Below are positions 1 through 64,000 of a stretch of DNA of 64,000 nucleotides, piece after piece. The stretch comes from Nannobrachium achirus. Lineage: Eukaryota > Chordata > Actinopteri > Myctophiformes > Myctophidae. Made by a program: the position numbers and the translations under genes. The notes under the pieces were generated by a model. That model worked only from the letters and a program-made list of their open reading frames with translations, was not told the DNA's origin and did no database searches. Location of the stretch: positions 2,014,001-2,078,000 of the forward strand of contig OY997653.1 of NCBI GenBank assembly GCA_963921795.1, given 5' to 3'. How positions within the stretch are numbered: the stretch's first letter is position 1; every line of letters starts with the position of its first letter.

Positions 1-137
1 AATGACAGGGCCATCTTTGAAGTGTCATGATGTCACCTCCATTACCGTTATCACCTCCCCGGTGTCTCTAAATCTGCTCTTTTCTCCTGCTTCTGCATCG
101 TTATTCCTTGATATGGTCTGATGTTTTCTAAAAGAAT

Positions 138-250
<113 letters not shown>

Positions 251-481
251 CACATTTAAGATCCTGTAACTTAAACATACATATGGGTAGCCCCCATGGG
301 ACTACAGGTATTATAGCAGGGACTGTACTGCTCGGTTATGTATAATCTATGGACATAAAAAGGATTTCTCATTTTGTACTTGCTGTATTTAGGGGCTGTA
401 CATTTTAAGTACTTTTTATGGTAATCAGTAAAACAGACCTATTATGACTTATGATGGGGGACAAAAAATGTAACGGGTATA

Positions 482-907
482 ACAGGGGTCTTCAACAGGG
501 GGTCCAGGACCCCTAGGTGGTCCTCAGACTTACTACAGGGGGTCCTCCAAATCTTTGTGTGATAGAAAGCTTTTTTTCTCCTTTTTTTAATGAACCACTT
601 GAACCCTAGTGTCCATATTCGGAGAACTTTAGCCAAAAATAGCAGATCTACAAGCTCACACCGCCTTCCGCTGTGAGCTTGTAGATCGGCTATTTTCGGC
701 AACAAGCTTTGGTGTAGAGGGAAAAAAGAGCAGACAGCAAAAGTACAGAGTGAAAGGTCAAGTTTTATAAGTATTGACGGTTCAAGTAAATATCTGAAAA
801 CACAAATTGACTCCAAAATCACTGATGATTGTGCTGTCAAACGATGAAACTATATGGAATCTGGGGGTCCCTGCTTCATCTCTTTCTCAACTAAGGGGTC
901 CTTGGCT
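482..907 (+). mobile_element. Family-C hAT-like MITE, 3'-truncated
   Basis: It begins CAGGGGTCTTCAACAGGGGG and matches the complete copy at 11408-11891. A hairpin module sits at 632-700. The last 25 bp or so, including the right terminal inverted repeat, are replaced at about 907 by another short repeat starting AGCCTGACACTCAG, which is also seen near 60345. Confidence 0.8.
632..700. repeat. Hairpin module (in family C)
   Basis: The arms run GCCAAAAATAGCAGATCTAC... and ...GTAGATCGGCTATTTTCGGC, with a shortened centre. The outermost GCC/GGC pair is typical of family C copies. Confidence 0.85.
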
Positions 908-978
908 AGCCTGACACTCAGCCTCAATTGACATTTCGTTTCACTCCATTCAAAAATGTAAAGGGGTGTGGCTAGCAA

Positions 979-1445
979 TGGGGGGGGGGGGGGGGGTCCC
1001 AAACGTTTTTGTCTCAGGGCACCCCATAAATATTTTTTGAATCCGAAGCACCCCTACATTATAATTTTCACTCCCAGCACCTTAACTTTATAGCATATCG
1101 TCGTTGTCGGGTGGAAACCTTGTATGCCCAAAACTGTTCGTTTTGTATTTATCATCTATAAAATGTACTAAACTAGTGAAACAGCCGATCTACAAGCACA
1201 CAATCGCGAGGCGTTGTGTGCTTGTAGATCTGCTGTTTTCACTATAGTTTTGTGCGACAGAGGTTTCTGCCTGACAGTGACGATATTTTAGTGATTATGT
1301 TGCGGGAAGAAAACGTTCAGCCATTTTGGTTAGAACTGACTGAAAATAACTTTATACTTCCAAGTTTAAAATGATAGGCCTACTAAATATTTCTTCAAGT
1401 GTCCAAATAAATTCCAAACGTCACCCACTTTGAAAACCCCTGCCA
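979..1445. mobile_element. MITE-like remnant with hairpin module
   Basis: The sequence around 1098-1140 and 1260-1300 recurs at about 3121-3165, 5340-5400, 19845-19900 and 48600-48640, always beside a hairpin module whose outer arm is TAGTGAAAACAGC. The element ends were not resolved, so the boundaries are approximate. Confidence 0.5.
1174..1244. repeat. Hairpin module (TAGTGAAA outer arm)
   Basis: The left arm TAGTGAAACAGCCGATCTAC pairs with GTAGATCTGCTGTTTTCACTA. The stem carries the AAGCAC/GTGCTT variant. The left inner arm has lost about 4 bases relative to the right. Confidence 0.88.
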
Positions 1446-1494
1446 TAGAGACACAATAATCAGGCTGGTAATCTTTCCTTCCGATCTTTCCCAG

Positions 1495-1883
1495 GCTGCC
1501 AGCCGCTGCCTCTGAAGGTCCTGGACTGGTCGGCCCCCGAGTCCATCGTGGCGGTGGTCTTCTCCTGCGTGGGCATCCTGGTCACCGCCTTCGTCACCCT
1601 CATCTTCATCCAGTACCGCGACACGCCCGTGGTCAAGTCCTCCAGCCGCGAGCTGTGCCTGATCATCCTGACGGGCATCTTCCTGGGCTACATCTGCCCG
1701 TTCACGCTGATCGCCCGCCCCACCGTGGTCTCCTGCTACCTGCAGCGCCTCCTGGTGGGCCTGTCCTCGGCCATGTGCTACTCCGCCCTGGTGACCAAGA
1801 CCAACCGCATCGCCCGCATCCTGGCGGGCAGCAAGAAGAAGATCTGCACCAAGAAGCCGCGCTTCATGAGCGCCTGGGCCCAG
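1495..1883 (+). CDS. grm1: Metabotropic glutamate receptor 1, 7TM exon, first half
   Basis: This encodes the end of the linker and TM1-TM3 of a class C G-protein-coupled receptor for glutamate, acting at the neuronal plasma membrane and coupled to Gq. Translation shows group I mGluR motifs: YRDTPVVKSSSRELC, GIFLGYICPFTLIA, CYLQRLLVGLSSAMCYSALV, TKTNRIARILAGSKKKIC and PRFMSAWAQ. The exon starts after AG at 1493-1494 with the last two bases of a Gly codon. It ends in a CAG (Gln) codon at 1881-1883, followed by GT. The downstream halves fit mGluR1 better than mGluR5 (ILISVQLTLE-like TM4, FRRKKTGSGNA tail). In the mGluR1 and mGluR5 genes I know, this region is one uninterrupted exon, so the break at AWAQ|VVIAS is unusual (see the mobile element at 1887). 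Whether this is the grm1a or grm1b paralogue cannot be told here. Confidence 0.93.
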
Positions 1884-1886
1884 GTG

Positions 1887-2406
1887 CAGTGTTGATTTGG
1901 TCGACTAAAACTGTGACGAAAAAAATGTTTGTCGGCTGCATTTTCTTCACTGACGAAAACGAAATATAAACTATGATGCTGTGATGACTAAAACTAAGAC
2001 TAAATGTATTGACAATTTCGTCAACACAATAAAAACTGGACTAAAACGTTATAGGGAGGGAGTAGTGGAGAAGAGAGTCATGTTATGTTTGGTTGCTCTC
2101 GGGTGTTGCATGCTGAAAATAGCCGATCTACAAGCTCACAACGCGTCGCAGCGCGACGCGTTGTGAGCTTGTAGATCGGCTATTTTCAGCACACAACCAA
2201 GTGTAAAATCAGTCATTACGATGCCATCAAGGCCTGCCAAAATACATTTTAGTTAACTAAATCAACTGTAGATTTAGTCGACTAAAATTAGACTAAAACT
2301 AAAACTTTTCAGGTGACTAAAATTATGACTAAAACTAAATTATATTTCATTCAAAAGACTATGACTAAAAAACTAAATGAAAGTTTTGCTGTCAAAAACA
2401 ACATTG
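1887..2406 (+). mobile_element. Family-A hAT MITE forming a grm1 intron (intron 1884-2414)
   Basis: The element runs from CAGTGTTG to CAACATTG and matches family-A copies at 25342-25817, 50824-51359 and 58159-59171. Two of those have perfect 8-bp target duplications. The left flank is CCCAGGTG; the right flank is CCC-TGC-AGGTG, the same 8 bases with TGC inserted. The intron is GTG + element + CCCTGCAG, so 520 of its 531 bp are transposon. The donor is CAG|GTG and the acceptor TGCAG|GTG. Joining 1883 to 2415 gives Ala-Gln-Val-Val-Ile-Ala, the conserved receptor sequence with no codon gained or lost. The branch point and pyrimidine tract are weak by eye. An unspliced message would stop within a few codons (TGA at 1893-1895). 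Confidence 0.88.
2111..2191. repeat. Hairpin module (family A, in the grm1 intron)
   Basis: A near-perfect inverted repeat of about 39-bp arms with a 3-base loop. Outer arms are TGCTGAAAATAGCC and GGCTATTTTCAGCA; the inner arms are of the CAACGCGTCGC/GCGACGCGTTG type. Confidence 0.95.
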
Positions 2407-2414
2407 CCCTGCAG

Positions 2415-2962
2415 GTGGTCATCGCCTCCATGCTGATCAGCGTGCAGCTCACGCTGGAGATCGCGCTCATCGTCCTGGAGCCGCCGGCGCCCATCAAGTC
2501 CTACCCGAGCATCCGCGAGGTCTACCTCATCTGCAACACCAGCAACGTGGGCATGGTGGCGCCGCTGGGCTACAACGGCCTGCTGATCCTCAGCTGCACC
2601 TACTACGCCTTCAAGACGCGCAACGTGCCCGCCAACTTCAACGAGGCCAAGTACATCGCCTTCACCATGTACACCACCTGCATCATCTGGCTGGCCTTCG
2701 TGCCCATCTACTTTGGCTCCAACTACAAGATCATCACCACGTCCTTCTCCGTCAGCCTGAGCGTCACCGTGGCGCTGAGCTGCATGTTCTCGCCCAAGAT
2801 GTACATCATCATCGCCAAGCCCGAGAAGAACGTGCGCAGCGCCTTCACCACGTCGGACGTGGTGCGCATGCACGTCGGAGACGGGAAGTCCGTGACTCCC
2901 GCCGGGAGCAGCAGCCTGTTCAACATGTTCCGCCGGAAGAAGACTGGATCTGGCAACGCCAA
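2415..2962 (+). CDS. grm1: Metabotropic glutamate receptor 1, 7TM exon, second half
   Basis: This encodes TM4-TM7 and the start of the cytoplasmic tail. Motifs include YPSIREVYLICNTSN, VAPLGYNGLLILSCTYYAFK, TRNVPANFNEAKYIAFTMYT, IIWLAFVPIYFGSNYKIIT, FSPKMYIIIAKPEKNVRSAF and DVVRMHVGDGK, then FNMFRRKKTGSGNA. The tail motif FRRKK.G.GNA and the TM4 segment favour mGluR1 over mGluR5. The donor is AA|GTGAGT at 2962/2963; the split Asn codon (AA + T) is completed by the exon at 8434. If this donor were not used, the frame would read Lys-stop at once, giving a short-tailed receptor resembling the known short C-terminal mGluR1 splice forms. GC-rich coding contrasts with the AT-rich transposons around it. 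Confidence 0.95.
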
Positions 2963-3028
2963 GTGAGTGACCTTCTATGAGGCTTTATGTTACGCTACTT
3001 ACAAGGTTCCCCAATTAGTTTTCCCTCC

Positions 3029-3488
3029 CAGGGCTGAATTATGTCTAGGGTACCATGCCGAGGGCCACAACATTGCAGGGGGCGACGGTGGCTTTCACGC
3101 TACTCCAGCGACAGTTCAGATATCATTGTTGTCGGGTGAAAATCTTGTATGTCCAAAACCGTTCGTTTTGCATTTGCGGTATCATTTTAAAAATTATTTA
3201 AGCTAGTGAAAACAGCCGTTCTACAAGCACACAACGCCTCGCACCGCGAGGCGTTGTGTGCTTGTAGATCTGCTGTTACTTTTGTGCGACGGCCTTGTAT
3301 GAAGAAGCGGGGCTTTACTCTGCTAAAGAATGTACACATTTGGAGATACGAGGTTTCCACCCGACAATGATGACATACTAGTGTTGTTGCTGCTCTTATA
3401 CCACCATTATTACTGGGGTTGGTGGGGGCCAGACAGTAGCCCCCCGCGGGCCGCAAATGGCCCGCTGGCCGCCTATTGGGGAACCCTG
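3029..3488. mobile_element. MITE-like element with hairpin module
   Basis: It starts CAGGGCTGAATTATG and ends GGGGAACCCTG, so short CAGGG/CCCTG terminal repeats are possible. The centre shares the GTCGGGTG-AAAACCTTGTATGT stretch with the elements at 979 and 19845. No target duplication was recognised. Confidence 0.5.
3204..3277. repeat. Hairpin module (TAGTGAAA outer arm)
   Basis: The inner arms CAACGCCTCGC and GCGAGGCGTTG are perfect; the stem is AAGCAC/GTGCTT. The right outer arm is shortened after CTGCTGTT. Confidence 0.92.
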
Positions 3489-4510
3489 CACTACTAAATG
3501 ATGCTTATTGGGGTGTCTGTGCAGATCAAATGATAATTTGAGGCCTGAATACTCAAATGGTGGCTGTGAATCATCTAGTGATCTCCTAATGTTTTATTTT
3601 GTGAATCGGCAGTATCATGCGTAGAATATTTGTACCGTAAATGATAATTATTTCGATGACAAGAGTGAAAGAATGTAAGAGTGAATTCATATTGTGGAAT
3701 CTTTAATGCAGAGATGATTTTGAGTCTTCAGGCATCTTGCTATCAACACAGTTTATTTTCTTCTCAGCACCTCAATGTGTTTCATGTCAGTCTTTATTGT
3801 CAAATTGTTTAGATGGTACAGTTTATAAATGAGAGGAAGAATTAGATATGACACATGCCCTGCCCCCTTAGAATACAATATAACTTGGCTGTCAATGGAG
3901 ATTCAATTTAATAAAGGCTACCCAAGTGTAACTTGGGTATTGATTAATTTGAGACCAGTAGACCATGCTGGTGATCTCTAATGATGATTAAGGTATTTTT
4001 TTAACTCACTTAAATGTTACCAACACACTTCTATTGAGACCCCACTTACGCTTTGATTTATACTTTGTTGTACGACAGTGTCCTGTGGCGAAAATAATTT
4101 ATGTTTTCGTCGCATGACACTGGTATACAATGGAGTATACATTAAGCATATAGGCCAGGGCCATTTGGGGGGCATTATTGCTTATAAAGGCATACCCCAT
4201 ATAGGGACACCAGGGTTAATGTGGTTAAATATAAGACTTGCATAAAACTCTGTTGAGATCCGCAGCAAAGACACAGCAACAACTGTCTTAAAGTAAGCAA
4301 CTGGACAAAGAACGAGACGGGTCCAACTAAAATTATCTCTCTGTGTTGTCTTTCACCCTTACAACGCTGTGTTGTAACAACTTTAAGCTGTATAGAGTAC
4401 TGGTCTGATGGAGTGATATAGCCTGGCAAATGTCTAGGCTCAGGGTTCTAGAACCCCTGGCCTGGAGAGCTACTCTGTCAAAATATCTTGGTGCAGTATC
4501 TAGAGCATAC

Positions 4511-5035
4511 ATGGGCAAAAGGCCCACCTTCTCTTAATGCGGCCCGCAGGTTAATACCGGAATACTGATATATTATTGATTTCAGCTGTTACCATTCCAA
4601 CCATGACCTGCTTTGATTCCGTCAGTCAATATTAGTAGCTTAATGGCTAGTATAGTAGTATTAAAATGTATTTTTTTATGTCCAATGTATTTGTATATAG
4701 GTTCATAGAGTTAACATGACTATTTAACTTAACTAAATGCATTTGAAATTAGATAAAAATGTTACATTTCAGGATTCCAATTCAAAAACAACAAAAACTA
4801 ATTCAGGACTCAATTCAAAAGAAGCGAAAATAGCCGATCTACAAGCTCAAAACGCATCGCACGCGATGCGTTTTGAGCTTGTAGATCTGCCATTTTTGCT
4901 TCTTTTGTATGAGATACTAGAATGACATAGTAGGACGTAGCAATATGCAATGTGGCCCTCTGGAGTGAAGGTGGAAATATAGTGGTGGGCAACTTTGATG
5001 ATGGTGAGGCCATCATCAAAGTTGCCCACCCCTGA
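4511..5035. mobile_element. Possible MITE (GTGGGCAAC repeat)
   Basis: The stretch from about ATGGGCAAAAGGCCCACC to GTTGCCCACCCCTG resembles the ends of the element at 28479-28925. A 20-bp inverted repeat (4983-5028, GTGGGCAACTTTGATGATGG and its complement) lies near the right end. Boundaries are approximate. Confidence 0.4.
4816..4907. repeat. Hairpin module with a distinct outer arm
   Basis: The arms begin CAAAAGAAGCGAAAATAGCC and end GCCATTTTTGCTTCTTTTG. The inner arms are CAAAACGCATCGC/GCGATGCGTTTTG, a combination not seen in other copies but fully paired. The outer CAAAAGAAGC/GCTTCTTTTG pair is unique to this locus. Confidence 0.95.
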
Positions 5036-5254
5036 TCTAGAGGGATCTGGTATATAGTAAATTCCTGAGTGCTCATTTAAATCTGAGAGTTGAACAATGG
5101 TCCCTTACACTCTCAGAGTGAAATGAACACAGGATGTACAGTCATTTTGTCAGCCAAATGATGGTTGAGTCAAATGACCAACTGTTTAGCAGACATTTGG
5201 TGGTTAGTTTGCCGTCTTGCCCATGTGGCTGGTAGGGTGAAAGTCTCTTTAGAG

Positions 5255-5646
5255 CAGTGTTTCTCAACCTTTTTTCTGCAAGGGCACACTTTTCATGTCC
5301 CAAGAATCCATGGGCACGCCAACATAATAGAGGGGCGTAAATATCGTCACTGTCGGGAAGAAACCTTGTATCTCCAAGTTTCAAATGTGTACGTTTCTTC
5401 GCAAAGTAAAGCCCTGCTTCATCATACAAGGCTGTCGCACAACAGTAGTGAAAACAGACGATCTACAAGCACACAACGCCTCGCGGTGCGAGGCGTTGTG
5501 TGCTTGTAGATCAGCTGTTTTCACTAGTTTGAATCATTTTTAAAATTATAAATACAATACCGGCTTTCAAGCAGTTTCAAGGGGCACACTTGACCCTTCT
5601 CAGGGGCACACCAAAGGTCCCCAGGCACAGTGGTTGAGAAACACTG
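5255..5646 (+). mobile_element. Family-D hAT MITE
   Basis: It begins CAGTGTTTCTCAACC and ends GGTTGAGAAACACTG (perfect terminal inverted repeats). An exact 8-bp target duplication, CTTTAGAG, lies at 5247-5254 and 5647-5654, which is diagnostic for hAT-type transposition. A hairpin module lies at 5446-5526. No coding capacity. Confidence 0.93.
5446..5526. repeat. Hairpin module (family D)
   Basis: Outer arms TAGTGAAAACAG and CTGTTTTCACTA; stem AAGCAC/GTGCTT; inner arms CAACGCCTCGC/GCGAGGCGTTG; 3-base loop. Near-perfect over about 38 bp per arm. Confidence 0.95.
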
Positions 5647-6044
5647 CTTTAGAGAAATCTGTTGAGATTGTTGGGCAGCCAGATAATACCCTTTGACAAC
5701 GTAGCCTCCAGGTGGGACATTTGCAACCCTTTTGGTTTTGGTTTATTCTGAATTCCTCTCACATTTAAAGGACCGTACTGGCATCACGGCATTCCATCGT
5801 TTATTCACACACTGAGACCACATATCCTTGTAGACCGTTTTTCTGTAATTTCCACTTTCCTTTTTTATATTGTGTATATTCACATTTCACATCTCATTCA
5901 AATGTTACTGAGACTACGTGAACATAAACTTAACCTTGACTAAACTTGACTGCAGCGATAAGATCCCATTTCCAGATAAAATGCAGTGCTTAACCACTTA
6001 AGCCCTACTTTATAGTTTGTCATACAGCGGTGTTGCATAGCATT

Positions 6045-6632
6045 AATAGCTTATCTAAAGCTCACAGAGGTTGTAGATTAGCTATTTTCATTTTAATAGC
6101 GATTTGATACATATCACGATACACGGACGATATTGGTTCATTCATGGCGATACGATACGATTCGATTCAATGATTTAAAATCGATATAGTAACTATTTAG
6201 CAAAGACATTAAATCTGTGTGAAAGGTGTGGATAGAGCAGGTTTTTAAGGGAAAGATGTATTATTATGGATATAACTAAGTAAACACTGTGATTATCTGC
6301 CAAATACATGGACATTGTATATTGAAAAACCTGCACCTTGACATGAACCCAGAGATTACACACATTTAATCTCTGATAGGCCGGTGTAGCTACATGGAAA
6401 GTAAAAGTAATTAAACCACTCCTTTTCATTTTTCTTCTTAAAAATGCTAAATACAATGCTCAAGTAGGTACTGTAGTATCGATACAATAGATTCTTTGCA
6501 CTGCCGATTCGATACGATACAAAATAAAACGATACGATTCGATTTTAGCTGTTTCCATTTCGATATACTTCAAAATGTTTAAGTTAAAAACGATATTTCG
6601 ATACAGTTACTATATCGTTACACCCCTAATGC
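6045..6632. mobile_element. GATACGAT-rich transposon remnant
   Basis: AT-rich DNA with ATCGATA/GATACGAT motifs at both ends (6100-6180 and 6475-6630), finishing near ATCGTTACACCCCTA. A decayed hairpin module (about 6045-6089) sits at its left edge. No reading frame or clear target duplication was found. Confidence 0.5.
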
Positions 6633-7122
6633 TAGGTTAAAAGTGGTGAAAGTAAAAAAAAAAAAAAGACAAAATCCAGTCTTGAAATTCTACTGTCAAT
6701 TTGGCTTGTAATGCAAGGATGGGTGTAGTTTTACACACCTTTTCAACATGAAATGTAATGAAAGAAGTGGGTAAGAACCAAATTAAAAGCGATCTAAAAA
6801 AGAAAAGCCCAGAAAAGCGTCTACCTTTATGTGCAATATGTGGTTGATGTTGTGAAGAGACAACGGCATCGTCGTGATGCCATATGGTCCTTTGACAGTT
6901 CTCAGCATGAATGCTTCTCTGTCGTCCCCTCACTAATCACATCCTCTCCCCACTTTGCACTAAACTGTGTGTCATTTTCAGGCCGGTTTGAGCACTAGCA
7001 GAAAATATGTTGCGAGTGCATGTGGCACATTTCAGCTCGATAAGCACTAAAGATGCACAGATTTAACCCATTTAGAACGGGTACACATTATTGTGTATCA
7101 TTATTTTATGCTTTAACTATTG

Positions 7123-7181
7123 AAAAATAGCAGATATACAAGCTCAGTGCCGCGCTGCGAGCTTGTAGATCTGCTATTTTT
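7123..7181. repeat. Hairpin module, left copy of a family-E MITE
   Basis: Left arm AAAAATAGCAGATATACAAGC; right arm GAGCTTGTAGATCTGCTATTTTT; shortened GC-rich centre. The outward arm reads GATATAC and the inward arm GTAGATC. Confidence 0.85.
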
Positions 7182-7535
7182 GAAAAAATCGTGAAAATTA
7201 GAATTTTGACCCGATTCTATAAGTGTCTTTTGAATCCTTCTAAGATTTTTTGAAAAAACAATGTTTCTATGTCAGCAATCTGGCCAGCCATCGTCAAAGA
7301 AAAGGTCCTTTTCACTTAACTGGAGCTCAGTTAGTCTGTTCTTGAGAGACTACTATGTCAGTGGTTCTTAAACCTTTTCATGTGAAGGACCCCCAAAATT
7401 ATATGTATTTGGCCACGGACCCCCATCTCAAAATATTTAGTTCCAGGGACCACCCAGAAGCAAAATTTGAGTTACAAACGTTCACTTTGAAAATACATAT
7501 ATTCAAAGATTTGCACACATTTTCACGACTTTTTC

Positions 7536-7607
7536 AAAAATAGCAGATCTACAAGCTCGCAGCGCGGCACTCGTGCCGCGCTGTGAGCTTGTATATCTGC
7601 TATTTTT
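7536..7607. repeat. Hairpin module, right copy of a family-E MITE
   Basis: Inner arms CAGCGCGGCAC and GTGCCGCGCTG are perfect. The inward arm reads GATCTAC and the outward arm GTATATC, mirroring the left copy. Confidence 0.92.
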
Positions 7608-7850
7608 CACTGGTTAAAGCATTCAATAATTCTAGGCCTAAATCAGCTGAATGGCTCTGACACTGTTCATAATGCTCTCCCCTGCGGCACATTATGAACC
7701 ACTATAAACGTGTGAAGTGCCACCATTGGTTAAATGTTTGGAGCTAACGATCAGACCCTGTGCAGTGCTATTAACGTAAGATCATGTCAAGTATTTTAAC
7801 ATGCGTTGTGCTTAATTTATACTCATGCGTCATAAGTCGATGCCGCGTGC

Positions 7851-7923
7851 CGAAAGTTGCTGATCTACAAGCTCACAACACCTCATCGCGAGCGTGAGTG
7901 ATGGTAGATCGTCAACTTCCGGC
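7851..7923. repeat. Decayed hairpin module
   Basis: GCTGATCTACAAGCTCACAA on the left, a degraded centre, and TGGTAGATCGTCAACTTCC on the right. GCCGAAAGTTG/CAACTTCCGGC form a different outer arm pair. Confidence 0.6.
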
Positions 7924-7949
7924 TTGCGACAAAGTATAAATCAGGCTTA

Positions 7950-8312
7950 CCCAGCAAGCACGGTCCAATCAGTGATGTCTCGATCGGGGCCAGATCACAG
8001 CCCATATGGGGACGATCTTGACGTCATTACCAGGACGTCTTATGGACTTTATTGTTTGACAGGATTTATGTTGGTTGAAATCAGGTGATATTCTAGGTCA
8101 GATAAATATCATAACTAGTTAGATATGTCCCAGAATATAACCTTATATGCTCATATTTCAACTAACATTACAAACAATAACAATAATCCTCTCAAACAAA
8201 AAAGTCCATATGACGTCCTGGTAATGAAGTCCATATCATCCCCATATGGGCTGTGATCTGGCCCTAATCGAGACGTCACTGATTGGCCCCGGTCCTGACC
8301 GTGCTTGCTGGG
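7950..8312. mobile_element. Foldback MITE, family F (copy 1)
   Basis: Inverted arms of about 120 bp begin CCCAGCAAGCACGGTC and end GACCGTGCTTGCTGGG; a related copy is at 49961-50305. The left arm contains a full TGACGTCA at 8019-8026. The element ends only 121 bp before the grm1 tail exon. No coding sequence. Confidence 0.9.
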
Positions 8313-8433
8313 TTAAGAAATGTTGAAATATTGCTGTTCTGTTGGTCAACTGTTGTTTTGATGTTGTTTTGTCTGCAAACCACACCTCCCTGTTTTCCCG
8401 CGATAGTAACTTGGGTCTTTATCTCGTTTATAG

Positions 8434-9292
8434 TTCTAATGGCAAGTCTGTGTCATGGTCTGAATCAGGTGCAAGACACCCTCCGAGGGGGGGGAATGTG
8501 TGGCACAGACTGTCTGTGCATGTGAGGAAACAGGAAGCCGGCTGGAATCAGACGGCGGTCATCAGGCCCCTAACTAACACCCCCGACCCCCACAGCTGTG
8601 AGCCCGCCGCCCATGACCTTGGCACAGACCCCCAGCTCCTCCCCCACAACAACAACCCACCCGACTCTAAGGCGACTCTGCGCAACGCGGCAGAGGAGGA
8701 CGGCGGCGGCGAGGGGGACGGCGTGCACCGCCCTCTAGTGTGGACCCCCGCCCCCACCACCCGCCCCGGAGCGTGTCGCCCCGAGCTGCCGGACTCCGAC
8801 TCGGGAACGCCGGCTTCCCATTTGCCGACTCGCTTAGCAAACTGCGCCGCCGCCGAGCAGCGCCCCCAGGGGGCGGTGGTGGACACGCACACCTCCGGCG
8901 TCCCCGTGCTGAAGGTCGGAGCGGCGACGGATCAGCCTCTGGTCTCGGCTCTCGCCTCTCGGCTCCCGCTGCAGGGGGCTTTCGGAGAGGAGGGGTCCGA
9001 GGGCGAGGAGGAACGGGACCTCTTGCGCAGCTACGCGTTCGACGAGACCAGGGACGAGGACATTTACGAGGAGGAGGAGGGAGGGGAGGATCTGACGCTG
9101 CAGAGCAAGTTGACGCTGCTGGAGGATTCCTTGGCTCTGTCTCCCCCCTCCCCCTTCAGGGACTCTGTGTGCTCTGTGGGGGGGTCTCTGTCGGGGTCCC
9201 CCGCCGCCGAGTCGTCCACCGGAAGCCCGCCGAGCTCCGTCTACACCGCCGACATCCTCCAAGACTTCAGACAGAGCTCCTCGACACTGTGA
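8434..9292 (+). CDS. grm1: Metabotropic glutamate receptor 1, C-terminal tail exon
   Basis: The exon encodes 285 residues of the cytoplasmic tail. It begins after TAG at 8431-8433 and completes the split Asn codon to read Asn-Ser-Asn-Gly-Lys-Ser-Val-Ser-Trp-Ser, as in mammalian mGluR1. HRLSVHVR and NQTAVIRPLT follow, also conserved. The middle is low-complexity, acidic and Pro/Ser-rich, with an E/D-rich stretch (DEDIYEEEEGGED) as in the family. Near the end is PPSPF (9143-9157), the PPxxF ligand of Homer EVH1 domains, in the context SPPSPFRDSV. The protein ends SSSTL, a class I PDZ ligand, before TGA at 9290-9292. This is the long, Homer-binding mGluR1a-type tail. The middle is diverged from mammals, and GC-rich codons distinguish it from its surroundings. 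Confidence 0.95.
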
Positions 9293-9334
9293 GAGCACTA
9301 ACGGGCACTGCTGACACACAATCACTATCAGCAC

Positions 9335-9338
9335 ACGC

Positions 9339-9424
<86 letters not shown>
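9335..9424. repeat. (CA)n microsatellite
   Basis: CA tract in the grm1 3' flank, interrupted at its 3' end by the element at 9425-9934, after which CA repeats resume. Confidence 0.97.
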
Positions 9425-9427
<3 letters not shown>

Positions 9428-9934
9428 GGCATTCACCAAATATTCGAATATTCGAATATTGAAGTCACTATTCGACGTTGTTCACCGAAGTCGAATATTC
9501 ACATATTTTTCTTTTTTCTTATTGTTTTCTCTTTAAGAAATATATAGTTTATAAAGCTTGGCTAGATAGGAAGTCATACGAATGTGTTGTCAATGCCCAT
9601 GGTGGATGAATTTGTTAATGCTCTATACCAAGGGGTTCTCAAACCTTTTTAGGCCGTGACCCCCAAAATAAACATATTTGAACTGGGGACCCCCACCCTG
9701 ACAAGCACTTGGAATTGTAGGTATTACATTTAATGTGACTCGGTTCCGCAGAGAAATATTGTGAAAATAGCAGATCTACATGCTCACAACGCCTCGTAGA
9801 TCGGCTATTTTCACAAAGTTCGCCTCTTGCTTACATTTGACAGTTTGGCCAGTCCTGTCGAATATTCGTCTATTCGAATACTTTCAGGTCGAATAATTAG
9901 AATACTAAAAATCACTATTTCGTGAATGCCCTTA
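9425..9934. mobile_element. MITE in a CA microsatellite, with nested family-B sequence
   Basis: The ends TAGGGCATTCAC and GTGAATGCCCTTA are inverted repeats; ATTCGAATA motifs lie inside both ends. The insertion splits a CA tract (CACACAC on both sides). A partial family-B element starting near 9630 (GGTTCTCAAACC, GACCCCC) is nested in it and brings the hairpin module at 9759-9815. Confidence 0.8.
9759..9815. repeat. Hairpin module with inner-arm deletion
   Basis: Left arm ATTGTGAAAATAGCAGATCT continues to CAACGCCTCG, then jumps to TAGATCGGCTATTTTCACAA. The deletion removes the right inner arm exactly to the module centre. Confidence 0.85.
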
Positions 9935-10693
9935 CACACACACACACACACACACGTTCACGTCACACACACACGCATCAAACACTTTCAACACATTAAT
10001 GCCGGATAGATCAACTATTTCACAGGTTTTTACCTAGTTGTTATTTTTCCTTTTCTTACTGAGTCTGTCATTTACTTGCTTGGGATTTTACTTCTCTGCT
10101 TTTATTGAAGAAGGGTTATGTAGATAAAAACAGAATAATAACCGTTGAGGATTGCTTATGCTGATGAAGGGCTGGGTGTCTTCACAGCCTTTCTGTACAC
10201 GCTGAAACTGGGAATAGTGCCAAAACTAGCCAGCGATTGTGCCAAAATTCTTAGGGATTAAGAAAAGCTTAAAAGCACAACAAAGGATGTAGCTGTTATT
10301 TTCACATTGTCGTGCAATCAAACGGCCTACTGTATATACAGTAGGTAACACATGGAGGGAAGCCCACTTGATGTATTGCACTCTAAGCATCGCCCAAACT
10401 GATTCCAAGGACTTCAGTGGCTAGAATGCATTTACTGCCAGATCAAATTAGCCTTGCACAGACACATGTCCTACAATGTACACGTGCAGCTCTGTTTATG
10501 TGCATCGCAGTCAGAGCTGGATCCAGAAGCTATTTGCTTCTTTTTTGTCTTTTAATTTTTTTTAAATACTTTTTCATAACGCCAATGTTAATAAGAAGCA
10601 TTCACCTCAGCTTTCACACTTCTGACCTCATTACATTTCTAACAGTTAACGGGTACACATTATTGTGTATCATTATTTTATGCTTTAACTATT

Positions 10694-10768
10694 GAAAAAT
10701 AGCAGATATACGAGCTCACAGCACGGCACCGAGTGCTGCGCTGCGAGCTTGTAGATCTGCTATTTTTG
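10694..10768. repeat. Hairpin module (family E, left copy)
   Basis: GATATAC on the outward arm and GTAGATC on the inward arm. Inner arms are CAGCACGGCAC and GTGCTGCGCTG, with mismatches. Confidence 0.87.
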
Positions 10769-11116
10769 AAAAATCGTGAAAATTAGAATTTTGACCCGAT
10801 TCCATAAGTGTCTTTTGAATCCTTCTAAGATTTTTTGAAAAACCTATGTTTCTATGTCAGCAACCTGGCTAGCCATCGTCAAAGAAAAGGTCCTTTTCAC
10901 TTAAATGGAGCTCAGTTAGTCTGTTCTTGAGAGACTACTCAGTGGTTCTCAAACCTTTTCATGTGAAGGACCCCCAAAATTATATTTATTTGGCCACGGA
11001 CCCCCATCTCAAAATATTTAGTTCCAGGGACCACCCAGAAGCAAAATTTGAGTTACAAACGTTCGCTTTGAAAATACATATAGTCAAAGATTTGCACACA
11101 TTTTCACGACTTTTTC

Positions 11117-11165
11117 AAAAATAGCAGATCTACAAGCTCGCACAACTTGTATATCTGCTATTTTT
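11117..11165. repeat. Hairpin module (family E, right copy), centre deleted
   Basis: GATCTACAAGCTCGCACAACTTGTATATC: the GC-rich centre is lost but both ends and the flanking AAAAATAGC/GCTATTTTT arms remain. Confidence 0.85.
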
Positions 11166-11407
11166 CACTGGTTAAAGCATTCAATAATTCTAGGCCTAAA
11201 TGGGTTAAAACAAGGTACAGTATGATGGATACACATTTCAATCAAAGTATTGCAGGGTCTGTTGAACACTGTAATGCTGATTATCACTTTTCAACTGGAA
11301 TTCCAGTGAAGACTTGCGCTGTATGATATTATGTTATATGGATTTAATGTGCCAATCAAAGTCTCTTATCAACTCTCCCCCTGCTTTCACTTTTTTACTA
11401 CGTAGCT

Positions 11408-11891
11408 CAGGGGTCTTCAACAGGGGGTCCGGGACCCCTAGGGGGTCCTCAATTACAGGGGGTCCTCCAAATCATTGTGTGATAGAAACCTTTTTCTCCC
11501 TTTTTTACATTAACCACTTGAACCCTAGCATCCATATTCTGAGAACTTTAGCCAAAAATAGCAGATCTACAAGCAGATCTACAAGCTCACAACGCCTCGT
11601 GCTGCGAGGCGTTGTGAGCTTGTAGATCAGCTATTTTTGGCAAAGAGCTTTGGTGTAGAGCGGAAAAAGAGCAGACTAAGTACAGACTGAAAGGTCAAGT
11701 TTATCACTTATTGACGATTCAAGTGGTTAAATCTGAAAACACAAATTGACATGAATCCAAAATACACTGATGATTGTGCTGTCAAACAATGAAACTGGGC
11801 CTATATGGAATCTATGAAAAGGTTGTGGGGGTCCCTGCTTCATCTCTCTCTCCACTAAGCGTCCTTGGCCTGAAAACGTTGAAGACCCCTG
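11408..11891 (+). mobile_element. Family-C hAT MITE, complete
   Basis: Terminal repeats CAGGGGTCTTCAAC and GTTGAAGACCCCTG. The flanks ACGTAGCT and CTGTAGCT agree at 6 of 8 bases, an aged 8-bp duplication. A hairpin module lies at 11551-11642. Confidence 0.88.
11551..11642. repeat. Hairpin module with internal tandem duplication
   Basis: Outer arms GCCAAAAATAGC/GCTATTTTTGGC; inner arms CAACGCCTCG/CGAGGCGTTG. The left arm contains GATCTACAAGC twice in tandem. Confidence 0.92.
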
Positions 11892-12876
11892 CTGTAGCTT
11901 ATAAAGGTTTGCTTGATTGTAGGTGATGGTGTTTACTGAATTTACACAAACCATGACCTAGCTGAGACCTTTTTGAATAAGCACGGGTTGTGATAACGGC
12001 TACTTCTGCTTTTCATGCTGTGTTTTGATGATATGATCTCATGTTCTCTGAGTTGTTACTTGTGGAATAATAATACACAGTAATGGTATAAGTTCTCAAA
12101 CTTTGTAATACTGTAATACTGAACCATCTCTTATTTTTTAACACGGGTGGTATGTTTGTAATATCAATAAATGTTTATATATTTAGAATGTTAACAGGAA
12201 GAAAAGAAAAAAACGTGCATACATTTTGAAATTGTCTTACAAGATACTTGTGAAGGAGCAGTGTGTCGGCATTGGTTTTGAGTACATTTTAAGCTAACTT
12301 TATAAATCGACTGTATTCTCTTGCAAACGTTCAGTTGTAAAAGTAACCAATGGTTAATTGCTTCTTTTAATGAGATTATTGTTTTGGATTTCTGCTTAAA
12401 TCTTCGTAGCCTACAGTATTATACAATTAAGCGGTTTACTCAGTCTTAAGTTTCTTAGTTAAAATGCAACTTTCCAAGTACAAGAATAGCCTATATGATG
12501 TACACATTAATATAGTGCAATTGTATTGTAATTCCAAATGTTTTTCTTTTTTGGTCTATAATAGTGTAAGTTGTTTAAAGGTTTTAACCAGTGTAAAGTA
12601 AAGGTGCCACATGTTTAACACTTTCAACGCTAGAATGAAATAGGCCTTCATGTTTTGGGCAAGCTGAACAATGCTGTAAAATAAAACAAAAGTATTTATA
12701 TTAAGAAGACTTTGATTACCGCCTGCTATAACCTAATAAGAACACACTTCTATGACTTGGATGTTACTATCAATGATATACTAATGTCAACCAGGTAAAA
12801 TTCTCAGCGTTAATGTATCCATTTGTAACCAAGTGTATACAAAATAACTTAAAGTTCTTATCCTGGACCAGGAGGT

Positions 12877-13036
12877 ATTCATGGGTTGCATTTGTAGTCC
12901 TAAACCGGCCATATTGAGGACCAACACGGGTGTTCAATTTGTCTGATTGGCATAGAACCAATGTACTACGTTAATCAGACCACCTGTGTTGGTCCTAAAA
13001 ATGGCTGGTGTAGGACTACAAATGCAACCCATGAAT
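12877..13036. mobile_element. Small foldback MITE
   Basis: Imperfect inverted arms of about 75 bp, starting ATTCATGGGTTGCATTTGTA and ending with the complement. No module and no coding sequence. Confidence 0.75.
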
Positions 13037-13065
13037 GAATAAACCTAGCGAATTGCAGCTTTAAA

Positions 13066-13517
13066 TTAAAGGAGGACTTCACCACTTTTCAACCTATCTT
13101 CATATAATTGGTCCTCACTAATGTTCATGATAAAAATAGCACAATTGTTCTACTTGGTCTGTGTCTAGGAGGAGAGCTGTGGGCAGTTCAGAAACCCATC
13201 TACCAGTGACATCATCGTTAGGCAGATATTTCTTTTTTTAAACAAGATTTAAAAAAAAATATATATATAGATTTGTATTATCGTGAGAACAATGGCTTCC
13301 ATTATAGCAAAGTAACTTTTCAGGAATAGAAAGCCTGCCGTTTCTATTAGCTTGGATTCCCCATCGATGATGTCACTGGTAGGCAGCTAGGTTTAGTCCT
13401 CCTATGAGACACAGACAAGGATTTATTTATTTATTTTTTTGCTATTTTATCATTAACATTAATGAAGGGCCAATTATATCAAGATAGGTGGGAGGAAACA
13501 AAAAGTTGTCCTTTAAT
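13066..13517. mobile_element. Foldback element (AAAGGAGGAC/GTCCTTTAA ends)
   Basis: The left part (GGACTTCACCACTTTTC, AACCTATCTTCATATAATTGG, GACATCATCG) is repeated inverted in the right part (CGATGATGTCACTGG, CCAATTATATCAAGATAGG, GTTGTCC). Arms of about 150 bp or more are diverged. Confidence 0.65.
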
Positions 13518-13857
13518 ATAGGCCTATATATTTTTACAGACAGTGAACATACAGTTATAAGCCACCACTGATATGCAAAACATTATCTTTGTAAAGCCAG
13601 AACAGAATGAGTTTAAATGGGGATATGTTTGTTAATTGGCTATCAGAGAAAGAAGTAGTCTATATCAGTGGTTCTCAAAGTGGATTCTAGGGACTCTGTA
13701 GGCTACTTTATGGGTCTACATTGACCCATACAAGTCTGTAACTCTGACAGTGTACAACAAATGGAACAAAATGGCTTCATTTGGTTCCATGTGTACACTG
13801 TCACAGTTTAGGGGAGACCTTGAAATGTGAAAGTTTGACAAACACTGGTCTATATCA

Positions 13858-14021
13858 GTGGTTCTCAACCTTTTCAGGCAGCGACCCCCAAAATAATCAT
13901 ATTTTAACTGGGGACCCCCCCCCCCCCCCAACCTGATGAGCACTAAGAGTTGAGCCATTACATTTTGTATAACACGGTTCTATTGTGAAAATAGCAGATC
14001 TACATGCTCACAACGCCTCGC
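13858..14021 (+). mobile_element. Family-B hAT MITE, left half only
   Basis: CAGTGGTTCTCAACCTTTTC and the GACCCCCAAAATAATCATAT block match the family-B copy at 21286. The copy breaks off at the centre of its hairpin module (CACAACGCCTCG, about 14021); the right half of the module is absent. Confidence 0.75.
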
Positions 14022-14129
14022 AACAATTTCTGTCACTATAATATTTGACAATTTGGCCAAGAAAAAGTGAGTGCTAAAATGTTTTCATTCGCTTTGTTCT
14101 ATTGTTTTATCGTGTTTGCTAAAATGTGG

Positions 14130-14340
14130 GGCATGCGTACGCATTGGGGGCATGCGTACAAGTGGCTAAATATGTCTTTTTAGACACAATAAGCCAGCAG
14201 TTTCTTTATTGATATTTACAGTAACACTTCTAGCCCCCATGATAAGTCACATCCAACCATGAAAGGTTGCGTTGTATCTTGGGAATGGGCTTATTCTGTT
14301 TAAAATTACATATTTAGCCACTTGTACGCATGCCCTCAAC
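14130..14340. mobile_element. Foldback repeat (GCATGCGTACAAGTGGCTAA)
   Basis: GCATGCGTACAAGTGGCTAA near 14150 and its complement near 14325 enclose AGACACAATAAGCC-type sequence. A related copy is at 56338-56728. Confidence 0.65.
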
Positions 14341-14403
14341 CACTGAAATAAGAATCTCTAAAACAATAGAAAGAAGTAAATGAAATAATTTTAACATGTT
14401 TTT

Positions 14404-15545
14404 TTTTTAATCTATCTATAAATGCGACAAATCTCTGTCTGTTTGTTTGTTTGTTTGTAATCCGCGTATCTCGAGAACCGTTCGTCCCACCAGCTTCAGA
14501 TTCGGCACGCGCGTTCCCCGCCGCCGCGCGGAGTGCAGTGCCAGGCCTCGACCCGACCCGACTCGCGGTTTTCCGAAACCGGCGCGAAACGTTCGGAATC
14601 TCCTTATGCGGAGCTGATTGTTGACATCAGGCTGTTCCGGAGGAAATCGGCGCAAGCGCTGAGTCATTGTGACATCACTTCATAAAAGGCTCTGACATCA
14701 CGTACGCCACATGAGTCAACACAAAATCTCTGTGAATGTGTATGTATGTATGTAATCCGCGTATCTCGAGAACCCTTCTTCCCACCGGCACGCGCGTTCT
14801 CCAGATATGGGCATAAAGTCTGACATCAGAGTTTTCCGCAACCGGTACTGTGTGTGCAGAGATCTTCATATATGGGCATAAGTGGACAAAGACAAACAGA
14901 TGGTCAAAACGGGTCCTATGACAACAGGTATATTGGGGTTTGCATTAAAGGGTGGGGCATTCATGGGGTTTGCATTAAAGGGTGGGGCATTCATTCCCTA
15001 TTTCAAATTCGGCACGTGCGTTCCCCACCGCAGCAGGTAGTGCAGTGCTCGGCCTCAACCCGACCCGACCCACGATTGTTTGAAAAAGCGACAGAAATCT
15101 CATATATGGGCATAAAATGGACGCAGATAAACAGATATCTCCATATATGGCATATATGGGCATACAATGGATGCAGAATCACAAAGATCTCCATATACGG
15201 GCATAAAAGGGACACAGACAGACAGATACAGAGATCTCCATATATGGGCATAAAATGGATGCAGATAGACAGATATCTCCATATATGGGCATATATGGGC
15301 ATAAAATGGACCCAGAACTATAACTGCAGTGATCTCCATATATGGACATAAAATGGACACCGACAGACAGATACAGATATCTCCATATATGGGCAAAAAT
15401 GGACACAGGCAGACAAATGGTCAAAACGGGTCCTATGAAAACAGGTATAATGGGGTTTGCATTAAAGGGCGGGGCATTCATTCCCTATTTACATTGTTCC
15501 GAGTTGGCCAGGTCGCCGACTAGACGCTGGGCCGCCCGAAGCTTC
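14404..15545 (+). mobile_element. CATATATGG-rich element, Helitron-like left end
   Basis: The left part (TCTATCTATAAATGCGACAA, CTGTCTGTTTGTTTG, CGCGTATCTCGAGAACC) resembles 5' ends I associate with Helitrons; this is a resemblance only. The body repeats CATATATGGGCATAAA about ten times with ACAGACAGATA spacers. The right end (GGCCAGGTCGCCGACTAGAC, GGGCCGCCCGAAG) recurs inverted at 26368-26410. No protein-coding frame. Confidence 0.5.
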
Positions 15546-15624
15546 TAGTATTCTTTAATTAGGCCTACTGTCTAAAATAATGAACCCTTGTTGTAAAAAA
15601 AACTAAGGTTGTCCTTTAAACTTT

Positions 15625-15750
15625 ATGATGGTTTGTTTCCTGTTGAGTGAGAAAACAATGTTTCACATGAAGCTAATCATCTGGGGACCCCCCAAAATAA
15701 TTTGGAGACACCCCTGGGGGGTCCAGACCAACAGGTTGAGAACCACTGGT
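15625..15750 (+). mobile_element. Family-B hAT MITE right-end fragment
   Basis: GGTTTGTTTCCTGTTGAG through GGGGACCCCCCAAAATAATTTGG to GGTTGAGAACCACTGG matches the right end of the family-B copy at 21286-21801. Confidence 0.8.
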
Positions 15751-16059
15751 TTATGTGTGTGGAGTGTGTATTCATTCACAGAGAAGAACACTGTAACAGT
15801 AAGACAGGAGGCTGTTTTTCCGGGTCCTGTGACTTATCAGGTGGTTGAGGAGGAGAAGGAGGAGGAGTTGCTTTGTGACTAATGTACTTTACTACTTTCT
15901 GTTAGTTCTGCTTCTCTCTCCTCTGGACAGAAACGACAGCCTCGCCGCGTCTCAGCAGCACAAAAGAGGAACCTGGAAAGTTTGTTTTTTAAAGAGAAAG
16001 CTGTCATCTGTCGCATCTTCTTGCCTCACGTTCTCCTTCCCTCACACACTGCAGTCACC

Positions 16060-16273
16060 ATGGCAGGAGGATCATTGATGGAATGTAAGGAGTACTTGTT
16101 CAAAGTTCTGGTGATCGGGGAGCTGGGCGTCGGGAAGACCAGCATCATCAAGCGCTACGTGCACCAGCTGTTCTCCCAGCACTACAGAGCGACCATAGGA
16201 GTAGACTTTGCGTTAAAGGTTATAAACTGGGACAGCAAGACGCTGGTGAGGTTACAACTCTGGGACATCGCAG
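16060..16273 (+). CDS. rab32: Rab32 small GTPase, exon 1
   Basis: Residues 1-71 plus the first base of codon 72. Rab32 is a prenylated small GTPase that directs cargo to lysosome-related organelles such as melanosomes, acts at mitochondria, and anchors protein kinase A. The start ATG (CACCATGG, a strong Kozak context) gives MAGG, as in mammalian Rab32. Motifs: P-loop GELGVGKTS (residues 20-28), KRYVHQLFSQHYRATIGVDFAL covering switch I, then RLQLWDIAG. The near-identity of this core to mammalian Rab32 separates it from Rab38 and Rab29. The donor is CAG|GTAAGA after 16273. The complete spliced protein is 213 residues; mammalian Rab32 is longer through an Ala/Pro-rich N-terminus absent here. Confidence 0.96.
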
Positions 16274-16427
16274 GTAAGAGATTTGTTAATGCAAGAAATG
16301 TTTTTTTTTCCTTCTTTTTTTTTTTACTCTATAACTATCTTTTTTCATGTGGATATTGCTGTCGTGGTGAGGAATATTGTAGGAAATCACAGTCACACAA
16401 TGTGTTTACTTTGCGCACTTTACTGTA

Positions 16428-16965
16428 TGGAGATGGGACGTTCGCGAACGAATCGATTCTTTTGAACGGCTCTTTGAAACGAACGATGGGATCCGGTTCG
16501 TAGGGAGCCGTTCCTTTCTAATAAACATGGGGAAAGTACTATTTCTTTACTTACATTAAGTAAAAGTATCAATACTGCAACCAATGTAGGAATATTCTGC
16601 AACAAGTGGATGTATGGAATTAAAATGTAGGCTGCTTCAACAAAAGCTTTGGTATAAAAACAATGTAGGCTACTGAAAGTACCAATAGTAGAAAGTACTC
16701 ATTATACAGAATGTCCCATTTCACAGGTTTTCCCAATGAGTAAAATGTAGAAAAATCATTTGAAAATAGCAAGCTTGTAGATCGGCTATTTTCAAATGGC
16801 GGAAATGTAAACATGGACGAAATGGGTTGAAGTGATTTGTAATTATAGGCTAATCAAAAGTAACTAGTAACTAAATGAGCCAGTGAGTCTTTTGAACGGC
16901 TCTTGGAAAGGAACGGATCCCAGAGATCCAGCTCACTTCAAAGAACCATAAATCCCATCTCTACT
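16428..16965. mobile_element. Family-G element (GAGATGGGACGTTCGCGAACG)
   Basis: The ends GAGATGGGACG...GAACGAATC and ...CCATAAATCCCATCTCTA match the element at 59907-60535 in opposite orientation. TTTTGAACGGCTCTT blocks lie near each end. It carries a reduced hairpin module at 16757-16798. The left end begins about 155 bp after the rab32 exon 1 donor. Confidence 0.75.
16757..16798. repeat. Reduced hairpin module (family G)
   Basis: CATTTGAAAATAGC, then AAGCTTGTAGATCGGC, then TATTTTCAAATG. The left inner arm is lost but the outer arms (CATTTGAAAATAGC/GCTATTTTCAAATG) pair perfectly and are specific to this family. Confidence 0.88.
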
Positions 16966-17487
16966 ACTGTACAAAGTGCTTGGAATGTTCACAGCAGCTT
17001 GTGATGTGAATGTGATCAGAACCTCATGGGCACTGCTTAGTTACTTTACCCTGACTCTAGCAGCTCTCAGTGAAGTTAGACATTTATATGTGTAATAATT
17101 GCGTTGCGTCCGTGACCCGTTATACACCGTCGTACTACGGGCCTATAAATGAAGCATTATGGCGTGGTTGTGTAGTTTCAGTTCATGGTCATGACAGGCA
17201 GGCAGGCGCGGTTAATTGTTGAGAGGAATGTAGGTCACGTTATTACCGAATGGCTGCCTGAGCGCCGCCCCGTGTGAGGAGACTCCCATTCTAAAGTATG
17301 GATGGAATCACAGAGTGGCACAGCCAACCAACCTGTCCTTGTGTAAAAGCTGTTCTCACTTGAGTTGAGTTGAGTATGTCAGTGGTTGGTTGTCTACATG
17401 TTTGTTCATGTCAAGGACCCCCGTGACATTGTTATTAAAGTGTTTCAAAAGATATTCCACATTTCTTCCAAGATTTTTTTTGGGGGA

Positions 17488-18050
17488 AATAGCAGATCTA
17501 CAAGCTCACAATGGGCCCTATTTTTGGTTTTTTGAAGTATTTTAAATGTTTTTCAAAATAGTAAAAAAAAAGGCAAAGAAGTTTGGGGATAAGGGGTATG
17601 GACAATAGAGCTGTAAGTGTCCATCTCCATGTATTGTGATCTTGTAGATCGGGCCGGCTATTCAAATAGCCTATAGGACACTACTGTATAGGGTTCAAGT
17701 GGTTAAACTGATGCTGATGAGTCTGGGACCCCTAGGGGGTCCTCAGAGTTTACTACAGGGGGTCCTCCAAATCTTTTAAGTTTATTAAGTACTAGACCTT
17801 ACCCGTTCAAAGATATGTGCTCCAAAATATGTGTGGGTTGTGGGGAAAGTTACTGTAACTGGTGCGTGCGTGAGAATATGTGGGAGCATCATTATGTAAG
17901 GAGCAGCCCATGGAGGAGTGTATATTTATGATGGATACAAATAATTTAACAGCAAAATTAGGTGAATAGAGGTATGGGGATGTATGCACTTACTCCACAT
18001 AGTTTTTCCATACCCGTTGAAAGATGACCCGGTGCATGCATGACCCATGC

Positions 18051-18104
<54 letters not shown>

Positions 18105-18775
18105 TGTGTCTCTTCACTGCAACATTCCTAACTGTGAGGGAGGTGTGTGTGGGGCTATGGGATCCCATGGCCTGGAGGAACGGACCGTAACCCTGACAAC
18201 AGGCTGAGCTGAACAGGCTGTGCTGTACAGAAGTGGTGAAAAAACGCGAATAAATATCTTGAATTTGGTAAAAATGGAAATCGGGCTCGGTCACCGTCAG
18301 TATAATGCTAATGGCCAATGTCATGTGAAAATTGGGATCAGTTGTTGAAGAGATAAAGGTGGAAATGCATTTTGTGACTGACAGTACTACTGACCTCTCT
18401 CTAAAACAAGACCAGGTCAACCTGGTTGTGCCAGACCCCCTGTCTGTCATCATCATTTATGACATCATGCCTTTTGTAGGCATGTCATCATCATGTCATC
18501 ATCATATATACCCTTTATATAGAAAACCCGGACAGACCGACATTTGCTTATGTAGGCCTACCCATTTCATGGGTCTGGCAATTATAGTATGGATTGATGG
18601 TTCAAGTGGTTGAATGTTTTAAAACCTACATTGACATGAATCCAAAATACACTGATAATTGTGCTGTCAAACAATGAAACTATATGGAATCTATGAAAAG
18701 GTTGTGGGGGTCCCTGCTTCATCTCTCTCTCAACTAAGGGGTCCTTGGCCTGAAAACATTGAAGACCCCTGGCCT
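17488..18775. mobile_element. Fragments of family C interrupted by other DNA
   Basis: Half modules (AAATAGCAGATCTACAAGC at 17490; CTTGTAGATCGGGCC at 17640) and the family-C left end (GGACCCCTAGGGGGTCCTCA, about 17727) are separated from the family-C right end (CAACTAAGGGGTCCTTGGCC to GAAGACCCCTG, about 18730-18768) by about 900 bp of other sequence, including an AG microsatellite. The exact structure is unresolved. Confidence 0.5.
18054..18102. repeat. (AG)n microsatellite
   Basis: GA/AG dinucleotide tract of about 48 bp. Confidence 0.97.
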
Positions 18776-18936
18776 ATAGGACACTGTATACTATACTGTA
18801 TAGGGTTCAAGTGGTTAAACAGATGCTATATCCCATTATTTGAATGTATTTCCTTTAGCTGGGGACACCCTGGAACCCCCTCAACTAAGAACCCCTAGCC
18901 CACTTTGTAAACAACTGTACCGAAAGTGTCAAAATC

Positions 18937-19080
<144 letters not shown>

Positions 19081-19649
19081 ATTGGCCTCTTTCTTACCCC
19101 TCCATTTAAATTTCACATGCTTGTTTGATCTCCACTCTCAGATAGCCATGCATGTATGCATCTGACATGTGATAAGCACACAGATAAGACTTATGAAATT
19201 GCTTCAGACACGCATGATTCAGCAAATCGACTTAGCGCAGGAATGTGAAACATGTTATGAGTTCAGAGATCAGGCCAGAGGAACAAATGGAGCCCAATGT
19301 GTTCGTTGTGATAGAAAGATGGATACATGCTTTAATTTCCGGTTATACAGGAAGATAGGGCACCTAAACATTGTGGGCCCTCTAGGTTAAATTGGTTATC
19401 TTTTCTTAAATATAAAAAAAAACATTTGAATACATAATATGTATTCAAATGTTATGTTTATTGAGCATAAATAGGCCTATGTATAAGCATATTTGGCATC
19501 ACAGCTCTGTCTCATTTCATTCCCTGTATGCATAAATTACAATAAACGATTTGCCAACTAGATTTAACACAGGGGCGTAATTTCAGAAAGAAATGGGGGT
19601 AAACAATCGGTTACCAGACCACTTAAGTGCCATTTCTAAAATAGCGAAA

Positions 19650-19700
19650 TAGTGGATCTACAAGCTCTCAGCCAAGCGACGCGTTGAGAGCTTGTAGAAA
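19650..19700. repeat. Hairpin module, decayed
   Basis: GTGGATCTACAAGCTCTCAG pairs imperfectly with GCGTTGAGAGCTTGTAGAAA. The CTCTCA/TGAGAG stem variant is matched on both arms. The right GATC and outer arm are lost. Confidence 0.75.
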
Positions 19701-19922
19701 CTAGTGGTTAATAAATTAACGGTTGCATACAATAAAAGGCTTGTCTATATTATAACACTTGTCACATGTAGATGGATAGGCATCGTTTGCAATTAAATAT
19801 GATTTATCTGCTAACACAATTCAGAGTTGGGGACAATATGTATAACATATCGTCGTTGTCGGGTGAAAACCTTGTACCGGTATATCCAAAACCGTTCGTT
19901 TTGCATTTATCATGATTTAAAC

Positions 19923-20003
19923 TAGTGAAAACAGCCGATATACAAGCACACAACGCCTCGCACCGTGAGGCGTTGTGTGCTTGTAGATCTGCTGTTTTCA
20001 CTA
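19923..20003. repeat. Hairpin module (TAGTGAAA outer arm)
   Basis: Outer arms TAGTGAAAACAGC/GCTGTTTTCACTA; stem AAGCAC/GTGCTT; inner arms CAACGCCTCGC and a one-base-mismatched complement. Embedded in the family-D-like context (CTTGTATGATGAAGCAGGGC downstream). Confidence 0.94.
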
Positions 20004-20554
20004 CTTTTGTGCAACGGCCTTGTATGATGAAGCAGGGCTTTACCGGTACTTTGCAAAAGAACGTACAAATTTGAAACTTGGAGATACGAGGTTTCCACTT
20101 GACAGCGACAATATTTAAGGTTAAATGTGAACACTAGGGGATGGCAATTGCCAAATTACACAATTGACGCCCCTGATTTGACATAAACCCCCATAAGGGA
20201 GTCATAGCAACAGAGCCCACAGGATGGGGTGGAGGTGGACTTCATAGAGCAGAGCACAAAGCAGCATGAATTGAACATCATTATCAGAGAGACAAATTTA
20301 ATTTACCCTTCAACTTCTCGTTTATGCTTGTAATAACTGGGTAGCCACAGGTTTGGTAGTAATGGTAGAAATATTCGGCATTAGATGTCAATGTTCAAGC
20401 AAGTCTAAATCATGTATATTTTTGAGCGGTGGTCACAACGCTCCTATACGTGGCCGTGTGTGTGGGTATGCGTGTCTGTAGCCTCCAGTAACCTTTTCTG
20501 ACCACACATGTTAAGGGAGGGGCGCTGTTGTTCAGACTCACATTCACACACACA

Positions 20555-20558
20555 TGCA

Positions 20559-20631
<73 letters not shown>
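20555..20631. repeat. (GCAC)n/(CA)n microsatellite
   Basis: Compound ACGC and CA tract. Confidence 0.96.
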
Positions 20632-20750
20632 CCTCCACCGCTCAGTTCACACGAGTGTGATTTTTAGTTTACGTACCGTAATTGGAGCAGACAATTTTTC
20701 AAATTCTTTATTTTTTACATCTTGGCACATACATACCTACATTATGTCTT

Positions 20751-20754
20751 TATT

Positions 20755-20786
<32 letters not shown>

Positions 20787-20818
20787 TTTTTCTTTCTTTC
20801 TTTCTTTCTTTCTTTCTG
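20751..20818. repeat. (TTTC)n microsatellite
   Basis: Tetranucleotide CTTT tract with one interruption; the Phe-Leu-Ser-rich reading frames across it are artefacts. Confidence 0.96.
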
Positions 20819-21285
20819 TCTGTCCACTCTTCCGTTTAGCATTTCCAGAGTCTTTACTGTGTAGACATGCCTCACTTAAAGCATAACTACATGTATAGAT
20901 CCATACATATTTATATAAGCTTGTGTGTCATACATGGGTACACACAGATAGCAACATACCTTAAGTGCCTAGGCTGCCTACTGTTGTAATGTACATACAT
21001 ACATACATACTGTACATACCGGTACATACAGGCATACATAACATTCAGCTGGGTATTGTATTCATTGCTGATAGGGCAGACAAGACCAAAGGCAGCCCTC
21101 TTCCACTGTAGGGGCCTGTCTCTGCATCCAGATGGTACACAGTAACATCTGTAGAGTTAATTTAGGTCAATATTTACACTGACTCTCAGTACTAAATGAA
21201 CACATGGATGTGTAGTGAGAAGAGACAGGGTTGACAGGAGGTTTAATGCTCTGCAGGGTGGAGAGAGAGAGAGCAGTGGTGTAAA

Positions 21286-21801
21286 GCTGTGGTTCTCAAC
21301 CTTTTCAGGCCGCGACCCCTAAAGTAATCACATTTGAACTGGGGACCCCCCACCATGACAAGCACTAAGAGTTGAGGCATTACATTTTGTATAACACGGT
21401 TCTGTTGTGAAAATAGCAGATCTACATGCTCACAACGCCTCGCGTTGGGGACCCCCCACCCTGACAAGCACTAAGAGTTGAGGCATTACATTTTGCATGA
21501 CACGGTTCTATTGTGAAAATAGCAGATCTACATGCTCACAACGCCTCGCGTTGCGAGGCGTTGTGAGCATGTAGATCTGCTATTTTCACAATTTCTGCCT
21601 CTAATATTTGACAATTTGGCCAATGTTTAATTTGTCATTTTAGAGGTATTAACTACCCTAGTCTATACACTTAAACGTTATGTTGGTTTGTTTACTGTTG
21701 AGGGAGAAAACAATGCTGCACATTAAGTTAATCATTTGGGGACCCCCCAAAATAATTTGGGGACCCCCCTGGGGGTCCAACCCCCAGGTTGAGAACCACT
21801 G
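21286..21801 (+). mobile_element. Family-B hAT MITE with internal tandem duplication
   Basis: GGTTCTCAACCTTTTCAGGC at the left and GGTTGAGAACCACTG at the right. A block of about 105 bp (GGGGACCCCCCACC to the module centre CGCCTCGCGTT) is present twice in tandem, so the first copy carries only a left half module (about 21407-21445) and the second the complete hairpin. Confidence 0.88.
21510..21592. repeat. Hairpin module (family B), perfect
   Basis: Arms of 40 bp with a 3-base loop: ATTGTGAAAATAGCAGATCT and its complement outside, CAACGCCTCGC/GCGAGGCGTTG inside. The stem variant is ACATGCTC/GAGCATGT, matched on both arms. Confidence 0.97.
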
Positions 21802-23313
21802 GTGTACTGTACTGTATGTCCTTATGTCCATTTTTTTTAGCTATTTGTACTTTACTTGAGTATTTCCAATTTCCAGTACCTTACTCCACTACATCTCAGA
21901 TCCAAATATTGTACTTTTACTCCACTACATTTATTCGAAAACTTTAGTTACTAGTAACTTAAATTATAATATTATAAAACATACATAAACCACTTTAGCC
22001 CTATTTTATACCGTGGCTATTTGAAAATAGCCGATCTACAAGCTGAGTGGAGCGGTTTTTGCAGAAATCCTCTACTGGCATGAAACCGCTCCATTCTCAT
22101 TGAAATGCATTGGCGGAACACAGATTCCACTCTCATAGGTATTTTGGTGTGAGGGCACCCTTAGGCTGCACCCACACCAAAGTACCTATGAGAGTGGAAT
22201 CCCCATTCCGGTAACAGGAAAAGCCGACCTAAAACAAAGTCGACCCAAACTCGTTTCCCAACGGGTCTGTGGCCTTAAGCTAGATGCAGAATAGACAAAA
22301 ATCTAATCTTTGCTTCTGGGGGTCCCCGGAACAAAATATTTTGCGATGGGGGTCCGTGGCCAAATACATATCATTATGGGGGTCCTTGACATGACAAAGT
22401 TTGAGAAACAATGATAGCAACATAAGTTTTTTCAGGAAAACTGTTAGGATTTAGAAGACATAATTTTGTAGAATGTGCCTATCAGTGGTTAAGGACCCCT
22501 ATCCAAGCATCCATGCCAAACTTTGCACACACACACACACACACTCCTTGGCTGGCAAACCACAACTTCCTTCCCTGATTTCTCACATACCCCTCTTCTA
22601 GCGCCACCACAAGGTTGCTTTTTGCATGCCACTTACAGGCCAATTTGTGTAAACATGCAACCTGACGGTCGCTTATCTTCTGATTAGGGAGTCTTGCTGG
22701 TGAGTCTTAAGGACAGGTTGTGGACAATCACAGACACAGCAGTAACGATAGGAGGCCTAGTTAATCATTCTCACACTATTGAGGTCAAACACAAGGTGTG
22801 TGTGTGTGTGCGTGCGTGCGTGCGTGTGCGTGTGTGCATGTGCTTAACTGTGTTCTGTAGTTATGTGACCGTGGTGGGAAAAGGTAATTTTCTATTACTT
22901 AAGTATCAATGCTACAATGTAGAACACTCAAGTAAAAAGTCTGGTAATCAAAGAGATCACAACTCGTTGCATGCTCCATTTTCAAATAAGCCTGAAGTGG
23001 TTAATTTATGTTGTGTACCGGTAATAACAATCAAAATCTACAAAGTAACTAGTAGTGGAGTAAAAGTAGCCTAGAATATTTGTCTGACTCTATATGAGAT
23101 GTAGTGGAGCAAAAGTATAGAACATTGGAAATACTCCAGTAAAGTAAAAGTACCTCAAAACTGAGTACAGTACATGTACTTAGTTACTTTCCACCACTGT
23201 GTGACACTTGGAGTATTTGTAACCACCAATGAGATGTTACTTCCTGGTTTGGATGAGAATCAAACAGTGTAAGCAAAGCATCAATCACGGTTTTTGTGTA
23301 TTCGATCCTGTGT

Positions 23314-23325
23314 GTGTGTGTGTGC

Positions 23326-23379
<54 letters not shown>
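23314..23379. repeat. (TG)n microsatellite, left of a hAT-like insertion
   Basis: The TG tract continues at 25090 on the far side of the element at 23380-25089. Confidence 0.96.
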
Positions 23380-23385
<6 letters not shown>

Positions 23386-25089
23386 TGCACCGATACCGAT
23401 ATTGGATCGGTATCGGCCGCCGATATGAAGGTAATTAATGTTAATTAATTATATCGGATATCGACACAACGTCGCCGATCCAAGCCCCGATATAAATAAT
23501 AATAATAATAATAAATATACAACATAATCACGCAATTGGAAGCCCATGAGGCCATGACCAAATGTTTTTAGCATATAATTATTAAATAAACATCCCAAAA
23601 TCTTCTTATGGATCAAACTTCTTTTTTTGTCGCTCCTCCACCCTTGTCTTAACGAGACACGGCTTCGCTGCAGGCTGCACAGCAGGCACGTGCACAGACT
23701 GCACACAGACATCAAAGGGGGCTTGAGCCCCTGCCCTTTTATCCGTCTGTAAAAATTGCCCTCTTCAGACCATGAATGCATTTTTTTTACTATGGTAAAA
23801 GAAATGCAAATGTCCCCTTTCCCATACCATAACTCCACTCGAGAGAATTGTCCACCAAAATGCCTTTTTAGAAATGTCAGCCCCTGCCTCTCTTTACATT
23901 CTCTGCACTCCCTGCTGCAGCCTGCACAGCAAGATGCTCTGGTCCTACTTATTATAACTCTATGCGGCCTGACACTCAGTAAACATTAGCAGCCTACCGA
24001 ATACAGATGGTGCTGATTAATACAAGGATATATTCCATAATCCTGTGTCATTGTCGTCTCAAAAAAAGATGAAGGAGAAAGAAAAAAAGCATCGCGTGTC
24101 ACCAGGCTTTCCTGCGTCCAGACGGTCAGAAGGAGTTTTACTTTCACTTTCATAGATAGAATGCAACAGGATTGCTGCTGTTGCAAGCTATACAGAAAAA
24201 GCCATCCTATGAATGTCTCTTTATTTTAGCCAGTTTCAAAGGAGAATCACCTCCCGTTTCTCTGTTGTTGAAAGTCAGTTCACTTTGCTTGATGTCGTCG
24301 TGTGTCTCCACACGCTGGATTAATTAATGCATGTCCAGGTGAAGCTCGTTAAAAGTCGTTATAGTCTCCTCCGATAGTTTCACAAAGTACATTAAGCAAC
24401 AGAAATGTATTAAGTCCCTATACAGAGGTTTTACCCATGGGTTTTACAAGCCATAACAACCGGAGCAGGGGCATGAGGTAATAATTTTGCCCTTAAATAT
24501 TTGAAAGGACCAGACTAGAGTCAGACTAGGGGTAGCCTAAATGTCTCACCTTGGAAATGCAACCTTATTTATTTGAGCTTTTAAGACAATCCTTTTGCAT
24601 TAAGATACGATTTTGCTTGTTAAAACAATATTTATTAAATAATAATATTATTAACAATAATATTTGAAATAAATCATCTGAAATGTAGCCTACACATAAT
24701 TTAAAAATAAAGGTTTTGCTATAATCATGCAGCTCTAACAGTGACACAGACATAGCAGCAATGGCACAACATTATGGAAACATATATACAGTAGTATATT
24801 ACTTAAAGTGAATGATCAGCTGGCATCAATATTATATCCATAATTAGACTGGGTTATTTGAAGAATAAATATAAAAAGAGTTGCCATTGCATTTTGCACT
24901 CAGTTGCACTGAATGCACTCTGTTATTTGAACTGAAGCTATCCTACAATTAATAAATGGCTTAAAGGTGAAGCTTTTTTTGCTATGTAGCCTACTGTAAA
25001 TATCGGGTATCGTATCGGTTATCGGGAAATAGCCAAATTAATATATCGGATCGGATCGGAACAGAAAAAAACGGATCGGTGCACCTCTA
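23380..25089. mobile_element. hAT-like element in a TG microsatellite
   Basis: Terminal repeats TAGAGGTGCACCGATACCGA and CGGATCGGTGCACCTCTA flank 1.7 kb containing further TATCGG motifs at both ends. Both flanks read GTGTGTGT, compatible with an 8-bp duplication but uninformative inside a TG tract. No transposase domain or long frame is present, so it is a non-autonomous deletion derivative. No hairpin module was seen. Confidence 0.82.
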
Positions 25090-25341
25090 GTGTGTGTGTG
25101 TGTGTGTGTGTGTGTTGTGGTAGTGAATAAACAGGGCTGGCCTCTGCCTCCATCAAACGGGGCTCATATGCTGTGACAGATCAGACAGATGGCAGGGAGA
25201 GAGACTGCTGTTTTTAGACCTATTCCGTGGCTCGCACAGCAGTGGACGAGATAGCGTTAGGAGAGAGTGGGTGGTACGGGGGGAGGTGGGGGGTGTATGG
25301 GGGGGTCATCATCGTGAAATCTAGGCTGTCTGTCTGTCACA

Positions 25342-25817
25342 CAGTGTTGTTTTTGACAACAAATTTTGTTTTAGTTTTAGTCATAGTCTTTTGAATAAAA
25401 TGTAATAGTCAAATAAATATCATAAGGTTTTAGGCGATTACATCTACAGTTGATTTAGTCAACTGAAATGTATTTTGGCAGGCCTTGATGGAATCGTAAT
25501 GACACTTTTTTACACTTGGTTGCGTGCTGAGAATAGCAGATCTACAAGCTCACAACGCGTCGCGCTGCGACGCGTTGAAGATCTGCTATTTTCACACCTG
25601 AGAGCAACCAAACAAAAAATGACTCTCTTCTCCACTAGTCCCTCCCTAACGTTTTAGTCTAGTTTTTATTTTGTTGACGAAATTGTCAATATATTTAGTC
25701 TTGGTTTTAGTCATCATAGCTTAGTTTTTATTTCGTTTTTATATAGTTTTCGTCAGTGAAAAAAACGCAGTCGACAAACATTTTTCGTCACAGTCTTTGT
25801 CGACGAAATCAACACTG
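25342..25817 (-). mobile_element. Family-A hAT MITE with perfect target duplication
   Basis: CAGTGTTG...CAACACTG ends, flanked by CTGTCACA at 25334-25341 and again at 25818-25825. This copy establishes the ends and 8-bp duplication of the family that forms the grm1 intron. Module at 25526-25593. Confidence 0.95.
25526..25593. repeat. Hairpin module (family A), right arm shortened
   Basis: GCTGAGAATAGCAGATCTAC, inner CAACGCGTCGC/GCGACGCGTTG, then GAAGATCTGCTATTTTCA. The right arm lacks TGAGCTTGT. Confidence 0.9.
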
Positions 25818-26006
25818 CTGTCACAGAACTGATTGGCAGCGGGACGAGTTGCAGTCTGTAGTCTCTGTCGTCACCCTCCCCCCTGCCTGCGCCAACTCGC
25901 CATGCGAGGGCATCTCTGGCCTTGCGCTGGGAGGATCCAGTCTGCCTGTCACTGGCAGATAGCACTCCACTGACCAGAGGACCCACTGTGAGAGTAAATA
26001 CAACAC

Positions 26007-26009
<3 letters not shown>

Positions 26010-26079
<70 letters not shown>
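26010..26079. repeat. (TG)n microsatellite
   Basis: TG tract of about 70 bp. Confidence 0.97.
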
Positions 26080-26080
<1 letters not shown>

Positions 26081-26367
26081 CAGACACACAGGATGCACAC
26101 AGGGACTGACTGATGTTATTAATGGAGACAAGCTGCAAGAGTAAACACCACTAGAACCATCCCCTCAAACACAAACACACAAACTAGGGATGGGACCATA
26201 TGAAAATGTCATGCAGGGACTAGCTGGGCCCCTGATTCAGCCCGGGAAAAAGAGTTGGAGTGGCCCTCATTGCGCACTATAGAGAGAGATCTCTTTCTAT
26301 AGCGCTGCTGCTACTCAAATATTTGCCATTTCAGATCATGATAAGTGACAAGCCAGTGGGCCCTTCG

Positions 26368-26916
26368 GGCGGCCCAGCGTCTAGTCGGCGACCTGGCCAA
26401 CTCGGGAACGATGTAAATAGGGAATGAATGCCCTGCCCTTTAATGCAAACCCCATTATACTGTTGTCATAGGACCCGTTTTGACCATCTGTTTGCCTGTG
26501 TCCATTTATGCCCATATATGGAGTATCTGTCTGTGCCTCCGACTGTGTTGCAGACACAGTGCCGGTTCCCCCTTTAATGCAAACCCCATTATACCTGTTG
26601 TCATAGGACCCGTTTTGACCATCTGTTTGCCTGTGTCCATTTATGCCCATATATGGAGATATCTGTATCTGTCTGTCTGCGTCCACTTTATGCCCATATA
26701 TGGAGATCTTTACCATCTGTTTGCCTGTGTCCATTTATGTCCATATATGGAGATATCCTTATCTGTCTGTCTGCATCCATTTTATGCCCATATATGGAGA
26801 TCTATGCAGACACAGTGCCAGTTCCGGAAAGTCCTGATGTCAGTCATCAGAATACGAACCTTTCGTGCTGGTTCCAGAAAATCGTGTATCGGGTCGGGTC
26901 GAGGCCGAGCACCTAA
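26368..26916 (-). mobile_element. CATATATGG-rich element, inverted relative of 14404-15545
   Basis: CTTCGGGCGGCCCAGCGTCT and GCCTGTGTCCATTTATGCCC blocks are the complement of the right part of the element at 14404. TATGCCCATATATGGAGAT recurs several times with GTCTGTCTGC spacers. The boundary with the next element near 26916 is not sharp. Confidence 0.6.
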
Positions 26917-27235
26917 TAGGCCAAAAGTTTGTTTTACCAATTATCAAGACATACGGGCAGTTGACAGTTTGCCTTGGTTACTCATTGAAGTTGAATCTCC
27001 ATATATGGAGATAACCTACGCATCACACTAAGTCTGACCTCACCAGCCCATATTTGGGCATGAGCAACTTATGTCTCCATATATGGAGATATGATGACAT
27101 CACACAGTCCTCAGCCGATGATGTGGCGTGATGTCATACAATACACAAACGAGCCCAGGGTTGGCTTATAGCAGCTGTCGGTAGGACCATATATGGATTC
27201 TGTTAGTGTGGATCTCCTAACAGGGCATCATCTGG

Positions 27236-27690
27236 GATACAATCCCTTTTATGCCCATATATGGAGATCCCTAACAGAATCCCTTTCATGCCCATATATG
27301 GAGATCCCTAACAGAATCCCTTTTATGCCCATATATGGAGATCCCTAACAGCATCCCTTTTATGCCCATATATGGAGATCACTAACAGCTAACAGAATCC
27401 CTTTTATGCCCATATATGGAGATCCCTAACATAATCCCTTTTATGCCCATATATGGAGATCCCTAACAGAATCCCTTTTATGCCCATATATGGAGATCCC
27501 TAACAGAATCCCTTTTATGCCCATATATGGAGATCCCTAATATAATCCCTTTTATGCCCATATATGGAGATCCCTAACAGAATCCCTTGTATGCCCATAT
27601 ATGGAGATCCCTAACAGAATCCTTTTATGCCCATATATGGAGATCCCTAACAGAATCCCTTTTATGCCCATATATTATGGAGAAATCCCT
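27236..27690. repeat. 37-bp minisatellite with CCATATATGG in each unit
   Basis: About 12 units of AACAGAATCCCTTTTATGCC followed by CATATATGGAGATCCCT. Each contains CCATATATGG, which fits the serum response factor CArG consensus CC(A/T)6GG. Units differ by one or two bases; one has an ATT insertion in the CArG core (about 27673). Confidence 0.95.
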
Positions 27691-27761
27691 GCTCTGAGTA
27701 TCTGACATCAGTGTGATGTCACCTGTTTATGCCCATATATGGAGATCCCTGCTCTGCGTAT

Positions 27762-27890
27762 CTGGTTGCTATGGTAAACAGTTGGTTGCTAGGGTAAAAA
27801 AACATGGTTGCTATGGTAAACAGTTGGTTGCTAGGGTAAACAGTTGGTTGCTAGGGTAAAACCATGGTTGCTAAGGTGGTTGCTAACGTA
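27762..27890. repeat. GGTTGCTAxGGTAAACA tandem repeat
   Basis: About six imperfect units of GGTTGCTATGGTAAACAGTT-type sequence; the inverted counterpart is at about 51645-51755. Confidence 0.88.
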
Positions 27891-28478
27891 CACTAACAGA
27901 CCAGCAACAACAGACTGTTGCCACAGCAACGTACACAAAGGTTTGTGTACACATGTGGTGTGATGTCATACTGATGCGGAGATATGAGCAGGGCAAAGGT
28001 GTGACGTGTGACGTGTGACCGACGGACGGACAGACGGACGGACGGCCGGACGGCCGGTGGAGGTTTTCATAGTAAACTGCTCCCTGACGGTCGCAACAAC
28101 ACATTCGGTGCGATGCGCTCTGCACTCTGATTGGTTAGGGAAATTCTACACTTCTACTACAGTGATCATAACGCGATCGCCCAGGCTTCTTTTTCTTTCC
28201 GATCGCCAAAAGAAGCCTGGGTTTCCGAGGCTATGTCACGATTATTGTGACCAAAGAAATTGCGATTTATGATATTATCGCGATTATCAAAATATCCCCA
28301 ACATCCTTTATCCTGGGGCGGAACATTTGCCCCAAAAAAATAGCTGATCTACAAGCTCTGGCAAAGAGATTTTGTAGAGAGTGAAAAAATTGATCCCAGT
28401 GCATGACGGAGGATAATTCAACAATACATTTAAATCTCCACCATAAGATTATTGTGAGTGTTTTTTATCACGATAAAC

Positions 28479-28925
28479 CAGGGGTGGGCAACATCTTTTT
28501 CCAGGGGGCCATACTTGATAAAGTTAGTGAAGGGCCATACGTTAGACAATTGAAACTTGAAAGTTAAAACAACATGAATTTGAATACACGAAAATCACAT
28601 TGCCTATTTTGCGTGGTGTCTTTAATGCTTATGAAATATTTATAAATATGGATTAATGGCAGACTGTTTCACTGTTACATATAAACATTGACATTTGAGT
28701 ACATACGGACGGAATATGGAATGCAGTATACTACTCAGCTGGTACATAGGCCTATATATAAATTACTAATAATTAATTGGAGATGCATTAAATTGATTTC
28801 CTTAAAAGAACATAATGATGTCGATTTTGTGGGGTTAATTTAGTTTTTCTTGAGGACTTCGAGGGCCGTATTGAGATGGTTGAAGGGCCGGGTCCGACCC
28901 CCGGGCCTTATGTTGCCCATGTGTG
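28479..28925. mobile_element. hAT-like MITE nested in a GATAAACG element
   Basis: The ends are CAGGGGTGGGCAAC and GTTGCCCATGTGTG. The 8-bp duplication CGATAAAC is at 28471-28478 and 28926-28933. The host element (about 28140-28959, with ATTATCGCGATTATC motifs) abuts a CA microsatellite and holds a half module at about 28337-28360. Confidence 0.8.
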
Positions 28926-28958
28926 CGATAAACGATAATACTGATTATCATCCCATCC

Positions 28959-28959
<1 letters not shown>

Positions 28960-29045
<86 letters not shown>
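28960..29045. repeat. (CA)n microsatellite
   Basis: CA tract directly abutting the transposon end CATCCTTA. Confidence 0.97.
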
Positions 29046-29046
<1 letters not shown>

Positions 29047-29488
29047 CCATTCCGGAAATGTTTAAGTTTAGGGTAGAGTACGCATGCTATGCTTAACTGA
29101 CTCATCACACATAACACCAATGCCAGCAGCTAGCTAAAGGACTGGTGAGGATGAGAAAAGGAGGGGGCTGGGAGTGGGACGTGGAGTGAAGGAGAGAGAG
29201 TGCCGGAGGTGTATTTGCAGAGTCATTAAGACAGCCATTAAGCCACTTAATCGTGCAGAAAAAAGGATGAGGACTAATCTTCATGGTAACACGGGAAGGA
29301 AACAGCAGAGTTACGTCGTCCTCTTCTCTCCGCCCACTGGCACCCAATAACGATTACAGTCTAGCAGGAATTATAGTAATCAGGGGGGCCTGGCCCTGGT
29401 ATAAGATGGACGTCAGGGGCGTCACACCAAATTCTGTGCCCTGGGTACAAGGATTCACTGCGGGCCCCCCATGAATGTTAACTATCGA

Positions 29489-29546
29489 AAAATAGCAGAT
29501 ATACAAGCTCACAGCGCAGCTGCGAGCTTGTATATCTGCTATTTTT
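29489..29546. repeat. Hairpin module (family E, left copy)
   Basis: AAAATAGCAGATATACAAGC and its complement with a shortened centre CAGCGCAGCTG. Both arms carry the GATATAC/GTATATC variant here. Confidence 0.9.
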
Positions 29547-29804
29547 GAAAAATCGTGAAAATGTGTGCAAGAAACCTATGTTTCCATGTCAGTGGTGCTC
29601 ATTTTCATGTCAAGGACCCCCAAGATGATATGTATTTTTTTGAAAAACCCTATTTTTCTATGTCAGCAATCTGGCCAGCCATCGTCTTTTCACTTAACCC
29701 TTCCAGTGCCAGCCCCTAGAGGGCGCCAAAGAATGCCAGGGTATCTCTCATAGGCGAGTGCATTAGCATCCGGGGACTCACGTTGCAGTGACGCGCGTGC
29801 TCAC

Positions 29805-30847
29805 TAGGGTTGGAGGCGGTAACCGCCGTACCGCCGTACCGCGGTATACCGAGGTCTACCGCGGTGTCATTGTGCTTACCGCGGTAAAAAGACAAAAAAA
29901 ATGGTCTATTTTTTATTGGAAAACAAGCGAGTTTTAAAACGGGGGAGAAGCGAGGACCGCATGCGCTCCATGCCGCTCTGCTCTGGGCCGTGTACCACAC
30001 GTTGGAAGCCACATACGTCACTCAGACACAGACCTGCACACGCGTGATTCCTAAACCCACCAGGCTTGAGTTAAGACCCGCCTCGTGGAAACGCGAGGAC
30101 TTCCAGGAGTGAGGCGGGTCTTAACTCAATCCTGGTGGGTTTAGGAATCACGCCCTGCACACAGTGCACAGAGCAGGGTACGGAGCACAACTCTATGACG
30201 GAGCAGCATACACTTTCTCTGTAATCCACTCGACACAAGGATGTTAATACATACCTTGTGTTGTGGCATATCTTTTTTTATTCATACGGATTACTGGCGG
30301 AGCGCGGGCCGCGTGGAGTAAAACCGAAAATGAAACTATTTTTGAAGCGATTTTATAACCTTTTCTGTCAAGTCTTGTAACTAAAACCTGTATATAGCAG
30401 CACTCAATCACTGCGATTTGAGAGTTGAGACGTGACGTGAGTTTACAGAATCACTGTACACGATCTGACTACCCTTCCTCTTCTGGTTTGTTCACACAGC
30501 TGTTCGTGTCTGAAAAGCCCAAGTAGCTAGCCTACGTTACTATGGTAACCCGACAGTGCAGAACTAAAAGCTCAGAACGCGTCGCGGATGCGATGTGTTG
30601 TGAGCTTGTAGATCTGCTCCTTTGAAAGCCAGACCCGCTGTGCTGTACAGAGAAGTATAACTCGGGCAGTCAGGCTGTGTCTCCTCTCCACTGTGGAGAG
30701 GCGACTTTTGGGAAGATGATTGCAATATTTTGGCTTATCGCCAAAGCTTAATTAATAGATATGGGGGTGCGGTAATTACCGCAGTACCGGCGGTAAATGG
30801 GAAGACGGTAATCGCGGTAACAAAATGTCCATACCGCCCCAGGCCTA
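29805..30847. mobile_element. hAT-like element nested in the TTAA element
   Basis: Starts TAGGGTTGGAGGCGGTAACC and ends ACCGCCCCAGGCCTA; exact 8-bp duplication GTGCTCAC at 29797-29804 and 30848-30855. Both ends carry inverted CCGCGGTA/TACCGCGG-type repeats. An inner inverted repeat of about 43-bp arms (CGTGATTCCTAAACCCACCA...) spans about 30042-30152. A hairpin module is at 30566-30619. Confidence 0.9.
30566..30619. repeat. Hairpin module, left arm shortened
   Basis: AAGCTCAGAACGCGTCGCGG, then ATGCGATGTGTTGTGAGCTT and GTAGATCTGC. The left GATCTAC and flank are lost. Confidence 0.8.
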
Positions 30848-31647
30848 GTGCTCACGTTCGTGCACGTCATGAAAAGGTCCCGGATGAAAATGGCTACAAA
30901 ATAGCTATTAGCTTGTTCTCATTTAAAAGATCATTTTTCGGCGATTTTGCCGTAAATAAACCTCGCGCCGCCTCCCTAAAAACACAATCCAGAGAAAATG
31001 ACCTTCAAAGATGTGGGTTTGCATTGGATTCGGCGGCGATTCGCGGCGGCGTTACTCGTTTACGGCCGGCCGGGGGGCGGCCGGATCTCGGTCACTGGAT
31101 GGAAAATTTAGGCCGGGGCTTCAGTAGGCCTCGGATCATTTTATTAATTTCATTAAAAAAGCCGCATTAATTCGGGATCGGCACACTGGACGTCGTGCCG
31201 CCGGCGGCGCTGAACCTTCGGTGAACATTGGGGGGCTCAAAAATGTATTTTAAACCATTTTTAATGGAATATATCGTCGGACCATGTAAAATGGCTCGCT
31301 GGAAAGCGTAGGACGAGCCAGGACCACCCACGGCTCTACAAGCAGCTTGGGGTAAGTAAAATAATAAAAAAAAAATTGTATTGGATTGAAATAAAGCCGA
31401 ACTTGTTCGGGATCGGCACAATAAGAGTTAACTGGAGCTCAGTTAGTGTGTTCTTGAGAGACTACTATGTCAGTGGCTCACAAACGTTTTCATGTGAAGG
31501 ACGCCCAAACTGATATGTATTTGGCCACGGACCCCCATCTCAAAATATTTAGTTCCAGGGACCACCCAGAAGCAAAATTTGCGTTACAAACGTTCGCTTA
31601 AAAAAATACATGTATTCAAAGATTTTCACACATTTTCGTGACTTTTC

Positions 31648-31705
31648 CAAAATAGCAGATCTACAAGCTCGCAGCGCGGCACTGAGTTGTATATCTGCTA
31701 TTTTT
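31648..31705. repeat. Hairpin module (family E, right copy)
   Basis: AAAATAGCAGATCTACAAGC, CGCAGCGCGGCACTGAG, then TTGTATATCTGCTATTTTT; the right inner arm is deleted. Confidence 0.88.
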
Positions 31706-32396
31706 CAATAGCTAAAGTTACTAGGGCCCCTCCACCTTGGGCCCTAGTAACTCAGTCCCACTTTCCCTCCCCCTTGTGACGCCCACTGATGGACGTACCA
31801 CGGAACTCGGCGTGAAGGTCGATCCCCCTCTCTCAACCCAATAGTTGCTGTTCTCCTCTGGGTTTGTCTGAAGTGTGGACAGCATGATTACCACCACCGG
31901 TCTGGAGTAAATTAAGCCTGTGTCTCGTGCCAGGGCTTTGAGTTCAGAGGGACCACTTTTTATAGTCAGGGGATTTTGCCTCAATTCTAACTCTGTTCGG
32001 TTTGGCTCCAAGCTGTAAGCCGTAGTAAGTCACGGCTCACTTGCTGCTGGCGTGTGGAATTTGAGTGTGCCAGGCAGTCATGTGTTCCTCTGAGGTTGTT
32101 TTTTTAAAGCTACCGGTAATCAAGTTTTGCGCTGAAGTTGGCTCCATCTCAACCAGTCCTTTTGCTATTACTTAGTATTTTGTTAGAGGCCGTTGGGTTG
32201 AAGGTTCAGTCAGTTGCTTCCTTAACAGACGGAGAGCGTTGCTGTTGCCAGTGCCGTGTCTGGCTTGGACAGTTGCTATGGTAACCCTCCTACAGAACCG
32301 AGATGTCTATGAGCGTACTGGAGGAAAGTTGGGTTGCTAGGGCCATGATGATGGAACTTCTCTCTGCTGTATTCTTCTATTTATTTCTCTCGCTCA

Positions 32397-32504
<108 letters not shown>

Positions 32505-33330
32505 TTAAAAGAAAAAAGATGGTATTGTGGCTGTGAATAAATTGTTTTCTTTTTCATTAGATCTTTAATGGGCGGCCCCAAAATTTCAAGACATAATTAT
32601 CTTGGCCAAAATAATCACGATTCACAATACTACTCCTGATAATAACCAGTAAGACTCCCTAATCGGGAGATAAGCGACCGTCAGGTCACATGTACACACA
32701 TATAGGACTGTAAGTGCCATTGGTTCCTGGTTATAAAAACATACAGGAAGGTACTTTACCTTAAATCTTTTACTTTAGACCAGCTCTGGCCTGGTCTCAA
32801 GTCCTGCACAGTCCCCCAGTGCAGCATTTCCTTGAAATTTTAAGTGTGCATTAGAATAGATTGACCCGACTGTAGGCGGGTCTGCAGCGCACGCCGCACA
32901 CTGCTTGCAATCAAAACACTTTTGATTCCAACACTCAACTGTTCAGTTGGTTAGAAGACTCTGCTGAGAGAATCTGCATTGCGGATGAATAATAAATGAT
33001 CTGGGACAAATGATCCATAATGTTGCATCATCAAGTGAAATCAGACAGTTTGTCTAGCAGGGAGGCACCAAAAACGTAACTCGTTTTCATGGTCAGAAAC
33101 AGAAGATGAACCTTGCACTTGATTTGAGCTTTTCTTTATCATTATTCTTCTTATTAATATGAACATTACTATTTATAAGAATCAGTTGAACACGAACAGC
33201 ATCGTGCATCACAGAGATGAGGAGAGAAAGAAATAATAGTTTATTTCAATACATTCTTCAAAACATCTTTGAAGAATTTCATGAACCTTCTGGCTTTCTT
33301 TACCTGTCTCAGTGCAATGTTAGGCTAGTG

Positions 33331-35774
33331 CAGTGTTTCTCAACCTGTGGGTCGGGACCCCCAGGGGGGTCCCCAAATTGTTTTCTCACTCAACAGTAAA
33401 CAAACCCACATAAGATTTAAGTGTATATGCATATTTGCATATTTCTAATGTGACACTTTGAGGACTTTTTAATACCTCTAAAATGACTAATTAAGCCTTT
33501 GCCAAATTGTCAAATATTAGAGGCAGAAATTGTGTTGCGAGGCGTTGTGAGCATGTAGATCGGCTATTTTCACAATAGAACCGTGTTATACAAAATGTAA
33601 CGCCTCAACTCTTAGTGCTCGTCAGGGTGGGGGGTTATGATAGAAAAATATTAATATCCAGTCAGGGTGAAGTCAACCATTTATTGAAGAAGATTCAGCA
33701 TCAGAGAAACAGCATTATCAGCATCAGAGAGCTCTGGCCTGCTGGCCAGAGCTTTGCCCTGTCGGGCAGAAGACTTCCCCTGTTCCATTATCATACAGTT
33801 CTTATAGTCCATTCTGACAGAGATGCTATTCTAAACATGTTCTTATAAGGATCTGTACTAAAGATAAAGACAACATACAAATAGTTACACACGGCACAGA
33901 TTTGCTGACAGAGTGAGAGAGCAAGCATTGATGGGGGAGAGAACTCAGCTGTTAGATTGACAGTTGAGTTGAATTAGCATGTGCACTTTGAAGGCTGGTT
34001 GACCGTTCATTCAATGAGATTGAATGGAAGGAAAACAAGTAGGCTATATACACACATTTGCTGCCATTCTATAAATATTTCTACCACATTCCATCCTTTT
34101 TTTTTTGTGAATGAATCTATTCATTTACATACAACAGGATATTTATAGAGTGCCAAATCAATAGACATTTCAGACAATTATATGTTGAGCTATACCTTAC
34201 AGAATAGTAGATCTGCTTGTTTGGGTTTGAGAGGTTTCTCTCGTTCTTAAGGTTGTAAACATAACATCACATGGAATTGCAATAGTACAATTCGCTACAT
34301 GGAATCTTGAAACATGGAATTTAGTCCTCACGTACAAGTGTTTTCAACAGAAACATTTCTAGAATTTAACAGTCCTACATTCAGTCAAACTTGACTTGTT
34401 CTTGGTATCTTATGTTATGTTTTATAACATTACCAACTGGCTTGCTTGTTTACACTGAAATATAAGAGAGCTAGAATTTAGTAAATGTGAATCCATATTT
34501 GTTTGTACTTTGAAATTCTGTTTTCCAAAATCAAGAGCCCGCATGTCCACTCTCATCTGACTCAGTCATTCTTGACCCTTAGTCACCATGCAGAGCTGCG
34601 ACAACTCTTATGTTGGAATATCAGAATGTAGACCATAAAAACAAATATTCTCACATTAGTGGCAAATGCCTTGTTGACTCATATTTTAGATATCAACTCT
34701 CAGCTAATATTATTCCTATATAAATTACTCAGCTTAATATCAAACACATAGTTGTTGTAGTCTTCATGGCGTCTCTCCGTTCATGTGGCGGTTAATGTCT
34801 CTCCACTGGTCTGGTGGGGTCCAGCGTCCAGTGGCTCTCACACCGCATGTGTGTCTCCTTGGCTTGGTATCCTGCTGTGGCAAAAGTCTGTTGGTGTTCG
34901 ACGTGGTGTCGATTCCGTCACCTCTGCTGTCAATCTGTGTGATTTGGTGGTAGGCTTGCTTTCCTTGTTAGTGAACAGCAAGCTTCCCTCTGTCCATGAT
35001 GTTGGAGCTGTCTTCACAGGAAAAATCGATCTGCGAGGTTCCATCCTTGTAGATCTGATGAAAGTCAGTTCTTGTTGAATTTGCATAGCTTGCAATTTGC
35101 TTCTGTCGTTGTCTCCTCTTTGTCCTTCATGGTGGTTGACCTGCTTTAGGTCTGCTTTCAAAAATCTCCTTTTCAAAAAATTCCTTCACCCCAGAGTTCT
35201 TTTGACCAAGTATCCATCTATGGTAAAGATGAAATATTGATCCACCCAGGGACGCCAATTATGATAGAAAAATATTAATATCCAGTCAGGGTGAAGTCAA
35301 CCATTTATTGAAGAAGATTCAGCATCAGAGAAACAGCATTATCAGCATCAGAGAGCTCTGGCCTGCTGGCCAGAGCTTTGCCCTGTCGGGCAGAAGACTT
35401 CCCCTGTTCCATTATCATACAGTTCTTATAGTCCATTCTGACAGAGATGCTATTCTAAACATGTTCTTATAAGGATCTGTACTAAAGATAAAGACAACAT
35501 ACAAATAGTTACACACGGCACAGATTTGCTGACAGAGTGAGAGAGCAAGCATTGATGGGGGAGAGAACTCAGCTGTTAGATTGACAGTTGAGTTGAATTA
35601 GCATGTGCACTTTGAAGGCTGGTTGACCGTTCATTCAATGAGATTGAATGGAAGGAAAACAAGTAGGCTATATACACACATTTGCTGCCATTCTATAAAT
35701 ATTTCTACCACAGGGTCCCCAGTTAAAATCTGGTTATTTTGGGGGTCGTGGCCTGAAAAGGTTGAGGACCACTG
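33331..35774 (-). mobile_element. Family-B hAT MITE split by an LTR element
   Basis: Left end CAGTGTTTCTCAACCTGTGG; right end AAAGGTTGAGGACCACTG. Flanks GGCTAGTG and GGCTACAG agree at the first five bases and one later base. The module is present only as its right half (33534-33576). The MITE is interrupted at GTGGGG|GGTCCCC by the LTR element at 33636-35712. Confidence 0.85.
33636..35712 (-). mobile_element. Non-autonomous LTR retrotransposon
   Basis: Two 453-bp direct repeats (33636-34088 and 35260-35712) that appear identical by eye flank 1.17 kb. On the minus strand the LTR begins TGTGGTAGAAAT and ends CTATCATA. Just inside the 5' LTR is TGGCGTCCCTGGGTGG (plus 35242-35257), placed like a tRNA primer-binding site, and before the 3' LTR is a purine-rich AAAAAAAAAAGGATGGAA (plus 34089-34106), placed like a polypurine tract. 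GGGT flanks both sides as a likely 4-bp duplication. No gag, protease, reverse transcriptase or integrase motif is seen; the longest internal frame (minus 34838-35176) is unassigned. A mobilised, non-coding derivative and a recent insertion. Confidence 0.88.
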
Positions 35775-35842
35775 GGCTACAGCAATAACAGCTAATCAAT
35801 ATCCATTGGTGGCTTCGACGCACAGAGCATTCTGGAGAGAGG

Positions 35843-36546
35843 GCGAGATCATTTAGCGACCTACAACCGGGTCGCGACGTGGTCGGTAGTTTTCAGCGAC
35901 CGGGTCGCAAAATCGAGCGACCGGGTCGCTAAATGGAGCTACCGGGTCGCTAAATCACCGACCGCGGCACTAAAGCGAGCGACCGGGTCGCTAAATGGAG
36001 CGACCGGGTCGCTAAATCACCGACCGCGGCACTAATGCGAGCGACCGGGTCGCTAAATCGACCGACTGGGACGCTAATTCCATCGACCGGGACGCTAATT
36101 CCACCGACTGGGACGCTAATCCAGCGACCGGGTAGGTAAATCCACCGACCGGTGGTCGCTTCCACCGACCTACTAACCCTAACCCTAAACCTAACCTCAG
36201 TAACCTTACCTCAGTTAGGCTAACCTGCCACGCAACCTCCCGACCGTTACCTCAGTTAGGCTAACCTGCCACGCAACCTCCCGACCGGGTCGCTAAATCA
36301 CCGACCGCGTCGCTAAATCGAGCGACCGGGTCGCTAAATCGACCGACTGGGGCGCAAAATCTTCCGACCGGGTCGCTAAATCTACCGACCTAAAACTGCA
36401 GGCAGGTCGGTAGATTTAGCGACCGGGTCGGTCGATTTAGCGGCGCGGTCGGTGATTTAGCGACCCGGTCGCTCGATTAGCGACCCGGTCGCTGAAAACT
36501 ACCGACCCACGTCGCGACCCGGTTGTAGGTCGCTAAATGATCTCGC
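35843..36546. mobile_element. GC-rich inverted-repeat element with GACCGGGTCGCTAAAT units
   Basis: Outer inverted repeats start GCGAGATCATTTAGCGACCT and end with the complement; they extend about 70 bp. Inside are about 15 imperfect units of 20-27 bp built on GCGACCGGGTCGCTAAAT, each a small palindrome, on one strand at the left and inverted at the right. A CCTAACCCTAAACCTAACC stretch sits near 36175. No coding frame or clear target duplication. Confidence 0.85.
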
Positions 36547-37235
36547 TCCTACTGGCATTCTGTGTCCTTTAGGTGGCTTAAAGAGAGGGTGCCATAGTTT
36601 TGTACTTGTTCTGGTTTGCATGTGTCTAGGAGGTTGACAGTACTTCATTAGACCCCCTGGTGTGGTTGTTATGAGCAATTATGTATTGCCTTTCTATTTG
36701 GGTTTTAGCTGGAGGCTGCCACCTTGTGGGGTCAAACGTGCTGGTCCAAAAACACAGATACTTATTACATCACAGAATCAACCCCTCCCCTAATTACCAT
36801 TCAACCAACATACGTGGGTGTGGCTAACTTCAGCTGGGTCACCACCCACCATGACAATCACGCATACCAATGAACTGGTGGGTGTGGCCACATAAAACAT
36901 AATTTTAACTCTTTCTGTACACTTTTTTTGGAAAAAATCTTCCTCCTAGTATAATCATAATAGTAGATAATCATGTTTTAGAGGGGGGAAAAATCATGGC
37001 ACCCGCACTTTAATGAAGTGCCTAACTAAGAGGATGTGCATGTGATTATTCAGTTGATATGTCAAGATATCACAGAGATGATTTGTGGACATCGTGTAAA
37101 TGGGGAGACATGACAGGAGGAAGGTGTGATTTTTGAACTGTCCAAAATATGCCAGCAGAAGCAGGAAACCGAGGGTACATGGTTTGTCCACCTCCTGTTT
37201 GTTGTTGTGACATCATTATTCTGCTCCCGTAGAGC

Positions 37236-38052
37236 TGTGGTTTTCAACCAGTGGTCCGGGGACCACCAGTGGTCCTTGAGGGGGTTCCAGGTGGTCCCCA
37301 GCTAAACGATGGAGAGTTGGTAACCAAATGGACCCTCATAGATCTGTAAATCTCGAGAGTTACCGACCATTACGGGTCCATTTGGTTTATTTTATGCCCT
37401 CAAGAGTTAAATTAATGTTAAACATCAGCATTACTTCATCTACCAGAAGTCTACACAATTATATAATCGAGAAGAATTGTTATTTTGATCAACGTTTGCC
37501 TGTGATCTCCCATAACACTTCAATACAGCATGGAATTGTGGACAAATGTTAAAACAACGACAACAAAATATCTCTGCTGTCGGGCCGAAACCTTATAACT
37601 CCAAGATTTACATTTTGGGAAAATGAGCTCAAGTGGAGTTAGGAGGTTTTGACCGAAGCACTTTTTACTACTTTCCATTGGTTCAATATTATTTGAAACT
37701 CAGACGTAAAGGGTGTTCAATAGCACATATTTATGAAAAAAAGAAAAAAGAGTTGGCCAATCGGGTGGAGTTAGCTGGTTTGGCAGAAAGTGTGGAGTTA
37801 GGAAGTTTTGTCGCCAAGCACTTTTTACTACTTTCCATTGGTTCAATATTATTTTAACCAACACTCAGATGTAAAGGGTGTTCAATAGCCCTGATTCCAT
37901 CAAAAATGGAGTTAAGAGGTTTTTGGCCAGAAAGTGACGATCTATGTTTCGGGTCTGAGATGCTAAATCTCATCTAATAGTGGTCTGTGGCTCAAATGCA
38001 GAGTAATTAATGGTCCTTCCTTGATGATATGAAAAGGATTGAAAGACACTGA
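37236..38052. mobile_element. Possible hAT-like element (GTGGTTTTCAACCAGTGG)
   Basis: A left end with CAACCAGTGGTCCGGGGACC and a right end GGATTGAAAGACACTG suggest a diverged relative of the GGTTCTCAACC families. Two tandem copies of about 140 bp (GGAGTTAGGAGGTTTTG and GGAGTTAGGAAGTTTTG blocks) lie at about 37634-37890. Confidence 0.4.
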
Positions 38053-38512
38053 TGAGGAGGAATGCACTCGTTACTTCACACACTAACAGATCCATTACCT
38101 CAGCAGGAAACTGTTCGCTTATTTAACTAGTCATGATGAAGACCCTTTACATCACTGAGGTCTGACGTCACTGTCACTAGAGGGCGCTATCTCCCTGTGT
38201 CCCGCTCAGGGGCGTAGTTCCACCGATTTAAAACAAATCCAATACGGAATTAAAACTTCCTATGTTTGGCCGCTAGTTGCGCTGTTTTCCCCCCGCGAGG
38301 TACCAAAAAGAATTTGTCTACATTGGACCCCATTCATTTTCCCCTTTGATTTTCTAACCTTAATAAACGTTGTCATAAAATACTTTATGGTTCCTGTCGC
38401 TAGTGAAAAACTCCCTTTCAATCACCATGATATGCGTTTTGTGCAAATATGGTCCCATTTAGGTTAAAATTTATGATAAATCTGCGGGGGAGTGGCCATC
38501 TAAATTCTTCTT

Positions 38513-38599
38513 CTGGGGGGGGGGGGGGGGGGGGGGGGCTTTCTCCAATTCTACTATACTTGTGGGGACATGTGGTCCTCACATAGTAATAAAAACCAG

Positions 38600-38662
<63 letters not shown>
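38513..38662. repeat. Poly-G run and (CA)n microsatellite
   Basis: A G run of about 24 bases (38514-38538), then a CA tract (38602-38662). Confidence 0.96.
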
Positions 38663-38663
<1 letters not shown>

Positions 38664-38786
38664 TCATGATTAAGTGCGATACGCTGTTATTCGTACTTCA
38701 ATTAGGGTAGCATTAGAGCCAGCTGCTTGTTATTTGCAGCGTATGACTCTAATTTATCTGTGCACTAGTATACAGCTTCAGTATAT

Positions 38787-38841
38787 ATAGCTGAACTGCA
38801 AGCACACAACGGGCGTTGTGTGCTTGTAGATCTGCCATTTT
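38787..38841. repeat. Hairpin module, short centre
   Basis: ATAGCTGAACTGCAAGCACA, CAACGGGCGTTG, TGTGCTTGTAGATCTGCCAT. The AAGCACAC/GTGTGCTT stem and family-D-type flank (TTCACTAG, CTTGTATGAAGAAGCAGGGC) remain. Confidence 0.85.
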
Positions 38842-39440
38842 CACTAGATTTGTGCGACAGTCTTGTATGAAGAAGCAGGGCTTTACCTCACGGAAAAACA
38901 TACACATTTGAAACTTGGAGATACGAGGTTTCTAACCGACAGTGACGATAATGACATCTTGGCGAGTTCTGTGCCAAACTACAGCGCATCAATACATCAT
39001 ACTTTCGTTTTTCTAGGTGTACTGTATGTGTGTGTGTGTGCATGCTTGCAGGCATACATGCACAGTGGTTGTAGTGGTAATCTTTATTCGTCTTTTACAT
39101 TCAGTCAGTGCTCTGCCGGAGGCAAGCACTCTTTTGTAGAACGAGGTTTACACCTCCAGACTGGCCCTATTTACATACTGATGGCACAATCAGTATCAGA
39201 CGTGTCACTGAAAGTCAGACGAAGTGTTGAGGGGGAGAATTGATATATCGGCATCTCCATCTATTCTTCCCAGGTGATGAAGCAGTATGTTCTCGTTTTA
39301 TAACCGCCATAGCTGTTACAGTATGTCGACTGTGATAGTGTTTCTCTGTCCATTCAGTAGTGTATAATGTGTATAATACATGTGAGAAAGCGACTTGATA
39401 AATGGCAGGTGTTTTTAACCCATTTAGAACGGGTACACAC

Positions 39441-42151
39441 GAGAGTGCTTCCGGGTCACGAATGGGACAGTAGTGCGTTTGAGGAGCTGCTGCTCCCACT
39501 TTCATTAAAAAGTTATTTTTCAAAGCCTCACTTGCTTTTAAACTCCACTAAAAGTGCAGTAATAGCATCCTCTACAACTTTTCATTGATTTGAACCGAAA
39601 AAGAAGTTGGTAGAATGTCTAACTCGCAGAAACCAGCGGTCTCTGCAAAGCCGCAGACACGCCAGGCCAAGAAGGACGACCCGCCGGCGCCATTAACAAC
39701 GGCGGACTTGGCCATTGTTCTTACACGGTTTGACGACTTAAATGCATCCATAACCTCCGAATTCAAGACAACTAATGCAACCATCGCTTCACTTGAGGCG
39801 AAAATAGACAACGTGCAAATCCAGCTCTCTGACCAGAGACATCGTCTGACGACACTGGAGGAGAACGCGTCGCGTTATTCCGACAAGCTCGCCGAGCTGG
39901 ACGCTAGATGTGATACTTTGGAGGATAATTACGTTAGAATCAAGGCCAAGGCTGTCGCTATTGAGTCCCAGGGGCGTAGAAATAACGTCCGTATAATCGG
40001 ATTACCCGAATTAATCGAAAAAGATCAGCCTAATACCTTTTTTTCTAACCTACTTGTCGAAATTATGGGCAAGGATCTGCTACCAGAAGCGCCCGAGCTT
40101 GACATAGTGCATCGGGCCTTGGCTCCCAGGCCTGGGCCTGGTGCCAGACCTCGGGCTGTAATAGCTCGTGTCCACCGTCACCGCATCAAGGACGCTATAA
40201 TTCGAGACGCCAGGAAGAGAAGGGGAACCCTAAACTACAAGGGGACCCCTGTCCAGATCTTCGAGGACCTGCCACAAGAAATCATCGAACAGCGTTCGGC
40301 CTATCGAGACGTGATGTCCGCCCTGTACAAACGCGGCTTCAAACCGAAGCTCCTACATCCATCTCGACTCTTCATAACCACCGCGGAGGGGAGGAAACAT
40401 CTTTCCTCTCCAAAAGAAGCCGCAGACTTTTTGAAGAAGAACCAGGGGCAGAACGAGGGGACATCGCCTTCATCTTCGACCGCATCGGTTTGAGAAGGGA
40501 TGTAGAAGTATATTGGTCTGGCTAGCTTGGCCAGCTAACACATGCTAACATGCTATATATGCTCCAGTAATTTTATTTTTCTACTTTTCTATTTTTTCTA
40601 CACACATATGGACGATCTCTCGTACTCCACAATGGATACTACAGTGTAAAGTAAATGTTTAGATGGGTTTGACTTGTGTTATTTGCTATGTCACTTTTTT
40701 TTAATTTATTTATATTGTGGAATGGTCGATAGTGTGTGGGGTTGGCTAACTAGCTAGTACATGCTAACAGTTTTTTTTTTCTCTTTCTTTAATTTTCCTA
40801 TTTCCTTTTCTGACGTAAATACGCAACCCTTTTTTGACTGATTATATATGATCAAACGGCGTATGTAGACATGTCCGTTCCAACGGTTAATGCGAACCAC
40901 TTGTTTACTCAATTAGGTATTTTGTTTACGGCGAATTCTATTGCGCTTGTGGTATGCTAATATGCGCTGTTTCTTTCTCTCCGTACATGACGATTACGTT
41001 ATGGCGGTTTAGTTAAGTGTTAGAGAGCGATCGAATGCTTTGCACTTCATGATGACATGATTGTAGTCGAGACTTCTCGACATGTTTTCGTTGTTTTTAT
41101 ACTTCATCTTCTTACGATGTGGCTCTAATATGCTAATGGCCTGTGTTGGTTGTTTGTTTTTGGTCGGTGGCCGCCATTGTGTGCCTCTGACAGGATGGAC
41201 CAAACTGTGAACTCTGAACTCTGAACCACGCTCGACAATTAATGGTTCTACGCTGCCTCTGCCGGCTGGGAGGTGGTATCACTACTATTTTTGTTACTTT
41301 TTCTTTTTGGTTGTAACAGCAGCCTCTCGACTGGCAGGCCTTACTTTATTTTACAACTGACTCATGGACATTAGTTTTTTTTTTCTTTTTTTTACCTTTT
41401 AGATAAATATGTCGCCACATAGCACCTTCCCTCTGGGATTATATAACCTATTATGTTTTTGTTTTTTTTTAATTTCTGATGTCTGGAGGCTGCCTTTTGG
41501 GACCCGGTGGCAGTCCAGTATTGGGGCGTCTGGGTGGGCAGGTTAAACTTCCTGTCCACCACCATGGAGCACTACCTTCATGGTGCATTCGGCTTGGCCG
41601 GGCGCTCCAACGAGCACAATTGGCTGTGTTCGTGGGAGGGAAGTCGATTGGGGTGGAGGAACAGAATTTGTCTCTGCATTAATGGTTCCCACAGTGGTCA
41701 GGGCGCCTGTTCAGAGAGGGGTGGAACCGGGGAGGATAGCGTGTACCTCCACATGCGTTACGCCCCCCTGGTGAAGCTCCTTAATGTCAGGTGAAAAGAA
41801 GATGGTGGCATGACGGATCGGGTATCGGAGGAGACCCGTTGTTGTCTTTACCCTCCCAATGACTACTTTGGGGATTAGCAGGGATAGGTCTAACGTAGAG
41901 TATGGGGATGGGGGAATTGGCTTGACACTAAATTGGGTATATGGGAAAAAATGTTTTCTTTTATTATCTCTTAAGGGCAGGGTTTCTTTTCCTTACAACT
42001 GAATGTGTACGTACCGTGATCGCCTCAGATCTTGTGATATTTTGTACCAATGATTATTGTGATTGGAATGTGATTTGGGGTGCCATCACTATGTGTGTAC
42101 CTGCCTCATTGTGACATTGTACCTTAATAAAAAAGATTTGAAAAGAAAGAA
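39441..42151 (+). mobile_element. ORF1-only LINE-1-like retroposon (HAL1-like)
   Basis: A 2.7-kb insertion bounded by an exact 15-bp duplication AGAACGGGTACACAC (39426-39440 and 42152-42166), as made by target-primed reverse transcription. It has a 174-bp leader, one intact ORF1 (39615-40493), 1.65 kb without long frames, and a 3' end ATAAAAAAGATTTG followed by an A/G-rich tail. No endonuclease or reverse transcriptase motifs are seen, and the space after ORF1 is too short for ORF2. Confidence 0.88.
39615..40493 (+). CDS. LINE-1-type ORF1 protein, intact
   Basis: A 292-residue frame with no stops. It has a basic, Pro-rich N-terminus, a heptad-rich coiled-coil region at about residues 30-125, then RRNNVRIIGLPE (about residues 121-132), the signature start of the LINE-1 ORF1 RNA-recognition fold. 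HRALAPRPGPGARPRAVIAR and YKGTPVQIFEDLP follow, then the C-terminal domain (YRDVMSALYKRGFKPKLLHP, AADFL). L1 ORF1p trimerises through the coiled coil and binds RNA as a chaperone. It lies in rab32 intron 1 on the same strand. An intact frame in a copy without ORF2 suggests youth or mobilisation in trans. The start is chosen because it is the first ATG, upstream of all recognised domains. Confidence 0.85.
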   Translation: MSNSQKPAVSAKPQTRQAKKDDPPAPLTTADLAIVLTRFDDLNASITSEFKTTNATIASLEAKIDNVQIQLSDQRHRLTTLEENASRYSDKLAELDARCDTLEDNYVRIKAKAVAIESQGRRNNVRIIGLPELIEKDQPNTFFSNLLVEIMGKDLLPEAPELDIVHRALAPRPGPGARPRAVIARVHRHRIKDAIIRDARKRRGTLNYKGTPVQIFEDLPQEIIEQRSAYRDVMSALYKRGFKPKLLHPSRLFITTAEGRKHLSSPKEAADFLKKNQGQNEGTSPSSSTASV

Positions 42152-42269
42152 AGAACGGGTACACACTATTGTGTATTATTATTTTATGCTTTAACTACTG
42201 AAAAATACAGCTACAGATATACAAGCTCACAGCGCGGCACCGGAAATCGTGAGAATTTGATTTTTTTTC

Positions 42270-42328
42270 AAAAATAGCAGATCTACAAGCTCGCAGCCGC
42301 GCTCTGAGCTTGTATATCTGCTATTTTT
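42270..42328. repeat. Hairpin module (family E, right copy)
   Basis: AAAAATAGCAGATCTACAAGC, CGCAGCCGCGCTCTG, AGCTTGTATATCTGCTATTTTT; centre shortened. Confidence 0.88.
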
Positions 42329-42607
42329 CAATAGCTAAAGCATTCAATAATTCTAGGCCTAAATGGGTAATTAAATACACTTGTCCAGAGTGAAGCATTG
42401 ACTGACCTGCCATAATCATTTGTCAGGCATTCATCGTTGTATAGCAAAGAGCTGTATGGATGTTGCCTTGGAATTCTGATGATGCTTCTTGTCCAAGACG
42501 AGCGGGCACAAAGAACCACAGCTTTTCATAAACCACCATTCCATCACCACTGACTCTTCTCACTGAAGCTTTGCACCACCACAAAGAAGTCATTTTTCCT
42601 TTTATGA

Positions 42608-43003
42608 AATAGGGATGGGACAATAAGCAATATTATCGTTTATCGTGATAAAAAAACACTCACGATAATCGTTTCACAGAGATTTAATTTATTGTGATAT
42701 TGCCCTCCGTCATGTACTGGGATCAATTCACCTTTAATTTGCCGAGCTTCATATCCGGTACTTAAACCCTCTATAATTGGTAAAAGGTCATTACGTTCGT
42801 GATAGTCTTTTTTTCACTCTCTACCAAATCTACCAGATCTCCACCAGATCTACAAGCTCACGCTGTGAGTTTGTAGATCGGATATTTTTTTGGCAAATGT
42901 TACACCCCATGATGATGGATTTTGATCGCGATAATATGGTAAATCGTGATTTCTTTTGTCACAATAATCGTGATATGAAATGTTCATATCGTCACATCCC
43001 TAG
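42608..43003. mobile_element. GATAATCG-type element (AGGGATGGGACAATA)
   Basis: Ends AGGGATGGGACAATAAGCAA with TTATCGTGATAAA, and ATCGTGATATGAAATG with CACATCCCTAG. Related to the host element at about 28140-28959. Module at 42843-42890. Confidence 0.6.
42843..42890. repeat. Hairpin module, short centre
   Basis: ACCAGATCTACAAGCTCACG and CTGTGAGTTTGTAGATCGGA, with decayed outer arms. Confidence 0.8.
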
Positions 43004-43534
43004 TGTGAAACTTGCCTTTGTCTGTTGTCTAGCGACCGCACGGCTGAATAAAGTGAAACCTCCAGTAGCATTCCTTTCAGCAGCCTTTCAATCACCATCT
43101 CTCTCTTGCTGCCAATGTATTGACACATACAATAACATTCTTCTGAATATATCAGAGAGCCGGTCTTGACTATTGCTCTCTGATATTTTCTGTCAATATC
43201 TGACTGGCATGTCGCGTCGATAATATTTACCCGGCGGCCACTGTATTCTGACAGAAAACGATATCAATGTCAAACAGAGCTCGGGGAAGGACAGAAAATA
43301 TAGTAAAAAAAGCCTCGGCATTGGTGAGAATATTATCTAAATCTGTCATTGTCTGTTCACTGCACCCCGCTGGACATACTGAGAGGCTCTCTCTCTCTCT
43401 CTGTCCTAATGCGTCGTGTTTCTGGGGAAATCATCTGGGATTATAGAGGCTAAAATTAGACTTTCAATTATAAGCAATTACCAGCAGACCCGTAGGCCCC
43501 AAGGTGTGTATTCACTCCTGCTTGGTCACGTCCG

Positions 43535-43583
43535 TACTGTACTGTACTGTACTGTACTGTACTGTACTGTACTGTACTGTACT
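43535..43583. repeat. (GTACT)n pentanucleotide repeat
   Basis: About ten units of GTACT; shorter runs recur at about 44176 and 44335. Confidence 0.95.
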
Positions 43584-43605
43584 GCCCTCCAGTTCCTTAT
43601 GCAGC

Positions 43606-44152
43606 ATTCAGGCCTAGAATTATTGACTGCTTTAACCAGAGAAAAATAGCGGATCAACAAGCTCACAGCACGGCACCGAGTGTTGCGCTGCGAGCTTGTA
43701 GATCTGCTATTTTTGAAAAGGTCGTGAAAATATGTGCAAATCTTTGAATATATGTATTTTCAAAGCGAACGGTTGTAACTAAAATTTTGCTTCTGGGTGG
43801 TCCCTGGAACTAAATATTTTGAGATGGGGGTCCGTGGCCAAATAAATATAATTTTGGCGGTCCTTCACATGAAAAAGTCTGAGAATCACTGACATAGTAC
43901 TCAAGAACAGACTAACTGAGCTCCAGTTAAGTGAAAAGGACCTTTTCTTTGACGATTGCTGGCCAGATTGCTGACATAGAAACATAGGTTTTTCCAAAAA
44001 ATCTTAGAAGGATTCAAAATACACTTATAGAATCGGGTCAAAATTCTAATTTTCAAACTCTGTGCCGCGCTGTGAGCTTGTATGTCTGCTGTTTTTCAAT
44101 AGTTAAAGCACAAAATAATAATACACAATAATGTGTACCCGTTCTAAATGGG
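43606..44152 (-). mobile_element. Family-E TTAA MITE, minus orientation
   Basis: Right end GTGTACCCGTTCTAAATGGG followed by TTAA (44153-44156); left end TTCAGGCCTAGAATTATTGA without TTAA. Left module complete (43642-43714); right module reduced to one arm (about 44060-44094). Confidence 0.85.
43642..43714. repeat. Hairpin module (family E)
   Basis: AAAAATAGCGGATCAACAAGC with CAGCACGGCAC, then GTGTTGCGCTGCGAGCTTGT and AGATCTGCTATTTTT. Confidence 0.88.
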
Positions 44153-44824
44153 TTAATTCCTTATGCAGCTGGTTAAGTACTGTACTGTACTGCCCTCCAG
44201 TTCCTTATGTAGCTGGGTAAGTGCTTCAAATGACCCCAAGTGAAAGTAAATGGGGGGGAGAAGCTGTGCATGTGGTTCCTCAAAATATCTCTCGCTTCTT
44301 TATTTTGGATTGGAGAGTGTACATTAGTGTACAATGTACTGTACTGTACTGTACAGTACATTCTGCCCGGACATAACACATAGCAGTTCTAAAAAGAAAT
44401 GAAACTGAAAACAGTGAAACGGTCTCCAGAGCCTGCAACATTGAATGTGTCTGTTTACACCAAGGCGAGAACAGCCCAACTGATGCCAGAGGTTTGGGTC
44501 AAATGCTGATCCCCAACTCCTAGCCCACTGATTACTGATAGTTCTGACAAATATTTTGCCAAAAGGTTATCAAATGTAAATACAATGTTTGAATATGATA
44601 TTGATCTTGGCGTTCAAGCTATTCTATATATGACTCCCTGCTCAGCACATTAGAAGACAACTATTTAAGAGCAGGAGAAAATCCAGAGGCCACTGGTGGT
44701 GTTGGGTTCTGGGTCGGAGCAAAGAAGCGTATATACAGCCTTCAGTGACTCTGACCACGAAACAACTTAAACTGACTGCCAATTTGGTGAGCTGCTTGAC
44801 ATGCCACATGTACTGTACATCACC

Positions 44825-44975
44825 CACGGGTGCATCTCTCCACTCCGACATGTCTCCATTCCGACACTATATCTCTAACCCTAACCCTAAACCTTAGGCC
44901 CATGGGAGTGTCGCCACTCCGACAATAAGAAGTCAATTTCGGAGTGGCGACATGTCGGAATGGAGAGAGCCTCCC
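44825..44975. repeat. Small inverted repeat with CCCTAACCCTAA
   Basis: TCTCCACTCCGACATGTC near the left and GACATGTCGGAATGGAGAGA near the right enclose ATCTCTAACCCTAACCC. Confidence 0.7.
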
Positions 44976-45999
44976 ATCACCCACATAGTTGTGCACATGT
45001 GTGTAAATCTCTCGAGTAGAAATACAACTAACTTTTGATTGATAACAAATGAACACAGATTTTACTTTTTTACCCACTTAAAGGGGCGTGTCACCTAAAG
45101 GGTTAATGTCACTTTAAGAATCATCTTAAAAAACAAGTTAATATTTTTATGATTGTCATTGTGGGGATGCGCAATTATAAGCCAATCAAATTAATTGTCT
45201 GTATAGCCTGACTGTATGACTACTTACTGTACTGGTCAGCTGTTGTTGGGCAGATTACACTGAGACAGTTTCAGACTGTTTGAGGATCCACAGAGAGATC
45301 CAGGAGAGAGACCACATGAACTACTGTATCATACTATTATAATTTTGGGGCTGACAGCGGACCTTTAAGTAAAGAATTGTAAAAAATTGCTAATCATGAG
45401 CTTGTAGATCTGTAATCTTTTCTCCTATAATGAAATGCCAAAATAGGGATGCCAAGTTGAAAGTGGTTAAAGATCAGTAAACATTGTCTGCACAAAATTC
45501 CGATGTCATCAAAAAATCACACCAGTGTGAACCGATCGGTGGTGTCTGTTAATTTCAAGGCTGTGTTTGTGTGTGTGTGCATGCAATGCATGTACATTTC
45601 AAGGCTGGTCACTCAACGGTATTGCAGGCTACATACAGACACGGACGGATACACACACGGCCACGCTATGGAGGCGGTGTGACCACCGCTCAAAAAGGAA
45701 ATTAATGGCTGATACGGTATATCCGCCAAGACCGTATCAGTTGAGTTTTCTAAACCTCACAGTATGATCACTTCTCTATCCAGGCAGCACCAATAACGTA
45801 TTCATTATTTTCTGTTCCATCTGCGGTTTGGCAGGGGATGCTGGTTGTCTTTCATATCATCTTTCAGACCTGCTACCTGATACAACTGAGGTTATCATGA
45901 TTGTACAATCTGTGGTATGATAAACGGATATCAAAGACGTTAAACTAGACGGCTCTAAGATGTTATGTTTCAGATGTTTCAAAGGTATGACTGTGACCC

Positions 46000-46275
46000 A
46001 GTGGCATCAGTTCAGAAAAAGCTAAGGTATGGCAACATGACTGGTGTCTTGCACGCGCGCCTTTGCGCGCGTGCAAGAAACCAGTCATGTTGCCATACCT
46101 TAGGAACAGGCATGATACATTTATTTTAAGAAGTACATTCTATGTTTCCCCCCGTTTCTACAGTTTCTTGGGCTGGATATGGCAGCCTGGAACGGTTGTT
46201 CAAGTGCAGCTAAGAGACATTCATGGATTTATATATATAAGTAACTTTTATTTCCCCTCCTGGACCCAGGGTATG
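46000..46275. mobile_element. Element with long GC-rich hairpin, copy 1
   Basis: TAAGGTATGGCAACATGACT pairs with AGTCATGTTGCCATACCTTA, and the inner TTGCACGCGCG with CGCGCGTGCAA, making arms of about 38 bp (46024-46103). Related sequence is at 61945-62420, where the inner hairpin is largely deleted. Confidence 0.75.
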
Positions 46276-46279
46276 GCAG

Positions 46280-46680
46280 CTTGTTTTCACATCCGTCGGC
46301 AGGTTAGTTACTCAGAGCGTTAGTTTCACTGAGGTTAAGGTTAGGGTTAGGGTTAGGGTTAGGCATAGTTTTACTAAGGTTAAGGTTAGGGTTAGGGTTA
46401 GGCATAGTTTTACTGAGGTTAGGGTTAAGGTTATGAGTTCTGGGCAAACCCCGCTAATGGAAGCTTTTGATTGGCTGAACTGGCGCTAGGGAGCGCTCCT
46501 TTTTGTTCGCTTGGACCGCACGGAGGTGCGATCACTTAAACCTAACCTCTAACCCTAACCCTAACCTTAACCTCAGTAAAACTATGCCTAACCCTAACCC
46601 TAACCCTAACCCTAACCTTAACCTCAGTGAAACTAACGCTCTGAGTAACTAACCTGCCGACGGATGTGAAAACAAACGGC
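46280..46680. repeat. Inverted repeat carrying TTAGGG-like arrays
   Basis: TTTTCACATCCGTCGGCAGG at the left is repeated inverted at the right (CCTGCCGACGGATGTGAAAA). Each arm carries GTTAGGGTTAGGGTTAGG-like units (46345-46410 and 46545-46620 inverted). Confidence 0.85.
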
Positions 46681-47664
46681 TCCGCCCAGAACTCATGTGC
46701 AATTCCAAATAACGCCTCCCTCATGGGGTCCGCTCAATATGCCGACGGGCCGCTGTTCCGACTAGCGTCGGCAGGTTAGTTACTCGTCACGGTTACTGAG
46801 GTTAGGTTTAGGGTTAGGGTTAGTTTAGTGTCGGAATACCGGCCCGTCGGCACACTGATGCGGACCCCTCCCTCATTACATATAGACAGCACTCGCCTTT
46901 GTACTGTCAGACGGATACAGACAGCACTGCAAGTAGATAGGAAAATGGAAGGGGGGAAAGGCCAAGTGTATTTGTAAAGAATATTTCAACAACACGGCAA
47001 CTCACAGTGGTTTACTTATGGTTTCATTTTGAAGGTATTGACTTCACTCTGGAAATTCCCACAGAAAGAGTCTATTATTTTTCTCAGATCTATTCGGGTG
47101 CAAAATGAAAAACAACCTGGACAATATGCTATAGCAGTCATTTTCAGAGATGCAAGGGCATCGTCGATGTTGTGAGGAATACGTCTTCACAAATCATTGA
47201 TCTGCGACGACTGATTCACGATTCATTCTTGGCTAAAACCAATCAGAAGCATAATAATAAACATCTGTTTTGCTGTGGAAAGTTTCAAGGATTGATCTTG
47301 ATTGAGCTGCAGGGAATGTGAATAATCCACACTAACAGAATGTGATTCTGTAGGAGTAAACAAACATATCCTAACCGGCATGCCGCATGTCTGTGTTTGA
47401 AGGCTTTTCTTCACATCGATTGTGACATTCGGCTCCCACTGGTAATTCCCCTTGCTTTGCCGCTTAGATTTTCTCAGAAAAAGACTACAGAGAATGGATT
47501 CATTATCGTGGCAGATTACTTTCTCCACTCCTCCGCCTGCAGATTAGTCTAAAGACAAATGAGTGGCAATTGGGCCTTTTCTTACCCCAAATTATTTGGG
47601 CACAGTCAGTGGGACAAAAGAAAAATGGATTATGACGTGACGGAGGATGAGATCACATTAACTC

Positions 47665-47995
47665 TAGACCAGGGGTCTTCAACGTTTTCAGGCCAAGGAC
47701 CCCTTAGTTGAGAGAGAGATGAAGCAGGGACCCCCACAACCTTTTCGTAGATGCCATAAAGTTTCATTGTTTGACAGCACAATCATCAGTGATGTACAAG
47801 CTCATAACACCTCGCAGCGCAAGGCGTTGTGAGCTTGTAGATCTGCTATTTTTGGCTAAAGTTCTCAGAATATGGATGCTAGGGTTCAAGTGGTTAATAT
47901 AAAAAAGGAGAATTCTTGACAGTGTACAAATGGAACCAAATGGACCCTCACATACATTTGGTTCCATTTGTACAGTCAAGACCTTTAAGGGTAAT
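47665..47995 (-). mobile_element. Family-C hAT MITE, partial
   Basis: AGGGGTCTTCAACGTTTTCA at the left matches the family-C right end inverted; the copy ends in unrelated sequence after GGTTAATATAAAAAAGGAG. Module at 47792-47856. A second left-end fragment lies at 49002-49140. Confidence 0.75.
47792..47856. repeat. Hairpin module (family C), left flank lost
   Basis: TGTACAAGCTCATAACACCT and GCGTTGTGAGCTTGTAGATC with mismatches, then TGCTATTTTTGGC. Confidence 0.85.
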
Positions 47996-48677
47996 TTTCC
48001 TGCGGACCTCCGTTTTTAGAACCACTGATTTATTACTAGTTTAGTAGGTACCGGTAGTGATGTGGTATTTTGAGTCACATTTCTTCAAAAAATATTTGTC
48101 ACTTGAATGCATCTACATTGGCATATTGACTTTTTTAATTGTTGGGCAGAAACCAGGTTTTAAAAAATAGCAAAAAGAAATGAATAGCAATGAATCCACA
48201 AGCATCGTATTGCAATACATTGTGAGCTTGTAGATCAGTTTATTTTCACTACTTTTGTGCAACACTGTCGTCTAAGACGACAAGTATTAAATAGGCAATT
48301 CATTTATGAAAAGAAAATCACATCAATATTAAACTATATGAATTATTCTGTTGTCCATTAATGTCACCCAGTGGTACTGCAGCTGTTGCTACTCATACAA
48401 GGCGTATGAGTATACTGCAAACATATACATAGGGACATAGAGACATACACACTCGGTCAAGCATGGGAGCGCTTACACCGCTAAAAATATATATATTTTT
48501 TATTTTTTTATTTTGTATTAAATAAGGTTTCTGCCAGATGGCGACAATGTTACTAGAACATAATGTATAAATAAGGTGTTATCTGTATGATTTCACCTTA
48601 TCGTCGTTGTCGGGTGGAAACCTTGTATGTCCAAAACTGTTTGTTTTGTATTTATCATTTTTAAAAATGATTTAAAC

Positions 48678-48758
48678 TAGTGTAAGCAGCCGATCTACAA
48701 GCACACAACGCCTCGCGGTGCGAGGCATTGTGTGCTTGTAGATAAGCTGTTTTCACTA
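48678..48758. repeat. Hairpin module (TAGTG outer arm)
   Basis: TAGTGTAAGCAGCCGATCTAC, CAACGCCTCGC with a one-mismatch complement, GTGCTTGTAGATAAGCTG and TTTTCACTA. Confidence 0.93.
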
Positions 48759-49168
48759 CTTTTGTGCGACGGCCTTGTATGATGAAGCAGGGCTTTACTT
48801 TGCAAAATGTCTAAAACACAATGTATAACTAAGTAATAGATCAGTAAAGAACTGTTATTCATCCTTATAGACCAGTCATTCTCCCGTAGCAACAAGACGA
48901 CCGAGTCTCACATTTGGGAACCACACTCTTTCAAATGTGTGTGTCGTTCGTTGTCATTTAAAAAAAAAAACATTCCTATTTTGGTCTCTAGACCCTAGAG
49001 CAGGGGTCTTCAACGTTTTCAGGCCAAGGACCCCTTAGCTGAGAGAGAGATGAAGCAGGGACCCCCCTCTACACATTGTATAAAATTGTGTTGTAGATTA
49101 AAAATGTTCATGGACTTGTTTGACAGCACTGTCATTAGTGTAGGTTGTTGGTTTAATGTGTATTTTTA

Positions 49169-49226
49169 GACATGTACAAATTTGAAACTTGGATATACGA
49201 GGATTCTGCCCGACAGTGACGATATT
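49169..49226 (-). mobile_element. Family-D-like fragment abutting the rab32 exon 2 acceptor
   Basis: TACAAATTTGAAACTTGGAT through CCCGACAGTGACGATATT matches transposon sequence near 20065-20115. It ends 17 bp before the exon, so only the pyrimidine tract CTTTTCCCCTCCCTCAG separates them. Confidence 0.8.
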
Positions 49227-49243
49227 CTTTTCCCCTCCCTCAG

Positions 49244-49521
49244 GTCAGGAGCGCTTTGGGAACATGACGCGGGTCTACTACAAAGAGGCCGTGGGGGCGT
49301 TCGTGGTGTTCGACGTGACGAGGGGCTCCACGTTCGAGGCGGTGTCCAAGTGGAAACATGACCTGGACAGCAAGGTGAAGCTGGCCAACGGCAGCCCCAT
49401 CCCCTCCGTGTTACTCGCCAACAAATGCGATCAGAAGAGTGAGAGCTCGAACAACACGTCGCTAATGGACAACTTCTGCAGAGAGACCGGCTTCCTGGGC
49501 TGGTTTGAGACATCGGCGAAG
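49244..49521 (+). CDS. rab32: Rab32 small GTPase, exon 2
   Basis: Residues 72 (shared) to 164. It starts with GT CAG GAG, completing Gly72 and giving the switch II motif WDIAGQERFG with catalytic Gln73. TRVYYKEAVGAFVVFDVTR and STFEAVSKWKHDLDSKV follow, then the guanine-specificity motif NKCD (residues 131-134) and the SAK motif in WFETSAK (residues 158-164). The acceptor is CCCTCAG at 49241-49243 and the donor AAG|GTGAAT after 49521. Both junctions keep the frame with exons 1 and 3. The exon is flanked by inverted copies of a 1-kb repeat (26917-28105 and 51468-52465). Confidence 0.96.
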
Positions 49522-49960
49522 GTGAATGACGCACCGTTAGATCTTCTGGCTGACACACACACCCTAGTGCATTCTTATTTATATCGATTGAGTCCTCCGG
49601 CTTCGGCATCTGGCCTGCTGTGGTTTTGGGGGGCTTTGCAATAGTAAATTACATGATAGACATGCTGAAAAGCTCATCTTATAGGCTATTTAACAGGTCT
49701 TGACATTGACATTCACTTGTCCAGGCACAAAGGTCACTTGTCTGGATAAAAATGAGCCATTTGATTTCACAGTTGTTTTTTTCTATTTGACAAATAAATA
49801 ATACCCTCCACTCCATTGTCGTCTGAGTGTCACAGAAAAGGTGAAGCCAAGAGCCACTTGTCCAATGGACAAGTATATCTTTAATGAACTGGTCTATAAA
49901 GATTATTTACAGTAGTTGTCCCGGACAATGTTATGCCCTGTTTGACCACTTTAACCACCC

Positions 49961-50305
49961 CCAGCAAGTTCGTCAGGACCTGGACCAATCAGTGACGTCT
50001 CGATTGGGGCCAGATCACAGCCCATATGGGGACGATCTTGAAGTCATTACCAGGACGTCATATGGACTTTTTTGTTTGACAGGATTATTGTTATTGTTTG
50101 TAATGTTAGTTGAAATATGAGCATGTAAGGTTATATTCTGGGACATATCTAACTAGTTATGATATTTATCTGGAATATCACCTGATTTCAACCAACAAAA
50201 AAGTCCATATGACGTCCTGGTAATGACGTCAAGATCGTCCCCATATGGGCTGTGATCTGGCCCCAATCGAGACGTCACTGATTGGTCCAGGTCCTGACCG
50301 TGCTT
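49961..50305. mobile_element. Foldback MITE, family F (copy 2)
   Basis: Arms of about 120 bp, as in 7950-8312, including GACGTCTCGATTGGGGCCAG and CCATATGGGGACGATCTTGA. A full TGACGTCA lies at 50224-50231. Confidence 0.9.
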
Positions 50306-50379
50306 ATATACTTTGTTTGTTGACTTGACTGGGGTCCACTACTCCCCTACCCAGTGGTCCGTTTTGGTCCCTTAGAAAA

Positions 50380-50580
50380 AAGAAAAAAAAAACTTAGAAG
50401 GATTCAAAAGACACTTATAGAATCAGGTCAAAATTCAAATTTTCACGATAAAAAAAAAAATAGCAGATGTACACTCGGTGCTGCGCTGTGAGCTTGTATA
50501 TCTGCTATTTTTCAGATATACTGAAATTTTGACTGCTTTATTTGTTAAAGCAGTCAATAATCCTAGGCCTAAATGGGTTA
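50380..50580 (-). mobile_element. Family-E TTAA MITE fragment
   Basis: ACTTAGAAGGATTCAAAAGA through the hairpin module (50456-50512) to CCTAGGCCTAAATGGGTTAA at about 50580; the rest is missing. Confidence 0.75.
50456..50512. repeat. Hairpin module (family E), short centre
   Basis: AAAAATAGCAGATGTACACTC and GTGAGCTTGTATATCTGCT with the left stem deleted. Confidence 0.82.
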
Positions 50581-50766
50581 ATGGAATAGAAACCACTGGT
50601 CTCATAAGAGACTCCGTCAGGTTGGTAACCTCTTAAAGCTACCACAGTCCTGTCGGCCTCGTCTCCAGGTGGTTGTGTGTGAGCCAGAATGACAGGAGTA
50701 ATGCTGGTCACAAGTGTTTGCAAGCTCATGTTCTGATTGAGATCAATTATTTCATTTGGAACTGTG

Positions 50767-50774
50767 CGTGTGTG

Positions 50775-50818
<44 letters not shown>

Positions 50819-50822
50819 TGTG
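50767..50822. repeat. (GTGC)n microsatellite
   Basis: GCGT/GTGC tetranucleotide tract, with a family-A MITE inserted at its right edge. Confidence 0.95.
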
Positions 50823-50823
50823 T

Positions 50824-51359
50824 CAGTGTTGATTTCGTCGACTGGAGACTATGACCAAAAATGTTTGTCGACTGCGTTTTTTTCACTGACGAAAACAAAA
50901 TAAAAACTAAGCTGTGATGACTAAAACTAAGACTAAATATATTGACAATTTTGTCAACAAAATAAAAACTAGACTAAAACGTTAGGGAGAGACTAGTGGA
51001 GGAGAAAGTAATTTTATGTTTGGTTGCTCTCAGGTGTTGCGTGCTGAAAATAGCAGATCTATACAAGCTCACAACGCGTCGCAGTGTGACACGTTGTGAG
51101 CTTGTAGATCTGCTATTTTCAGCACGCAATCAAGTGTAAAATCAGTCATTATGATACCATCAAGGGCTGCCAAAATACATTTTTAGTTGACTAAATCAAA
51201 TGTAGATTTAGTCGCCATAAATTCTTATGATATTTAGTCGACTAAAATTAGACTAAAACTAAAACTTTTCAGGTGACTAAATTATACTAAAACCAAATGA
51301 CATTTTATTCAAAAGACTGACTAAAACTAAATCAAAATTTGCTGTCAAAAACAACACTG
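50824..51359 (+). mobile_element. Family-A hAT MITE
   Basis: CAGTGTTG...CAACACTG ends between GT-rich flanks (GCGTGTGT and GTGTGTGT). Sequence and length match the grm1 intron copy. Module at 51039-51127. Confidence 0.92.
51039..51127. repeat. Hairpin module (family A)
   Basis: Outer arms GCGTGCTGAAAATAGC and its complement; inner CAACGCGTCGC with a two-mismatch complement; a 2-base AT insertion in the left stem. Confidence 0.94.
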
Positions 51360-51467
51360 GTGTGTGTGTGCTTGTATTACTACATGTGCGGGCCAAATGT
51401 CCCCACAGGTTTAGTGCACGCCGCAGTATTTTCAATGGCGTCCTAAAGATTTGATGTCCTCAGAGTT

Positions 51468-52465
51468 ATTGCGACCGTTAGGGAGCAGTTTACTACCAAA
51501 ACCTCCACCGGCCGTCCGTCACACGTCACACCTTTGTTTGTGTACGGTGTGATGTCATATATCTTCAGTATGACATCACACCACATACACAAAACTTTGT
51601 GTACGTTGCTGTGGCAACAGTCTGTTGTTGCTGGTTTGTTAGTGTACGTTAGCAACCACCTTAGCAACCATGGTTTTACCCTAGCAACCAACTGTTTACC
51701 CTAGCAACCAACTGTTTACCATAGCAACCATGTTTTTTTACCCTAGCAACCAACTGGGCATAAAAGGGATTCTGTTAGGGATCTCCATATATGGGCATAA
51801 AAGGGATTCTGTTAGGGATCTCCATATATGGGCATAAAAGGGATTCTGTTAGGGATCTCCATATATGGGCATAAAAGGGATTCTGTTAGGGATCTCCATA
51901 TATGGGCATAAAAGGGATTATGTTAGCTGTTAGTGATCTCCATATATGGGCATAAAAGGGATGCTGTTAGGGATCTCCATATATGGGCATAAAAGGGATT
52001 CTGTTAGGGATCTCCATATATGGGCATGAAAGGGATTATGTTAGGGATCTCCATATATGGGCATAAAAGGGATTGTATCCCAGATGATGCCCTGTTAGGA
52101 GATCCACACTAACAGAATCCATATATGGTCCTACCGACAGCTGCTATAAGCCAACCCTGGCGATAAGGTCTGAGTCGAAGAAATGCTTCTTTCCTGGCAA
52201 GAATTGCCCCTTTATACTGTAGGGCTCGTTTGTGTATTGTATGACATCACGCCACATCATCGGCTGAGGACTGTGTGATGTCATCATATCTCCATATATG
52301 GAGACATAAGTTGCTCATGCCCAAATATGGGCTGGTGAGGTCAGACTTAGTGTGATGCGTAGGTTATCTCCATATATGGAGATTCAACTTCAATGAGTAA
52401 CCATGGCAAACTGTCAACTGCCCGTATGTCTTGATAATTGGTAAAACAAACTTTTGGCCTATTTG
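51468..52465 (+). mobile_element. Minisatellite-bearing element, copy 2 (inverted to 26917-28105)
   Basis: Begins TTGCGACCGTTAGGGAGCAG and ends GGTAAAACAAACTTTTGGCC. It holds about nine 37-bp units (51760-52075), each with CCATATATGG. The stretch at 52225-52465 matches the complement of 26925-27150 almost base for base. About 65 bases at 52160-52225 are absent from copy 1. Confidence 0.82.
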
Positions 52466-52477
52466 TGGAGATAAGCG

Positions 52478-52515
52478 ACCAACGGTCGCTTATCTCCCGA
52501 TTAGGGAGTCTTACT
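52478..52515. repeat. GATAAGCGACC terminal-type repeat
   Basis: GGAGATAAGCGACCAACGGT and CGCTTATCTCCCGATTAGGGAGTC; similar lone pieces occur at about 22667-22700 and 32648-32690, so this is a dispersed element end. Confidence 0.55.
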
Positions 52516-52525
52516 GGTAGTAATA

Positions 52526-52868
52526 GTGTGTGTGTGTGTGTGTGTTTGTTTGTGTGTGTGTGCGTGTGCGTGCGTGTGTGTCCTGAACCACAGCAGGTCT
52601 AACAGACATCCTGCTTCACTGAAAAGACTCCGGGGAAATATACTAGAGCCCCCCCCCACCTGCTGCCTCCTCTCTCTCTCTCTCTCTCTCTCTATCTCCC
52701 TCCCTCACTTTCTCAGTCCCTCTCTCAGCCGCTCGGCCTCGCTCTGTGGAGCAGCTGTGGAGAGCCAACGAGCGAGGAAGAAATCGATTAAAAACGAGAG
52801 GAATTTGAAAAACAAAACAGAAAACTAAACAAATACCTCCGCTACACAGTGTCCATGCATGGTCACTT

Positions 52869-52927
<59 letters not shown>

Positions 52928-52980
52928 CCAAACACACACACTAAACACACACTAAACACACACACACACACACCAAACAC
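52526..52980. repeat. TG, TC, GCAC and CA simple repeats
   Basis: TG tract 52526-52580, TC tract about 52670-52694, GCAC then CA tract about 52868-52980. Confidence 0.93.
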
Positions 52981-53219
52981 ATACACACACGCACGTATGT
53001 GTGTATGGGAGGTTGCTAAAGTACACACGCCGCCTCAGGCTCTGATCCCTAGAGAGAGAGAGAGAGCGAGGCAGAGAGAGGGTTAAGCGAGGCATGCAGG
53101 TCATGTGAGGAACTGTAGTACAGTATGGTACAGTATGGTCGTCGTGCGGTCGATGCATCGACATGCAGTTTGACCGTTTTCTGACTGCATTCCATTATTT
53201 TTTCAATACCTCCCTCCTC

Positions 53220-53700
53220 CCTCGTGAAAATGTGTGCAAATCTTTGAATATATGTATTTTCAAAGCGACAGTTTGTAACTCAAATTTTGCTTCTGGGGGG
53301 GTCCCTGGAACTAAATATTTTGAGATGGGGGTCCGTGGCCAAATAAATATCATTTTGGGGGTCCTTCACATGAAAAGGTTTGAGAACCACTGACATAGTA
53401 GTCTCTCAAGAACAGGCTAACTGAGCTCAAGTTAAGTGAAAAGGACCTTTTCTTTGATGATGGCTGGCCAGATTGCTGACATAGAAACATATATATTTTT
53501 TTAATCTTAGAAGGATTCAAAAGACACTTATAGAATCGGGTCAAAATTCTAATTTTCACGATTTTTCAAAAATAGCAGATCTACAAGCTCGCAGCGTGGC
53601 ACTCGGCGCCGCGTTGTGAGCTTGTATATCTGCTATTTTCAATAGCAGATATAACGCATGAAATAATGATACACAATAATGTGTACCCATTCTACAATCA
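53220..53700 (-). mobile_element. Family-E TTAA MITE, partial
   Basis: GTGAAAATGTGTGCAAATCT through GGTTTGAGAACCACTGACAT to AATGATACACAATAATGTGT and ACCCATTCTA. The left module and both TTAA sites are missing. Module at 53568-53640. Confidence 0.82.
53568..53640. repeat. Hairpin module (family E)
   Basis: GATCTACAAGCTCGCAGCG and TGGCACTCGGCGCCGCGTTG then GAGCTTGTATATCTGC; inner arms have a few mismatches. Confidence 0.92.
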
Positions 53701-54050
53701 GTCATCACTCTTTGCCTTTGCGTTCTCGTCCAAGCTAACCGCTAAAACGTAAAGGAACACATTTTTACCGCATCGTCATCTCCATCTATGGGTCCTCCAT
53801 CCATTTTCCCCCTCACAACGCATTGTATGAGCTTGTAGATCTGCTATTATCGGCGAAGGTTAGGCTATTTTCACTGAGTGTATGAGGTGCCCAGAATAGC
53901 GATGCTGCGTTTGATGTGGTTAAATTCAAACTGATTCGAATGTGTAGTCATGCGTCATGGTGCTTGCCTTCAAGCAGTTGGCTGCATTCCGGTGTCAAAC
54001 AAAGCACGCACACCTTGTGACAGAAGCCAGGAAAATAATCTGTATTGTCA

Positions 54051-54103
54051 GATATATTTTAGCCAGCCTCCATCCATAATCTGGAGGCTGGCTAAAATAT
54101 ATC
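54051..54103. repeat. Perfect 22-bp-arm hairpin
   Basis: GATATATTTTAGCCAGCCTC plus CA, a 9-base loop, then the exact complement. Not the common module, although a decayed half module (GAGCTTGTTGATCGGCTATT, about 54120-54146) follows directly. Confidence 0.92.
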
Positions 54104-54568
54104 AGCTCACTGTGAGTTGTGAGCTGAGCTTGTTGATCGGCTATTTTTGGCGAAGAGATTTTGAGTAGACTGAAAAAGACGATCCAAGTATAGACAATGT
54201 GGATTCCAAGGACTCTGTGGGTTCCTTTAGGGGGGTCTATCTTGACCCATACAAGTCTGTAACTCTGACAGTGTACAAATGGAACCAAATGAACCCTAAC
54301 GGGTCCATTTGGTTCCATTTGTACACTGTCAGAGTTAAGGGGAGACTTTGAAATTTGAAAGTTTGAGAAACACTGCTCTAGGGGGTTCAAGTGGTTAAAT
54401 ATGAAGAACATTAATTCATTATTGTGTGTAAATTGCAATGGCCACCAGCTTATACTAATTCACAATTTCCTTTTGATCTGTTCGTGTCAGTGTTTCTTTG
54501 TCCCATGAAATGACACACAACCTTTTAACTTCTTTGACGTTAACGTCGTCTTTTAACCTTTTTTCCAG

Positions 54569-54718
54569 GACAACATAAATGTGGACGAGGCAGCACGATT
54601 CCTCGTAGAGAATATCTTGGCCAACGACAAAGGATCACCGTATGAGGAGAGCAGTGGCGACCGGATCAAACTGGACCAAGCGACCATTGTTGCCGAGAGC
54701 AAGTCAGGCTGCTGCTAA
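54569..54718 (+). CDS. rab32: Rab32 small GTPase, exon 3 (C-terminus)
   Basis: Residues 165-213 and the TAA stop (54716-54718). It begins DNINVDEAARFLVENIL, the C-terminal amphipathic helix; in mammalian Rab32 this helix binds protein kinase A RII subunits, and the key Ala (human Ala185) corresponds to Ala173 here. IKLDQATIVAESKSGCC follows. The final Cys-Cys is the Rab double-geranylgeranylation site for membrane attachment. The acceptor TTTTTTCCAG precedes GAC. Spliced exons total 642 bases, 213 residues plus stop; without its Ala/Pro insertion human Rab32 has the same length. Confidence 0.96.
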   Translation, partial: DNINVDEAARFLVENILANDKGSPYEESSGDRIKLDQATIVAESKSGCC

Positions 54719-55560
54719 CACTGAGCATCGGTGTGGTCGTTACCCATGATGCACCTCCCTCCAATGTGGCCCTGTCCTCCTTCAGGGGCCTCGCTGGTGG
54801 AGATGGGCGATATGGACAAAATAGAATATCACAATATCTTTGACCAAATACCTCGATATCAATATTATATCATATTGAGACAAGATCTCTTCTGGGATTT
54901 TGGATATCATATTGTAATATTGTGATATTCCTGACCTAAGTCTTATACAGAATTGAAAGAAAACATATAGGCTGTATATATTTTTAATTGTTAAGAAATT
55001 GCAAAAAGGATAATCTACAAGCTCACAGCATCACATTGTGCAACATGTTCTGAGATTGTAAATCTGCTGAAAATGCTAAAAGAAAATTGCTATTATCGCC
55101 TCAATATATTCTCTTGATAATATTAATATTTTCAATATTATCGATACCGAGGTATTAGGTAAAGAAGATTGTGCTGTTTTATTTTGTCTTTATCACCCAG
55201 CCCCAATTGCTGGTATTGCTAGAGTATGATGCCAAACTCTTCTCCTCTCTACAGTGAAGCCTGTTCAACCAGAACTCTCAAGTTACCAACAATCGCTTTG
55301 CTTATCCATCCCCAACTGGCCTCCGAATGGGAATCCAATTTTCCGCCATGTTGTCTCAATTGCTATCGCTGCCTGAGGCCTCCCAACCGTTCAAGCTACA
55401 TCATTCTCTGCTCCTCTGTTTCCAGAACGGAGGGTTTGCACTGTAGAGGTTTTCTCTGCGCTAAATCTCCCCAAACGTTGACCGTTCCGGCCACACCCCG
55501 ATACTGGACTGGACTGTACCATTGTCAGAATAAAGGGGTTCAACCCAAGTGTGATGTGGA
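54719..55560 (+). other. rab32: Probable rab32 3' UTR with transposon insertion
   Basis: No coding sequence after the stop. A GATATGGAC-type element (about 54800-55205, TATCGATAC motifs and the end TATCACCCAGCCCC, with a decayed hairpin module at 55008-55075) interrupts it. AATAAA at 55529-55534 is the first good polyadenylation signal; another lies at 57068-57073. The true 3' end is not determined. Confidence 0.5.
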
Positions 55561-55718
55561 CTCACATTAGCTAACCTGTCAACTCCCATTCCCTTTCTTT
55601 ACTTTTATGTTTTGGTCAGTCAGGTACGTGGCACAAAGAAAGGGTCAGGGGCATCTCAGTTAACTCATTTAGAAAAGGTACACATTATTGTGTATCATTA
55701 TTTTATGCTTTAACTATT

Positions 55719-55758
55719 GAAAAATAGCAGATATACAGCTTGTAGATCTGCTATTTTT
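55719..55758. repeat. Minimal hairpin module
   Basis: AAAAATAGCAGATATACAGC and TTGTAGATCTGCTATTTTT: the whole GC-rich inner part is gone. Confidence 0.85.
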
Positions 55759-56112
55759 GAAAAATCTTGAAAATTTGAATTTTGACCCGATTCTATAAGT
55801 GTCTTTTGAATCCTTCTAAGATTTTTTGAAAAACCTATGTTTCTATGTCAGCAATCTGGCCAGCCATCGTCAAAGAAGAGGTCCTTTTCACTTAACTGGA
55901 GCTCAGTTGGTCTGTTCTTGAGAGACTACTATGTCAGTGGTTCTCAAACCTTTTCATGTGAAGGACCCGCAAAATGATATGTATTTGGCCACGGACCCGC
56001 ATCTCAAAATATCTAGTTCCAGGGACCAACCAGAAGCAAAATTTGAGTTACAAACATTCGCTTTGAAAATACATATATTCAAAGATTTGCACACATTTTC
56101 ACGACTTTTTCC

Positions 56113-56185
56113 AAAAATAGCAGATCTACAAGCTCGCAGCGCGGCACTCGGTGCCGCGCTGTGAGCTTGTATATCTGCTATTTTT
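56113..56185. repeat. Hairpin module (family E), perfect inner arms
   Basis: CAGCGCGGCAC/GTGCCGCGCTG inner arms with a 3-base TCG loop; GATCTAC inward, GTATATC outward. Confidence 0.95.
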
Positions 56186-56337
56186 CACTGGTTAAAGCAT
56201 TCAATAATTCTAGGCCTAAATGGGTTAACGTAATCACATGTCATATTTCATAAGGTATTAAGTGTTGCAGTGTTTTTTTTTTTTTTTTCAAATGTTATCT
56301 GAAAGACTGAACAAAGATGTTCAAATAATGGACCATT

Positions 56338-56728
56338 TAAAAGGACAACTTCGTTCATATTTTAGATTGTAATTAGAGAAAAGAAAAGATGAGTGTTAAA
56401 ATGTTTTCATTTACTGCTTTCTAACGTTTTAGAGATTTTAATTATTTTGATTTCAGTGGTCGGGGGCATGCGTACAAGTGGCTAAATGTATCTTTTTAGA
56501 CACAATAAACCCATTCCCAAGATGCACCACAATCTTTCATGGGCAGATCTGACTTATGAGGGCTAGTAGTGTTACTGTAAATAGTATTAAAGACATTGCT
56601 GGCTTATGTGTCTAAAAAGACATTTAGTCACTTGTACGCATGCAGTAAATGAAATCATTTTAACACTCATCTTTTCTTTTCTCTAATTACAATCTGAAAT
56701 ATGAACCCAAAAAAACAAAGTTGTCCAT
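56338..56728. mobile_element. Foldback element (GGACAACTT/AAGTTGTCC)
   Basis: AAAGGACAACTTCGTTCATA at the left and ACAAAGTTGTCC at the right. Inner inverted blocks ATGAGTGTTAAAATG and GCATGCGTACAAGTGGCTAA are shared with 14080-14340. Confidence 0.75.
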
Positions 56729-57416
56729 TTTTCATACATAAACATGTGTAACATCCAGTGATACAAAGGTATATTACATTTAAAAAGAGTACAATACAGG
56801 TACTGTTTACTATGAAATGAGAAATAATTGAGTTTGTATGTCTTTGTACAGTAATGGTACAAAAACACTTGAGTTGTGTATTTAATAAAAAGTGTGGTTA
56901 TGTACAGTATTATGAAGCATAATAATTTAGCATACAATAAATATCAGGCATGAAACGTTTAACTTTCCATAGGCCAGGCACAGAGTTTACAGTCTCATGA
57001 AGTCAACTTGAGTCGGGATTATGAAGTTTACACTTAGACATTGTTTAAATCTTGTACAAGAATACAAAATAAAACTTTTAACGGATTGTTTTGTTGTTGT
57101 TTATTACAATTATCACAGCTGTTACAATTATCTTATAGATATCTTCTCATTGCACTTTAATTCTAAATCTTGCCCCAGATTTTGACATAGGCCTAAGTCT
57201 GATGCAGAAAATTAAACTCATTTTGAGTGAAAATGCCAATATCATGAGGTACACTGTGAGTGTTAATTTAACCTTTTAACATTAACCTTTTCTTCTTTTT
57301 ATAGGCCTATCGTTAGTTTGTGTATGTTCAGTATACTGTATGAGGAGGAACAGATTAGAGTTAGGGCGTTAGAGTTTAGGCCTACATCATATAAGCTTTG
57401 CAGTTTTCCTTTTTTA
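56729..57416. other. AT-rich region, nothing recognised
   Basis: No frame, repeat family or RNA gene was identified; an AATAAA lies at 57068-57073. Confidence 0.5.
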
Positions 57417-57424
57417 CTTTAGAT

Positions 57425-57848
57425 CAGGGGTCTTCAACATTTTCAGGCCGGGGACCCCTTAGTTGACAGAGAGATGAAGCAGGGACCCCCACAACCATTT
57501 CAGAGTTTACATATATTTTCATTGTTTGACAGCACAATCATCAGTGTATTTTGGATTCATGTCAATTTGTGTTTTCAGATATTTAACCACTTGAACCACT
57601 TGAATACTTAATACATTTGACCTTTCACTCTGTACTTAGTCTCCTCTTTTTCCCCTCTACACCAAAGCTATAGCGCGAGGCGTTGTGAGCTTGTAGATCG
57701 GCTATTTTTGGCTAAAGTTCTCCGAATATGGACGCTAGGGTTCAAGTGGTTAATATAAAAGGTTTCTATCACACAAAGATTTGGAGGAGCCCCTGTAGTA
57801 ACTCTGAGGACCCCCTAGGGGTCCAAGACCCCCTGTTGAAGACCCCTG
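57425..57848 (-). mobile_element. Family-C hAT MITE with perfect target duplication
   Basis: CAGGGGTCTTCAAC...GTTGAAGACCCCTG, flanked by CTTTAGAT at 57417-57424 and 57849-57856. The module is reduced to its right half (about 57667-57713, GCGAGGCGTTGTGAGCTTG). Confidence 0.94.
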
Positions 57849-58320
57849 CTTTAGATTGTGTAGTGAAAAGCTACCGTATGTCTACAGTATGAGAATGTAC
57901 AGGATTCAACAAGCTGAGAGGAATACATAGTGAAGTGGTGTGTGTCTGTGCGTGCGTGCGTGCGTGCGTCCAGACCATGTGCTTCCACTCAGCAGTCATC
58001 AGACTCTGCAGTGTTCACTACTTGGGCTCTCGTGGTCCTCTACACTTACATCATTACCAGAGAAGGAATGCCATCCAGCCCTCGAGGACACACAGTCACC
58101 ATTCAATAACTTCTTCTCATCCATTGTGTTTTAGAACAGTGGTTCTCAACCTTTTCAGCAGTGTTGATTTCGTCGACTAAAGCTATGACGAAAAATGTTT
58201 GTCGACTGTTTTTTTTCACTGACGAAAATTAAATAAAAACTAAAAAAATACTAAGCTGTGGTGACTAAAACTATTAAAGACTAAATATATTGACAATTTC
58301 GTCAACAAAATAAAAACTAG

Positions 58321-58790
58321 AAGCAGTGCTCTTCCAAGCACAGGTCTCCACCAGGCCATGCGTCCTGGTGGTGCTACTGTATAATAGGCCAATGTAAATA
58401 GGCCTATTATACACTAGGCTCCTATAAACTTTGGAAGCCAATCTTAGCCAATCAGGATGGAATATGAAAAATCACATGACTATAGAGAAACTGCCTACCG
58501 ATTTGTAGGATTTTTGGACAAAATCTGGAAGAGTAGTGCACCGAAATGTGTTTTGCGAACATCGGCCACTAGGTGGCGCTAGAAAAGGCCCATTTGAAAA
58601 ATTTAGGGCAGAGGTTCTAGATTGACATCCAGGGAGTGTGTGTGCTCACTTTGGCAGCGTCCGGGCCAACGGCGACTGAGATTAAGCGCTCACAAACTGC
58701 GAGGACGCACGGACGGACGGACGGACGGACGGACGGACGGACGGACGGAGGGGAAAACATACTCTCCCTCAGCCTTCGGCTGGTGGAGAC
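58321..58790. mobile_element. GGAC-repeat element nested in family A
   Basis: A 470-bp insertion between two AACTAG copies (58315-58320 and 58791-58796). It starts AAGCAGTGCTCTTCC and ends CTTCGGCTGGTGGAGAC. A GCGAGGACGCACGGACGGAC tract (about 58702-58748) precedes the end. Family not identified. Confidence 0.75.
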
Positions 58791-58856
58791 AACTAGACTA
58801 AAACGTTAGGGAGGGACTATTGGAGAAGAGTTGTTTGGTTCTTCTCAAGTGTTGCG

Positions 58857-58937
58857 TGCTGAATAGCAGATCTACAAGCTCACAACGCGTCGCAGCGAGA
58901 CGCGTTGTGAGCTTGTAGACCTGCTATTTTCAGCATG
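58857..58937. repeat. Hairpin module (family A)
   Basis: TGCTGAATAGCAGATCTAC, inner CAACGCGTCGC and near-complement, GAGCTTGTAGACCTGC and TATTTTCAGCA. Confidence 0.94.
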
Positions 58938-59717
58938 CAACCAAGTGTAAAATCAGCCATTACGATGCCATCAAGGCCTGCCAAAATACATTTTAGTCGA
59001 CCAAATCAACTGTAGATTTAGTCGCATGAAATCTTATGATATTTAGTCAACTAAAATTAGACTAAAACTAATACTTTTCAGGTGACTAAATTATGACTAA
59101 AACTAAATGACATTTTATTCAAAAGACTATGACTAAAACTAAATCAAAATTTGCTGTAAAAAACAACACTGCTTTTCAGGCTGTGACCCCCCCCCCCCCC
59201 CCCCAAAGAAAAAAATATATTTGGGGACTCCCCACCACCCACCACCTGACTTAGTAGGAGTTGAGGCACTTTTACTTGGACCCAGGGATAAATATTGTGA
59301 AAATATCTACAAGCTACAGTACAACACCTCCAACACAAGGCATTTCAAAAACTTTGCCAATTTGGCAATGTTTGACCAGCTTGTATAGTAATAGTAGGCT
59401 ATAGTTTGTTTTTCTTCTTTTTTTTAGGTCTTAAAAAGGTCTACAAAGTAAAAAAAAAATGTGTCACTTCACTGTCATCTGGGGACCCCTCTGAAATCTT
59501 GTGGGGACCCCCCTAAACACGGGTTTAGAACCACTGTTTTAGAAAATATCCCCTATCTAACTGTTGATTGATTGACATTGACTGCATACTTTACTAGAAG
59601 TTTGCATATCAAAACGTGCAGCTACAGTTCACTGATAGTAAAATGATAAAGACCACAAAGAAAGGAAGCTGTTAGGCTTATTTGCATTGGGGTCCCTTAT
59701 TTGTACTCAATTCATAC

Positions 59718-59723
59718 AAAAAA
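59718..59723 (-). terminator. RNA polymerase III terminator of tRNA-Glu
   Basis: TTTTTT on the minus strand, 6 bases after the end of the tRNA gene, the usual Pol III stop. Confidence 0.9.
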
Positions 59724-59729
59724 CGGTAG

Positions 59730-59801
59730 TTCCCTGACCGGGAATCGAACCCGGGCCGCGGCGGTGAGAGCGCCGAATCCTAACCACTAGACCACCAGGG
59801 A
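59730..59801 (-). tRNA. tRNA-Glu (anticodon CTC)
   Basis: On the minus strand it starts TCCCTGGTGGTCTAGTGG and folds as a full cloverleaf. TCCCTGG pairs with TCAGGGA (one G-T pair). The anticodon stem CGGCG/CGCCG encloses loop CTCTCAC with anticodon CTC at plus 59766-59768. The T arm contains GGTTCGATTCC (the B box) and the A box is TGGTCTAGTGG. It ends with discriminator A and no encoded CCA, as in eukaryotes. It is identical, as far as I recall, to vertebrate tRNA-Glu-CTC genes, and a T6 terminator follows. It delivers glutamate to GAG codons. It lies between rab32 and the putative adgb exon. Confidence 0.97.
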
Positions 59802-59906
59802 GACATGCTTACTCAATCGTCTTTAGGACCCAGAAGCTCTGCAAGGAAACTCCACTACCTTCCCTTTCCGTTGCTTAGCAATGCATAAACTTCCATGAGT
59901 AACTAG

Positions 59907-60535
59907 TAGAGATGGGATTTATGGTTCTTTGAAGTGAGCCGGATCTCTGGGATCAGTTCCTTTCCAAGAGCCGTTCAAAAGACTCACTGGCTCATTTTAG
60001 TTACTTTGTAGATTTTGATTAGCCTATAATTACAAATCACGTCTTCAACCCTATACATTTCGTCCATGTTTAAATTTCCGCCTTTTGAATATAGCCTATC
60101 CCATCTACAACAATGCGTCGTTGCGGCATTGTGAGCTTGTAGATCTGCTATTTTCAAAAGACTTTGATACAAATACTTTTTTTTATTTATTTTTTTTACC
60201 TCAAGTGCATTTTAATTCCGTACATCCACTTGTGGCAGAATATTTCTACATTGCAGTATTGATCCTTTTACTTAATGCAAGTAAAGAATTTGAGTACTTT
60301 TTCCAGCACTGTTCAGAAAGGAACGGCTCCCTACTGCGAGTGCGAACTAGCCTGACACTCAGGCTGACTCAGCCTGAATTGACATTTCGTTTCACTCCAT
60401 TACCAAACTTTAAAGGGGTGTGGCTAGCGATTCAGGGTCTGGAACTAGGCTAACTGCGAACTGGATCCCATTCCCATCGTTCATTTCAAAGAGCCGTTCA
60501 AAAGACTCGATTCGTTCGCGAACGTCCCATCTCTA
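59907..60535. mobile_element. Family-G element (TAGAGATGGGA), with nested short repeat
   Basis: Starts TAGAGATGGGATTTATGG and ends GAACGTCCCATCTCTA. AGAGCCGTTCAAAAGACTC blocks occur near both ends. It matches 16428-16965 in opposite orientation. Module at 60098-60156. A 100-bp repeat (AGCCTGACACTCAGGCTGAC, about 60350-60450) is inserted near the right end. The right end lies 80 bp before the putative adgb start. Confidence 0.78.
60098..60156. repeat. Hairpin module, left arm decayed (family G)
   Basis: CATCTACAACAATGCGTCGT and GCGGCATTGTGAGCTTGTAG then ATCTGCTATTTTCAAAAG. Confidence 0.8.
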
Positions 60536-60614
60536 CACGACACAACAACACAAACACACAGCCAGACGTTTTGACCTCCATGTGTTTAAGGTTTTAATGT
60601 AATAATCAACCATC

Positions 60615-60694
60615 ATGTCCAAGCTGCTACCGAAGAAAAAGGAATCTACCTCCAGCAGAGTCACGTCGTCCCGGGGCCAGACGCCAAATAAAGA
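60615..60694 (+). CDS. adgb: Putative androglobin, first coding exon
   Basis: ATG at 60615 opens MSKLLPKKKESTSSRVTSSR, then GQTPNK and the first two bases of an Asp or Glu codon, followed by donor GTGAGA at 60695. The N-terminus resembles that of mammalian androglobin (short start, Ser-Lys, then KKKE), a large calpain-like protein with a circularly permuted globin domain and an IQ motif, linked to ciliated cells and sperm. ADGB is the gene after RAB32 in human, in this orientation, which is the main support. Only 26 residues are visible; no globin or protease domain is in the window. Without synteny this would be a weak call. Too short to exclude another gene or chance. Confidence 0.5.
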
Positions 60695-60973
60695 GTGAGA
60701 CAATTAAACACTTAAACACACGTCTTAAATGTTACCCATGCTGTAAGTAATTAATTACGTTTACTTATAACAAGTACTGTACTTAAGTACAATTTTGAGG
60801 TATTTGTACTTTACTTTCCAATACTTTTACAGTAAAAGTAACAAGTAAAGTTTACAAATAATTGTAGTGTTACTAGACTAGTCGTGACTCGTGACTATTA
60901 CATCTATTCCACTGACTACATGGAGGCAATTCAATGTTGTACTTTTACACTCCACAGATACTTTTTGCCTACT

Positions 60974-61602
60974 TAAAGGGGTATTTCACTTTAAAAAAAA
61001 ACTTTTGGTCATTTTATCGTCTAATCAGGCTTTTTTTGAACACCCTGAACAGTTTTTAATTTGCTTGTGTCAATATTTAGATATTTGATGTGTTACCAGC
61101 TAGGCCCTCCTCCTGCAGGAGGCCTCCCCATACACACCCATTGTAACTACAAACTTCATTTTAACCATGATAGATTAATTAAAAACACCCATTATTTTTT
61201 CTGGTGACTCATTCTACCCTCCTAATACGTGAGCAGGCCATGTATTTTCAATAACTTTTTTTCATTTATTTTTAATAATTCTTTATTGTATTTTTTTTCC
61301 ATTTTCCCAAAGAATTATTAAAAGGAGGGTAGTAGCAGTCACCAGAAAAAAAATAATAATGGGTGTTTTTAATGAATCTATCATGGTTAAAATGGAGTTT
61401 GAAGTTACAATGGGTGTCCCTGGGACTGGAGGGCCTGATCACATTTACATCAAATATCTAAATAATATTTAGATATTTGATGTAAATGTTATATTGAATC
61501 AAGCAAATTAAAATCTGTTCAGGGTGTTCATAAAAGCCTGATTAGACGATAAAATGACCACAAGTTTTTTTTTTTTTTTTGAAAGTGGAATATCCCTTTA
61601 AT
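60974..61602. mobile_element. Foldback element with long inverted arms
   Basis: TTAAAGGGGTATTTCACTTT at the left, AAGTGGAATATCCCTTTAA at the right. GGTCATTTTATCGTCTAATC, ACCATGATAGATTAATT and GACTCATTCTACCCTCC are repeated inverted. Arms of about 250 bp. Confidence 0.85.
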
Positions 61603-61944
61603 TAAAGAATGTGAGTATACTATTTCCATACTGCAGATAGCCTACCAATGACCTTGGGTTTCTAGGTTAGCAGCAGAAACGAATTAGCCTAATTAGTCAA
61701 TTAAGCTATGCAATGATTTATCCAAGTCACTGGCTGTTCTTATATTAAAGTAATTTACGCTGACTGAGCCAATTAGCAATTAACCTAATGACACTATACT
61801 GACACGGCCAGTTCCTGGTGGTTTCTCCATGCATGAAAGCAGACAAATTAACCTTTCATAATAACACTGGTTTCAAAGGCACCTAAGACTGGCTGTAGTG
61901 TCACCTGGGAGTAACGTTGTACTCTAACTTAATGTATGCTAACA

Positions 61945-62460
61945 GTGGCATCAGTTCAGAAAAAGCTAAGGCGCGTGTGCAAGACAACAGTCATGTTGCC
62001 ATACCTTAGCAACAGGCATGATACATTCAATGTTGTACTTTTACACTTAAGAAGTAGGCTACATTTTATTTTTTCTTTCTCCCCGTTTCTACGGTTTCTT
62101 GGGCTGGATATGGCAGCCTGGAATGGTTGTTGAAGTGCAACTAAACTTGGCATGTTAGTAAACGTGCCACAATTAACCATAATGCATTGCACCTGTGCAG
62201 CGTGGGAATATACCATTTTGTCAAGATGGGGTGAATAAAAGTGTGGAGAATATAATTATAATACCTTGTTAAAGTCACCATTTTGTTATATTTTGCATTT
62301 GTAGTTATGTTACTGTAATTTAACAACATAATAACCAGCACATATAGACAAATAAACATTTGTGGATTTATATTTAAAGGTAACTTTTATTTTCTCCCCT
62401 GGACCCAGGGTATGGCAGCTGCATACCCCTGCCATACCCAATTGACGCCCCTGCACCTAA
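61945..62460. mobile_element. GGCATCAGTTCAGAAAAAGC element, copy 2
   Basis: Shares GTGGCATCAGTTCAGAAAAA, CAGTCATGTTGCCATACCTT and CCTGGACCCAGGGTATGGCA with 46000-46275. Flanked by a duplicated local stretch (CCTAAGACTGGCTG and GTCACCTGGGAGTAA, 61880-61915 and 62456-62490), perhaps a long target duplication or segmental copy. Confidence 0.6.
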
Positions 62461-62840
62461 GACTGGCTGCAGTGTCACCTGGGAGTAATGTTGTACTTAA
62501 TGTATGCTAATGATGACACCACATGACAAGTACTTAATAGTGAGGTTGACATTGGGTTTACCAAACATTGGTGGGATCCAGCAAGCTGAATTCACTTGCA
62601 TGAACAGGGCATTTGAGAGAGGCAGTGTCAAAGTGCCTGCCAGTGGTGGAAACTGGAAAGTAACAAAGTACATTTACTTAAGTAGGCTACAGTTTTGAGT
62701 TTTTACTGGAGTAGGCCTATTTCCAATTATTAGTACTTTTACTTCTACTCCACTACATCTCAGACACATTATTTTGAATTCCGGACTTTTATTTGTAACA
62801 GAGTATTTCCACATTGCAGTGTTGATACAGTACTTTTACT

Positions 62841-63305
62841 TAAAAGGATCCCTGGCTAATACGACAAATATGCCTTAATACATTATAATTGTCCTCTATA
62901 ACTACAATGTAAAATTAAAAATACCTCAATTATTTTATTTCTTCTAGAAATAGCTAATCTTTCACTCAATAGGGGAAATGCCTGTCGCAAGTTTATGATG
63001 TCATAAAACCATGTGTGGTCTATCCCTATGGCATGCATGTGAAAATAAAAATACACACACACATTTGAAATATCGATTTGATGCTCATATTAGGAAGTAT
63101 TACGTTTGTTTTTATTTTCACATGCATGCCATAAATTAGATCACACGTAGTTTTATGACATCATCAACTTGCGACGGGAAAATTAGCTATTTCTAGAAGA
63201 AATACAATATTTAAGGTGTTTTTAATTTTACATTGTAGTTATAGAGGACAATTATAATGTATTAAGGCATATTGTAGTATTAGCCAGGGATCCTTTTAAG
63301 TAAAA
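62841..63305. repeat. Large imperfect palindrome
   Basis: Arms of about 200 bp: ACTTAAAAGGATCCCTGGCT and its complement at the ends, with CATTATAATTGTCCTCTATA and GAAATAGCTAAT inside, around a centre near 63065. Likely a foldback element. Confidence 0.88.
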
Positions 63306-63399
63306 CATTTGTGTACTTTTTCCACCTGCCCATCACTGTGGAGGTTGTGGGTTAGTTAGAGGACAAGGCAAAGCCAGGGTGATATCACTAGACCTTATT

Positions 63400-63945
63400 C
63401 ACATCAAGGCCATCTTGGATCACATGAACACATGGGGTGGCAGCCTGCATACAAACCATTGTAAACAATATGGTTTGGTCATCGGTTTGGCAGATGGTCC
63501 CAAAATATGAGTTTTGTTCAACCAATTTATTTTGACCAAATCGACAAATGTGCAGATGACAACATCAACATCCCCAAAAGGATTCAAAAGAAGGATACAT
63601 CCACAATATTCATGGTAGTTCTGTGCAAAGACTTGCTACAGTATCTGTGCAGACTAGTGCTTGCTCTGCCATTATATTAACTTACTGTATCGTGATTTTT
63701 GCATATTAATCAGGAACAATCTAACAACATATAGTTAATATGATGGCGGAACAAGCACTGCACAGATAGCAAGTCTTTGTACACAGTAAGGTTGCAACCT
63801 AACTTGAATATCGTTACCGTAGCGCTTCTATTTAATCCTTTTGGGGATGTTGATTTTGTCATCTGCCCATTTGACACTTTGGTCAAAAGAAATTGGTTGA
63901 ACAGAACTCATATTTTTGGGACCATCTCTGAATTGTTTACAATGG
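63400..63945. repeat. Large imperfect palindrome
   Basis: ACAAACCATTGTAAACAATA to TGCAAAGACTTGCTACAGT is repeated inverted up to ATTGTTTACAATGGTTTGTT. Arms of about 200 bp. The right end is cut by the next element at about 63945. Confidence 0.85.
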
Positions 63946-64000
63946 TTTGTTGCGACCGCCAGGTCGCAGTTACTATCAAAACCTCCACCAGCTGTCTGTC

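Follow-up and report, generated by a model that had tools for sequence, protein, structure and literature searches.

The window analysed here, 64,000 nucleotides of DNA from Nannobrachium achirus, contains a palindrome of about 73-78 bp, with the arm GAAAATAGCnGATCTACAAGCTCACAACGCCTCGC, which is common to several unlike small DNA transposon families. The GATCTACAAGC core, with at most one mismatch, occurs 72 times against 0.98 expected, and the largest number in any of 100 shuffles was four; two of the 72 matches (31333 and 35045) lack both the frame and a second arm and look like chance. A 35-nt arm profile, controlled by 20 dinucleotide shuffles, recovered 76 arms at E<0.01, with none in the shuffles, and 86 at E<1, with a shuffle mean of 0.4; the profile arms at 34207 and 35046 are probable chance matches. 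A hairpin module shared by several element types, as a sequence-only reading of this DNA had proposed, is therefore real. That reading had counted about 37 two-arm copies and about a dozen half copies; pairing the 86 arms by hand yielded 27 hairpins in which each arm reaches E<0.01, or 32 when five with weak arms (6045, 30559, 38787, 50457 and 55721) are included, together with 19 lone arms and one tandem-duplicated arm (11555). The framing sequences that it described, AAAATAGC/GCTATTTT, are indeed usual, but F2 has AAAACAGC instead. The single strand folds strongly, with energies between -38 and -54 kcal/mol for five copies, and an Rfam search with the module returned no match. The hairpins and arms of families F1, F2 and F3 are as follows, with the strand given for single arms:

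636..697, hairpin, F1, TTAA type, within hAT CAGGGGTCTTC
11555..11637, hairpin, F1, left arm tandem-duplicated
47791..47852, hairpin, F1
57675..57708, minus strand, single arm, F1
1179..1240, hairpin, F2, shortened
3208..3277, hairpin, F2
5450..5522, hairpin, F2 copy nested in hAT 5255-5646
19927..19999, hairpin, F2, nested in hAT 19570-20175
38787..38842, hairpin, F2, shortened, one weak arm (E 0.08)
48684..48754, hairpin, F2, loop in the opposite orientation to that of three other copies
48217..48238, minus strand, single arm, F2 relative
2115..2187, hairpin, F3, 35-nt arms mirror-identical
25530..25593, hairpin, F3
51046..51120, hairpin, F3
58862..58931, hairpin, F3

Family F4 carries hairpins near both of its ends:

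7124..7180, hairpin, first end
7537..7606, hairpin, second end
10696..10766, hairpin, first end
11118..11164, hairpin, second end, shortened
29489..29545, hairpin, fragment
31649..31704, hairpin, fragment
42271..42327, hairpin
43643..43713, hairpin, second end
50457..50511, hairpin, fragment, one weak arm (E 0.77)
53569..53640, hairpin, first end
55721..55757, hairpin, first end, mostly deleted, one weak arm (E 0.09)
56114..56184, hairpin, second end
42214..42240, plus strand, single arm, F4 piece
44063..44095, minus strand, single arm, first end

The remaining copies belong to F5, F7, F8, singletons and other arms:

9763..9812, hairpin, F5, internal deletion
21515..21587, hairpin, F5, perfect 40-nt arms plus extension
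13987..14021, plus strand, single arm, F5 half form
33537..33571, minus strand, single arm, F5 half form
21409..21443, plus strand, single arm, F5, duplicates the 21515 region in tandem
59305..59315, plus strand, weak single arm (E 0.42), half form of an old F5-type copy
16772..16793, minus strand, single arm, F7
60123..60155, minus strand, single arm, F7
22023..22044, plus strand, single arm, F7b
42845..42888, hairpin, F8, one flank in common with the F1 right side
28337..28358, plus strand, single arm, F8
4826..4896, hairpin, singleton 4862, outer symmetry AAAAGAAGC
30559..30622, hairpin, singleton 30590, weak left arm (E 0.08)
6045..6089, weak hairpin (arms E 0.08 and 0.25), within a TTAACCACTTAAGCCC end
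19647..19698, degenerate hairpin in hAT 19570-20175
7859..7884, plus strand, arm, element 7883, second arm degenerate
17487..17512, plus strand, single arm
17634..17652, minus strand, single arm, apparent TTAA lineage
45397..45412, minus strand, single arm, apparent TTAA lineage
53820..53850, minus strand, single arm, TTAA lineage on weaker evidence
54125..54147, minus strand, single arm, apparent TTAA lineage, F1R-type flank
55013..55029, plus strand, single arm, host unassigned

The host elements have the size and inverted ends of MITEs (F1, 163 and 213 bp; F4, 561 bp; F3, 476 and 536 bp; F5, 515 bp). One F3 copy is longer (58159-59171, 1013 bp), and we infer that its extra length is further inserted DNA. 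The delimited elements, two of which lack the module, are:

57425..57848, hAT element enclosing F1, TSD CTTTAGAT 8/8
57587..57749, F1 TTAA element (163 bp), TTAA on both sides, carries an arm, nested in hAT 57425-57848
11408..11891, hAT, TSD 6/8, enclosing F1 TTAA element 11514-11726
55664..56224, F4 element, TTAA on both sides, one hairpin near each end
25342..25817, F3 hAT, TSD CTGTCACA 8/8
58159..59171, F3 hAT, TSD CTTTTCAG 8/8, inserted in an F5-type hAT
50824..51359, F3 element, TSD 7/8
21287..21801, F5 hAT, duplication 6/8
16428..16963, hAT enclosing F7, TSD 7/8
7809..7946, 7883-type element, TGCTTAATTTATACT ends, with module
4050..4148, minus strand, 7883-type ends, different hairpin, without module
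4001..4228, minus strand, TTAA-lineage element without module

The TTAA and 8-bp duplications ascribed earlier to these families hold for some copies and are imperfect or absent in others. TTAA stands on both sides of both F1 copies tested (57587-57749 and 11514-11726) and of one of four F4 copies (55664-56224), the other three keeping one end only. The 8-bp duplications match at 8/8, 7/8 and 8/8 positions in F3, at 8/8 and 6/8 in the outer hAT of F1, at 6/8 in both F5 copies tested, and at 7/8 and 3/8 in the outer element of F7, which has other ends. The hAT-like end motif is CAG...CTG, and F3 and the outer element of F1 bear such ends. According to the cited section of the Acropora coral study, the piggyBac-type terminal motif is CC[C/T]T (PMC2872659). 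F1 starts with CCAC and F4 with CCCA or CTCA; these starts lack the motif, and the elements are therefore named only TTAA-type, piggyBac-like. A Pfam search of only seven chosen ORFs found no transposase, and apart from one in an LTR-like insert none of these ORFs lies within the F1, F3, F4 or F5 hosts. The hAT "host" of F1 merely encloses a nested TTAA element that bears the hairpin, and the arrangement of F7 suggests that its hAT likewise encloses a nested TTAA element.

Flank matches were scored against 300 shuffles, or 500 for longer flanks. The flanks of F7, 17640, 54128, F8b and the second end of F4 matched F1 flanks at a level reached in 0/300 shuffles, and the 45400 flank at 2/300. With longer flanks, the pairs F1R-54128, F7-F7b, F1R-F8b and 17640-6045 all gave 0/500 and F1L-F4 second end 1/500, and F1-F7, F1-17640 and F1-45400 reached only p 0.006-0.01. 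The first end of F4 did not match the F1 flanks (156/300 and 105/300), and F8a matched them weakly (12-26/300). The end TTAACCACTTGAACCCTA occurs 13 times against 0.08 expected. Identity to F1 within the TTAA lineage is 0.85-1.00 in the arms of six elements, a high value that is partly ascertainment because the sites were found by the module, and 0.72-1.00 in the ends of five of these; in the spacers it is 0.63-0.84 (shuffled means, 0.70-0.74). Element 17640, in reverse order, has identities of 0.89 (arm) and 1.00 (end). By these matches, F1, F4 (second end), F7, F8 (one side), 17640, 45400 and 54128 look like one TTAA-flanked lineage, which F7b, 6045 and 53831 more weakly appear to join. F3 is probably related to element 7883. 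As far as sequence comparison tells, F2, the F3/7883 group and two singletons share little with the TTAA lineage besides the palindrome. The proposal that the module occurs in many unrelated families is thus upheld for elements with TTAA, hAT-type 8-bp and TCGTC-type ends, some of them without a clear flank relation to the TTAA lineage, but the number of families was inflated: F1, F4, F7, F8 and several singletons appear to collapse together, and F1 reached hAT by nested insertion.

The two arms of the module have changed together. Of 13 fixed differences between families, ten occur in mirrored form on the two arms and three do not, whereas private changes affect one arm in 44 cases and both in one (Fisher p=6e-8). 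Arm covariation is 0.242 against 0.114 when shuffled (0/500), and two of five measures are milder (18/500 and 16/500). Moreover, the mirror symmetry extends into the family-specific flank by 4 bp in F1, 5 in F2, 5 in F3 and 6 in F5, by 10 bp in the F3 copy at 51046, and by 11 bp with one mismatch in singleton 4862. F4 lacks a real extension of the symmetry (1 bp, P=0.25) and has two consistent unmirrored positions, and the mirrored change of F5 is based on a single two-armed copy. The loop is inverted in one of four F2 copies and apparently in F5. Arm homogenisation with spacer inversion is the signature of template switching, as described in the relevant part of PMC8604942. The joint change of the halves suggests that the module is an ancient common component, copied and repaired in hairpin form, and not a jumping unit in its own right.

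The explanation that we tentatively prefer, and hold to be just short of probable, is that TTAA-type MITEs carry the module as an old cis-acting hairpin, which nesting and rare ancient grafts have spread and which hairpin-templated correction, selection, or both have kept palindromic. The module would be an old, cruciform-capable palindrome, chiefly of one TTAA-flanked piggyBac-like MITE lineage, in which it would sit some 40-60 bp inwards of one or both ends. Whole TTAA elements would land in hAT elements, as seen in F1 and suggested for F7, and the composite would then spread. A few ancient arm grafts may also have entered other MITEs, namely F2, the F3/7883 group and perhaps F5 and singletons. 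Hairpin-templated template switching would be the simplest route: an arm would be copied, would fold back, and would be copied again with a few host bases. No empty host site for a graft was found in the 64-kb window, and the template-switch step is therefore unobserved. After entry, the module would be inherited with its family, with no sign of hopping; its arms would be held mirror-identical during family activity by arm-to-arm correction and/or selection, for a putative cis function that would be the same whatever transposase mobilises the host. Of the alternatives offered earlier, template switching and a shared functional signal may both apply, and a mixture of the two fits. Against this explanation, module-less elements of the TTAA lineage (4001-4228) and of the 7883 type (4050-4148) exist, as single diverged copies that have possibly lost or replaced the module; F2, taken by itself, is compatible with a TA duplication flanking the hairpin; and frequent correction in dead copies would predict more mirrored private changes than the 1/45 seen.

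Descent and nesting only, with all hairpins derived from one ancestral TTAA-type element and the F2, F3 and F5 flanks too eroded to recognise, is unlikely but a serious contender. Nine or ten "families" or singletons already tend to merge into a single lineage, in some cases by weaker tests, and nesting is established for F1. Furthermore, longer flanks gave 0/500 for F2b-F4 first end and 1/500 each for F2a-6045, 30590-6045 and F2a-4862, and the summed flank score reached 0/300 (21567) and 10/300 (33551) on the right of F5 and 2-37/300 across four F2b copies, with a positive control at 0/300. These matches hint that the "grafted" families may be descendants. However, F3 on both sides, F2a, 4862, 7883 and 30590 were shuffle-like (at least 36/300) against seven TTAA flanks (6045 excluded), and F2, F3 and F5 obtained no score with a TTAA-end profile, a weak test since F1R, F8 and 54128 likewise obtained none. 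In addition, the modules differ between families at only 2-8 of 33 positions, and equally old neutral flanks should therefore remain recognisable.

A common cis signal, by which the hairpin is a binding site for a host factor, or evades or provokes a host response, so that unrelated MITEs gaining it are favoured and selection keeps the palindromy, seems to us rather improbable. Conservation of the arms is similar to that of the ends, subject to ascertainment, the folding is strong, and mirrored fixed changes beside one-arm private ones are what selection on active copies predicts; but the Rfam search was negative, members without the module exist, and neither loop inversion nor family-specific mirror extension is predicted by binding-site selection. 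The hitchhiking palindrome of the sequence-only reading, an independently mobile unit inserting into MITEs, is very improbable: the same unit does occur in hosts with different ends and TA stands on either side of three F2 copies, but within each family the hairpin keeps to a single position (F4 has two, mirror images of each other) and its only ends are those of the palindrome itself, and no direct duplication of constant length was found at its borders across families, where short matches vary in length and the flanks are inverted, family-specific extensions.

It is also conceivable, if doubtful, that the module serves fold-back MITEs as an "apex cassette" that does not depend on the transposase. 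Snap-back template switching would graft an arm onto unrelated MITEs, copy a few host bases along with it and so produce longer, family-specific palindromes; in active lineages perfect palindromy would then persist because hairpin formation would itself aid multiplication.

Teleost fish have fold-back MITEs, among them Angel and other elements with short inverted repeats; to our knowledge, these are separate families and not one hairpin common to families. Nor do we know of the V domain of SINEs as a palindrome. The closest precedent, judged from its description, is the CMITEs of Acropora corals: the consulted parts of that report describe TTAA-flanked piggyBac-like families with different ends, a shared internal region of 75 bases more conserved than the ends, and nesting that creates new composite elements, CMITE-IN (PMC2872659). 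The families and the nesting resemble ours, and an inside more conserved than the ends may be a further likeness; however, those parts place the region in TTAA families only and do not call it a palindrome, whereas the module here is palindromic, subterminal or central, and also present in hAT-type and other elements. SINE highly conserved domains, such as the V domain, are likewise internal to non-autonomous elements and, in the pertinent section, extend to a DNA transposon, the MITE MER6 (PMC6887750), but the V domain is a retroposon domain and our module lies in DNA transposons. Inverted-repeat template switching shares arm homogenisation, spacer inversion and extended arm identity with the module, although the cited portions describe it as yeast mutations and not as a module shared by transposon families (PMC8604942; PMC3820800).

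In the part of their report cited here, the coral authors left open why the insides of some MITEs outconserve the ends (PMC2872659). The conserved inside described here is a palindrome whose halves co-evolve, in TTAA-type and hAT-type elements, and it gives a direct handle on whether hairpins aid MITE multiplication and whether palindromes are exchange points that build new MITE families. If the apex cassette were true, palindrome centres would be hot spots for the swapping of parts among MITE families.

A single palindromic module recurs throughout the window, as the sequence-only reading had claimed. Its core, GATCTACAAGC, is matched 72 times in the window at no more than one mismatch, against about one match expected, and a profile of the 35-nt arm recovers 76 arms in the window at E<0.01 and none in 20 shuffles. 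The module is laid out as GAAAATAGCnGATCTACAAGCTCACAACGCCTCGC, followed by a short loop (2-3 nt in 13 aligned copies) and the mirror image. The 86 arms at E<1 were paired by hand into 27 hairpins with two clear arms and five with a weak arm; of the remaining arms, 19 are single ones (half copies), one is duplicated, and two are probably chance matches. Folded as single-stranded DNA, five intact copies give -37.7 to -54.4 kcal/mol, with z from -13.7 to -19.3. A known structural RNA is rejected on the basis of an RNA family search, which at the gathering threshold returned one tRNA only and no match for the module. Exact module patterns (a 20-mer, and 25 positions with two N) had no match in viral and genome contig collections, which are not expected to include the source genome. 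The 20-letter core as text was absent from the literature searched, which yielded precedents only and no description of the module; the repeat libraries Repbase and Dfam lay outside that search, and the module or its host families may be an already named repeat family. The study covers one 64-kb window, in which the genes neighbouring the module copies are those of an animal, namely a RAB32/38 gene and exons of metabotropic glutamate receptor 1/5.

Genes in the window
1449-2963, 8327-9289, 15883-16500 and 49186-49641: metabotropic glutamate receptor 1/5 exons (7tm_3, Homer-binding domain), together with exons of the Ras family, of which the first is closest to RAB32/38
59729-59801, minus strand: tRNA-Glu (CTC) gene

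A second long palindrome, about CAGTGTACAAATGGAACCAAATG, lies at 54260-54337 and also at about 13740-13820, 37322-37387 and 47980-48080, partly near CAGTGTTTCTCAAAC-type hAT ends, and is possibly another shared hairpin.

Fifty sites were grouped according to how their sequence beyond the module matched in a self-comparison, and the groups were then aligned; 13 of the 50 stayed ungrouped and are named by position, one of them (35050) being a chance match.

Main groups of module-carrying elements
F1: TTAA element, ends CCACTTGAACC
F2: element whose ends are TCGTCGTTGTCGGGTGGAAACC, flanked by TA on each side in two of four copies tested
F3: hAT element (8-bp duplication), CAGTGTTGATTTCGTC
F4: TTAA element, CCCATTTAG, a hairpin close to each end
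F5: hAT element, CAGTGGTTCTCAACC

By eye, each family has its own combination of bases within the module. Combinations distinguish the families because single bases are common to several of them, for example G at position 31 in F3 and F4, and because some copies lack the family base (38822 in F2 and 59305 in F5). An F4-type end, TTAACCCATTTAGAACGGGTACACAC, was also observed at 39415-39440 with no hairpin nearby, a little upstream of a 299-aa ORF (39594-40490) that presumably resembles L1 ORF1; its Pfam matches all fall below the cutoff.

Judged by their flanks, F1, F4, F7, F7b, F8 and the single sites 6045, 17640, 45400 and 54128 look like one lineage of TTAA-flanked, piggyBac-like MITEs, to which 53831 probably also belongs; this grouping rests on flank matches and on the recurrence of the F1 end beside the sites. 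Because the random-window null scores took in repeats (one score of 173), the later tests were made on shuffles. The outward flanks of F7, 17640, the second of the two F4 hairpins, 54128 and one side of F8 (F8b) match the left or right F1 flanks at 0/300 shuffles, and 45400 at 2/300. Weaker matches were obtained for F7b (8/300), 53831 (11/300) and F8a (12 and 26/300), and the first F4 hairpin does not match the F1 flanks (156 and 105/300). Among 640 pairs of 80-nt flanks compared all against all, eight stand at 0/500 and six more at 1/500, against a chance expectation of about 2-3; pairs at 0-1/500 include the right F1 flank with 54128 and with F8b, the left F1 flank with the second F4 end, F7 with F7b, 17640 with 6045, and 53831 with 54128. 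At this flank length, the left F1 flank reaches only 0.006 to 0.01 with F7, 17640 and 45400. The F1 end, TTAACCACTTGAACCCTA, allowing up to three mismatches, is found 13 times in the window against 0.08 expected, and the matches at 5990, 17689, 21986 and 54381, among others, adjoin sites of the lineage. Outside it, the F3 interior is probably related to the element at 7883 (0/500 for the right F3 flank with 7883b, about 0.01 for the other F3-7883 pairs).

The F1 module reached hAT elements by nesting. The hAT element at 57425-57848, with a perfect 8-bp duplication, encloses a TTAA element (57587-57749) that bears a module arm and is bordered by a TTAA duplication of its own; 11408-11891 repeats this arrangement, with 6/8 in the outer duplication, and it can be seen around 636 as well. 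The host of F7 is a GAGATGGGA-type element, its two copies having duplications of 7/8 and 3/8, and similar nesting is suggested there, with the inner TTAA element delimited on one side at most. At 18560-18840, the nesting is apparently reciprocal, a CAGGGGTCTTC hAT lying within a TTAA-lineage element and a second TTAA-type end inside that hAT. An F5-type hAT (58137-59536) is broken by an F3 hAT (58159-59171) with the perfect 8-bp duplication CTTTTCAG; the F3 insertion is therefore the younger. An LTR-like element (33635-35712), whose two 454-bp end repeats are 100% identical, lies inside the F5 hAT copy at 33331-35774, with no clear 5-bp duplication at its borders (GGGGG/GGGTC).

The sequence-only reading had regarded the hosts as unrelated families sharing little else. 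This is not supported for F1, F4, F7, F8 and several singletons, which look like one TTAA lineage, but would stand for F2, the F3/7883 group and two singletons. Flanks were tested by summed anchored scores against seven TTAA flanks together (positive control 0/300), because the TTAA-end profile, owing to program cut-offs, left most flanks without a score, including true right flanks of the lineage. Against the seven, F3 on both sides, F2a, 4862, 7883 and 30590 are shuffle-like. The F2b side is borderline (2 to 37/300 in four copies); the right F5 flank, at 0 and 10/300 in two copies, is suggestive of kinship with the lineage, and the left is weaker (20 and 36/300). Contrary pairs occur: F2b with the first F4 end at 0/500, and F2a with 6045, 30590 with 6045 and F2a with 4862 at 1/500 each. 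On these flank scores, the TTAA lineage, F2, the F3/7883 group and the two singletons would thus have the palindrome in common and little or nothing else measurable. We infer that the arm would have been grafted into F2, the ancestor of F3 and 7883, and others through fold-back synthesis; the main rival is pure descent, with flanks eroded beyond recognition.

The proposal of a hitchhiking mobile unit fares worse: the hairpin occupies one position per family (in F4, two mirror-image ends), and in the copies examined the module is not flanked by direct duplications of a constant length, so there is no sign of module hopping. On the evidence of these borders, the module as an insertion carrying a duplication of its own is rejected; they instead continue the mirror symmetry into family-specific sequence, for 4 bp in F1, 5 in F2, 5 in F3 (10 in copy 51046), 6 in F5, and 11 in the singleton 4862, where only the first base is mismatched; the 1 bp in F4 is at chance level. 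Short border matches of TA or 3 bp occur in some copies (TA in three of F2), and module sequence is locally duplicated in tandem at 11555 and 21409. Two elements lack the module, one of the TTAA lineage at 4001-4228 (TTAA-end profile 12.2 bits, 0/300 shuffles) and, at 4050-4148, one of 7883 type that has another hairpin, and therefore the module is not obligatory.

The module seems better conserved than its surroundings, in part through ascertainment, since the sites were found via the module and the compared pieces are short (arms 16-34 nt). Compared with F1, members of the TTAA lineage are 0.63-0.84 identical in the end-to-module spacers (shuffled means 0.70-0.74), 0.72-1.00 in the ends and 0.85-1.00 in the arms, figures that are not strictly comparable because arms were compared ungapped and spacers gapped. 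Coral CMITEs are alike in that conservation between families is higher in their internal region than at the ends, and the authors of that study name the same bias (PMC2872659).

The two arms evolve together. At family level, 10 of the positions that differ from the overall consensus are mirrored and three are not, whereas private changes, counted in those 13 two-armed hairpins (out of 32) in which both 35-nt arms are free of gaps, fall on one arm in 44 cases (six of them contributed at 11555 by a 12-bp tandem duplication) and are mirrored in one (Fisher p=6e-8; 1e-6 without arm position 1; 1.5e-6 when the F1 private changes only are removed). This count leaves out the singleton 4862, which would contribute two mirrored and three one-arm changes; the F1 arm consensus was set symmetric, its two second arms disagreeing, and F5 rests on one two-armed copy. 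In 13 of the 32 two-armed copies, paired cells (93.6% vs 86.8% shuffled) and the covariation score (0.242 vs 0.114) exceed all 500 shuffles, and pairs altered on both sides (10 vs 7.4) and further pair types (22 vs 19.0) are reached in 18 and 16 of 500. Related copies inflate such pair scores, and the contrast between fixed and private changes is therefore the better evidence.

In one of four F2 copies (48684-48754), the loop is inverted, from GGT to ACC in family orientation. The F5 half copies at 13987 and 33537 have AAC after the arm and the full copy at 21515 has GTT, which we interpret as an inverted loop. Arm homogenisation together with spacer inversion is a reported outcome of template switching between inverted repeats (PMC8604942). 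Recent breakage as the origin of all half copies is rejected: in F5, the half-form junctions of 33551 and of 59315, a diverged copy, are alike (CAACACAA), and 13997 has CAACAA. The F5 half form may thus, among six copies compared, predate the perfect palindrome seen at 21515.

Correction between arms and selection yield identical mirrored differences. Loop inversion favours correction; that private changes are almost never mirrored speaks for selection, or for slow correction in copies that stay active for long. The hairpin would probably confer an advantage on the elements that carry it.
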